Below, in pieces: positions 1 through 64,000 of a stretch of DNA of 64,000 nt. The notes under the pieces were generated by a model. The model was not told the origin of the DNA and did no database searches. It saw only the letters and a program-made list of their open reading frames with translations. Where the stretch lies: the NCBI GenBank assembly GCA_037893245.1, contig JBAIAA010001140.1:62001-126000 (forward strand). Direction: 5' to 3'. The translations under genes and the position numbers were made by a program. Source of the DNA: Crossaster papposus (taxonomy: Eukaryota > Echinodermata > Asteroidea > Velatida > Solasteridae). Each line of letters starts with the position of its first letter. Position 1 is the stretch's first letter.

Positions 1-31
1 GAAATATGTAAAGGGAAAGAAGTGTGCATAA
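1..31 (+). repeat. Consensus 31-bp unit (representative copy)
   Basis: This copy begins GAAATATGTAAAGGG and ends GTGTGCATAA. Composition is 15 A, 9 G, 6 T and 1 C, so 32% GC and 77% purine, with a 13-base purine run at unit positions 10-22 and no CpG. TAA occurs at unit positions 9-11 and 29-31 on the + strand; the minus strand has no stop in any frame. Common variants are G1 to T, which creates AATAAA at the unit junction; G14 to T; one base lost at positions 6-9 (30-bp form); G15 to A; and A31 to C. The chosen phase is arbitrary. Confidence 0.97.
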
Positions 32-749
32 GAAATATGTAAAGGGAAAGAAGTGTGCATAAGAAATATGTAAAGGGAAAGAAGTGTGCATAAGAAATAT
101 GTAAAGGGAAAGAAGTGTGCATAAGAAATATGTAAAGGGAAAGAAGTGTGCATAAGAAATATGTAAAGGGAAAGAAGTGTGCATACGAAATATGTAAAGG
201 GAAAGAAGTGTGCATAAGAAATATGTAAAGGGAAAGAAGTGTGCATAAGAAATATGTAAAGGGAAAGAAGTGTGCATAAGAAATATGTAAAGGGAAAGAA
301 GTGTGCATAAGAAATATGTAAAGGGAAAGAAGTGTGCATAAGAAATATGTAAAGGGAAAGAAGTGTGCATAAGAAATATGTAAAGGGAAAGAAGTGTGCA
401 TAAGAAATATGTAAAGGGAAAGAAGTGTGCATAAGAAATATGTAAAGGGAAAGAAGTGTGCATAAGAAATATGTAAAGGGAAAGAAGTGTGCATAAGAAA
501 TATGTAAAGGGAAAGAAGTGTGCATAAGAAATATGTAAAGGGAAAGAAGTGTGCATAAGAAATATGTAAAGGGAAAGAAGTGTGCATAAGAAATATGTAA
601 AGGGAAAGAAGTGTGCATAAGAAATATGTAAAGGGAAAGAAGTGTGCATAAGAAATATGTAAAGGGAAAGAAGTGTGCATAAGAAATATGTAAAGGGAAA
701 GAAGTGTGCATAAGAAATATGTAAAGGGAAAGAAGTGTGCATAAGAAAT
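1..749 (+). repeat. 24-unit run at left edge
   Basis: Twenty-four tandem units followed by the five bases before the first spacer. Copies are almost perfect; the only change I noticed is a unit-end A to C at about 186. The run is cut by the window edge, so its true length is unknown. Confidence 0.96.
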
Positions 750-785
750 AAACACATGATGTGGGAACAAGCCCTCGAGTTAAAT
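750..785 (+). repeat. Full 36-bp spacer (first of about 125)
   Basis: The spacer interrupts a unit after its fifth base (GAAAT) and the unit resumes at ATGT. It contains AATAAA at its left junction, CACATGATGTGGGAACAAG in the middle, CTCGAG (an XhoI-type site) at 774-779, and TTAAAT at the right end. Composition is 14 A, 8 G, 7 C and 7 T, about 42% GC, without the G-over-C skew of the units. AAAT stands on both sides of a 32-bp core. Length 36 is a multiple of 3. Nearly all full copies are identical. Recurrent variants are AACAGG for AACAAG (21 copies), CACATAATG for CACATGATG (spacers starting 8974, 11976 and 14940 only), and a TCGGGAC form confined to region C. Confidence 0.95.
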
Positions 786-3266
786 ATGTAAAGGGAAAGA
801 AGTGTGCATAAGAAATATGTAAAGGGAAAGTAGTGTGCATAATAAATATGTAAAGGGAAAGAAGTGTGCATAAGAAATATGTAAAGGGAAAGTAGTGTGC
901 ATAATAAATATGTAAAGGGAAAGAAGTGTGCATAAGAAATATGTAAAGGGAAAGAAGTGTGCATAAGAAATATGTAAAGGGAAAGAAGTGTGCATAAGAA
1001 ATATGTAAAGGGAAAGAAGTGTGCATAAGAAATATGTAAAGGGAAAGTAGTGTGCATAATAAATATGTAAAGGGAAAGAAGTGTGCATAAGAAATATGTA
1101 AAGGGAAAGAAGTGTGCATAAGAAATATGTAAAGGGAAAGAAGTGTGCATAAGAAATATGTAAAGGGAAAGAAGTGTGCATAAGAAATATGTAAAGGGAA
1201 AGAAGTGTGCATAAGAAATATGTAAAGGGAAAGAAGTGTGCATAAGAAATATGCAAAGGGAAAGAAGTGTGCATAAGAAATATGTAAAGGGAAAGAAGTG
1301 TGCATAAGAAATATGTAAAGGTAAAGAAGTGTGCATAAGAAATATGTAAAGGGAAAGAAGTGTGCATAAGAAATATGTAAAGGGAAAGAAGTGTGCATAA
1401 GAAATATGTAAAGGGAAAGAAGTGTGCATAAGAAATATGTAAAGGGAAAGTAGTGTGCATAATAAATATGTAAAGGGAAAGAAGAGTGCATAATAAATAT
1501 GTAAAGGGAAAGAAGTGTGCATAAGAAATATGTAAAGGGAAAGAAGTGTGCATAAGAAATATGTAAAGGGAAAGAAGTGTGCATAAGAAATATGTAAAGG
1601 GAAAGAAGTGTGCATAAGAAATATGTAAAGGGAAAGTAGTGTGCATAATAAATATGTAAAGGGAAAGAAGAGTGCATAATAAATATGTAAAGGGAAAGAA
1701 GTGTGCATAAGAAATATGTAAAGGGAAAGAAGTGTGCATAAGAAATATGTAAAGGGAAAGAAGTGTGCATAAGAAATATGTAAAGCGAAAGAAGTGTGCA
1801 TAAGAAATATGTAAAGTGAAAGAAGTGTGCATAAGAAATATGTAAAGTGAAAGAAGTGTGCATAAGAAATATGTAAAGGGAAAGAAGTGTGCATAAGAAA
1901 TATGTAAAGGGAAAGAAGTGTGCATAAGAAATATGTAAAGGGAAAGAAGTGTGCATACGAAATATGTAAAGGGAAAGAAGTGTGCATAAGAAATATGTAA
2001 AGGGAAAGAAGTGTGCATAAGAAATATGTAAAGGGAAAGAAGTGTGCATAAGAAATATGTAAAGGGAAAGAAGTGTGCATAAGAAATATGTAAAGGGAAA
2101 GAAGTGTGCATAAGAAATATGTAAAGGGAAAGAAGTGTGCATAAGAAATATGTAAAGGGAAAGAAGTGTGCATAAGAAATATGTAAAGGGAAAGAAGTGT
2201 GCATAAGAAATATGTAAAGGGAAAGAAGTGTGCATAAGAAATATGTAAAGGGAAAGAAGTGTGCATAAGAAATATGTAAAGGGAAAGAAGTGTGCATAAG
2301 AAATATGTAAAGGGAAAGAAGTGTGCATAAGAAATATGTAAAGGGAAAGAAGTGTGCATAAGAAATATGTAAAGGGAAAGAAGTGTGCATAAGAAATATG
2401 TAAAGGGAAAGAAGTGTGCATAAGAAATATGTAAAGGGAAAGAAGTGTGCATAAGAAATATGTAAAGGGAAAGAAGTGTGCATAAGAAATATGTAAAGGG
2501 AAAGAAGTGTGCATAAGAAATATGTAAAGGGAAAGAAGTGTGCATAAGAAATATGTAAAGGGAAAGAAGTGTGCATAAGAAATATGTAAAGGGAAAGAAG
2601 TGTGCATAAGAAATATGTAAAGGGAAAGAAGTGTGCATAAGAAATATGTAAAGGGAAAGAAGTGTGCATAAGAAATATGTAAAGGGAAAGAAGTGTGCAT
2701 AAGAAATATGTAAAGGGAAAGAAGTGTGCATAAGAAATATGTAAAGGGAAAGAAGTGTGCATAAGAAATATGTAAAGGGAAAGAAGTGTGCATAAGAAAT
2801 ATGTAAAGGGAAAGAAGTGTGCATAAGAAATATGTAAAGGGAAAGAAGTGTGCATAAGAAATATGTAAAGGGAAAGAAGTGTGCATAAGAAATATGTAAA
2901 GGGAAAGAAGTGTGCATAAGAAATATGTAAATGGAAAGAAGTGTGCATAATAAATATGTAAAGGGAAAGAAGTGTGCATAATAAATATGTAAAGTGAAAG
3001 AAGTGTGCATAAGAAATATGTAAAGGGAAAGAAGTGTGCATAAGAAATATGTAAAGGGAAAGAAGTGTGCATAAGAAATATGTAAAGGGAAAGAAGTGTG
3101 CATAAGAAATATGTAAAGGGAAAGAAGTGTGCATAAGAAATATGTAAAGGGAAAGAAGTGTCCATAAGAAATATGTAAAGGGAAAGAAGTGTGCATATGA
3201 AAATTTGTAAAGAGAAAGAAGTGTGCATAAGAAATATGTAAAGGGAAAGAAGTGTGCATAAGAAAT
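786..3266 (+). repeat. 80-unit run with GAAAGTAGTG variants
   Basis: The length is 80 units plus one base. The extra base lies in a unit reading GCATATGAAAATTTG near 3195, two units before the next spacer. Between about 830 and 1680 a linked pair of changes recurs five times: GAAAGTAGTG in one unit and CATAATAAAT at its junction with the next. I did not see GAAAGTAGTG elsewhere, so it marks a local expansion. At 1786-1850 adjacent units carry AAAGCG or AAAGTG. Confidence 0.92.
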
Positions 3267-3302
3267 AAACACATGATGTGGGAACAAGCCCTCGAGTTAA
3301 AT

Positions 3303-5194
3303 ATGTAAAGGGAAAGAAGTGTGCATAAGAAATATGTAAAGGGAAAGAAGTGTGCATAAGAAATATGTAAAGGGAAAGAAGTGTGCATAAGAAATATGTA
3401 AAGGGAAAGAAGTGTGCATAAGAAATATGTAAAGGGAAAGAAGTGTGCATAATAAATATGTAAAGGGAAAGAAGTGTGCATAAGAAATATGTAAAGGGAA
3501 AGAAGTGTGCATAAGAAATATGTAAAGGGAAAGAAGTGTGCATAAGAAATATGTAGAGGGAAAGAAGTGTGCATAAGAAATATGTAGAGGGAAAGAAGTG
3601 TGCATAAGAAATATGTAGAGGGAAAGAAGTGTGCATAAGAAATATGTAAAGGGAAATAAGTGTGCATAAGAAATATGTAAAGGGAAAGAAGTGTGCATAA
3701 GAAATATGTAAAGGGAAAGAAGTGTGCATAAGAAATATGTAAAGGGAAAGAAGTGTGCATAAGAAATATGTAAAGGGAAAGAAGTGTGCATAAAAAAATA
3801 TGTAAAGGGAAAGAAGTGTGCATAAGAAATATGTAAAGGGAAAGAAGTGTGCATAAGAAATATGTAAAGGGAAAGAAGTGTGCATAAGAAATATGTAAAG
3901 GGAAAGAAGTGTGCATAAGAAATATGTAAAGGGAAAGAAGTGTGCATAAGAAATATGTAAAGGGAAAGAAGTGTGCATAAGAAATATGTAAAGGGAAAGA
4001 AGTGTGCATAAGAAATATGTAAAGGGAAAGAAGTGTGCATAAGAAATATGTAAAGGGAAAGAAGTGTGCATAAGAAATATGTAAAGGGAAAGAAGTGTGC
4101 ATAAGAAATATGTAAAGGGAAAGAAGTGTGCATAAGAAATATGTAAAGGGAAAGAAGTGTGCATAAGAAATATGTAAAGGGAAAGAAGTGTGCATAATAA
4201 ATATGTAAAGGGAAAGAAGTGTGCATAAGAAATATGTAAATGGAAAGAAGTGTGCATAAGAAATATGTAAAGGGAAAGAAGTGTGCATAAGAAATATGTA
4301 AAGGGAAAGAAGTGTGCATAAGAAATATGTAAAGGGAAAGAAGTGTGCATAAGAAATATGTAAAGTGAAAGAAGTGTGCATAAGAAATATGTAAAGGGAA
4401 AGAAGTGTGCATAAGAAATATGTAAAGGGAAAGAAGTGTGCATAAGAAATATGTAAAGTGAAAGAAGTGTGCATAAGAAATATGTAAAGGGAAAGAAGTG
4501 TGCATAAGAAATATGTAAAGGGAAAGAAGTGTGCATAAGAAATATGTAAAGGAAAGAAGTGTGCATAAGAAATATGTAAAGGGAAAGAAGTGTGCATAAG
4601 AAATATGTAAAGGGAAAGAAGTGTGCATAAGAAATATGTAAAGGGAAAGAAGTGTGCATAATAAATATGTAAAGGGAAAGAAGTGTGCATAATAAATATG
4701 TAAAGGGAAAGAAGTGTGCATAATAAATATGTAAAGGGAAAGAAGTGTGCATAAGAAATATGTAAAGTGAAAGAAGTGTGCATAAGAAATATGTAAAGGG
4801 AAAGAAGTGTGCATAAGAAATATGTAAAGGGAAAGAAGTGTGCATAAGAAATATGTAAAGGGAAAGAAGTGTGCATAAGAAATATGTAAAGGGAAAGAAG
4901 TGTGCATAAGAAATATGTAAAGGGAAAGAAGTGTGCATAAGAAATATGTAAAGGGAAAGAAGTGTGCATAAGAAATATGTAAAGGGAAAGAAGTGTGCAT
5001 AAGAAATATGTAAAGGGAAAGAAGTGTGCATAAGAAATATGTAAAGGGAAAGAAGTGTGCATAAGAAATATGTAAAGGGAAAGAAGTGTGCATAAGAAAT
5101 ATGTAAAGGGAAAGAAGTGTGCATATGAAAATTTGTAAAGGGAAAGAAGTGTGCATAAGAAATATGTAAAGGGAAAGAAGTGTGCATAAGAAAT
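3303..5194 (+). repeat. 61-unit run
   Basis: Sixty-one units between the spacers starting at 3267 and 5195, with small compensating indels: an added A near 3790, a lost G near 4550, and an added base in the ATTTG unit near 5125. Three consecutive units with GTAGAGGG lie at about 3550-3620. Three consecutive units with the CATAATAAAT junction lie at about 4658-4735, a pattern repeated in later long runs. Confidence 0.92.
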
Positions 5195-5572
5195 AAACAC
5201 ATGATGTGGGAACAAGCCCTCGAGTTAAATATGTAAAGGGAAAGAAGTGTGCATAAGAAATATGTAAAGGGAAAGAAGTGTGCATAAGAAATATGTAAAG
5301 GGAAAGAAGTGTGCATAAGAAATATGTAAAGGGAAAGAAGTGTGCATAAGAAATATGTAAAGGGAAAGAAGTGTGCATAAGAAATATGTAAAGGGAAAGA
5401 AGTGTGCATAAGAAATATGTAAAGGGAAAGAAGTGTGCATAAGAAATATGTAAAGGGAAAGAAGTGTGCATAAGAAATATGTAAAGGGAAAGAAGTGTGC
5501 ATATGAAAATTTGTAAAGGGAAAGAAGTGTGCATAAGAAATATGTAAAGGGAAAGAAGTGTGCATAAGAAAT
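5195..5572 (+). repeat. 378-bp module: spacer plus 11 units (copy 1 of 3)
   Basis: A full spacer followed by 11 units, one of them the 32-bp ATTTG form two units before the next spacer. The same 378-bp module occurs at 7097-7474 and 10161-10538 with no differences that I can see. It is the smallest clear higher-order module of region A. Confidence 0.92.
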
Positions 5573-7096
5573 AAACACATGATGTGGGAACAAGCCCTCG
5601 AGTTAAATATGTAAAGGGAAAGAAGTGTGCATAAGAAATATGTAAAGGGAAAGAAGTGTGCATAAGAAATATGTAAAGGGAAAGAAGTGTGCATAAGAAA
5701 TATGTAAAGGGAAAGAAGTGTGCATAAGAAATATGTAAAGGGAAAGAAGTGTGCATAAGAAATATGTAAAGGGAAAGAAGTGTGCATAAGAAATATGTAA
5801 AGGGAAAGAAGTGTGCATAAGAAATATGTAAAGGGAAAGAAGTGTGCATAAGAAATATGTAAAGGGAAAGAAGTGTGCATAAGAAATATGTAAAGGGAAA
5901 GAAGTGTGCATAAGAAATATGTAAAGGGAAAGAAGTGTGCATAAGAAATATGTAAAGGGAAAGAAGTGTGCATAAGAAATATGTAAAGGGAAAGAAGTGT
6001 GCATAAGAAATATGTAAAGGGAAAGAAGTGTGCATAAGAAATATGTAAAGGGAAAGAAGTGTGCATAAGAAATATGTAAAGGGAAAGAAGTGTGCATAAG
6101 AAATATGTAAAGGTAAAGAAGTGTGCATAAGAAATATGTAAAGGGAAAGAAGTGTGCATAAGAAATATGTAAAGGGAAAGAAGTGTGCATAAGAAATATG
6201 TAAAGGGAAAGAAGTGTGCATAAGAAATATGTAAAGGGAAAGAAGTGTGCATAAGAAATATGTAAAGGGAAAGAAGTGTGCATAAGAAATATGTAAAGGG
6301 AAAGAAGTGTGCATAAGAAATATGTAAAGGGAAAGAAGTGTGCATAATAAATATGTAAAGGGAAAGAAGTGTGCATAAGAAATATGTAAAGGGAAAGAAG
6401 TGTGCATAAGAAATATGTAAAGGGAAAGAAGTGTGCATAAGAAATATGTAAAGGAAAGAAGTGTGCATAAGAAATATGTAAAGGGAAAGAAGTGTGCATA
6501 AGAAATATGTAAAGGGAAAGAAGTGTGCATAAGAAATATGTAAAGGGAAAGAAGTGTGCATAATAAATATGTAAAGGGAAAGAAGTGTGCATAATAAATA
6601 TGTAAAGGGAAAGAAGTGTGCATAATAAATATGTAAAGGGAAAGAAGTGTGCATAAGAAATATGTAAAGTGAAAGAAGTGTGCATAAGAAATATGTAAAG
6701 GGAAAGAAGTGTGCATAAGAAATATGTAAAGGGAAAGAAGTGTGCATAGGAAATATGTAAAGGGAAAGAAGTGTGCATAAGAAATATGTAAAGGGAAAGA
6801 AGTGTGCATAAGAAATATGTAAAGGGAAAGAAGTGTGCATAAGAAATATGTAAAGGGAAAGAAGTGTGCATAAGAAATATGTAAAGGGAAAGAAGTGTGC
6901 ATAAGAAATATGTAAAGGGAAAGAAGTGTGCATACGAAATATGTAAAGGGAAAGAAGTGTGCATAAGAAATATGTAAAGGGAAAGAAGTGTGCATAAGAA
7001 ATATGTAAAGGGAAAGAAGTGTGCATATGAAAATTTGTAAAGGGAAAGAAGTGTGCATAAGAAATATGTAAAGGGAAAGAAGTGTGCATAAGAAAT
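5573..7096 (+). repeat. Spacer plus 48-unit run
   Basis: The run is exactly 48 x 31 bp because a one-base loss near 6453 offsets the one-base gain in the ATTTG unit near 7025. It contains a triplet of CATAATAAAT junctions near 6560-6630 followed by a GTGAAAG unit, the same order as in the previous run at 4658-4760. The two runs are therefore related by duplication. Confidence 0.9.
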
Positions 7097-9257
7097 AAAC
7101 ACATGATGTGGGAACAAGCCCTCGAGTTAAATATGTAAAGGGAAAGAAGTGTGCATAAGAAATATGTAAAGGGAAAGAAGTGTGCATAAGAAATATGTAA
7201 AGGGAAAGAAGTGTGCATAAGAAATATGTAAAGGGAAAGAAGTGTGCATAAGAAATATGTAAAGGGAAAGAAGTGTGCATAAGAAATATGTAAAGGGAAA
7301 GAAGTGTGCATAAGAAATATGTAAAGGGAAAGAAGTGTGCATAAGAAATATGTAAAGGGAAAGAAGTGTGCATAAGAAATATGTAAAGGGAAAGAAGTGT
7401 GCATATGAAAATTTGTAAAGGGAAAGAAGTGTGCATAAGAAATATGTAAAGGGAAAGAAGTGTGCATAAGAAATAAACACATGATGTGGGAACAAGCCCT
7501 CGAGTTAAATATGTAAAGGGAAAGAAGTGTGCATAAGAAATATGTAAAGGGAAAGAAGTGTGCATAAGAAATATGTAAAGGGAAAGAAGTGTGCATAAGA
7601 AATATGTAAAGGGAAAGAAGTGTGCATAAGAAATATGTAAAGGGAAAGAAGTGTGCATAAGAAATATGTAAAGGGAAAGAAGTGTGCATAAGAAATATGT
7701 AAAGGGAAGGAAGTGTGCATAAGAAATATGTAAAGGGAAAGAAGTGTGCATAAGAAATATGTAAAGGGAAAGAAGTGTGCATAAGAAATATGTAAAGGGA
7801 AAGAAGTGTGCATAAGAAATATGTAAAGGGAAAGAAGTGTGCATAAGAAATATGTAAAGGGAAAGAAGTGTGCATAAGAAATATGTAAAGGGAAAGAAGT
7901 GTGCATAAGAAATATGTAAAGGGAAAGAAGTGTGCATAAGAAATATGTAAAGGGAAAGAAGTGTGCATAATAAATATGTAAAGGGAAAGAAGTGTGCATA
8001 ATAAATATGTAAAGGGAAAGAAGTGTGCATAAGAAATATGTAAAGTGAAAGAAGTGTGCATAAGAAATATGTAAAGGGAAAGAAGTGTGCATAAGAAATA
8101 TGTAAAGGGAAAGAAGTGTGCATAAGAAATATGTAAAGGGAAAGAAGTGTGCATAAGAAATATGTAAAGGGAAAGAAGTGTGCATAAGAAATATGTAAAG
8201 GGAAAGAAGTGTGCATAAGAAATATGTAAAGGGAAAGAAGTGTGCATAAGAAATATGTAAAGGGAAAGAAGTGTGCATAAGAAATATGTAAAGGGAAAGA
8301 AGTGTGCATAAGAAATATGTAAAGGGAAAGAAGTGTGCATAAGAAATATGTAAAGGGAAAGAAGTGTGCATAAGAAATATGTAAAGGGAAAGAAGTGTGC
8401 ATATGAAAATTTGTAAAGGGAAAGAAGTGTGCATAAGAAATATGTAAAGGGAAAGAAGTGTGCATAAGAAATAAACACATGATGTGGGAACAAGCCCTCG
8501 AGTTAAATATGTAAAGGGAAAGAAGTGTGCATAAGAAATATGTAAAGGGAAAGAAGTGTGCATAAGAAATATGTAAAGGGAAAGAAGTGTGCATAAGAAA
8601 TATGTAAAGGGAAAGAAGTGTGCATAATAAATATGTAAAGGGAAAGAAGTGTGCATAAGAAATATGTAAAGTGAAAGAAGTGTGCATAAGAAATATGTAA
8701 AGGGAAAGAAGTGTGCATAAGAAATATGTAAAGGGAAAGAAGTGTGCATAAGAAATATGTAAAGTGAAAGAAGTGTGCATAAGAAATATGTAAAGGGAAA
8801 GAAGTGTGCATAAGAAATATGTAAAGGGAAAGAAGTGTGCATAAGAAATATGTAAATGGAAAGAAGTGTGCATAAGAAATATGTAAAGGGAAAGAAGTGT
8901 GCATAAGAAATATGTAAAGAGAAAGAAGTGTGCATAAGTAATATGTAAAGGGAAAGAAGTGTGCATAAGAAATAAACACATAATGTGGGAACAAGCCCTC
9001 GAGTTAAATATGTAAAGGGAAAGAAGTGTGCATAAGAAATATGTAAAGGGAAAGAAGTGTGCATAAGAAATATGTAAAGGGAAAGAAGTGTGCATAAGAA
9101 ATATGTAAAGGGAAAGAAGTGTGCATAAGAAATATGTAAAGGGAAAGAAGTGTGCATAAGAAATATGTAAAGGGAGAGAAGTGTGCATGAGAAATATGTA
9201 AAGGGAAAGAAGTGTGCATAAGAAATATGTAAAGGGAAAGAAGTGTGCATAAGAAAT
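7097..9257 (+). repeat. Region A higher-order repeat, copy 1 (11-31-15-8)
   Basis: Four spacers (7097, 7475, 8473 and 8974) are followed by runs of 11, 31, 15 and 8 units. The 15-unit run carries an ordered set of marks: a CATAATAAAT junction near 8628, GTGAAAG near 8670 and 8763, AAATGG near 8857, AAAGAG near 8918 and AAGTAATATG near 8938. It then meets a spacer reading CACATAATG. The 8-unit run has CATGAGAAAT near 9188. All these marks reappear in order at 10161-12259. Confidence 0.92.
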
Positions 9258-10160
9258 AAACACATGATGTGGGAACAAGCCCTCGAGTTAAATATGTAAA
9301 GGGAAAGAAGTGTGCATAAGAAATATGTAAAGGGAAAGAAGTGTGCATAAGAAATATGTAAAGGGAAAGAAGTGTGCATAAGAAATATGTAAAGGGAAAG
9401 AAGTGTGCATAAGAAATATGTAAAGGGAAAGAAGTGTGCATAAGAAATATGTAAAGGGAAAGAAGTGTGCATAAGAAATATGTAAAGGGAAAAAAGTGTG
9501 CATAAGAAATAATAAAGGGAAAGAAGTGTGCATAAGAAATAATAAAGGGAAAGAAGTGTGCATAAGAAATATGTAAAGGGAAAGAAGTGTGCATAAGAAA
9601 TATGTAAAGGGAAAAAAGTGTGCATAAGAAATATGTAAAGGAAAAGAAGTGTGCATAAGAAATATGTAAAGGGAAAGAAGTGTGCATAAGAAATATCTAA
9701 AGGGAAAGAAGTGTGCATAAGAAATATGTAAAGGGAAAGAATTGTGCATAAGACATATGTAAAGGGAAAGAAGTGTGCATAAGAAATATGTAAAGGGAAA
9801 GAAGTGTGCATAAGAAATATGTAAAGGGAAAGAAGTGTGCATAAGAAATATGTAAAGGGAAAGAAGTGTGCATAAGAAATATGTAAAGGGAAAGAAGTGT
9901 GCATAAGAAATATGTAAAGGGAAAGAAGTGTGCATAAGAAATATGTAAAGGGAAAGAAGTGTGCATAAGAAATATGTAAAGGGAAAGAAGTGTGCATACG
10001 AAATATGTAAAGGGAAAGAAGTGTGCATAAGAAATATGTAAAGGGAAAGAAGTGTGCATAAGAAATATGTAAAGGGAAAGAAGTGTGCATATGAAAATTT
10101 GTAAAGGGAAAGAAGTGTGCATAAGAAATATGTAAAGGGAAAGAAGTGTGCATAAGAAAT
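9258..10160 (+). repeat. Spacer plus 28-unit run with two 30-bp units
   Basis: Two adjacent 30-bp units sit at 9506 and 9536. They are followed by GGAAAAAAG (9613), AAAGGAAAAG (9640), ATATCTAAAG (9695), GAATTGTGC with CATAAGACAT (9741-9755), and CATACGAAAT near 10008. The double 30-bp unit, AAAGGAAAAG and the GAATTGTGC/AAGACAT pair recur in the same order at about 12570-12820, so this run and the start of the 67-unit run share an ancestor. Confidence 0.9.
9506..9535 (+). repeat. 30-bp unit variant (AATAATAAAGG)
   Basis: This unit has GAAATAATAAAGG in place of GAAATATGTAAAGG, one base shorter. It explains most run lengths that fall one short of a multiple of 31. About 30 copies occur, typically once or twice per long run, for example at 9506 and 9536, then near 12570, 19580, 22674, 23836, 25467, 26121, 28516, 29676, 31308, 33595, 36508, 42213, 44970, 48099, 51329, 54641, 56741, 58841, 61002 and 63554. 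In regions B-E its place within a run is a reliable marker for aligning HOR copies. Confidence 0.9.
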
Positions 10161-12259
10161 AAACACATGATGTGGGAACAAGCCCTCGAGTTAAATATGT
10201 AAAGGGAAAGAAGTGTGCATAAGAAATATGTAAAGGGAAAGAAGTGTGCATAAGAAATATGTAAAGGGAAAGAAGTGTGCATAAGAAATATGTAAAGGGA
10301 AAGAAGTGTGCATAAGAAATATGTAAAGGGAAAGAAGTGTGCATAAGAAATATGTAAAGGGAAAGAAGTGTGCATAAGAAATATGTAAAGGGAAAGAAGT
10401 GTGCATAAGAAATATGTAAAGGGAAAGAAGTGTGCATAAGAAATATGTAAAGGGAAAGAAGTGTGCATATGAAAATTTGTAAAGGGAAAGAAGTGTGCAT
10501 AAGAAATATGTAAAGGGAAAGAAGTGTGCATAAGAAATAAACACATGATGTGGGAACAAGCCCTCGAGTTAAATATGTAAAGGGAAAGAAGTGTGCATAA
10601 GAAATATGTAAAGGGAAAGAAGTGTGCATAAGAAATATGTAAAGGGAAAGAAGTGTGCATAAGAAATATGTAAAGGGAAAGAAGTGTGCATAAGAAATAT
10701 GTAAAGGGAAAGAAGTGTGCATAAGAAATATGTAAAGGGAAAGAAGTGTGCATAAGAAATATGTAAAGGGAAAGAAGTGTGCATAAGAAATATGTAAAGG
10801 GAAAGAAGTGTGCATAAGAAATATGTAAAGGGAAAGAAGTGTGCATAAGAAATATGTAAAGGGAAAGAAGTGTGCATAAGAAATATGTAAAGGGAAAGAT
10901 GTGTGCATAAGAAATATGTAAAGGGAAAGAAGTGTGCATAATAAATATGTAAAGGGAAAGAAGTGTGCATAATAAATATGTAAAGGGAAAGAAGTGTGCA
11001 TAATAAATATGTAAAGGGAAAGAAGTGTGCATAAGAAATATGTAAAGTGAAAGAAGTGTGCATAAGAAATATGTAAAGGGAAAGAAGTGTGCATAAGAAA
11101 TATGTAAAGGGAAAGAAGTGTGCATAAGAAATATGTAAAGGGAAAGAAGTGTGCATAAGAAATATGTAAAGGGAAAGAAGTGTGCATAAGAAATATGTAA
11201 AGGGAAAGAAGTGTGCATAAGAAATATGTAAAGGGAAAGAAGTGTGCATAAGAAATATGTAAAGGGAAAGAAGTGTGCATAAGAAATATGTAAAGGGAAA
11301 GAAGTGTGCATAAGAAATATGTAAAGGGAAAGAAGTGTGCATAAGAAATATGTAAAGGGAAAGAAGTGTGCATAAGAAATATGTAAAGGGAAAGAAGTGT
11401 GCATATGAAAATTTGTAAAGGGAAAGAAGTGTGCATAAGAAATATGTAAAGGGAAAGAAGTGTGCATAAGAAATAAACACATGATGTGGGAACAAGCCCT
11501 CGAGTTAAATATGTAAAGGGAAAGAAGTGTGCATAAGAAATATGTAAAGGGAAAGAAGTGTGCATAAGAAATATGTAAAGGGAAAGAAGTGTGCATAAGA
11601 AATATGTAAAGGGAAAGAAGTGTGCATAATAAATATGTAAAGGGAAAGAAGTGTGCATAAGAAATATGTAAAGTGAAAGAAGTGTGCATAAGAAATATGT
11701 AAAGGGAAAGAAGTGTGCATAAGAAATATGTAAAGGGAAAGAAGTGTGCATAAGAAATATGTAAAGTGAAAGAAGTGTGCATAAGAAATATGTAAAGGGA
11801 AAGAAGTGTGCATAAGAAATATGTAAAGGGAAAGAAGTGTGCATAAGAAATATGTAAATGGAAAGAAGTGTGCATAAGAAATATGTAAAGGGAAAGAAGT
11901 GTGCATAAGAAATATGTAAAGAGAAAGAAGTGTGCATAAGTAATATGTAAAGGGAAAGAAGTGTGCATAAGAAATAAACACATAATGTGGGAACAAGCCC
12001 TCGAGTTAAATATGTAAAGGGAAAGAAGTGTGCATAAGAAATATGTAAAGGGAAAGAAGTGTGCATAAGAAATATGTAAAGGGAAAGAAGTGTGCATAAG
12101 AAATATGTAAAGGGAAAGAAGTGTGCATAAGAAATATGTAAAGGGAAAGAAGTGTGCATAAGAAATATGTAAAGGGAAAGAAGTGTGCATGAGAAATATG
12201 TAAAGGGAAAGAAGTGTGCATAAGAAATATGTAAAGGGAAAGAAGTGTGCATAAGAAAT
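10161..12259 (+). repeat. Region A higher-order repeat, copy 2 (11-29-15-8)
   Basis: Spacers at 10161, 10539, 11475 and 11976 precede runs of 11, 29, 15 and 8 units. Only the second run differs in unit number from copy 1 (29 against 31). The marks of the 15-unit run recur at 11628, 11672, 11765, 11859, 11921 and 11940, and the CACATAATG spacer follows. The copy is 2,099 bp against 2,161 bp; the difference equals two units. Confidence 0.92.
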
Positions 12260-14370
12260 AAACACATGATGTGGGAACAAGCCCTCGAGTTAAATATGTA
12301 AAGGGAAAGAAGTGTGCATAAGAAATATGTAAAGGGAAAGAAGTGTGCATAAGAAATATGTAAAGGGAAAGAAGTGTGCATAAGAAATATGTAAAGGGAA
12401 AGAAGTGTGCATAAGAAATATGTAAAGGGAAAGAAGTGTGCATAAGAAATATGTAAAGGGAAAGAAGTGTGCATAAGAAATATGTAAAGGGAAAGAAGTG
12501 TGCATAAGAAATATGTAAAGGGAAAGAAGTGTGCATAAGAAATATGTAAAGGGAAAGAAGTGTGCATAAGAAATAATAAAGGGAAAGAAGTGTGCATAAG
12601 AAATAATAAAGGGAAAGAAGTGTGCATAAGAAATATGTAAAGGGAAAGAAGTGTGCATAAGAAATATGTAAAGGGAAAAAAGTGTGCATAAGAAATATGT
12701 AAAGGAAAAGAAGTGTGCATAAGAAATATGTAAAGGGAAAGAAGTGTGCATAAGAAATATGTAAAGGGAAAGAAGTGTGCATAAGAAATATGTAAAGGGA
12801 AAGAATTGTGCATAAGACATATGTAAAGGGAAAGAAGTGTGCATAAGAAATATGTAAAGGGAAAGAAGTGTGCATAAGAAATATGTAAAGGGAAAGAAGT
12901 GTGCATAAGAAATATGTAAAGGGAAAGAAGTGTGCATAAGAAATATGTAAAGGGAAAGAAGTGTGCATAAGAAATATGTAAAGGGAAAGAAGTGTGCATA
13001 AGAAATATGTAAAGGGAAAGAAGTGTGCATAAGAAATATGTAAAGGGAAAGAAGTGTGCATAAGAAATATGTAAAGGGAAAGAAGTGTGCATAAGAAATA
13101 TGTAAAGGGAAAGAAGTGTGCATAAGAAATATGTAAATGGAAAGAAGTGTGCATAAGAAATATGTAAAGGGAAAGAAGTGTGCATAAGAAATATGTAAAG
13201 GGAAAGAAGTGTGCATAAGAAATATGTAAAGGGAAAGAAGTGTGCATAAGAAATATGTAAAGTGAAAGAAGTGTGCATAAGAAATATGTAAAGGGAAAGA
13301 AGTGTGCATAAGAAATATGTAAAGGGAAAGAAGTGTGCATAAGAAATATGTAAAGTGAAAGAAGTGTGCATAAGAAATATGTAAAGGGAAAGAAGTGTGC
13401 ATAAGAAATATGTAAAGGGAAAGAAGTGTGCATAAGAAATATGTAAAGGGAAAGAAGTGTGCATAAGAAATATGTAAAGGGAAAGAAGTGTGCATAATAA
13501 ATATGTAAAGGGAAAGAAGTGTGCATAAGAAATATGTAAAGGGAAAGAAGTGTGCATAATAAATATGTAAAGGGAAAGAAGTGTGCATAAGAAATATGTA
13601 AAGGGAAAGAAGTGTGCATAATAAATATGTAAAGGGAAAGAAGTGTGCATAAGAAATATGTAAAGGGAAAGAAGTGTGCATAAGAAATATGTAAAGGGAA
13701 AGAAGTGTGCATAAGAAATATGTAAAGGGAAAGAAGTGTGCATAAGAAATATGTAAAGGGAAAGAAGTGTGCATAAGAAATATGTAAAGGGAAAGAAGTG
13801 TGCATAAGAAATATGTAAAGGGAAAGAAGTGTGCATAAGAAATATGTAAAGGGAAAGAAGTGTGCATAAGAAATATGTAAAGGGAAAGAAGTGTGCATAA
13901 GAAATATGTAAAGGGAAAGAAGTGTGCATAAGAAATATGTAAAGGGAAAGAAGTGTGCATAAGAAATATGTAAAGGGAAAGAAGTGTGCATAAGAAATAT
14001 GTAAAGGGAAAGAAGTGTGCATAAGAAATATGTAAAGGGAAAGAAGTGTGTATAAGAAATATGTAAAGTGAAAGAAGTGTGCATAAGAAATATGTAAAGG
14101 GAAAGAAGTGTGCATAAGAAATATGTAAAGGGAAAGAAGTGTGCATAAGAAATATGTAAAGTGAAAGAAGTGTGCATAAGAAATATGTAAAGGGAAAGAA
14201 GTGTGCATAAGAAATATGTAAAGGGAAAGAAGTGTGCATAAGAAATATGTAAAGGGAAAGAAGTGTGCATAAGAAATATGTAAAGGGAAAGAAGTGTGCA
14301 TAAGAAATATGTAAAGGGAAAGAAGTGTGCATAAGTAATATGTAAAGGGAAAGAAGTGTGCATAAGAAAT
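12260..14370 (+). repeat. Spacer plus 67-unit run
   Basis: Sixty-seven units, two of them 30-bp forms near 12570 and 12600. The start matches 9258-9800. Alternating CATAATAAAT junctions lie at about 13497-13620. A GTGTATAAG unit near 14050 is private to this run. The last unit before the next spacer carries AAGTAATATG, a mark also seen before the spacers at 8974, 11976, 14940, 24425, 26712, 30266, 32552, 41166, 43928 and 50317. Confidence 0.9.
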
Positions 14371-15171
14371 AAACACATGATGTGGGAACAAGCCCTCGAG
14401 TTAAATATGTAAAGGGAAAGAAGTGTGCATAAGAAATAAACACATGATGTGGGAACAAGCCCTCGAGTTAAATATGTAAAGGGGAAAGAAGTGTGCATAA
14501 GAAATATGTAAAGGGAAAGAAGTGTGCATAAGAAATATGTAAAGGGAAAGAAGTGTGCATAAGAAATATGTAAAGGGAAAGAAGTGTGCATAATAAATAT
14601 GTAAAGGGAAAGAAGTGTGCATAAGAAATATGTAAAGTGAAAGAAGTGTGCATAAGAAATATGTAAAGGGAAAGAAGTGTGCATAAGAAATATGTAAAGG
14701 GAAAGAAGTGTGCATAAGAAATATGTAAAGTGAAAGAAGTGTGCATAAGAAATATGTAAAGGGAAAGAAGTGTGCATAAGAAATATGTAAAGGGAAAGAA
14801 GTGTGCATAAGAAATATGTAAATGGAAAGAAGTGTGCATAAGAAATATGTAAAGGGAAAGAAGTGTGCATAAAAAATATGTAAAGGGAAAGAAGTGTGCA
14901 TAAGTAATATGTAAAGGGAAAGAAGTGTGCATAAGAAATAAACACATAATGTGGGAACAAGCCCTCGAGTTAAATATGTAAAGGGAAAGAAGTGTGCATA
15001 AGAAATATGTAAAGGGAAAGAAGTGTGCATAAGAAATATGTAAAGGGAAATAAGTGTGCATAATAAATAAACACATGATGTGGGAACAAGCCCTCGAGTT
15101 AAATATGTAAAGGGAAAGAAGTGTGCATAAGAAATAAACACATGATGTGGGAACAAGCCCTCGAGTTAAAT
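14371..15171 (+). repeat. Spacer cluster of region A (1-15-3-1)
   Basis: Five full spacers start at 14371, 14438, 14940, 15069 and 15136, with 1, 15, 3 and 1 units between them. The 15-unit run repeats the marks of the runs at 8509 and 11511 and ends in a CACATAATG spacer, so it is a third copy of that block. It has one extra G near 14481 and CATAAAAAAT near 14871. The one-unit pairs lack the GTGCAAAAG/AACAGG marks, which suggests an earlier form of the later 103-bp cassette. Confidence 0.9.
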
Positions 15172-18100
15172 ATGTAAAGGGAAAGAAGTGTGCATAAGAA
15201 ATATGTAAAGGGAAAGAAGTGTGCATAAGAAATATGTAAAGGGAAAGAAGTGTGCATAAGAAATATGTAAAGGGAAAGAAGTGTGCATAAGAAATATGTA
15301 AAGGGAAAGAAGTGTGCATAAGAAATATGTAAAGGGAAAGAAGTGTGCATAATAAATATGTAAAGGGAAAGAAGTGTGCATAATAAATATGTAAAGGGAA
15401 AGAAGTGTGCATAATAAATATGTAAAGGGAAAGAAGTGTGCATAAGAAATATGTAAAGGGAAAGAAGTGTGCATAATAAATATGTAAAGGGAAAGAAGTG
15501 TGCATAAGAAATATGTAAAGGGAAAGAAGTGTGCATAAGAAATATGTAAAGGGAAAGAAGTGTGCATAAGAAATATGTAAAGGGAAAGAAGTGTGCATAA
15601 GAAATATGTAAAGGGAAAGAAGTGTGCATAAGAAATATGTAAAGGGAAAGAAGTGTGCATAAGAAATATGTAAAGGGAAAGAAGTGTGCATAAGAAATAT
15701 GTAAAGGGAAAGAAGTGTGCATAAGAAATATGTAAAGGGAAAGAAGTGTGCATAAGAAATATGTAAAGGGAAAGAAGTGTGCATAAGAAATATGTAAAGG
15801 GAAAGAAGTGTGCATAAGAAATATGTAAAGGGAAAGAAGTGTGCATAAGAAATATGTAAAGTGAAAGAAGTGTGCATAAGAAATATGTAAAGGGAAAGAA
15901 GTGTGCATAAGAAATATGTAAAGGGAAAGAAGTGTGCATAAGAAATATGTAAAGGGAAAGAAGTGTGCATAAGAAATATGTAAAGGGAAAGAAGTGTGCA
16001 TAAGAAATATGTAAAGGGAAAGAAGTGTGCATAAGAAATATGTAAAGGGAAAGAAGTGTGCATAAGAAATATGTAATGGGAAAGAAGTGTGCATAAGAAA
16101 TATGTAAAGGGAAAGAAGTGTGCATAAGAAATATGTAAAGGGAAAGAAGTGTGCATAAGAAATATGTAAAGGGAAAGAAGTGTGCATAAGAAATATGTAA
16201 AGGGAAAGAAGTGTGCATAAGGAATATGTAAAGGGAAAGAAGTGTGCATAAGAAATATGTAAAGGGAAAGAAGTGTGCATAAGAAATATGTAAAGGGAAA
16301 GAAGTGTGCATAAGAAATATGTAAAGGGAAAGAAGTGTGCATAAGAAATATGTAAAGGGAAAGAAGTGTGCATAAGAAATATGTAAAGGGAAAGAAGTGT
16401 GCATAAAAAATATGTAAAGGGAAAGAAGTGTGCATAAGAAATATGTAAAGGGAAAGAAGTGTGCATAAGAAATATGTAAAGGGAAAGAAGTGTGCATAAG
16501 AAATATGTAAAGGGAAAGAAGTGTGCATAAGAAATATGTAAAGGGAAAGAAGTGTGCATAAGAAATATGTAAAGGGAAAGAAGTGTGCATAAGAAATATG
16601 TAAAGGGAAAGAAGTGTGCATAAGAAATATGTAAAGGGAAAGAAGTGTGCATAAGAAATATGTAAAGGGAAAGAAGTGTGCATAAGAAATATGTAAAGGG
16701 AAAGAAGTGTGCATAAGAAATATGTAAAGGGAAAGAAGTGTGCATAAGAAATATGTAAAGGGAAAGAAGTGTGCATAAGAAATATGTAAAGGGAAAGAAG
16801 TGTGCATAAGAAATATGTAAAGGGAAAGAAGTGTGCATAATAAATATGTAAAGGGAAAGAAGTGTGCATAATAAATATGTAAAGGGAAAGAAGTGTGCAT
16901 AATAAATATGTAAAGGGAAAGAAGTGTGCATAAGAAATATGTAAAGGGAAAGAAGTGTGCATAAGAAATATGTAAAGGGAAAGAAGTGTGCATAAGAAAT
17001 ATGTAAAGGGAAAGAAGTGTGCATAAGAAATATGTAAAGGGAAAGAAGTGTGCATAGGAAATATGTAAAGGGAAAGAAGTGTGCATAAGAAATATGTAAA
17101 GGGAAAGAAGTGTGCATAAGAAATATGTAAAGGGAAAGAAGTGTGCATAAGAAATATGTAAAGGGAAAGAAGTGTGCATAAGAAATATGTAAAGGGAAAG
17201 AAGTGTGCATAAGAAATATGTAAAGGGAAAGAAGTGTGCATAAGAAATATGTAAAGGGAAAGAAGTGTGCATAAGAAATATGTAAAGGGAAAGAAGTGTG
17301 CATAAGAAATATGTAAAGGGAAAGAAGTGTGCATAAGAAATATGTAAAGGGAAAGAAGTGTGCATAAGAAATATGTAAAGGGAAAGAAGTGTGCATAAGA
17401 AATATGTAAAGGGAAAGAAGTGTGCATAAGAAATATGTAAAGGGAAAGAAGTGTGCATAAGAAATATGTAAAGGGAAAGAAGTGTGCATAAGAAATATGT
17501 AAAGGGAAAGAAGTGTGCATAAGAAATATGTAAAGGGAAAGAAGTGTGCATAAGAAATATGTAAAGGGAAAGAAGTGTGCATAAGAAATATGTAAAGGGA
17601 AAGAAGTGTGCATAATAAATATGTAAAGGGAAAGAAGTGTGCATAATAAATATGTAAAGGGAAAGAAGTGTGCATAATAAATATGTAAAGGGAAAGAAGT
17701 GTGCATAAGAAATATGTAAAGGGAAAGAAGTGTGCATAAGAAATATGTAAAGGGAAAGAAGTGTGCATAAGAAATATGTAAAGGGAAAGAAGTGTGCATA
17801 AGAAATATGTAAAGGGAAAGAAGTGTGCATAAGAAATATGTAAAGGGAAAGAAGTGTGCATAAGAAATATGTAAAGGGAAAGAAGTGTGCATAAGAAATA
17901 TGTAAAGGGAAAGAAGTGTGCATAAGAAATATGTAAAGGGAAAGAAGTGTGCATAAGAAATATGTAAAGGGAAAGAAGTGTGCATAAGAAATATGTAAAG
18001 GGAAAGAAGTGTGCATAAGAAATATGTAAAGTGAAAGAAGTGTGCATAAGAAATATGTAAAGGGAAAGAAGTGTGCATAAGAAATATGTAAAGGGAAAGA

Positions 18101-18922
18101 AGTGTGCATAAGAAATATGTAAAGTGAAAGAAGTGTGCATAAGAAATATGTAAAGGGAAAGAAGTGTGCATAAGAAATATGTAAAGGGAAAGAAGTGTGC
18201 ATAAGAAATATGTAAAGGGAAAGAAGTGTGCATAAGAAATATGTAAAGGGAAAGAAGTGTGCATAAGAAATATGTAAAGGGAAAGAAGTGTGCATAAGAA
18301 ATATGTAAAGGGAAAGAAGTGTGCATAATAAATATGTAAAGGGAAAGAAGTGTGCATAATAAATATGTAAAGGGAAAGAAGTGTGCATAATAAATATGTA
18401 AAGGGAAAGAAGTGTGCATAAGAAATATGTAAAGGGAAAGAAGTGTGCATAAGAAATATGTAAAGGGAAAGAAGTGTGCATAAGAAATATGTAAAGGGAA
18501 AGAAGTGTGCATAAGAAATATGTAAAGGGAAAGAATTGTGCATAAGAAATATGTAAAGGGAAAGAAGTGTGCATAAGAAATATGTAAAGGGAAAGAAGTG
18601 TGCATAAGAAATATGTAAAGGGAAAGAAGTGTGCATAAGAAATATGTAAAGGGAAAGAAGTGTGCATAAGAAATATGTAAAGGGAAAGAAGTGTGCATAA
18701 GAAATATGTAAAGGGAAAGAAGTGTGCATAAGAAATATGTAAAGGGAAAGAAGTGTGCATAAGAAATATGTAAAGGGAAAGAAGTGTGCATAAGAAATAT
18801 GTAAAGGGAAAGAAGTGTGCATAAGAAATATGTAAAGGGAAAGAAGTGTGCATAAGAAATATGTAAAGGGAAAGAAGTGTGCATAAGAAATATGTAAAGG
18901 GAAAGAAGTGTGCATAAGAAAT
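15172..18922 (+). repeat. Longest spacer-free run, 121 units
   Basis: The run is 3,751 bp, exactly 121 x 31, so no net indel has been fixed. Substitutions show inner structure. Triplets of consecutive CATAATAAAT junctions start at unit positions 16841, 17616 and 18329, which are 25 and 23 units apart. An earlier group lies at 15353, 15384, 15415 and 15477. GTGAAAG units fall near 15850, 18020 and 18120. This indicates an older HOR of about 24 units without spacers. Confidence 0.93.
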
Positions 18923-20429
18923 AAACACATGATGTGGGAACAAGCCCTCGAGTTAAATATGTAAAGGGAAAGAAGTGTGCATAAGAAATATGTAAAGGGA
19001 AAGAAGTGTGCATAAGAAATATGTAAAGGGAAAGAAGTGTGCATAAGAAATATGTAAAGGGAAAGAAGTGTGCATAAGAAATATGTAAAGGGAAAGAAGT
19101 GTGCATAAGAAATATGTAAAGGGAAAGAAGTGTGCATAAGAAATATGTAAAGGGAAAGAAGTGTGCATAAGAAATATGTAAAGGGAAAGAAGTGTGCATA
19201 AGAAATATGTAAAGGGAAAGAAGTGTGCATAAGAAATAAACACATGATGTGGGAACAAGCCCTCGAGTTAAATATGTAAAGGGAAAGAAGTGTGCATAAG
19301 AAATATGTAAAGGGAAAGAAGTGTGCATAAGAAATATGTAAAGGGAAAGAAGTGTGCATAAGAAATATGTAAAGGGAAAGAAGTGTGCATAAGAAATATG
19401 TAAAGGGAAAGAAGTGTGCATAAGAAATATGTAAAGGGAAAGAAGTGTGCATAAGAAATATGTAAAGGGAAAGAAGTGTGCATAAGAAATATGTAAAGGG
19501 AAAGAAGTGTGCATAAGAAATATGTAAAGGGAAAGAAGTGTGCATAAGAAATATGTAAAGGGAAAGAAGTGTGCATAAGAAATAATAAAGGGAAAGAAGT
19601 GTGCATAATAAATATGTAAAGGGAAAGAAGTGTGCAAAAGAAATAAACACATGATGTGGGAACAGGCCCTCGAGTTAAATATGTAAAGGGAAAGAAGTGT
19701 GCATAAGAAATATGTAAAGGGAAAGAAGTGTGCATAAGAAATATGTAAAGGGAAAGAAGTGTGCATAAGAAATATGTAAAGGGAAAGAAGTGTGCATAAG
19801 AAATATGTAAAGGGAAAGAAGTGTGCATAAGAAATATGTAAAGGGAAAGAAGTGTGCATAAGAAATATGTAAAGAGAAAGAAGTGTGCATAAGAAATATG
19901 TAAAGGGAAAGAAGTGTGCATAAGAAATATGTAAAGGAAAAGAAGTGTGCATAAGAAATATGTAAAGGGAAAGAAGTGTGCATAAGAAATATGTAAAGGG
20001 AAAGAAGTGTGCATAAGAAATATGTAAAGGGAAAGAAGTGTGCATAAGAAATATGTAAAGGGAAAGAAGTGTGCATAAGAAATATGTAAAGGGAAAGAAG
20101 TGTGCATAAGAAATAAACACATGATGTGGGAACAAGCCCTCGAGTTAAATATGTAAAGGGAAAGAAGTGTGCATAAGAAATATGTAAAGGGAAAGAAGTG
20201 TGCATAAGAAATATGTAAAGGGAAAGAAGTGTGCATAAGAAATATGTAAAGGGAAAGAAGTGTGCATAAGAAATATGTAAAGGGAAAGAAGTGTGCATAA
20301 GAAATATGTAAAGGGAAAGAAGTGTGCATAAGAAATATGTAAAGGGAAAGAAGTGTGCATAAGAAATATGTAAAGGGAAAGAAGTGTGCATAAGAAATAT
20401 GTAAAGGGAAAGAAGTGTGCATAAGAAAT
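18923..20429 (+). repeat. 9-12-14-9 module, copy 1 of 3
   Basis: Spacers at 18923, 19238, 19645 and 20115 are followed by runs of 9, 12, 14 and 9 units (1,507 bp). The 12-unit run holds one 30-bp unit near 19580, then a CATAATAAAT junction, then GTGCAAAAG and an AACAGG spacer. The 14-unit run has AAAGAG near 19873. The same module recurs at 22016-23522 and 27857-29363. Copy 1 differs in details such as AAAGGAAAAG near 19936. Confidence 0.93.
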
Positions 20430-22015
20430 AAACACATGATGTGGGAACAAGCCCTCGAGTTAAATATGTAAAGGGAAAGAAGTGTGCATAAGAAATATGT
20501 AAAGGGAAAGAAGTGTGCATAAGAAATATGTAAAGGGAAAGAAGTGTGCATAAGAAATATGTAAAGGGAAAGAAGTGTGCATAAGAAATATGTAAAGGGA
20601 AAGAAGTGTGCATAAGAAATATGTAAAGGGAAAGAAGTGTGCATAAGAAATATGTAAAGGGAAAGAAGTGTGCATAAGAAATATGTAAAGGGAAAGAAGT
20701 GTGCATAAGAAATATGTAAAGGGAAAGAAGTGTGCATAAGAAATATGTAAAGGGAAAGAAGTGTGCATAAGAAATATGTAAAGGGAAAGAAGTGTGCATA
20801 AGAAATATGTAAAGGGAAAGAAGTGTGCATAAGAAATATGTAAAGGGAAAGAAGTGTGCATAAGAAATATGTAAAGGGAAAGAAGTGTGCATAAGAAATA
20901 TGTAAAGGGAAAGAAGTGTGCATAAGAAATATGTAAAGGGAAAGAAGTGTGCATAAGAAATATGTAAAGGGAAAGAAGTGTGCATAAGAAATATGTAAAG
21001 GGAAAGAAGTGTGCATAAGAAATATGTAAAGGGAAAGAAGTGTGCATAAGAAATATGTAAAGTGAAAGAAGTGTGCATAAGAAATATGTAAAGGGAAAGA
21101 AGTGTGCATAAGAAATATGTAAAGGGAAAGAAGTGTGCATAAGAAATATGTAAAGGGAAAGAAGTGTGCATAAGAAATATGTAAAGGGAAAGAAGTGTGC
21201 ATAAGAAATATGTAAAGGGAAAGAAGTGTGCATAAGAAATATGTAAAGGGAAAGAAGTGTGCATAAGAAATATGTAAAGGGAAAGAAGTGTGCATAATAA
21301 ATATGTAAAGGGAAAGAAGTGTGCATAATAAATATGTAAAGGGAAAGAAGTGTGCATAATAAATATGTAAAGGGAAAGAAGTGTGCATAAGAAATATGTA
21401 AAGGGAAAGAAGTGTGCATAAGAAATATGTAAAGGGAAAGAAGTGTGCATAAGAAATATGTAAAGGGAAAGAAGTGTGCATAAGAAATATGTAAAGGGAA
21501 AGAAGTGTGCATAAGAAATATGTAAAGGGAAAGAAGTGTGCATAAGAAATATGTAAAGGGAAAGAAGTGTGCATAAGAAATATGTAAAGGGAAAGAAGTG
21601 TGCATAAGAAATATGTAAAGGGAAAGAAGTGTGCATAAGAAATATGTAAAGGGAAAGAAGTGTGCATAAGAAATATGTAAAGGGAAAGAAGTGTGCATAA
21701 GAAATATGTAAAGGGAAAGAAGTGTGCATAAGAAATATGTAAAGGGAAAGAAGTGTGCATAAGAAATATGTAAAGGGAAAGAAGTGTGCATAAGAAATAT
21801 GTAAAGGGAAAGAAGTGTGCATAAGAAATATGTAAAGGGAAAGAAGTGTGCATAAGAAATATGTAAAGGGAAAGAAGTGTGCATAAGAAATATGTAAAGG
21901 GAAAGAAGTGTGCATAAGAAATATGTAAAGGGAAAGAAGTGTGCATAAGAAATATGTAAAGGGAAAGAAGTGTGCATAAGAAATATGTAAAGGGAAAGAA
22001 GTGTGCATAAGAAAT
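20430..22015 (+). repeat. Spacer plus 50-unit run
   Basis: Fifty units of exactly 1,550 bp. A GTGAAAG unit lies near 21062 and a triplet of CATAATAAAT junctions begins at 21298, the same arrangement as in the 121-unit run. It probably derives from that type of DNA. In the two later copies of the 9-12-14-9 module the equivalent place is taken by a 28-unit run. Confidence 0.9.
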
Positions 22016-24553
22016 AAACACATGATGTGGGAACAAGCCCTCGAGTTAAATATGTAAAGGGAAAGAAGTGTGCATAAGAAATATGTAAAGGGAAAGAAGT
22101 GTGCATAAGAAATATGTAAAGGGAAAGAAGTGTGCATAAGAAATATGTAAAGGGAAAGAAGTGTGCATAAGAAATATGTAAAGGGAAAGAAGTGTGCATA
22201 AGAAATATGTAAAGGGAAAGAAGTGTGCATAAGAAATATGTAAAGGGAAAGAAGTGTGCATAAGAAATATGTAAAGGGAAAGAAGTGTGCATAAGAAATA
22301 TGTAAAGGGAAAGAAGTGTGCATAAGAAATAAACACATGATGTGGGAACAAGCCCTCGAGTTAAATATGTAAAGGGAAAGAAGTGTGCATAAGAAATATG
22401 TAAAGGGAAAGAAGTGTGCATAAGAAATATGTAAAGGGAAAGAAGTGTGCATAAGAAATATGTAAAGGGAAAGAAGTGTGCATAAGAAATATGTAAAGGG
22501 AAAGAAGTGTGCATAAGAAATATGTAAAGGGAAAGAAGTGTGCATAAGAAATATGTAAAGTGAAAGAAGTGTGCATAAGAAATATGTAAAGGGAAAGAAG
22601 TGTGCATAAGAAATATGTAAAGGGAAAGAAGTGTGCATAAGAAATATGTAAAGGGAAAGAAGTGTGCATAAGAAATAATAAAGGGAAAGAAGTGTGCATA
22701 ATAAATATGTAAAGGGAAAGAAGTGTGCAAAAGAAATAAACACATGATGTGGGAACAGGCCCTCGAGTTAAATATGTAAAGGGAAAGAAGTGTGCATAAG
22801 AAATATGTAAAGGGAAAGAAGTGTGCATAAGAAATATGTAAAGGGAAAGAAGTGTGCATAAGAAATATGTAAAGGGAAAGAAGTGTGCATAAGAAATATG
22901 TAAAGGGAAAGAAGTGTGCATAAGAAATATGTAAAGGGAAAGAAGTGTGCATAAGAAATATGTAAAGAGAAAGAAGTGTGCATAAGAAATATGTAAAGGG
23001 AAAGAAGTGTGCATAATAAATATGTAAAGGGAAAGAAGTGTGCATAAGAAATATGTAAAGGGAAAGAAGTGTGCATAAGAAATATGTAAAGGGAAAGAAG
23101 TGTGCATAAGAAATATGTAAAGGGAAAGAAGTGTGCATAAGAAATATGTAAAGGGAAAGAAGTGTGCATAAGAAATATGTAAAGGGAAAGAAGTGTGCAT
23201 AAGAAATAAACACATGATGTGGGAACAAGCCCTCGAGTTAAATATGTAAAGGGAAAGAAGTGTGCATAAGAAATATGTAAAGGGAAAGAAGTGTGCATAA
23301 GAAATATGTAAAGGGAAAGAAGTGTGCATAAGAAATATGTAAAGGGAAAGAAGTGTGCATAAGAAATATGTAAAGGGAAAGAAGTGTGCATAAGAAATAT
23401 GTAAAGGGAAAGAAGTGTGCATAAGAAATATGTAAAGGGAAAGAAGTGTGCATAAGAAATATGTAAAGGGAAAGAAGTGTGCATAAGAAATATGTAAAGG
23501 GAAAGAAGTGTGCATAAGAAATAAACACATGATGTGCGAACAAGCCCTCGAGTTAAATATGTAAAGGGAAAGAAGTGTGCATAAGAAATATGTAAAGGGA
23601 AAGAAGTGTGCATAAGAAATATGTAAAGGGAAAGAAGTGTGCATAAGAAATATGTAAAGGGAAAGAAGTGTGCATAAGAAATATGTAAAGGGAAAGAAGT
23701 GTGCATAAGAAATATGTAAAGGGAAAGAAGTGTGCATAAGAAATATGTAAAGGGAAAGAAGTGTGCATAAGAAATATGTAAAGGGAAAGAAGTGTGCATA
23801 AGAAATATGTCAAGGGAAAGAAGTGTGCATAAGAAATAATAAAGGGAAAGAAGTGTGCATAATAAATATGTAAAGGGAAAGAAGTGTGCATAAGAAATAT
23901 GTAAAGGGAAAGAAGTGTGCATAAGAAATATGTAAAGGGAAAGAAGTGTGCATAAGAAATATGTAAAGGGAAAGAAGTGTGCATAAGAAATATGTAAAGG
24001 GAAAGAAGTGTGCATAAGAAATATGTAAAGGGAAAGAAGTGTGCATAAGAAATATGTAAAGGGAAAGAATGTGCATAAGAAATATGTAAAGGGAAAGAAG
24101 TGTGCATAAGAAATATGTAAAGGGAAAGAAGTGTGCATAAGAAATATGTAAAGGGAAAGAAGTGTGCATAAGAAATATGTAAAGTGAAAGAAGTGTGCAT
24201 AAGAAATATGTAAAGGGAAAGAAGTGTGCATAAGAAATATGTAAAGGGAAAGAAGTGTGCATAAGAAATATGTAAAGGGAAAGAAGTGTGCATAAGAAAT
24301 ATGTAAAGGGAAAGAAGTGTGCATAAGAAATATGTAAAGGGAAAGAAGTGTGCATAAGAACTATGTAAAGGGAAAAAAGTGTGCATAAGTAATATGTAAA
24401 GGGAAAGAAGTGTGCATAAGAAATAAACACATGATGTGGGAACAAGCCCTCGAGTTAAATATGTAAAGGGAAAGAAGTGTGCATAAGAAATATGTAAAGG
24501 GAAAGAAGTGTGCATAAGAAATATGTAAAGGGAAAGAAGTGTGCATAAGAAAT

Positions 24554-24656
24554 AAACACATGATGTGGGAACAAGCCCTCGAGTTAAATATGTAAAGGGA
24601 AAGAAGTGTGCAAAAGAAATAAACACATGATGTGGGAACAGGCCCTCGAGTTAAAT
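24554..24656 (+). repeat. Spacer-unit-spacer cassette with GTGCAAAAG mark
   Basis: A full spacer, one 31-bp unit and a second full spacer make a 103-bp module. The single unit reads GTGCAAAAG instead of GTGCATAAG, and the second spacer reads AACAGGCCC instead of AACAAGCCC. This linked pair of changes recurs in 18 one-unit cassettes, with first spacers near 24554, 26841, 30395, 32681, 33277, 35594, 36190, 38711, 39375, 41296, 41896, 44057, 44653, 47187, 47783, 50446, 51042 and 62360. The same pair of marks ends the 12-unit runs at 19645, 22738 and 28579. Three other one-unit pairs (14371, 15069 and 59151) lack both marks. Confidence 0.93.
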
Positions 24657-24872
24657 ATGTAAAGGGAAAGAAGTGTGCATAAGAAATATGTAAAGGGAAA
24701 GAAGTGTGCATAAGAAATATGTAAAGGGAAAGAAGTGTGCATAAGATATATGTAAAGGGAAAGAAGTGTGCATAAGAAATATGTAAAGGGAAAGAAGTGT
24801 GCATAAGAAATATGTAAAGGGAAAGAAGTGTGCATAAGAAATATGTAAAGGGAAAGAAGTGTGCATAAGAAA

Positions 24873-24887
24873 GCCCTCGAGTTAAAT
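24873..24887 (+). repeat. Short spacer, 22-bp deletion form (first of 18)
   Basis: Here GAAA of a unit joins directly to GCCCTCGAG and TTAAAT. Relative to the full spacer exactly 22 bp are missing, including the AATAAA and TGTGGGAA motifs, while CTCGAG is kept. All 18 copies have the same junction, so the deletion arose once and was then amplified. They start at 24873, 25042, 27160, 30714, 30883, 33000, 33169, 35913, 36082, 41614, 41784, 44376, 44545, 47506, 47675, 50765, 50934 and 62252. Except at 27160 and 62252 they come in pairs separated by five units. The copies at 25042 and 30883 carry CTCTAG in place of CTCGAG. Confidence 0.95.
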
Positions 24888-27856
24888 ATGTAAAGGGAAA
24901 GAAGTGTGCATAAGAAATATGTAAAGGGAAAGAAGTGTGCATAAGAAATATGTAAAGGGAAAGAAGTGTGCATAAGAAATATGTAAAGGGAAAGAAGTGT
25001 GCATAAGAAATATGTAAAGGGAAAGAAGTGTGCATAAGAAAGCCCTCTAGTTAAATATGTAAAGGGAAAGAAGTGTGCATAAGAAATATGTAAAGGGAAA
25101 GAAGTGTGCATAAGAAATATGTAAAGGGAAAGAAGTGTGCATAAGAAATAAACACATGATGTGGGAACAAGCCCTCGAGTTAAATATGTAAAGGGAAAGA
25201 AGTGTGCAAAAGAAATAAACACATGATGTGGGAACAGGCCCTCGAGTTAAATATGTAAAGGGAAAGAAGTGTGCATAAGAAATATGTAAAGGGAAAGAAG
25301 TGTGCATAAGAAATATGTAAAGGGAAAGAAGTGTGCATAAGAAATATGTAAAGGGAAAGAAGTGTGCATAAGAAATATGTAAAGGGAAAGAAGTGTGCAT
25401 AAGAAATATGTAAAGGGAAAGAAGTGTGCATAAGAAATATGTAAAGGGAAAGAAGTGTGCATAAGAAATAATAAAGGGAAAGAAGTGTGCATAAGAAATA
25501 TGTAAAGGGAAAGAAGTGTGCATAAGAAATATGTAAAGGGAAAGAAGTGTGCATAAGAAATATGTAAAGGGAAAGAAGTGTGCATAAGAAATATGTAAAG
25601 GAAAAGAAGTGTGCATAAGAAATATGTATAGGGAAAGAAGTGTGCATAAGAAATATGTAAAGGGAAAGAAGTGTGCATAAGAAATATGTAAAGGGAAAGA
25701 AGTGTGCATAAGAAATATGTAAAGGGAAAGAAGTGTGCATAAGAAATATGTAAAGGGAAAGAAGTGTGCATAAGAAATAAACACATGATGTGGGAACAAG
25801 CCCTCGAGTTAAATATGTAAAGGGAAAGAAGTGTGCATAAGAAATATGTAAAGGGAAAGAAGTGTGCATAAGAAATATGTAAAGGGAAAGAAGTGTGCAT
25901 AAGAAATATGTAAAGGGAAAGAAGTGTGCATAAGAAATATGTAAAGGGAAAGAAGTGTGCATAAGAAATATGTAAAGGGAAAGAAGTGTGCATAAGAAAT
26001 ATGTAAAGGGAAAGAAGTGTGCATAAGAAATATGTAAAGGGAAAGAAGTGTGCATAAGAAATATGTAAAGGGAAAGAAGTGTGCATAAGAAATATGTAAA
26101 GGGAAAGAAGTGTGCATAAGAAATAATAAAGGGAAAGAAGTGTGCATAAGAAATATGTAAAGGGAAAGAAGTGTGCATAAGAAATATGTAAAGGGAAAGA
26201 AGTGTGCATAAGAAATATGTAAAGGGAAAGAAGTGTGCATAAGAAATATGTAAAGGGAAAGAAGTGTGCATAAGAAATATGTAAAGGGAAAGAAGTGTGC
26301 ATAAGAAATATGTAAAGGGAAAGAAGTGTGCATAAGAAATATGTAAAGGGAAAGAATGTGCATAAGAAATATGTAAAGGGAAAGAAGTGTGCATAAGAAA
26401 TATGTAAAGGGAAAGAAGTGTGCATAAGAAATATGTAAAGGGAAAGAAGTGTGCATAAGAAATATGTAAAGTGAAAGAAGTGTGCATAAGAAATATGTAA
26501 AGGGAAAGAAGTGTGCATAAGAAATATGTAAAGGGAAAGAAGTGTGCATAAGAAATATGTAAAGGGAAAGAAGTGTGCATAAGAAATATGTAAAGGGAAA
26601 GAAGTGTGCATAAGAAATATGTAAAGGGAAAGAAGTGTGCATAAGAACTATGTAAAGGGAAAAAAGTGTGCATAAGTAATATGTAAAGGGAAAGAAGTGT
26701 GCATAAGAAATAAACACATGATGTGGGAACAAGCCCTCGAGTTAAATATGTAAAGGGAAAGAAGTGTGCATAAGAAATATGTAAAGGGAAAGAAGTGTGC
26801 ATAAGAAATATGTAAAGGGAAAGAAGTGTGCATAAGAAATAAACACATGATGTGGGAACAAGCCCTCGAGTTAAATATGTAAAGGGAAAGAAGTGTGCAA
26901 AAGAAATAAACACATGATGTGGGAACAGGCCCTCGAGTTAAATATGTAAAGGGAAAGAAGTGTGCATAAGAAATATGTAAAGGGAAAGAAGTGTGCATAA
27001 GAAATATGTAAAGGGAAAGAAGTGTGCATAAGAAATATGTAAAGGGAAAGAAGTGTGCATAAGAAATATGTAAAGGGAAAGAAGTGTGCATAAGAAATAT
27101 GTAAAGGGAAAGAAGTGTGCATAAGAAATATGTAAAGGGAAAGAAGTGTGCATAAGAAAGCCCTCGAGTTAAATATGTAAAGGGAAAGAAGTGTGCATAA
27201 GAAATATGTAAAGGGAAAGAAGTGTGCATAAGAAATATGTAAAGGGAAAGAAGTGTGCATAAGAAATATGTAAAGGGAAAGAAGTGTGCATAAGAAATAT
27301 GTAAAGGGAAAGAAGTGTGCATAAGAAATATGTAAAGGGAAAGAAGTGTGCATAAGAAATATGTAAAGGGAAAGAAGTGTGCATAAGAAATATGTAAAGG
27401 GAAAGAAGTGTGCATAAGAAATATGTAAAGGGAAAGAAGTGTGCATAAGAAATATGTAAAGGGAAAGAATTGTGCATAAGAAATATGTAAAGGGAAAGAA
27501 GTGTGCATAAGAAATATGTAAAGGGAAAGAAGTGTGCATAAGAAATATGTAAAGGGAAAGAAGTGTGCATAAGAAATATGTAAAGGGAAAGAAGTGTGCA
27601 TAAGAAATATGTAAAGGGAAAGAAGTGTGCATAAGAAATATGTAAAGGGAAAGAAGTGTGCATAAGAAATATGTAAAGGGAAAGAAGTGTGCATAAGAAA
27701 TATGTAAAGGGAAAGAAGTGTGCATAAGAAATATGTAAAGGGAAAGAAGTGTGCATAAGAAATATGTAAAGGGAAAGAAGTGTGCATAAGAAATATGTAA
27801 AGGGAAAGAAGTGTGCATAAGAAATATGTAAAGGGAAAGAAGTGTGCATAAGAAAT

Positions 27857-30800
27857 AAACACATGATGTGGGAACAAGCCCTCGAGTTAAATATGTAAAG
27901 GGAAAGAAGTGTGCATAAGAAATATGTAAAGGGAAAGAAGTGTGCATAAGAAATATGTAAAGGGAAAGAAGTGTGCATAAGAAATATGTAAAGGGAAAGA
28001 AGTGTGCATAAGAAATATGTAAAGGGAAAGAAGTGTGCATAAGAAATATGTAAAGGGAAAGAAGTGTGCATAAGAAATATGTAAAGGGAAAGAAGTGTGC
28101 ATAAGAAATATGTAAAGGGAAAGAAGTGTGCATAAGAAATATGTAAAGGGAAAGAAGTGTGCATAAGAAATAAACACATGATGTGGGAACAAGCCCTCGA
28201 GTTAAATATGTAAAGGGAAAGAAGTGTGCATAAGAAATATGTAAAGGGAAAGAAGTGTGCATAAGAAATATGTAAAGGGAAAGAAGTGTGCATAAGAAAT
28301 ATGTAAAGGGAAAGAAGTGTGCATAAGAAATATGTAAAGGGAAAGAAGTGTGCATAAGAAATATGTAAAGGGAAAGAAGTGTGCATAAGAAATATGTAAA
28401 GGGAAAGAAGTGTGCATAAGAAATATGTAAAGGGAAAGAAGTGTGCATAAGAAATATGTAAAGGGAAAGAAGTGTGCATAAGAAATATGTAAAGGGAAAG
28501 AAGTGTGCATAAGAAATAATAAAGGGAAAGAAGTGTGCATAATAAATATGTAAAGGGAAAGAAGTGTGCAAAAGAAATAAACACATGATGTGGGAACAGG
28601 CCCTCGAGTTAAATATGTAAAGGGAAAGAAGTGTGCATAAGAAATATGTAAAGGGAAAGAAGTGTGCATAAGAAATATGTAAAGGGAAAGAAGTGTGCAT
28701 AAGAAATATGTAAAGGGAAAGAAGTGTGCATAAGAAATATGTAAAGGGAAAGAAGTGTGCATAAGAAATATGTAAAGGGAAAGAAGTGTGCATAAGAAAT
28801 ATGTAAAGAGAAAGAAGTGTGCATAAGAAATATGTAAAGGGAAAGAAGTGTGCATAAGAAATATGTAAAGGGAAAGAAGTGTGCATAAGAAATATGTAAA
28901 GGGAAAGAAGTGTGCATAAGAAATATGTAAAGGGAAAGAAGTGTGCATAAGAAATATGTAAAGGGAAAGAAGTGTGCATAAGAAATATGTAAAGGGAAAG
29001 AAGTGTGCATAAGAAATATGTAAAGGGAAAGAAGTGTGCATAAGAAATAAACACATGATGTGGGAACAAGCCCTCGAGTTAAATATGTAAAGGGAAAGAA
29101 GTGTGCATAAGAAATATGTAAAGGGAAAGAAGTGTGCATAAGAAATATGTAAAGGGAAAGAAGTGTGCATAAGAAATATGTAAAGGGAAAGAAGTGTGCA
29201 TAAGAAATATGTAAAGGGAAAGAAGTGTGCATAAGAAATATGTAAAGGGAAAGAAGTGTGCATAAGAAATATGTAAAGGGAAAGAAGTGTGCATAAGAAA
29301 TATGTAAAGGGAAAGAAGTGTGCATAAGAAATATGTAAAGGGAAAGAAGTGTGCATAAGAAATAAACACATGATGTGGGAACAAGCCCTCGAGTTAAATA
29401 TGTAAAGGGAAAGAAGTGTGCATAAGAAATATGTAAAGGGAAAGAAGTGTGCATAAGAAATATGTAAAGGGAAAGAAGTGTGCATAAGAAATATGTAAAG
29501 GGAAAGAAGTGTGCATAAGAAATATGTAAAGGGAAAGAAGTGTGCATAAGAAATATGTAAAGGGAAAGAAGTGTGCATAAGAAATATGTAAAGGGAAAGA
29601 AGTGTGCATAAGAAATATGTAAAGGGAAAGAAGTGTGCATAAGAAATATGTAAAGGGAAAGAAGTGTGCATAAGAAATAATAAAGGGAAAGAAGTGTGCA
29701 TAATAAATATGTAAAGGGAAAGAAGTGTGCATAAGAAATATGTAAAGGGAAAGAAGTGTGCATAAGAAATATGTAAAGGGAAAGAAGTGTGCATAAGAAA
29801 TATGTAAAGGGAAAGAAGTGTGCATAAGAAATATGTAAAGGGAAAGAAGTGTGCATAAGAAATATGTAAAGGGAAAGAAGTGTGCATAAGAAATATGTAA
29901 AGGGAAAGAATGTGCATAAGAAATATGTAAAGGGAAAGAAGTGTGCATAAGAAATATGTAAAGGGAAAGAAGTGTGCATAAGAAATATGTAAAGGGAAAG
30001 AAGTGTGCATAAGAAATATGTAAAGTGAAAGAAGTGTGCATAAGAAATATGTAAAGGGAAAGAAGTGTGCATAAGAAATATGTAAAGGGAAAGAAGTGTG
30101 CATAAGAAATATGTAAAGGGAAAGAAGTGTGCATAAGAAATATGTAAAGGGAAAGAAGTGTGCATAAGAAATATGTAAAGGGAAAGAAGTGTGCATAAGA
30201 ACTATGTAAAGGGAAAAAAGTGTGCATAAGTAATATGTAAAGGGAAAGAAGTGTGCATAAGAAATAAACACATGATGTGGGAACAAGCCCTCGAGTTAAA
30301 TATGTAAAGGGAAAGAAGTGTGCATAAGAAATATGTAAAGGGAAAGAAGTGTGCATAAGAAATATGTAAAGGGAAAGAAGTGTGCATAAGAAATAAACAC
30401 ATGATGTGGGAACAAGCCCTCGAGTTAAATATGTAAAGGGAAAGAAGTGTGCAAAAGAAATAAACACATGATGTGGGAACAGGCCCTCGAGTTAAATATG
30501 TAAAGGGAAAGAAGTGTGCATAAGAAATATGTAAAGGGAAAGAAGTGTGCATAAGAAATATGTAAAGGGAAAGAAGTGTGCATAAGATATATGTAAAGGG
30601 AAAGAAGTGTGCATAAGAAATATGTAAAGGGAAAGAAGTGTGCATAAGAAATATGTAAAGGGAAAGAAGTGTGCATAAGAAATATGTAAAGGGAAAGAAG
30701 TGTGCATAAGAAAGCCCTCGAGTTAAATATGTAAAGGGAAAGAAGTGTGCATAAGAAATATGTAAAGGGAAAGAAGTGTGCATAAGAAATATGTAAAGGG

Positions 30801-32747
30801 AAAGAAGTGTGCATAAGAAATATGTAAAGGGAAAGAAGTGTGCATAAGAAATATGTAAAGGGAAAGAAGTGTGCATAAGAAAGCCCTCTAGTTAAATATG
30901 TAAAGGGAAAGAAGTGTGCATAAGAAATATGTAAAGGGAAAGAAGTGTGCATAAGAAATATGTAAAGGGAAAGAAGTGTGCATAAGAAATAAACACATGA
31001 TGTGGGAACAAGCCCTCGAGTTAAATATGTAAAGGGAAAGAAGTGTGCAAAAGAAATAAACACATGATGTGGGAACAGGCCCTCGAGTTAAATATGTAAA
31101 GGGAAAGAAGTGTGCATAAGAAATATGTAAAGGGAAAGAAGTGTGCATAAGAAATATGTAAAGGGAAAGAAGTGTGCATAAGAAATATGTAAAGGGAAAG
31201 AAGTGTGCATAAGAAATATGTAAAGGGAAAGAAGTGTGCATAAGAAATATGTAAAGGGAAGAAGTGTGCATAAGAAATATGTAAAGGGAAAGAAGTGTGC
31301 ATAAGAAATAATAAAGGGAAAGAAGTGTGCATAAGAAATATGTAAAGGGAAAGAAGTGTGCATAAGAAATATGTAAAGGGAAAGAAGTGTGCATAAGAAA
31401 TATGTAAAGGGAAAGAAGTGTGCATAAGAAATATGTAAAGGAAAAGAAGTGTGCATAAGAAATATGTATAGGGAAAGAAGTGTGCATAAGAAATATGTAA
31501 AGGGAAAGAAGTGTGCATAAGAAATATGTAAAGGGAAAGAAGTGTGCATAAGAAATATGTAAAGGGAAAGAAGTGTGCATAAGAAATATGTAAAGGGAAA
31601 GAAGTGTGCATAAGAAATAAACACATGATGTGGGAACAAGCCCTCGAGTTAAATATGTAAAGGGAAAGAAGTGTGCATAAGAAATATGTAAAGGGAAAGA
31701 AGTGTGCATAAGAAATATGTAAAGGGAAAGAAGTGTGCATAAGAAATATGTAAAGGGAAAGAAGTGTGCATAAGAAATATGTAAAGGGAAAGAAGTGTGC
31801 ATAAGAAATATGTAAAGGGAAAGAAGTGTGCATAAGAAATATGTAAAGGGAAAGAAGTGTGCATAAGAAATATGTAAAGGGAAAGAAGTGTGCATAAGAA
31901 ATATGTAAAGGGAAAGAAGTGTGCATAAGAAATATGTAAAGGGAAAGAAGTGTGCATAAGAAATAATAAAGGGAAAGAAGTGTGCATAAGAAATATGTAA
32001 AGGGAAAGAAGTGTGCATAAGAAATATGTAAAGGGAAAGAAGTGTGCATAAGAAATATGTAAAGGGAAAGAAGTGTGCATAAGAAATATGTAAAGGGAAA
32101 GAAGTGTGCATAAGAAATATGTAAAGGGAAAGAAGTGTGCATAAGAAATATGTAAAGGGAAAGAAGTGTGCATAAGAAATATGTAAAGGGAAAGAATGTG
32201 CATAAGAAATATGTAAAGGGAAAGAAGTGTGCATAAGAAATATGTAAAGGGAAAGAAGTGTGCATAAGAAATATGTAAAGGGAAAGAAGTGTGCATAACA
32301 AATATGTAAAGTGAAAGAAGTGTGCATAAGAAATATGTAAAGGGAAAGAAGTGTGCATAAGAAATATGTAAAGGGAAAGAAGTGTGCATAAGAAATATGT
32401 AAAGGGAAAGAAGTGTGCATAAGAAATATGTAAAGGGAAAGAAGTGTGCATAAGAAATATGTAAAGGGAAAGAAGTGTGCATAAGAACTATGTAAAGGGA
32501 AAAAAGTGTGCATAAGTAATATGTAAAGGGAAAGAAGTGTGCATAAGAAATAAACACATGATGTGGGAACAAGCCCTCGAGTTAAATATGTAAAGGGAAA
32601 GAAGTGTGCATAAGAAATATGTAAAGGGAAAGAAGTGTGCATAAGAAATATGTAAAGGGAAAGAAGTGTGCATAAGAAATAAACACATGATGTGGGAACA
32701 AGCCCTCGAGTTAAATATGTAAAGGGAAAGAAGTGTGCAAAAGAAAT
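27857..32747 (+). repeat. Region B higher-order repeat, copy 2
   Basis: The order 9-12-14-9-28-3-1-7-5-3-1-17-29-3-1-7 repeats from 27857. Every mark of copy 1 recurs at an offset of 5,841 bp, or 5,840 after a private base loss near 31258. Examples are GAATGTGC near 29910, AACTATG near 30201, AAGATATATG near 30586, CTCTAG near 30886 and ATGTATAGGG near 31467. I noticed only about half a dozen differences over 5.1 kb, such as CATAACAAAT near 32298, which suggests identity near 99.9%. The match runs through the 7-unit run ending at 33000. There the copy passes into the region C pattern: a 5-unit run follows instead of the 22-unit run. Confidence 0.94.
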
Positions 32748-35660
32748 AAACACATGATGTGGGAACAGGCCCTCGAGTTAAATATGTAAAGGGAAAGAAG
32801 TGTGCATAAGAAATATGTAAAGGGAAAGAAGTGTGCATAAGAAATATGTAAAGGGAAAGAAGTGTGCATAAGAAATATGTAAAGGGAAAGAAGTGTGCAT
32901 AAGAAATATGTAAAGGGAAAGAAGTGTGCATAAGAAATATGTAAAGGGAAAGAAGTGTGCATAAGAAATATGTAAAGGGAAAGAAGTGTGCATAAGAAAG
33001 CCCTCGAGTTAAATATGTAAAGGGAAAGAAGTGTGCATAAGAAATATGTAAAGGGAAAGAAGTGTGCATAAGAAATATGTAAAGGGAAAGAAGTGTGCAT
33101 AAGAAATATGTAAAGGGAAAGAAGTGTGCATAAGAAATATGTAAAGGGAAAGAAGTGTGCATAAGAAAGCCCTCGAGTTAAATATGTAAAGGGAAAGAAG
33201 TGTGCATAAGAAATATGTAAAGGGAAAAAAGTGTGCATAAGAAATATGTAAAGGGAAAGAAGTGTGCATAAGAAATAAACACATGATGTGGGAACAAGCC
33301 CTCGAGTTAAATATGTAAAGGGAAAGAAGTGTGCAAAAGAAATAAACACATGATGTGGGAACAGGCCCTCGAGTTAAATATGTAAAGGGAAAGAAGTGTG
33401 CATAAGAAATATGTAAAGGGAAAGAAGTGTGCATAAGAAATATGTAAAGGGAAAGAAGTGTGCATAAGAAATATGTAAAGGGAAAGAAGTGTGCATAAGA
33501 AATATGTAAAGGGAAAAAAGTGTGCATAAGAAATATGTAAAGGGAAAGAAGTGTGCATAAGAAATATGTAAAGGGAAAGAAGTGTGCATAAGAAATAATA
33601 AAGGGAAAGAAGTGTGCATAAGAAATATGTAAAGGGAAAGAAGTGTGCATAAGAAATATGTAAAGGGAAAGAAGTGTGCATAAGAAATATGTAAAGGGAA
33701 AGAAGTGTGCATAAGAAATATGTAAAGGAAAAGAAGTGTGCATAAGAAATATGTATAGGGAAAGAAGTGTGCATAAGAAATATGTAAAGGGAAAGAAGTG
33801 TGCATAAGAAATATGTAAAGGGAAAGAAGTGTGCATAGGAAATATGTAAATGGAAAGAAGTGTGCATAAGAAATATGTAAAGGGAAAGAAGTGTGCATAA
33901 GAAATATGTAAATGGAAAGAAGTGTGCATAAGAAATATGTAAAGGGAAAGAAGTGTGCATAAAAAATATGTAAAGGGAAAGAAGTGTGCATAAGAAATAT
34001 GTAAAGGGAAAGAAGTGTGCATAAGAAATATGTAAAGGGAAAGAAGTGTGCATAATAAATATGTAAAGGGAAAGAAGTGTGCATAAGAAATATGTAAAGG
34101 GAAAGAAGTGTGCATAAGAAATATGTAAAGGGAAAAAGGTGTGCATAAGAAATATGTAAAGGGAAAGAAGTGTGCATAAGAAATAAACACATGATGTGGG
34201 AACAAGCCCTCGAGTTAAATATGTAAAGGGAAAGAAGTGTGCATAAGAAATATGTAAAGGGAAAGAAGTGTGCATAATAAATATGTAAAGGGAAAGAAGT
34301 GTGCATAAGAAATAAACACATGATGTGGGAACAAGCCCTCGAGTTAAATATGTAAAGGGAAAGAAGTGTGAATAAGAAATATGTAAAGGGAAAGAAGTGT
34401 GCATAAGAAATATGTAAAGGGAAAAAAATGTGCATACGAAATATGTAAAGGGAAAGAAGTGTGCATAAGAAATATCTAAAGGGAAAGAAGTGTGCATAAG
34501 AAATATGTAAAGGGAAAGAAGTGTGCATAAGAAATATGTAAAGGGAAAGAAGTGTGCATAATAAATATGTAAAAGGAAGGAAGTGTGCATAAGAAATATG
34601 TAAAGGGAAAGAAGTGTGCATAAGAAATATGTAAAGGGAAAGAAGTGTGCATAAGAAATATGTAAAGGGAAAGAAGTGTGCATAAGAAATATGTAAAGGG
34701 AAAGAAGTGTGCATAAGAAATATGTAAAGGGAAAGAAGTGTGCATAAGAAATATGTAAAGGGAAAGAAGTGTGCATAAGAAATATGTAAAGGAAAAGAAG
34801 TGTGCATAAGAAATATGTAAAGGGAAAGAAGTGTGCATAAGAAATATGTAAAGGGAAAGAAGTGTGCATAAGAAATATGTAAAGGGAAAGAAGTGTGCAT
34901 AAGAAATATGTAAAGGGAAAGAAGTGTGCATAAGAAATAAACACATGATGTCGGGACAAGCCCTCGAGTTAAATATGTAAAGGGAAAGAAGTGTGCATAA
35001 GAAAAAATAAAGGGAAAGAAGTGTGCATAAGAAATATGTAAAGGGAAAGCAGTGTGCATAAGAAATATGTAAAGGGAAAGAAGTGTGCATAAGAAATATG
35101 TAAAGGGAAAGAAGTGTGCATAAGAAATATGTAAAGGGAAAGAAGTGTGCATAAGAAATATGTAAAGGGAAATATGTGTGCATAAGAAATATGTAAAGGG
35201 AAAGAAGTGTGCATAAGAAATATGTAAAGGGAAATAAGTGTGCATAAGAAATATGTAAAGGGAAAGAAGTGTGCATAAGAAATATGTAAAGGGAAAGAAG
35301 TGTGCATAAGAAATATGTAAAGGGAAAGAAGTGTGCATAAGAAATATGTAAAGGGAAAGAAGTGTGCATAAGAAATATGTAAAGGGAAAGAAGTGTGCAT
35401 AAGAAATATGAAAAGGGAAAGAAGTGTGCATAAGAAATATGTAAAGGGAAAGAAGTGTGCATAAGAAATATGTAAAGTGAAAGAAGTGTGCATAAGAAAT
35501 ATGTAAAGGGAAAGAAGTGTGCATAAGAAATATGTAAAGGGAAAGAAGTGTGCATAAGAAATATGTAAAGTGAAAGAAGTGTGCATAAGAAATAAACACA
35601 TGATGTGGGAACAAGCCCTCGAGTTAAATATGTAAAGGGAAAGAAGTGTGCAAAAGAAAT
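32748..35660 (+). repeat. Region C higher-order repeat, copy 1 (2,913 bp)
   Basis: Runs are 7, 5, 3, 1, 26, 3, 19, 20 and 1 units. Marks in order are GGAAAAAAG (33225), a 30-bp unit (33595), AAAGGAAAAG, ATGTATAGGG (33748), CATAGGAAAT with AAATGG (33836), GGAAAAAGGTG (34133), GTGAATAAG (34370), CATACGAAAT (34436), ATATCTAAAG (34473), AAAAGGAAGG (34572), a spacer with TCGGGACAAG (34939), GAAAAAATAAAG (35002), AAAGCAGTG and AAATATGTG (35170). The last long run has 20 units against 27 in copies 2-4, so seven units are missing here or were gained there. Confidence 0.94.
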
Positions 35661-38600
35661 AAACACATGATGTGGGAACAGGCCCTCGAGTTAAATATGT
35701 AAAGGGAAAGAAGTGTGCATAAGAAATATGTAAAGGGAAAGAAGTGTGCATAAGAAATATGTAAAGGGAAAGAAGTGTGCATAAGAAATATGTAAAGGGA
35801 AAGAAGTGTGCATAAGAAATATGTAAAGGGAAAGAAGTGTGCATAAGAAATATGTAAAGGGAAAGAAGTGTGCATAAGAAATATGTAAAGGGAAAGAAGT
35901 GTGCATAAGAAAGCCCTCGAGTTAAATATGTAAAGGGAAAGAAGTGTGCATAAGAAATATGTAAAGGGAAAGAAGTGTGCATAAGAAATATGTAAAGGGA
36001 AAGAAGTGTGCATAAGAAATATGTAAAGGGAAAGAAGTGTGCATAAGAAATATGTAAAGGGAAAGAAGTGTGCATAAGAAAGCCCTCGAGTTAAATATGT
36101 AAAGGGAAAGAAGTGTGCATAAGAAATATGTAAAGGGAAAGAAGTGTGCATAAGAAATATGTAAAGGGAAAGAAGTGTGCATAAGAAATAAACACATGAT
36201 GTGGGAACAAGCCCTCGAGTTAAATATGTAAAGGGAAAGAAGTGTGCAAAAGAAATAAACACATGATGTGGGAACAGGCCCTCGAGTTAAATATGTAAAG
36301 GGAAAGAAGTGTGCATAAGAAATATGTAAAGGGAAAGAAGTGTGCATAAGAAATATGTAAAGGGAAAGAAGTGTGCATAAGAAATATGTAAAGGGAAAGA
36401 AGTGTGCATAAGAAATATGTAAAGGGAAAAAAGTGTGCATAAGAAATATGTAAAGGGAAAGAAGTGTGCATAAGAAATATGTAAAGGGAAAGAAGTGTGC
36501 ATAAGAAATAATAAAGGGAAAGAAGTGTGCATAAGAAATATGTAAAGGGAAAGAAGTGTGCATAAGAAATATGTAAAGGGAAAGAAGTGTGCATAAGAAA
36601 TATGTAAAGGGAAAGAAGTGTGCATAAGAAATATGTAAAGGAAAAGAAGTGTGCATAAGAAATATGTATAGGGAAAGAAGTGTGCATAAGAAATATGTAA
36701 AGGGAAAGAAGTGTGCATAAGAAATATGTAAAGGGAAAGAAGTGTGCATAGGAAATATGTAAATGGAAAGAAGTGTGCATAAGAAATATGTAAAGGGAAA
36801 GAAGTGTGCATAAGAAATATGTAAATGGAAAGAAGTGTGCATAAGAAATATGTAAAGGGAAAGAAGTGTGCATAAAAAATATGTAAAGGGAAAGAAGTGT
36901 GCATAAGAAATATGTAAAGGGAAAGAAGTGTGCATAAGAAATATGTAAAGGGAAAGAAGTGTGCATAATAAATATGTAAAGGGAAAGAAGTGTGCATAAG
37001 AAATATGTAAAGGGAAAGAAGTGTGCATAAGAAATATGTAAAGGGAAAAAGGTGTGCATAAGAAATATGTAAAGGGAAAGAAGTGTGCATAAGAAATAAA
37101 CACATGATGTGGGAACAAGCCCTCGAGTTAAATATGTAAAGGGAAAGAATTGTGCATAAGAAATATGTAAAGGGAAAGAAGTGTGCATAATAAATATGTA
37201 AAGGGAAAGAAGTGTGCATAAGAAATAAACACATGATGTGGGAACAAGCCCTCGAGTTAAATATGTAAAGGGAAAGAAGTGTGAATAAGAAATATGTAAA
37301 GGGAAAGAAGTGTGCATAAGAAATATGTAAAGGGAAAAAAGTGTGCATACGAAATATGTAAAGGGAAAGAAGTGTGCATAAGAAATATCTAAAGGGAAAG
37401 AAGTGTGCATAAGAAATATGTAAAGGGAAAGAAGTGTGCATAAGAAATATGTAAAGGGAAAGAAGTGTGCATAATAAATATGTAAAAGGAAGGAAGTGTG
37501 CATAAGAAATATGTAAAGGGAAAGAAGTGTGCATAAGAAATATGTAAAGGGAAAGAAGTGTGCATAAGAAATATGTAAAGGGAAAGAAGTGTGCATAAGA
37601 AATATGTAAAGGGAAAGAAGTGTGCATAAGAAATATGTAAAGGGAAAGAAGTGTGCATAAGAAATATGTAAAGGGAAAGAAGTGTGCATAAGAAATATGT
37701 AAAGGAAAAGAAGTGTGCATAAGAAATATGTAAAGGGAAAGAAGTGTGCATAAGAAATATGTAAAGGGAAAGAAGTGTGCATAAGAAATATGTAAAGGGA
37801 AAGAAGTGTGCATAAGAAATATGTAAAGGGAAAGAAGTGTGCATAAGAAATAAACACATGATGTCGGGACAAGCCCTCGAGTTAAATATGTAAAGGGAAA
37901 GAAGTGTGCATAAGAAAAAATAAAGGGAAAGAAGTGTGCATAAGAAATATGTAAAGGGAAAGCAGTGTGCATAAGAAATATGTAAAGGGAAAGAAGTGTG
38001 CATAAGAAATATGTAAAGGGAAAGAAGTGTGCATAAGAAATATGTAAAGGGAAAGAAGTGTGCATAAGAAATATGTAAAGGGAAATATGTGTGCATAAGA
38101 AATATGTAAAGGGAAAGAAGTGTGCATAAGAAATATGTAAAGGGAAATAAGTGTGCATAAGAAATATGTAAAGGGAAAGAAGTGTGCATAAGAAATATGT
38201 AAAGGGAAAGAAGTGTGCATAAGAAATATGTAAAGGGAAAGAAGTGTGCATAAGAAATATGTAAAGGGAAAGAAGTGTGCATAAGAAATATGTAAAGGGA
38301 AAGAAGTGTGCATAAGAAATATGAAAAGGGAAAGAAGTGTGCATAAGAAATATGTAAAGGGAAAGAAGTGTGCATAAGAAATATGTAAAGTGAAAGAAGT
38401 GTGCATAAGAAATATGTAAAGGGAAAGAAGTGTGCATAAGAAATATGTAAAGGGAAAGAAGTGTAAAGTGAAAGAAGTGTGCATAAGAAATATGTAAAGG
38501 GAAAGAAGTGTGCATAAGAAATATGTAAAGGGAAAGAAGTGTGCATAAGAAATATGTAAAGGGAAAGAAGTGTGCATAAGAAATATGTAAAGGGAAAGAA

Positions 38601-38778
38601 GTGTGTGCATAAGAAATATGTAAAGGGAAAGAAGTGTGCATAAGAAATATGTAAAGGGAAAGAAGTGTGCATAAGAAATATGTAAAGGGAAAGAAGTGTG
38701 CATAAGAAATAAACACATGAGTGTGGGAACAAGCCCTCAGAGTTAAATATGTAAAGGGAAAGAAGTGTGCAAAAGAAA
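35661..38778 (+). repeat. Region C higher-order repeat, copy 2
   Basis: Runs are 7, 5, 3, 1, 26, 3, 19, 27 and 1, with the marks of copy 1 shifted by 2,913 bp, including the AAATATGTG unit near 38085 that copies 3 and 4 lack. After about 38,450 the copy has private indels: 15 bp lost near 38461, GT added near 38605, and single bases added inside the spacer near 38711-38740. The next spacer (about 38779) has lost two bases. Its right end is therefore approximate. Confidence 0.88.
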
Positions 38779-41700
38779 TAAACACATGATGTGGGAACAG
38801 GCCTCGAGTAAATATGTAAAGGGAAAGAAGTGTGCATAAGAAATATGTAAAGGGAAAGAAGTGTGCATAAGAAATATGTAAAGGAAAGAAGTGTGCATAA
38901 GAAATATGTAAAGGGAAAGAAGTGTGCATAAGAAATATGTAAAGGGAAAGAAGTGTGCATAAGAAATATGTAAAGGGAAAGAAGTGTGCATAAGAAATAT
39001 GTAAAGGGAAAGAAGTGTGCATAAGAAATATGTAAAGGGAAAGAAGTGTGCATAAGAAATATGTAAAGGGAAAGAAGTGTGCATAAGAAATATGTAAAGG
39101 GAAAGAAGTGTGCATAAGAAATATGTAAAGGGAAAGAAATGTGCATAAGAAATATGTAAAGGGAAAGAAGTGTGCATAAGAAATATGTAAAGGGAAAGAA
39201 GTGTGCATAAGAAATATGTAAAGGGAAAGAAGTGTGCATAAGAAATAAACACATGATGTGGGAACAAGCCCTCGAGTTAAATATGTAAAGGAAAGAAGTG
39301 TGCATAAGAAATATGTAAAGGGAAAGAAGTGTGCATAAGAAATATGTAAAGGGAAAGAAGTGTGCATAAGAAATAAACACATGATGTGGGAACAAGCCCT
39401 CGAGTTAAATATGTAAAGGGAAAGAAGTGTGCAAAAGAAATAAACACATGATGTGGGAACAGGCCCTCGAGTTAAATATGTAAAGGGAAAGAAGTGTGCA
39501 TAAGAAATATGTAAAGGGAAAGAAGTGTGCATAAGAAATATGTAAAGGGAAAGAAGTGTGCATAAGAAATATGTAAAGGGAAAGAAGTGTGCATAAGAAA
39601 TATGTAAAGGGAAAGAAGTGTGCATAAGAAATATGTAAAGGGAAAGAAGTGTGCATAAGAAATATGTAAAGAGAAAGAAGTGTGCATAAGAAATATGTAA
39701 AGGGAAAGAAGTGTGCATAAGAAATATGTAAAGGGAAAGAAGTGTGCATAAGAAATATGTAAAGGGAAAGAAGTGTGCATAAGAAATATGTAAAGGGAAA
39801 GAAGTGTGCATAAGAAATATGTAAAGGGAAAGAAGTGTGCATAAGAAATATGTAAAGGGAAAGAAGTGTGCATAAGAAATATGTAAAGGGAAAGAAGTGT
39901 GCATAAGAAATAAACACATGATGTGGGAACAAGCCCTCGAGTTAAATATGTAAAGGGAAAGAAGTGTGCATAAGAAATATGTAAAGGGAAAGAAGTGTGC
40001 ATAAGAAATATGTAAAGGGAAAGAAGTGTGCATAAGAAATATGTAAAGGGAAAGAAGTGTGCATAAGAAATATGTAAAGGGAAAGAAGTGTGCATAAGAA
40101 ATATGTAAAGGGAAAGAAGTGTGCATAAGAAATATGTAAAGGGAAAGAAGTGTGCATAAGAAATATGTAAAGGGAAAGAAGTGTGCATAAGAAATATGTA
40201 AAGGGAAAGAAGTGTGCATAAGAAATAAACACATGATGTGGGAACAAGCCCTCGAGTTAAATATGTAAAGGGAAAGAAGTGTGCATAAGAAATATGTAAA
40301 GGGAAAGAAGTGTGCATAAGAAATATGTAAAGGGAAAGAAGTGTGCATAAGAAATATGTAAAGGGAAAGAAGTGTGCATAAGAAATATGTAAAGGGAAAG
40401 AAGTGTGCATAAGAAATATGTAAAGGGAAAGAAGTGTGCATAAGAAATATGTAAAGGGAAAGAAGTGTGCATAAGAAATATGTAAAGGGAAAGAAGTGTG
40501 CATAAGAAATATGTAAAGGGAAAGAAGTGTGCATAAGAAATATGTAAAGGGAAAGAAGTGTGCATAAGAAATATGTAAAGGGAAAGAAGTGTGCATAAGA
40601 AATATGTAAAGGGAAAGAAGTGTGCATAAGAAATATGTAAAGGGAAAGAAGTGTGCATAAGAAATATGTAAAGGGAAAGAAGTGTGCATAAGAAATATGT
40701 AAAGGGAAAGAAGTGTGCATAAGAAATATGTAAAGGGAAAGAAGTGTGCATAAGAAATATGTAAAGGGGAAAGAAGTGTGCATAAGAAATATGTAAAGGG
40801 AAAGAAGTGTGCATAAGAAATATGTAAAGGGGAAAGAAGTGTGCATAAGAAATATGTAAAGGGAAAGAAGTGTGCATAAGAAATATGTAAAGGGAAAGAA
40901 GTGTGCATAAGAAATATGTAAAGTGAAAGAAGTGTGCATAAGAAATATGTAAAGGGAAAGAAGTGTGCATAAGAAATATGTAAAGGGAAAGAAGTGTGCA
41001 TAAGAAATATGTAAAGGGAAAGAAGTGTGCATAAGAAATATGTAAAGGGAAAGAAGTGTGCATAAGAAATATGTAAAGGGAAAGAAAGTGTGCATAAGAA
41101 ATATGTAAAGGGAAAGAAAGTGTGCATAAGTAATATGTAAAGGGAAAGAAGTGTGCATAAGAAATAAACACATGATGTGGGAACAAGGCCCTCGAGTTAA
41201 ATATGTAAAGGGAAAGAAGTGTGCATAAGAAATATGTATAGGGAAAGAAGTGTGCATACGAAATATGTAAAGGGAAAGAAGTGTGCATAAGAAATAAACA
41301 CATGATGTGGGAACAAGCCCTCGAGTTAATATGTAAAGGGAAAGAAGTGTGCAAAAGAAATAAACACATGATGTGGGAACAGGCCCTCGAGTTAAATATG
41401 TAAAGGGAAAGAAGTGTGCATAAGAAATATGTAAAGGGAAAGAAGTGTGCATAAGAAATATGTAAAGGGAAAGAAGTGTGCATAAGAAATATGTAAATGG
41501 AAAGAAGTGTGCATAAGAAATATGTAAAGGGAAAGAAGTGTGCATAAGAAATATGTAAAGGGAAAGAAGTGTGCATAAGAAATATGTAAAGGGAAAGAAG
41601 TGTGCATAAGAAAGCCCTCGAGTTAAATATGTAAAGGGAAAGAAGTGTGCATAAGAAATATGTAAAGGGAAAGAAGTGTGCATAAGAAATATGTAAAGGG

Positions 41701-44123
41701 AAAGAAGTGTGCATAAGAAATATGTAAAGGGAAAGAAGTGTGCATAAGAAATATGTAAAGGGAAAAGAAGTGTGCATAAGAAAGCCCTCGAGTTAAATAT
41801 GTAAAGGGAAAGAAGTGTGCATAAGAAATATGTAAAGGGAAAGAAGTGTGCATAAGAAATATGTAAAGGAAGAGAAAGAAGTGTGCATAAGAAATAAACA
41901 CATGATGTGGGAACAAGCCCTCGAGTTAAATATGTAAAGGGAAAGAAGTGTGCAAAAGAAATAAACACATGATGTGGGAACAGGCCCTCGAGTTAAATAT
42001 GTAAAGGGAAAGAAGTGTGCATAAGAAATATGTAAAGGGAAAGAAGTGTGCATAAGAAATATGTAAAGGGAAAGAAGTGTGCATAAGAAATATGTAAAGG
42101 GAAAGAAGTGTGCATAAGAAATATGTAAAGGGAAAGAAGTGTGCATAAGAAATATGTAAAGGGAAAGAAGTGTGCATAAGAAATATGTAAAGGGAAAGAA
42201 GTGTGCATAAGAAATAATAAAGGGAAAGAAGTGTGCATAAGAAATATGTAAAGGGAAAGAAGTGTGCATAAGAAATATGTAAAGGGAAAGAAGTGTGCAT
42301 AAGAAATATGTAAAGGGAAAGAAGTGTGCATAAGAAATATGTAAAGGGAAAGAAGTGTGCATAAGAAATATGTAAAGGGAAAGAAGTGTGCATAAGAAAT
42401 ATGTAAAGGGAAAGAAGTGTGCATAAGAAATATGTAAAGGGAAAGAAGTGTGCATAAGAAATATGTAAAGGGAAAGAAGTGTGCATAAGAAATATGTAAA
42501 GGGAAAGAAGTGTGCATAAGAAATATGTAAAGGGAAAGAAGTGTGCATAAGAAATATGTAAAGGGAAAGAAGTGTGCATAAGAAATATGTAAAGGGAAAG
42601 AAGTGTGCATAAGAAATATGTAAAGGGAAAGAAGTGTGCATAAGAAATATGTAAAGGGAAAGAAGTGTGCATAAGAAATAAACACATGATGTGGGAACAA
42701 GCCCTCGAGTTAAATATGTAAAGGGAAAGAAGTGTGCATAAGAAATATGTAAAGGGAAAGAAGTGTGCATAAGAAATATGTAAAGGGAAAGAAGTGTGCA
42801 TAAGAAATATGTAAAGGGAAAGAAGTGTGCATAAGAAATATGTAAAGGGAAAGAAGTGTGCATAAGAAATATGTAAAGGGAAAGAAGTGTGCATAAGAAA
42901 TATGTAAAGGGAAAGAAGTGTGCATAAGAAATATGTAAAGGGAAAGAAGTGTGCATAAGAAATATGTAAAGGGAAAGAAGTGTGCATAAGAAATAAACAC
43001 ATGATGTGGGAACAAGCCCTCGAGTTAAATATGTAAAGGGAAAGAAGTGTGCATAAGAAATATGTAAAGGGAAAGAAGTGTGCATAAGAAATATGTAAAG
43101 GGAAAGAAGTGTGCATAAGAAATATGTAAAGGGAAAGAAGTGTGCATAAGAAATATGTAAAGGGAAAGAAGTGTGCATAAGAAATATGTAAAGGGAAAGA
43201 AGTGTGCATAAGAAATATGTAAAGGGAAAGAAGTGTGCATAAGAAATATGTAAAGGGAAAGAAGTGTGCATAAGAAATATGTAAAGGGAAAGAAGTGTGC
43301 ATAAGAAATATGTAAAGGGAAAGAAGTGTGCATAAGAAATAATAAAGGGAAAGAAGTGTGCATAAGAAATATGTAAAGGGAAAGAAGTGTGCATAAGAAA
43401 TATGTAAAGGGAAAGAAGTGTGCATAAGAAATATGTAAAGGGAAAGAAGTGTGCATAAGAAATATGTAAAGGGAAAGAAGTGTGCATAAGAAATATGTAA
43501 AGGGAAAGAAGTGTGCATAAGAAATATGTAAAGGGAAAGAAGTGTGCATAAGAAATATGTAAAGGGAAAGAATGTGCATAAGAAATATGTAAAGGGAAAG
43601 AAGTGTGCATAAGAAATATGTAAAGGGAAAGAAGTGTGCATAAGAAATATGTAAAGGGAAAGAAGTGTGCATAAGAAATATGTAAAGTGAAAGAAGTGTG
43701 CATAAGAAATATGTAAAGGGAAAGAAGTGTGCATAAGAAATATGTAAAGGGAAAGAAGTGTGCATAAGAAATATGTAAAGGGAAAGAAGTGTGCATAAGA
43801 AATATGTAAAGGGAAAGAAGTGTGCATAAGAAATATGTAAAGGGAAAGAAGTGTGCATAAGAAATATGTAAAGGGAAAAAAGTGTGCATAAGTAATATGT
43901 AAAGGGAAAGAAGTGTGCATAAGAAATAAACACATGATGTGGGAACAAGCCCTCGAGTTAAATATGTAAAGGGAAAGAAGTGTGCATAAGAAATATGTAT
44001 AGGGAAAGAAGTGTGCATACGAAATATGTAAAGGGAAAGAAGTGTGCATAAGAAATAAACACATGATGTGGGAACAAGCCCTCGAGTTAAATATGTAAAG
44101 GGAAAGAAGTGTGCAAAAGAAAT
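38779..44123 (+). repeat. B-like interlude between region C copies
   Basis: Run lengths are 14, 3, 1, 14, 9, 29, 3, 1, 7, 5, 3, 1, 22, 9, 29, 3 and 1. This is region B order (compare 14-9-28-3-1-7-5-3-1 from 28579, and 22-9 at 27166-28171). Full spacers start near 39247, 39375, 39442, 39912, 40227, 41166, 41296, 41362, 41896, 41963, 42680, 42995, 43928 and 44057. Units of the form ATGTATAGGG followed by CATACGAAAT near 41236-41260 and 43998-44020 mark both 3-unit runs. The first 3 kb has many single-base indels. The arrangement suggests unequal exchange between B-type and C-type HORs, or an assembly join. Confidence 0.85.
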
Positions 44124-47100
44124 AAACACATGATGTGGGAACAGGCCCTCGAGTTAAATATGTAAAGGGAAAGAAGTGTGCATAAGAAATATGTAAAGGG
44201 AAAGAAGTGTGCATAAGAAATATGTAAAGGGAAAGAAGTGTGCATAAGAAATATGTAAATGGAAAGAAGTGTGCATAAGAAATATGTAAAGGGAAAGAAG
44301 TGTGCATAAGAAATATGTAAAGGGAAAGAAGTGTGCATAAGAAATATGTAAAGGGAAAGAAGTGTGCATAAGAAAGCCCTCGAGTTAAATATGTAAAGGG
44401 AAAGAAGTGTGCATAAGAAATATGTAAAGGGAAAGAAGTGTGCATAAGAAATATGTAAAGGGAAAGAAGTGTGCATAAGAAATATGTAAAGGGAAAGAAG
44501 TGTGCATAAGAAATATGTAAAGGGAAAGAAGTGTGCATAAGAAAGCCCTCGAGTTAAATATGTAAAGGGAAAGAAGTGTGCATAAGAAATATGTAAAGGG
44601 AAAGAAGTGTGCATAAGAAATATGTAAAGGGAAAGAAGTGTGCATAAGAAATAAACACATGATGTGGGAACAAGCCCTCGAGTTAAATATGTAAAGGGAA
44701 AGAAGTGTGCAAAAGAAATAAACACATGATGTGGGAACAGGCCCTCGAGTTAAATATGTAAAGGGAAAGAAGTGTGCATAAGAAATATGTAAAGGGAAAG
44801 AAGTGTGCATAAGAAATATGTAAAGGGAAAGAAGTGTGCATAAGAAATATGTAAAGGGAAAGAAGTGTGCATAAGAAATATGTAAAGGGAAAGAAGTGTG
44901 CATAAGAAATATGTAAAGGGAAAGAAGTGTGCATAAGAAATATGTAAAGGGAAAGAAGTGTGCATAAGAAATAATAAAGGGAAAGAAGTGTGCATAAGAA
45001 ATATGTAAAGGGAAAGAAGTGTGCATAAGAAATATGTAAAGGGAAAGAAGTGTGCATAAGAAATATGTAAAGGGAAAGAAGTGTGCATAAGAAATATGTA
45101 AAGGAAAAGAAGTGTGCATAAGAAATATGTATAGGGAAAGAAGTGTGCATAAGAAATATGTAAAGGGAAAGAAGTGTGCATAAGAAATATGTAAAGGGAA
45201 AGAAGTGTGCATAGGAAATATGTAAATGGAAAGAAGTGTGCATAAGAAATATGTAAAGGGAAAGAAGTGTGCATAAGAAATATGTAAATGGAAAGAAGTG
45301 TGCATAAGAAATATGTAAAGGGAAAGAAGTGTGCATAAGAAATATGTAAAGGGAAAGAAGTGTGCATAAGAAATATGTAAAGGGAAAGAAGTGTGCATAA
45401 GAAATATGTAAAGGGAAAGAAGTGTGCATAATAAATATGTAAAGGGAAAGAAGTGTGCATAAGAAATATGTAAAGGGAAAGAAGTGTGCATAAGAAATAT
45501 GTAAAGGGAAAAAGGTGTGCATAAGAAATATGTAAAGGGAAAGAAGTGTGCATAAGAAATAAACACATGATGTGGGAACAAGCCCTCGAGTTAAATATGT
45601 AAAGGGAAAGAAGTGTGCATAAGAAATATGTAAAGGGAAGGAAGTGTGCATAATAAATATGTAAAGGGAAAGAAGTGTGCATAAGAAATAAACACATGAT
45701 GTGGGAACAAGCCCTCGAGTTAAATATGTAAAGGGAAAGAAGTGTGAATAAGAAATATGTAAAGGGAAAGAAGTGTGCATAAGAAATATGTAAAGGGAAA
45801 AAAGTGTGCATACGAAATATGTAAAGGGAAAGAAGTGTGCATAAGAAATATCTAAAGGGAAAGAAGTGTGCATAAGAAATATGTAAAGGGAAAGAAGTGT
45901 GCATAAGAAATATGTAAAGGGAAAGAAGTGTGCATAATAAATATGTAAAAGGAAGGAAGTGTGCATAAGAAATATGTAAAGGAAAAGAAGTGTGCATAAG
46001 AAATATGTAAAGGGAAAGAAGTGTGCATAAGAAATATGTAAAGGGAAAGAAGTGTGCATAAGAAATATGTAAAGGGAAAGAAGTGTGCATAAGAAATATG
46101 TAAAGGGAAAGAAGTGTGCATAAGAAATATGTAAAGGGAAAGAAGTGTGCATAAGAAATATGTAAAGGAAAAGAAGTGTGCATAAGAAATATGTAAAGGG
46201 AAAGAAGTGTGCATAAGAAATATGTAAAGGGAAAGAAGTGTGCATAAGAAATATGTAAAGGGAAAGAAGTGTGCATAAGAAATATGTAAAGGGAAAGAAG
46301 TGTGCATAAGAAATAAACACATGATGTCGGGACAAGCCCTCGAGTTAAATATGTAAAGGGAAAGAAGTGTGCATAAGAAAAAATAAAGGGAAAGAAGTGT
46401 GCATAAGAAATATGTAAAGGGAAAGCAGTGTGCATAAGAAATATGTAAAGGGAAAGAAGTGTGCATAAGAAATATGTAAAGGGAAAGAAGTGTGCATAAG
46501 AAATATGTAAAGGGAAAGAAGTGTGCATAAGAAATATGTAAAGGGAAATAAGTGTGCATAAGAAATATGTAAAGGGAAAGAAGTGTGCATAAGAAATATG
46601 TAAAGGGAAATAAGTGTGCATAAGAAATATGTAAAGGGAAAGAAGTGTGCATAAGAAATATGTAAAGGGAAAGAAGTGTGCATAAGAAATATGTAAAGGG
46701 AAAGAAGTGTGCATAAGAAATATGTAAAGGGAAAGAAGTGTGCATAAGAAATATGTAAAGGGAAAGAAGTGTGCATAAGAAATATGAAAAGGGAAAGAAG
46801 TGTGCATAAGAAATATGTAAAGGGAAAGAAGTGTGCATAAGAAATATGTAAAGTGAAAGAAGTGTGCATAAGAAATATGTAAAGGGAAAGAAGTGTGCAT
46901 AAGAAATATGTAAAGGGAAAGAAGTGTGCATAAGAAATATGTAAAGTGAAAGAAGTGTGCATAAGAAATATGTAAAGGGAAAGAAGTGTGCATAAGAAAT
47001 ATGTAAAGGGAAAGAAGTGTGCATAAGAAATATGTAAAGGGAAAGAAGTGTGCATAAGAAATATGTAAAGGGAAAGAAGTGTGCATAAGAAATATGTAAA

Positions 47101-47253
47101 GGGAAAGAAGTGTGCATAAGAAATATGTAAAGGGAAAGAAGTGTGCATAAGAAATATGTAAAGGGAAAGAAGTGTGCATAAGAAATAAACACATGATGTG
47201 GGAACAAGCCCTCGAGTTAAATATGTAAAGGGAAAGAAGTGTGCAAAAGAAAT
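44124..47253 (+). repeat. Region C higher-order repeat, copy 3 (3,130 bp)
   Basis: Runs are 7, 5, 3, 1, 26, 3, 19, 27 and 1 units. The marks include the 30-bp unit (44970), CATAGGAAAT/AAATGG (45211), GGAAAAAGGTG (45509), GTGAATAAG (45746), ATATCTAAAG (45849), AAAAGGAAGG (45948), the TCGGGAC spacer (46315), GAAAAAATAAAG (46378) and a CATGAAAAGG-type unit (ATATGAAAAGGG, 46785). Private changes are AAATGG near 44258 and GGAAGGAAG near 45638. Where copies 1 and 2 have AAATATGTG this copy has AAATAAGTG (46550). Confidence 0.94.
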
Positions 47254-50200
47254 AAACACATGATGTGGGAACAGGCCCTCGAGTTAAATATGTAAAGGGA
47301 AAGAAGTGTGCATAAGAAATATGTAAAGGGAAAGAAGTGTGCATAAGAAATATGTAAAGGGAAAGAAGTGTGCATAAGAAATATGTAAAGGGAAAGAAGT
47401 GTGCATAAGAAATATGTAAAGGGAAAGAAGTGTGCATAAGAAATATGTAAAGGGAAAGAAGTGTGCATAAGAAATATGTAAAGGGAAAGAAGTGTGCATA
47501 AGAAAGCCCTCGAGTTAAATATGTAAAGGGAAAGAAGTGTGCATAAGAAATATGTAAAGGGAAAGAAGTGTGCATAAGAAATATGTAAAGGGAAAGAAGT
47601 GTGCATAAGAAATATGTAAAGGGAAAGAAGTGTGCATAAGAAATATGTAAAGGGAAAGAAGTGTGCATAAGAAAGCCCTCGAGTTAAATATGTAAAGGGA
47701 AAGAAGTGTGCATAAGAAATATGTAAAGGGAAAGAAGTGTGCATAAGAAATATGTAAAGGGAAAGAAGTGTGCATAAGAAATAAACACATGATGTGGGAA
47801 CAAGCCCTCGAGTTAAATATGTAAAGGGAAAGAAGTGTGCAAAAGAAATAAACACATGATGTGGGAACAGGCCCTCGAGTTAAATATGTAAAGGGAAAGA
47901 AGTGTGCATAAGAAATATGTAAAGGGAAAGAAGTGTGCATAAGAAATATGTAAAGGGAAAGAAGTGTGCATAAGAAATATGTAAAGGGAAAGAAGTGTGC
48001 ATAAGAAATATGTAAAGGGAAAGAAGTGTGCATAAGAAATATGTAAAGGGAAAGAAGTGTGCATAAGAAATATGTAAAGGGAAAGAAGTGTGCATAAGAA
48101 ATAATAAAGGGAAAGAAGTGTGCATAAGAAATATGTAAAGGGAAAGAAGTGTGCATAAGAAATATGTAAAGGGAAAGAAGTGTGCATAAGAAATATGTAA
48201 AGGGAAAGAAGTGTGCATAAGAAATATGTAAAGGAAAAGAAGTGTGCATAAGAAATATGTATAGGGAAAGAAGTGTGCATAAGAAATATGTAAAGGGAAA
48301 GAAGTGTGCATAAGAAATATGTAAAGGGAAAGAAGTGTGCATAGGAAATATGTAAATGGAAAGAAGTGTGCATAAGAAATATGTAAAGGGAAAGAAGTGT
48401 GCATAAGAAATATGTAAATGGAAAGAAGTGTGCATAAGAAATATGTAAAGGGAAAGAAGTGTGCATAAGAAATATGTAAAGGGAAAGAAGTGTGCATAAG
48501 AAATATGTAAAGGGAAAGAAGTGTGCATAAGAAATATGTAAAGGGAAAGAAGTGTGCATAATAAATATGTAAAGGGAAAGAAGTGTGCATAAGAAATATG
48601 TAAAGGGAAAGAAGTGTGCATAAGAAATATGTAAAGGGAAAAAGGTGTGCATAAGAAATATGTAAAGGGAAAGAAGTGTGCATAAGAAATAAACACATGA
48701 TGTGGGAACAAGCCCTCGAGTTAAATATGTAAAGGGAAAGAAGTGTGCATAAGAAATATGTAAAGGGAAAGAAGTGTGCATAATAAATATGTAAAGGGAA
48801 AGAAGTGTGCATAAGAAATAAACACATGATGTGGGAACAAGCCCTCGAGTTAAATATGTAAAGGGAAAGAAGTGTGAATAAGAAATATGTAAAGGGAAAG
48901 AAGTGTGCATAAGAAATATGTAAAGGGAAAAAAGTGTGCATACGAAATATGTAAAGGGAAAGAAGTGTGCATAAGAAATATCTAAAGGGAAAGAAGTGTG
49001 CATAAGAAATATGTAAAGGGAAAGAAGTGTGCATAAGAAATATGTAAAGGGAAAGAAGTGTGCATAATAAATATGTAAAAGGAAGGAAGTGTGCATAAGA
49101 AATATGTAAAGGGAAAGAAGTGTGCATAAGAAATATGTAAAGGGAAAGAAGTGTGCATAAGAAATATGTAAAGGGAAAGAAGTGTGCATAAGAAATATGT
49201 AAAGGGAAAGAAGTGTGCATAAGAAATATGTAAAGGGAAAGAAGTGTGCATAAGAAATATGTAAAGGGAAAGAAGTGTGCATAAGAAATATGTAAAGGAA
49301 AAGAAGTGTGCATAAGAAATATGTAAAGGGAAAGAAGTGTGCATAAGAAATATGTAAAGGGAAAGAAGTGTGCATAAGAAATATGTAAAGGGAAAGAAGT
49401 GTGCATAAGAAATATGTAAAGGGAAAGAAGTGTGCATAAGAAATAAACACATGATGTCGGGACAAGCCCTCGAGTTAAATATGTAAAGGGAAAGAAGTGT
49501 GCATAAGAAAAAATAAAGGGAAAGAAGTGTGCATAAGAAATATGTAAAGGGAAAGCAGTGTGCATAAGAAATATGTAAAGGGAAAGAAGTGTGCATAAGA
49601 AATATGTAAAGGGAAAGAAGTGTGCATAAGAAATATGTAAAGGGAAAGAAGTGTGCATAAGAAATATGTAAAGGGAAATAAGTGTGCATAAGAAATATGT
49701 AAAGGGAAAGAAGTGTGCATAAGAAATATGTAAAGGGAAATAAGTGTGCATAAGAAATATGTAAAGGGAAAGAAGTGTGCATAAGAAATATGTAAAGGGA
49801 AAGAAGTGTGCATAAGAAATATGTAAAGGGAAAGAAGTGTGCATAAGAAATATGTAAAGGGAAAGAAGTGTGCATAAGAAATATGTAAAGGGAAAGAAGT
49901 GTGCATAAGAAATATGAAAAGGGAAAGAAGTGTGCATAAGAAATATGTAAAGGGAAAGAAGTGTGCATAAGAAATATGTAAAGTGAAAGAAGTGTGCATA
50001 AGAAATATGTAAAGGGAAAGAAGTGTGCATAAGAAATATGTAAAGGGAAAGAAGTGTGCATAAGAAATATGTAAAGTGAAAGAAGTGTGCATAAGAAATA
50101 TGTAAAGGGAAAGAAGTGTGCATAAGAAATATGTAAAGGGAAAGAAGTGTGCATAAGAAATATGTAAAGGGAAAGAAGTGTGCATAAGAAATATGTAAAG

Positions 50201-50512
50201 GGAAAGAAGTGTGCATAAGAAATATGTAAAGGGAAAGAAGTGTGCATAAGAAATATGTAAAGGGAAAGAAGTGTGCATAAGTAATATGTAAAGGGAAAGA
50301 AGTGTGCATAAGAAATAAACACATGATGTGGGAACAAGCCCTCGAGTTAAATATGTAAAGGGAAAGAAGTGTGCATAAGAAATATGTAAAGGGAAAGAAG
50401 TGTGCATAAGAAATATGTAAAGGGAAAGAAGTGTGCATAAGAAATAAACACATGATGTGGGAACAAGCCCTCGAGTTAAATATGTAAAGGGAAAGAAGTG
50501 TGCAAAAGAAAT
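47254..50512 (+). repeat. Region C higher-order repeat, copy 4 (3,259 bp)
   Basis: The order is 7, 5, 3, 1, 26, 3, 19, 27, 3 and 1. It matches copy 3 at an offset of 3,130 bp for all marks (48099, 48341, 48639, 48876, 48979, 49078, 49445 and 49508). It is 129 bp longer because an additional spacer plus three units (50317-50445) precedes the one-unit cassette, restoring the complete 3-1-7-5-3-1 core. The unit before that spacer carries AAGTAATATG near 50281, as in region B. Confidence 0.94.
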
Positions 50513-53324
50513 AAACACATGATGTGGGAACAGGCCCTCGAGTTAAATATGTAAAGGGAAAGAAGTGTGCATAAGAAATATGTAAAGGGAAAGAAGTGTG
50601 CATAAGAAATATGTAAAGGGAAAGAAGTGTGCATAAGAAATATGTAAAGGGAAAGAAGTGTGCATAAGAAATATGTAAAGGGAAAGAAGTGTGCATAAGA
50701 AATATGTAAAGGGAAAGAAGTGTGCATAAGAAATATGTAAAGGGAAAGAAGTGTGCATAAGAAAGCCCTCGAGTTAAATATGTAAAGGGAAAGAAGTGTG
50801 CATAAGAAATATGTAAAGGGAAAGAAGTGTGCATAAGAAATATGTAAAGGGAAAGAAGTGTGCATAAGAAATATGTAAAGGGAAAGAAGTGTGCATAAGA
50901 AATATGTAAAGGGAAAGAAGTGTGCATAAGAAAGCCCTCGAGTTAAATATGTAAAGGGAAATAAGTGTGCATAAGAAATATGTAAAGGGAAAGAAGTGTG
51001 CATACGAAATATGTAAAGGGAAAGAAGTGTGCATAAGAAATAAACACATGATGTGGGAACAAGCCCTCGAGTTAAATATGTAAAGGGAAAGAAGTGTGCA
51101 AAAGAAATAAACACATGATGTGGGAACAGGCCCTCGAGTTAAATATGTAAAGGGAAAGAAGTGTGCATAAGAAATATGTAAAGGGATAGAAGTGTGCATA
51201 AGAAATATGTAAAGGGAAAGAAGTGTGCATAAGAAATATGTAAAGGGAAAGAAGTGTGCATAAGAAATATGTAAAGGGAAAGAAGTGTGCATAAGAAATA
51301 TGTAAAGGGAAAGAAGTGTGCATAAGAAATAATAAAGGGAAAGAAGTGTGCATAAGAAATATGTAAAGGGAAAGAAGTGTGCATAAGAAATATGTAAAGG
51401 GAAAGAAGTGTGCATAAGAAATATGTAAAGGGAAAGAAGTGTGCATAAGAAATATGTAAAGGAAAAGAAGTGTGCATAAGAAATATGTATAGGGAAAGAA
51501 GTGTGCATAAGAAATATGTAAAGGGAAAGAAGTGTGCATAAGAAATATGTAAAGGGAAAGAAGTGTGCATAGGAAATATGTAAATGGAAAGAAGTGTGCA
51601 TAAGAAATATGTAAAGGGAAAGAAGTGTGCATAAGAAATATGTAAATGGAAAGAAGTGTGATAAGAAATATGTAAAGGGAAAGAAGTGTGCATAAGAAAT
51701 ATGTAAAGGGAAAGAAGTGTGCATAAGAAATATGTAAAGGGAAAGAAGTGTGCATAAGAAATATGTAAAGGGAAAGAAGTGTGCATAATAAATATGTAAA
51801 GGGAAAGAAGTGTGCATAAGAAATATGTAAAGGGAAAGAAGTGTGCATAAGAAATATGTAAAGGGAAAAAGGTGTGCATAAGAAATATGTAAAGGGAAAG
51901 AAGTGTGCATAAGAAATAAACACATGATGTGGGAACAAGCCCTCGAGTTAAATATGTAAAGGGAAAGAAGTGTGCATAAGAAATATGTAAAGGGAAAGAA
52001 GTGTGCATAATAAATATGTAAAGGGAAAGAAGTGTGCATAAGAAATAAACACATGATGTGGGAACAAGCCCTCGAGTTAAATATGTAAAGGGAAAGAAGT
52101 GTGAATAAGAAATATGTAAAGGGAAAGAAGTGTGCATAAGAAATATGTAAAGGGAAGAAGTGTGCATACGAAATATGTAAAGGGAAAGAAGTGTGCATAA
52201 GAAATATCTAAAGGGAAAGAAGTGTGCATAAGAAATATGTAAAGGGAAAGAAGTGTGCATAATAAATATGTAAAGGGAAAGAAGTGTGCATAATAAATAT
52301 GTAAAGGGAAAGAAGTGTGCATAATAAATATGTAAAGGGAAAGAAGTGTGCATAAGAAATATGTAAAGGGAAAGAAGTGTGCATAAGAAATATGTAAAGG
52401 GAAAGAAGTGTGCATAAGAAATATGTAAAGGGAAAGAAGTGTGCATAAGAAATATGTAAAGGGAAAGAAGTGTGCATAAGAAATATGTAAAGGGAAAGAA
52501 GTGTGCATAAGAAATATGTAAAGGGAAAGAAGTGTGCATAAGAAATATGTAAAGGAAAAGAAGTGTGCATAAGAAATATGTAAAGGGAAAGAAGTGTGCA
52601 TAATAAATATGTAAAGGGAAAGAAGTGTGCATAAGAAATATGTAAAGGGAAAGAAGTGTGCATAAGAAATATGTAAAGGGAAAGAAGTGTGCATAAGAAA
52701 TAAACACATGATGTCGGGACAAGCCCTCGAGTTAAATATGTAAAGGGAAAGAAGTGTGCATAAGAAAAAATAAAGGGAAAGAAGTGTGCATAAGAAATAT
52801 GTAAAGGGAAAGCAGTGTGCATAAGAAATATGTAAAGGGAAAGAAGTGTGCATAAGAAATATGTAAAGGGAAAGAAGTGTGCATAAGAAATATGTAAAGG
52901 GAAAGAAGTGTGCATAAGAAATATGTAAAGGGAAATAAGTGTGCATAAGAAATATGTAAAGGGAAAGAAGTGTGCATAAGAAATATGTAAAGGGAAATAA
53001 GTGTGCATAAGAAATATGTAAAGGGAAAGAAGTGTGCATAAGAAATATGTAAAGGGAAAGAAGTGTGCATAAGAAATATGTAAAGGGAAAGAAGTGTGCA
53101 TAAGAAATATGTAAAGGGAAAGAAGTGTGCATAAGAAATATGTAAAGGGAAAGAAGTGTGCATAAGAAATATGTAAAGGGAAAGAAGTGTGCATAAGAAA
53201 TATGTAAAGGGAAAGAAGTGTGCATAAGAAATAATAAAGGGAAAGAAGTGTGCATAAGAAATATGTAAAGGGAAAGAAGTGTGCATAAGAAATATGTAAA
53301 GGGAAAGAAGTGTGCATAAGAAAT
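50513..53324 (+). repeat. Region C higher-order repeat, copy 5 (diverged end)
   Basis: Runs are 7, 5, 3, 1, 25, 3, 20 and 19 units. The first part keeps region C marks: the 30-bp unit at 51329, CATAGGAAAT/AAATGG at 51571, GGAAAAAGGTG at 51868, GTGAATAAG at 52103, ATATCTAAAG at 52206, the TCGGGAC spacer at 52702 and AAAGCAGTG at 52810. Private changes are GGGATAG near 51187, a lost C in GTGATAAG near 51660, and a lost A near 52156. Within the run before 52702 and after it, the unit series departs from copies 3 and 4, including CATAATAAAT junctions at 52261-52330, so the HOR breaks down here. Confidence 0.88.
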
Positions 53325-54042
53325 AAACACATGATGTGGGAACAAGCCCTCGAGTTAAATATGTAAAGGGAAATAGGTGTGCATAAGAAATATGTAAAGG
53401 GAAAGAAGTGTGCATAAGAAATATGTAAAGGGAAAGAAGTGTGCATAAGAAATATGTAAAGGGAAAGAAGTGTGCATAAGAAATATGTAAAGGGAAAGAA
53501 GTGTGCATAAGAAATATGTAAAGGTAAAGAAGTGTGCATAAGAAATATGTAAAGGGAAAGAAGTGTGCATAAGAAATATGTAAAGGGAAAGAAGTGTGCA
53601 TAAGAAATATGTAAAGGGAAAGAAGTGTGCATAAGAAATATGTAAAGGAAAAGAAGTGTGCATAAGAAATATGTAAAGGGAAAGAAGTGTGCATAAGAAA
53701 TATGTAAAGGGAAAGAAGTGTGCATAAGAAATATGTAAAGGGAAAGAAGTGTGCATAAGAAATATGTAAAGGGAAAGAAGTGTGCATAAGAAATATGTAA
53801 AGAGAAAGAAGTGTGCATAAGAAATATGTAAAGGGAGAGAAGTGTGCATAAGAAATATGTAAAGGGAAAGAAGTGTGCATAAGAAATATGTAAAGGGAAA
53901 GAAGTGTGCATAAGAAATATGTAAAGGGAAAGAAGTGTGCATAAGAAATATGTAAAGGGAAAGAAGTGTGCATAAGAAATATGTAAAGGGAAAAAAGTGT
54001 GCATAAGAAATATGTAAAGGGAAAGAAGTGTGCATAAGAAAT
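53325..54042 (+). repeat. Spacer plus 22-unit run, bridge to region D
   Basis: The first unit after the spacer reads AAATAGGTG. Later marks are AAAGGTAAAG (53522), AAAGGAAAAG (53645), AAAGAG (53810), GGGAGAGAAG (53836) and GGAAAAAAG (53992). The order AAAGGAAAAG, AAAGAG, GGAAAAAAG resembles the 17- and 16-unit runs of region D, so this is probably a related, earlier form of that block. Confidence 0.88.
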
Positions 54043-56142
54043 AAACACATGATGTGGGAACAAGCCCTCGAGTTAAATATGTAAAGGGAAAGAAGTGTGC
54101 ATAAGAAATATGTAAAGGGAAAGAAGTGTGCATAAGAAATATGTAAAGGGAAAGAAGTGTGCATAAGAAATATGTAAAGGGAAAGAAGTGTGCATAAGAA
54201 ATATGTAAAGGGAAAGAAGTGTGCATAAGAAATATGTAAAGGGAAAGAAGTGTGCATAAGAAATATGTAAAGGGAAAGAAGTGTGCATAAGAAATATGTA
54301 AAGGGAAAGAAGTGTGCATAAGAAATAAACACATGATGTGGGAACAAGCCCTCGAGTTAAATATGTAAAGGGAAAGAAGTGTGCATAAGAAATATGTAAA
54401 GGGAAAGAAGTGTGCATAAGAAATATGTAAAGGGAAAGAAGTGTGCATAAGAAATATGTAAAGGGAAAGAAGTGTGCATAAGAAATATGTAAAGGGAAAG
54501 AAGTGTGCATAAGAAATATGTAAAGGGAAAGAAGTGTGCATAAGAAATATGTAAAGGGAAAGAAGTGTGCATAAGAAATATGTAAAGGGAAAGAAGTGTG
54601 CATAAGAAATATGTAAAGGGAAAGAAGTGTGCATAAGAAATAATAAAGGGAAAGAAGTGTGCATAAGAAATATGTAAAGGGAAAGAAGTGTGCATAAGAA
54701 ATATGTAAAGGGAAAGAAGTGTGCATAAGAAATATGTAAAGGGAAAGAAGTGTGCATAAGAAATATGTAAAGGGAAAGAAGTGTGCATAAGAAATATGTA
54801 AAGGGAAAGAAGTGTGCATAAGAAATATGTAAAGGGAAAGAAGTGTGCATAAGAAATATGTAAAGGGAAAGAAGTGTGCATAAGAAATATGTAAAGGGAA
54901 AGAAGTGTGCATAAGAAATATGTAAAGGGAAAGAAGTGTGCATAAGAAATAAACACATGATGTGGGAACAAGCCCTCGAGTTAAATATGTAAAGGGAAAG
55001 AAGTGTGCATAAGAAATATGTAAAGGGAAAGAAGTGTGCATAAGAAAAATGTAAAGGGAAAGAAGTGTGCATAAGAAATATGTAAAGGGAAATAAGTGTG
55101 CATAAGAAATATGTAAAGGGAAAGAAGTGTGCATAAGAAATATGTAAAGGGAAAGAAGTGTGCATAAGAAATAAACACATGATGTGGGAACAAGCCCTCG
55201 AGTTAAATATGTAAAGGGAAAGAAGTGTGCATAAGAAATATGTAAAGGGAAAGAAGTGTGCATAAGAAATATGTAAAGGGAAAGAAGTGTGCATAAGAAA
55301 TATGTAAAGGGAAAGAAGTGTGCATAAGAAATATGTAAAGGGAAAGAAGTGTGCATAAGAAATATGTAAAGGGAAAGAAGTGTGCATAAGAAATATGTAA
55401 AGGGAAAGAAGTGTGCATAAGAAATGTGTAAAGGGAAAGAAGTGTGCATAAGAAATATGTAAAGGGAAAGAAGTGTGCATAAGAAATATGTAAAGGGAAA
55501 GAAGTGTGCATAAGAAATAATAAAGGGAAAGAAGTGTGCATAAGAAATATGTAAAGGGAAAGAAGTGTGCATAAGAAATAAACACATGATGTGGGAACAA
55601 GCCCTCGAGTTAAATATGTAAAGGGAAAGAAGTGTGCATAAGAAATATGTAAAGGGAAAGAAGTGTGCATAAGAAATATGTAAAGGGAAAGAAGTGTGCA
55701 TAAGAAATATGTAAAGGGAAAGAAGTGTGCATAAGAAATATGTAAAGGAAAAGAAGTGTGCATAAGAAATATGTAAAGAGAAAGAAGTGTGCATAAGAAA
55801 TATGTAAAGGGAAAGAAGTGTGCATAAGAAATATGTAAAGGGAAAGAAGTGTGCATAAGAAATATGTAAAGGGAAAGAAGTGTGCATAAGAAATATGTAA
55901 AGAGAAAGAAGTGTGCATAAGAAATATGTAAAGGGAAAGAAGTGTGCATAAGAAATATGTAAAGGGAAAGAAGTGTGCATAAGAAATATGTAAAGGGAAA
56001 GAAGTGTGCATAAGAAATATGTAAAGGGAAAGAAGTGTGCATAAGAAATATGTAAAGGGAAAGAAGTGTGCATAAGAAATATGTAAAGGAAAAAAAGTGT
56101 GCATAAGAAATATGTAAAGGGAAAGAAGTGTGCATAAGAAAT
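54043..56142 (+). repeat. Region D higher-order repeat, copy 1 (2,100 bp)
   Basis: Spacers at 54043, 54327, 54951, 55173 and 55580 precede runs of 8, 19, 6, 12 and 17 units. Marks are a 30-bp unit (54641), GAAAAATGTAAAG (55045) and AAATAAGTG (55091) in the 6-unit run, GAAATGTGTAAAG (55424) and a 30-bp unit (55517) in the 12-unit run, and AAAGGAAAAG (55746), AAAGAG (55775 and 55910) and AAAGGAAAAAAAG (56087) in the 17-unit run. Confidence 0.95.
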
Positions 56143-58242
56143 AAACACATGATGTGGGAACAAGCCCTCGAGTTAAATATGTAAAGGGAAAGAAGTGTGC
56201 ATAAGAAATATGTAAAGGGAAAGAAGTGTGCATAAGAAATATGTAAAGGGAAAGAAGTGTGCATAAGAAATATGTAAAGGGAAAGAAGTGTGCATAAGAA
56301 ATATGTAAAGGGAAAGAAGTGTGCATAAGAAATATGTAAAGGGAAAGAAGTGTGCATAAGAAATATGTAAAGGGAAAGAAGTGTGCATAAGAAATATGTA
56401 AAGGGAAAGAAGTGTGCATAAGAAATAAACACATGATGTGGGAACAAGCCCTCGAGTTAAATATGTAAAGGGAAAGAAGTGTGCATAAGAAATATGTAAA
56501 GGGAAAGAAGTGTGCATAAGAAATATGTAAAGGGAAAGAAGTGTGCATAAGAAATATGTAAAGGGAAAGAAGTGTGCATAAGAAATATGTAAAGGGAAAG
56601 AAGTGTGCATAAGAAATATGTAAAGGGAAAGAAGTGTGCATAAGAAATATGTAAAGGGAAAGAAGTGTGCATAAGAAATATGTAAAGGGAAAGAAGTGTG
56701 CATAAGAAATATGTAAAGGGAAAGAAGTGTGCATAAGAAATAATAAAGGGAAAGAAGTGTGCATAAGAAATATGTAAAGGGAAAGAAGTGTGCATAAGAA
56801 ATATGTAAAGGGAAAGAAGTGTGCATAAGAAATATGTAAAGGGAAAGAAGTGTGCATAAGAAATATGTAAAGGGAAAGAAGTGTGCATAAGAAATATGTA
56901 AAGGGAAAGAAGTGTGCATAAGAAATATGTAAAGGGAAAGAAGTGTGCATAAGAAATATGTAAAGGGAAAGAAGTGTGCATAAGAAATATGTAAAGGGAA
57001 AGAAGTGTGCATAAGAAATATGTAAAGGGAAAGAAGTGTGCATAAGAAATATGTAAAGGGAAAGAAGTGTGCATAAGAAATAAACACATGATGTGGGAAC
57101 AAGCCCTCGAGTTAAATATGTAAAGGGAAAGAAGTGTGCATAAGAAATATGTAAAGGGAAAGAAGTGTGCATAAGAAAAATGTAAAGGGAAAGAAGTGTG
57201 CATAAGAAATATGTAAAGGGAAATAAGTGTGCATAAGAAATATGTAAAGGAAAAGAAGTGTGCATAAGAAATATGTAAAGGGAAAGAAGTGTGCATAAGA
57301 AATAAACACATGATGTGGGAACAAGCCCTCGAGTTAAATATGTAAAGGGAAAGAAGTGTGCATAAGAAATATGTAAAGGGAAAGAAGTGTGCATAAGAAA
57401 TATGTAAAGGGAAAGAAGTGTGCATAAGAAATATGTAAAGGGAAAGAAGTGTGCATAAGAAATATGTAAAGGGAAAGAAGTGTGCATAAGAAATATGTAA
57501 AGGGAAAGAAGTGTGCATAAGAAATATGTAAAGGGAAAGAAGTGTGCATAAGAAATGTGTAAAGGGAAAGAAGTGTGCATAAGAAATATGTAAAGGGAAA
57601 GAAGTGTGCATAAGAAATATGTAAAGGGAAAGAAGTGTGCATAAGAAATAATAAAGGGAAAGAAGTGTGCATAAGAAATATGTAAAGGGAAAGAAGTGTG
57701 CATAAGAAATAAACACATGATGTGGGAACAAGCCCTCGAGTTAAATATGTAAAGGGAAAGAAGTGTGCATAAGAAATATGTAAAGGGAAAGAAGTGTGCA
57801 TAAGAAATATGTAAAGGGAAAGAAGTGTGCATAAGAAATATGTAAAGGGAAAGAAGTGTGCATAAGAAATATGTAAAGGAAAAGAAGTGTGCATAAGAAA
57901 TATGTAAAGAGAAAGAAGTGTGCATAAGAAATATGTAAAGGGAAAGAAGTGTGCATAAGAAATATGTAAAGGGAAAGAAGTGTGCATAAGAAATATGTAA
58001 AGGGAAAGAAGTGTGCATAAGAAATATGTAAAGAGAAAGAAGTGTGCATAAGAAATATGTAAAGGGAAAGAAGTGTGCATAAGAAATATGTAAAGGGAAA
58101 GAAGTGTGCATAAGAAATATGTAAAGGGAAAGAAGTGTGCATAAGAAATATGTAAAGGGAAAGAAGTGTGCATAAGAAATATGTAAAGGAAAAAAAGTGT
58201 GCATAAGAAATATGTAAAGGGAAAGAAGTGTGCATAAGAAAT
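56143..58242 (+). repeat. Region D higher-order repeat, copy 2 (2,100 bp)
   Basis: Runs are 8, 20, 6, 12 and 16 units, and total length is again exactly 2,100 bp because a one-unit gain in the second run is cancelled by a one-unit loss in the fifth. All copy 1 marks recur: 56741, 57176, 57222, 57555, 57648, 57877, 57907, 58032 and 58187. A private AAAGGAAAAG appears in the 6-unit run near 57249. Copies 1 and 2 are direct tandem neighbours. Confidence 0.95.
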
Positions 58243-59501
58243 AAACACATGATGTGGGAACAAGCCCTCGAGTTAAATATGTAAAGGGAAAGAAGTGTGC
58301 ATAAGAAATATGTAAAGGGAAAGAAGTGTGCATAAGAAATATGTAAAGGGAAAGAAGTGTGCATAAGAAATATGTAAAGGGAAAGAAGTGTGCATAAGAA
58401 ATATGTAAAGGGAAAGAAGTGTGCATAAGAAATATGTAAAGGGAAAGAAGTGTGCATAAGAAATATGTAAAGGGAAAGAAGTGTGCATAAGAAATATGTA
58501 AAGGGAAAGAAGTGTGCATAAGAAATAAACACATGATGTGGGAACAAGCCCTCGAGTTAAATATGTAAAGGGAAAGAAGTGTGCATAAGAAATATGTAAA
58601 GGGAAAGAAGTGTGCATAAGAAATATGTAAAGGGAAAGAAGTGTGCATAAGAAATATGTAAAGGGAAAGAAGTGTGCATAAGAAATATGTAAAGGGAAAG
58701 AAGTGTGCATAAGAAATATGTAAAGGGAAAGAAGTGTGCATAAGAAATATGTAAAGGGAAAGAAGTGTGCATAAGAAATATGTAAAGGGAAAGAAGTGTG
58801 CATAAGAAATATGTAAAGGGAAAGAAGTGTGCATAAGAAATAATAAAGGGAAAGAAGTGTGCATAAGAAATATGTAAAGGGAAAGAAGTGTGCATAAGAA
58901 ATATGTAAAGGGAAAGAAGTGTGCATAAGAAATATGTAAAGGGAAAGAAGTGTGCATAAGAAATATGTAAAGGGAAAGAAGTGTGCATAAGAAATATGTA
59001 AAGGGAAAGAAGTGTGCATAAGAAATATGTAAAGGGAAAGAAGTGTGCATAAGAAATATGTAAAGGGAAAGAAGTGTGCATAAGAAATATGTAAAGGGAA
59101 AGAAGTGTGCATAAGAAATATGTAAAGGGAAAGAAGTGTGCATAAGAAATAAACACATGATGTGGGAACAAGCCCTCGAGTTAAATATGTAAAGGGAAAG
59201 AAGTGTGCATAAGAAATAAACACATGATGTGGGAACAAGCCCTCGAGTTAAATATGTAAAGGGAAAGAAGTGTGCATAAGAAATATGTAAAGGGAAAGAA
59301 GTGTGCATAAGAAAAATGTAAAGGGAAAGAAGTGTGCATAAGAAATATGTAAAGGGAAAGAAGTGTGCATAAGAAATATGTAAAGGGAAAGAAGTGTGCA
59401 TAAGAAATATGTAAAGGGAAAGAAGTGTGCATAAGAAATATGTAAAGGGAAAGAAGTGTGCATACGAAATATGTAAAGGGAAAGAAGTGTGCATAAGAAA
59501 T
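58243..59501 (+). repeat. Region D higher-order repeat, partial copy 3 (8-19-1-8)
   Basis: The 8- and 19-unit runs match copies 1 and 2, with the 30-bp unit near 58841. Next come a one-unit pair without the GTGCAAAAG/AACAGG marks (spacers 59151 and 59218) and an 8-unit run that starts like the 6-unit run, with GAAAAATGTAAAG near 59311. CATACGAAAT lies near 59466. The HOR then ends. Confidence 0.9.
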
Positions 59502-60342
59502 AAACACATGATGTGGGAACAAGCCCTCGAGTTAAATATGTAAAGGGAAAGAAGTGTGCATAAGAAATATGTAAAGGGAAAGAAGTGTGCATAAGAAATA
59601 TGTAAAGGGAAAGAAGTGTGCATAAGAAATATGTAAAGGGAAAGAAGTGTGCATAAGAAATATGTAAAGGGAAAGAAGTGTGCATAAGAAATATGTAAAG
59701 GGAAAGAAGTGTGCATAAGAAATATGTAAAGGGAAAGAAGTGTGCATAAGAAATATGTAAAGGGAAAGAAGTGTGCATAAGAAATATGTAAAGGGAAATA
59801 AGTGTGCATAAGAAATATGTAAAGGGAAAGAAGTGTGCATAAGAAATAATAAAGGGAAAGAAGTGTGCATAAGAAATATGTAAAGGGAAAGAAGTGTGCA
59901 TAAGAAATATGTAAAGGGAAAGAAGTGTGCATAAGAAATATGTAAAGGGAAAGAAGTGTGCATAAGAAATATGTAAAGGGAAAGAAGTGTGCATAAGAAA
60001 TATGTAAAGGGAAAGAAGTGTGCATAAGAAATATGTAAAGGGAAAGAAGTGTGCATAAGAAATATGTAAAGGGAAAGAAGTGTGCATAAGAAATATGTAA
60101 AGGGAAAGAAGTGTGCATAAGAAATATGTAAAGGGAAAGAAGTGTGCATAAGAAATATGTAAAGGGAAAGAAGTGTGCATAAGAAATATGTAAAGGTAAA
60201 AAAGTGTGCATAAGAAATATGTAAAGGGAAAGAAGTGTGCATAAAAAATATGTAAAGGGAAAGAAGTGTGCATAAGAAATATGTAAAGGGAAAGAAGTGT
60301 GCATAAGAAATATGTAAAGGGAAAGAAGTGTGCATAAGAAAT
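59502..60342 (+). repeat. Spacer plus 26-unit run
   Basis: Marks are AAATAAGTG near 59799, one 30-bp unit near 59846, AAAGGTAAAAAAG near 60194 and CATAAAAAAT near 60243. The last three recur in the 15-unit run at 62463-62926, so that run is a shortened relative of this one. Confidence 0.9.
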
Positions 60343-62926
60343 AAACACATGATGTGGGAACAAGCCCTCGAGTTAAATATGTAAAGGGAAAGAAGTGTGC
60401 ATAAGAAATATGTAAAGGGAAAGAAGTGTGCATAATAAATATGTAAAGGGAAAGAAGTGTGCATAAGAAATATGTAAAGGGAAAGAAGTGTGCATAAGAA
60501 ATATGTAAAGGGAAAGAAGTGTGCATAAGAAATATGTAAAGGGAAAGAAGTGTGCATAAGAAATATGTAAAGGGAAAGAAGTGTGCATAAGAAATATGTA
60601 AAGGGAAAGAAGTGTGCATAAGAAATATGTAAAGGGAAAGAAGTGTGCATAAGAAATAAACACATGATGTGGGAACAAGCCCTCGAGTTAAATATGTAAA
60701 GGGAAAGAAGTGTGCATAAGAAATATGTAAAGGGAAAGAAGTGTGCATAAGAAATATGTAAAGGGAAAGAAGTGTGCATAAGAAATATGTAAAGGGAAAG
60801 AAGTGTGCATAAGAAATATGTAAAGGGAAAGAAGTGTGCATAAGAAATATGTTAAGGGAAAGAAGTGTGCATAAGAAATATGTAAAGGGAAAGAAGTGTG
60901 CATAAGAAATATGTAAAGGGAAAGAAGTGTGCATAAGAAATATGTAAAGGGAAAGAAGTGTGCATAAGAAATATGTAAAGAGAAAGAAGTGTGCATAAGA
61001 AATAATAAAGGGAAAGAAGTGTGCATAAGAAATATGTAAAGGGAAAGAAGTGTGCATAAGAAATATGTAAAGGGAAAGAAGTGTGCATAAGAAATATGTA
61101 AAGGGAAAGAAGTGTGCATAAGAAATATGTAAAGGGAAAGAAGTGTGCATAAGAAATATGTAAAGGGAAAGAAGTGTGCATAAGAAATATGTAAAGGGAA
61201 AGAAGTGTGCATAAGAAATATGTAAAGGGAAAGAAGTGTGCATAAGAAATATGTAAAGGGAAAGAAGTGTGCATAAGAAATATGTAAAGGGAAAGAAGTG
61301 TGCATAAGAAATATGTAAAGGGAAAGAAGTGTGCATAAGAAATATGTAAAGGGAAAAAAGTGTGCATAAGAAATATGTAAAGGGAAAGAAGTGTGCATAA
61401 AAAATATGTAAAGAGAAAGAAGTGTGCATAAGAAATATGTAAAGGGAAAGAAGTGTGCATAAGAAATATGTAAAGGGAAAGAAGTGTGCATAAGAAATAT
61501 GTAAAGGGACAGAAGTGTGCATAAGAAATATGTAAAGGGAAAGAAGTGTGCATAAGAAATATGTAAAGGGAAAGAAGTGTGCATAAGAAATATGTAAAGG
61601 GAAAGAAGTGTGCATAAGAAATATGTAAAGGGAAAGAAGTGTGCATAAGAAATATGTAAAGGGAAAAAAGTGTGCATAAGAAATATGTAAAGGGAAAGAA
61701 GTGTGCATAAGAAATATGTAAAGGGAAAGAAGTGTGCATAAGAAATAAACACATGATGTGGGAACAAGCCCTCGAGTTAAATATGTAAAGGGAAAGAAGT
61801 GTGCATAAGAAATATGTAAAGGGAAAGAAGTGTGCATAAGAAATATGTAAAGGGAAAGAAGTGTGCATAAGAAATATGTAAAGGGAAAGAAGTGTGCATA
61901 AGAAATATGTAAAGGGAAAGAAGTGTGCATAAGAAATATGTAAAGGGAAAGAAGTGTGCATAAGAAATATGTAAAGGGAAAGAAGTGTGCATAAGAAATA
62001 TGTAAAGGGAAAGAAGTGTGCATAAGAAATAAACACATGATGTGGGAACAAGCCCTCGAGTTAAATATGTAAAGGGAAAGAAGTGTGCATAAGAAATATG
62101 TAAAGGGAAAGAAGTGTGCATAAGAAATATGTAAAGGGAAAGAAGTGTGCATAAGAAATATGTAAAGGGAAAGAAGTGTGCATAAGAAATATGTAAAGGG
62201 AAAGAAGTGTGCATAAGAAATATGTAAAGGGAAAGAAGTGTGCATAAGAAAGCCCTCGAGTTAAATATGTAAAGGGAAAGAAGTGTGCATAAGAAATATG
62301 TAAAGGGAAAGAAGTGTGCATAAGAAATATGTAAAGGGAAAGAAGTGTGCATAAGAAATAAACACATGATGTGGGAACAAGCCCTCGAGTTAAATATGTA
62401 AAGGGAAAGAAGTGTGCAAAAGAAATAAACACATGATGTGGGAACAGGCCCTCGAGTTAAATATGTAAAGGGAAAGAAGTGTGCATAAGAAATATGTAAA
62501 GGGAAAGAAGTGTGCATAAGAAATATGTAAAGGGAAAGAAGTGTGCATAAGAAATATGTAAAGGGAAAGAAGTGTGCATAAGAAATATGTAAAGGGAAAG
62601 AAGTGTGCATAAGAAATATGTAAAGGGAAAGAAGTGTGCATAAGAAATATGTAAAGGGAAAGAAGTGTGCATAAGAAATAATAAAGGGAAAGAAGTGTGC
62701 ATAAGAAATATGTAAAGGGAAAGAAGTGTGCATAAGAAATATGTAAAGGGAAAGAAGTGTGCATAAGAAATATGTAAAGGTAAAAAAGTGTGCATAAGAA
62801 ATATGTAAAGGGAAAGAAGTGTGCATAAAAAATATGTAAAGGGAAAGAAGTGTGCATAAGAAATATGTAAAGGGAAAGAAGTGTGCATAAGAAATATGTA
62901 AAGGGAAAGAAGTGTGCATAAGAAAT
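60343..62926 (+). repeat. Region E higher-order repeat, copy 1 (2,584 bp)
   Basis: Runs are 9, 34, 8, 6, 3, 1 and 15 units, with spacers at 60343, 60658, 61747, 62031, 62252 (short), 62360, 62427 and 62927. The 9-unit run has a CATAATAAAT junction near 60435. The 34-unit run has ATGTTAAGGG near 60850, AAAGAG near 60981, a 30-bp unit near 61002, GGAAAAAAG near 61355 and 61666, CATAAAAAAT with AAAGAG near 61400, and GGGACAGAAG near 61507. The short spacer and marked cassette near 62252-62462 are the only region B/C-type elements right of 53 kb. Confidence 0.92.
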
Positions 62927-64000
62927 AAACACATGATGTGGGAACAAGCCCTCGAGTTAAATATGTAAAGGGAAAGAAGTGTGCATAAGAAATATGTAAA
63001 GGGAAAGAAGTGTGCATAATAAATATGTAAAGGGAAAGAAGTGTGCATAAGAAATATGTAAAGGGAAAGAAGTGTGCATAAGAAATATGTAAAGGGAAAG
63101 AAGTGTGCATAAGAAATATGTAAAGGGAAAGAAGTGTGCATAAGAAATATGTAAAGGGAAAGAAGTGTGCATAAGAAATATGTAAAGGGAAAGAAGTGTG
63201 CATAAGAAATATGTAAAGGGAAAGAAGTGTGCATAAGAAATAAACACATGATGTGGGAACAAGCCCTCGAGTTAAATATGTAAAGGGAAAGAAGTGTGCA
63301 TAAGAAATATGTAAAGGGAAAGAAGTGTGCATAAGAAATATGTAAAGGGAAAGAAGTGTGCATAAGAAATATGTAAAGGGAAAGAAGTGTGCATAAGAAA
63401 TATGTTAAGGGAAAGAAGTGTGCATAAGAAATATGTAAAGGGAAAGAAGTGTGCATAAGAAATATGTAAAGGGAAAGAAGTGTGCATAAGAAATATGTAA
63501 AGGGAAAGAAGTGTGCATAAGAAATATGTAAAGAGAAAGAAGTGTGCATAAGAAATAATAAAGGGAAAGAAGTGTGCATAAGAAATATGTAAAGGGAAAG
63601 AAGTGTCCATAAGAAATATGTAAAGGGAAAGAAGTGTGCATAAGAAATATGTAAAGGGAAAGAAGTGTGCATAAGAAATATGTAAAGGGAAAGAAGTGTG
63701 CATAAGAAATATGTAAAGGGAAAGAAGTGTGCATAAGAAATATGTAAAGGGAAAGAAGTGTGCATAAGAAATATGTAAAGGGAAAGAAGTGTGCATAAGA
63801 AATATGTAAAGGGAAAGAAGTGTGCATAAGAAATATGTAAAGGGAAAGAAGTGTGCATAAGAAATATGTAAAGGGAAAGAAGTGTGCATAAGAAATATGT
63901 AAAGGGAAAAAAGTGTGCATAAGAAATATGTAAAGGGAAAGAAGTGTGCATAAAAAATATGTAAAGAGAAAGAAGTGTGCATAAGAAATATGTAAAGGGA
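62927..64000 (+). repeat. Region E higher-order repeat, copy 2 (cut by window edge)
   Basis: The 9-unit run and its CATAATAAAT junction (63019) repeat at an offset of 2,584 bp. The next run repeats ATGTTAAGGG (63404), AAAGAG (63534), the 30-bp unit (63554), GGAAAAAAG (63908) and CATAAAAAAT with AAAGAG (63951), all about 2,553 bp after their partners, so one unit fewer precedes them. A GTCCATAAG unit near 63605 is private. The copy continues past the window. Confidence 0.9.

Follow-up and report, generated by a model that had tools for sequence, protein, structure and literature searches.

A 36-bp spacer in a 31-bp satellite array, very probably one insertion spread by array copying

Human satellite I is made of 17- and 25-bp repeats and human satellite III of 5- and 10-bp repeats, in each case mixed, according to PMC8122249. 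The same source describes a 500-bp pericentric repeat of Arabidopsis as involving a foreign element that was inserted (PMC8122249). For human satellites 2 and 3, PMC4022460 gives the pentamer CATTC as the likely origin. For satellite I of deer and bovids a 31-bp basic unit has been postulated, and in deer the 31-bp units lie within monomers of ~0.7-1 kb with a tabulated GC content of 54%, as given in PMC7288315.

We analysed a single stretch of DNA of 64,000 bp, hereafter the window, the whole of which was found by TRF and by a two-unit segmentation to be one uninterrupted satellite array of a 31-bp unit:

1..64000, plus strand: satellite array of the unit AAATATGTAAAGGGAAAGAAGTGTGCATAAG (31 bp), on the basis of TRF and two-unit segmentation

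The segmentation was done by dynamic programming with the 31-bp unit as A and the 36-bp spacer unit as B, after which 18 stray single bases were joined to the truncated spacers (T), giving a total of 2,058 units made up of 1,915 A (a few of them partial), 125 B and 18 T. A units identical to the consensus number 1,510 of the 1,915, and the mean identity of A units, by substitutions, is 99.3% (n=1,909 complete units). This is the long head-to-tail run of near-identical units that characterises a satellite; it fills the window and extends beyond both ends of the 64,000 bp, with its edges lying outside. GC content is 0.32-0.33 across the window in 2-kb steps, and strand asymmetry is strong.

The earlier note had counted about 143 spacers in this array, a figure that proves exact provided the 18 truncated copies are included. 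The remaining 125 are of full or near-full length, with 122 at 36 bp and one each at 34, 37 and 38 bp, while the 18 truncated copies, of 14 bp, have one 22-bp deletion in common in the 5' part of the spacer. The first of each kind is as follows:

746..781, plus strand: first full spacer, 36 bp, consisting of AAATA and a 31-bp core and followed by AAATATG; represents 125 copies
24870..24883, plus strand: first truncated spacer, 14 bp, with the 22-bp deletion; represents 18 copies

By sequence, the 143 spacers divide into 91 that match the consensus, 22 with A25G, 5 with G18C+A21G, 3 with G13A, 4 unique forms and the 18 deleted copies, two of which carry a further change, CTCTAG replacing CTCGAG. 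The description of the spacer as nearly invariant is to be corrected accordingly.

Among units with singleton indels, 10 of 16 lie within 38441-41891; two others of the 16 are the cut ends of the window, and two adjoining pairs look like one event each. The clustering at 38.4-41.9 kb possibly reflects local consensus errors, and it is the observation that would favour reading part of the spacer pattern as an assembly artefact. Spacers occur in every 4-kb bin, however, and there are 24 distinct unit-spacer-unit haplotypes among the 143 spacers, a distribution and a diversity that assembly error would hardly create, so that we regard this explanation as extremely improbable.

The junctions are uniform. 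The segmentation places all 143 spacers at the same unit position; the unit preceding the spacer ends in CATAAG (119 cases), CAAAAG (23) or CATAAT (1), and the unit following it begins AAATATGT (142) or AATATGTA (1). Orientation is equally constant: a 17-base stretch of the core, searched with up to 3 mismatches, gave 125 matches on the plus strand and 0 on the minus strand (0.02 expected by chance), nothing on the minus strand comes closer to the complete 31-bp core than 15 mismatches, and the 18 truncated spacers are all on the plus strand by segmentation. A fixed position and a single orientation, as originally claimed, are therefore borne out. Placing the spacer "after base 5" of the unit describes that consistent position correctly, but base 5 is only one of several equivalent placements, because AAATA flanks the 31-bp core on both sides: the junction consists of AAATA, the 31-bp core, and a further AAATA with which the next unit begins, and the insertion point can slide over these 5 bp. 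A direct repeat of at least 5 was given by a random 36-bp insert in 0.7% of 200,000 trials (a chance of ~0.007). The junction looks like that of an insertion flanked by a 5-bp direct duplication, and we infer that AAATA was duplicated in the course of the insertion, although repair of a break with filler DNA could produce this arrangement too.

On the minus strand all frames of the consensus unit are free of stop codons, and open stretches on that strand reach 2,831 codons, the longest of them running off the window. Stop triplets on this strand lie mostly at the spacer junction, with 141 of 158 in GTTAAAT. Distinct stop-creating changes, for which the numbers are small, are not clearly depleted (4 seen vs 5.8 expected from the spectrum), and we took the open minus-strand frames for a by-product of composition and did not read them as coding.

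Homology between the core and the unit that surrounds it was not detected. In local alignment, core and unit scored 10, where shuffles averaged 10.3 (P 0.66), and in global alignment the P was 0.91; with scores at the level of shuffles, derivation of the spacer core from the unit was rejected. By eye, terminal inverted repeats are absent from the core, its ends (AACAC vs AACTC) matching for 3 bases before the first mismatch. Relatives were sought in viral, bacterial, archaeal and plasmid collections, which have little bearing on relatives in eukaryotes: exact patterns taken from part of the unit and from part of the spacer had no match in viral contigs or genome contigs, and blastn with one 98-base query against phages and plasmids returned nothing. 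From this lack of matches, together with the size and type of the array, the host is probably a eukaryote. In the open-licence literature, six fragments of unit and spacer of 15-17 letters did not occur on either strand, and a phrase search for a 31-bp satellite found no match.

How the spacers are arranged with respect to their neighbours is more informative about their origin. Variants of the spacer are linked to variants of the flanking units, most clearly for the exact A25G spacers, 22 of 22 of which are preceded by a unit ending in CAAAAG (T28A; one such unit also has a 1-bp deletion). The gaps between spacers recur as runs, for example 9, 12, 14, 9 and 3, 1, 7, 5, 3, 1. At larger scale, we found 11 exact repeats that contain at least 8 ordered non-consensus units, the best having 15 over 1,570 bp, whereas five shuffles of unit order gave at most 3. 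The copies lie at offsets of 2,287 to 5,841 bp, plus one offset of 11,593 bp, and include the following:

23834..25403, plus strand: second copy at 29675-31244, shifted by 5,841 bp; the 51 units agree one by one, including 15 that differ from the consensus and keep their order
33242..34216, plus strand: second copy at 36155-37129, shifted by 2,913 bp; 14 units differ from the consensus
44280..45623, plus strand: second copy at 47410-48753, shifted by 3,130 bp; 14 units differ from the consensus
7941..9160, plus strand: second copy at 10943-12162, shifted by 3,002 bp; 13 units differ from the consensus; lies in the left part, where spacers are few
37161..38068, plus strand: second copy at 48754-49661, shifted by 11,593 bp; 11 units differ from the consensus

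Variants are shared through duplicated blocks in the manner of a satellite, but the long exact repeats take in only 54 of the 143 spacers and 34% of the non-consensus units, with none in the last 8 kb.

Taken with the single junction common to all 143 spacers, the linked haplotypes and the duplicated blocks with the same order of units lead us to a reading in which we have high confidence: one insertion, spread together with its neighbours by segmental duplication and unequal exchange. A 36-bp insertion, comprising the 31-bp core and the 5-bp duplication of AAATA, would have entered a single 31-bp unit in one original event. Segmental duplication and unequal exchange, acting repeatedly, would then have multiplied the enlarged segment along with the units around it, which would give all spacers one junction and one orientation. 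A loss of 22 bp in one spacer copy would have followed, its 18 descendants spreading likewise. This order of events is the one suggested by a single 64,000-bp window, and much the same traces would be expected from gene conversion or rolling-circle copying. Of the two alternatives put forward in the earlier note, amplification of a single insertion within the array is therefore well supported; the other, a retained role in protein binding or phasing, is taken up below.

A different history can be drawn from the closest pairs of spacers. A single A unit separates successive spacers in 23 of 142 gaps, and short arrays with a period of 67-69 are found by TRF, as would be expected if the original repeat had been a longer one of two components, its spacer later diluted by expansion of the 31-bp unit alone. 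Yet 20 of these 23 pairs have one and the same haplotype (a spacer, a unit ending in CAAAAG, then an A25G spacer or its 34-bp relative) and so look like one later duplication. Positions 1-20000, moreover, contain only 22 spacers (2-7 per 4 kb) and the longest run without a spacer, 121 units between 15,132 and 18,919, and the AAATA repeat at the junction fits an insertion. We consider an original two-component repeat improbable. In the same left part, a unit ending in CATATGA stands three places upstream of 9 of the 22 spacers, compared with 0 of 121 elsewhere, which suggests that the left-part spacers with this upstream unit form a separate spacer lineage.

Several features of the spacer could be taken as signs that selection has maintained it for some function, such as that of a binding site or of a mark bearing CpG. 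It is the commonest departure from the unit (143 of 2,058 units), with 91 exact copies vs 57 for the next form. CTCGAG is kept in 140 of the 143 copies, and TGTGGGAA, a putative CSL/Su(H)-like site, is found in 119 of 143. CpG is absent from the consensus unit, and 146 of the 160 CpG dinucleotides of the window lie inside spacers. Substitutions in the spacer are of 5 distinct types, against a mean of 14.9 (range 9.5-20) in random sets of 122 A units, while mean divergence is close for the two components (0.82% for 122 exact-length spacers vs 0.65% for the unit, n=1,844).

The low number of substitution types might look like constraint, and the units beside the spacer provide a matched control. 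The units touching full spacers also show 5 substitution types on each side (31-bp units only), and at the 125 full spacers we count 8 distinct forms of the spacer, 7 of the A unit just before it and 8 of the A unit just after. Random sets of 125 A units contain 18.6 distinct forms (95% range 13-24); when the anchors were shifted circularly, in 289 ways with ~110 units each, the figure was 16.9 (12-22). Low variety is thus common to the spacer and the units that touch it, as is expected from joint copying, and no conservation of the spacer beyond that of its adjoining units was detected, a result with which weak constraint is compatible. The variety is uneven across offsets -12 to +12, with a minimum of 7 forms and a maximum of 17: the second, third and fourth units downstream have 7, 9 and 7 forms, and offsets -2 and -3 upstream have 17 and 15, like random units, so that co-amplification as a tight block is only a partial account.

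The remaining evidence also argues against a function. The 18 copies that have lost 22 of the 36 bases, TGTGGGAA included, have nevertheless multiplied. Start-to-start spacing of spacers is irregular (mean 440, SD 494, range 66-3,787 bp), which means no regular phasing, and a phasing role was set aside on this ground. The 17-bp CENP-B box, at up to 2 mismatches, has 0 matches within the 64,000-bp window (3.09 expected by chance), and there was no match to Rfam at gathering scores. The proposal of protein binding or phasing thus gains no support, and we judge a functional spacer kept by selection to be unlikely, as we do its more particular version, a small recognition element that holds nearly all the CpGs of the array and so places methylation or the action of a binding protein, to which we attach only slight probability. 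Exchange, not selection, we infer to have been the carrier of the spacer.

We used a simple simulation in which blocks are duplicated or deleted and new variants arise, under five settings of 40 runs each, to examine copy number under neutrality. The second commonest variant reached at least 143 copies in fractions of 0.725, 0.2, 0.85, 0.725 and 0.025 of runs over the five settings; simulated variants are counted singly here, and the fair observed comparator is accordingly the 91 exact spacers, not 143. The setting nearest to the observed number of variants (92.9 on average vs 90 observed) reached 143 copies in 29 of 40 runs, with the leading variant averaging 825 copies vs 1,510 observed, so that the simulation reproduces the array only in part. 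Thus, in a model that was not fitted to the data, some settings predict that the copy number of the spacer would need no selection. If one insertion is indeed the source, the array offers a clear and countable case of a small insertion that becomes a fixed-looking component of a satellite through copying alone, and the spacers and their flanking variants mark the turnover of the array and could help to trace its duplication history.

A further analogue is the bovine 1.711a satellite with its inserted element; neither "1.711a" nor "INS-1413" was mentioned in the literature searched. On the reading preferred here, the array is a product of ordinary satellite evolution, and it changes nothing in what is known about satellites. 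A second component had been called unusual, a claim that is weakly supported, since human satellites I and III already have two unit lengths according to PMC8122249. These satellites are likened to the array by description alone, with two short unit lengths, as here, but of other sizes. The Arabidopsis repeat, as that source portrays it, has a fixed unit of 500 bp, whereas the insert here is of 31-36 bp and recurs at irregular distances. Satellite I of cervids and bovids, again likened by description alone, has the 31-bp length of its postulated basic unit in common with the array; the deer satellite differs in its monomers of ~0.7-1 kb and GC content of 54%, compared with a GC content of ~32-33% and 99.3% identity among full units in the array described here.
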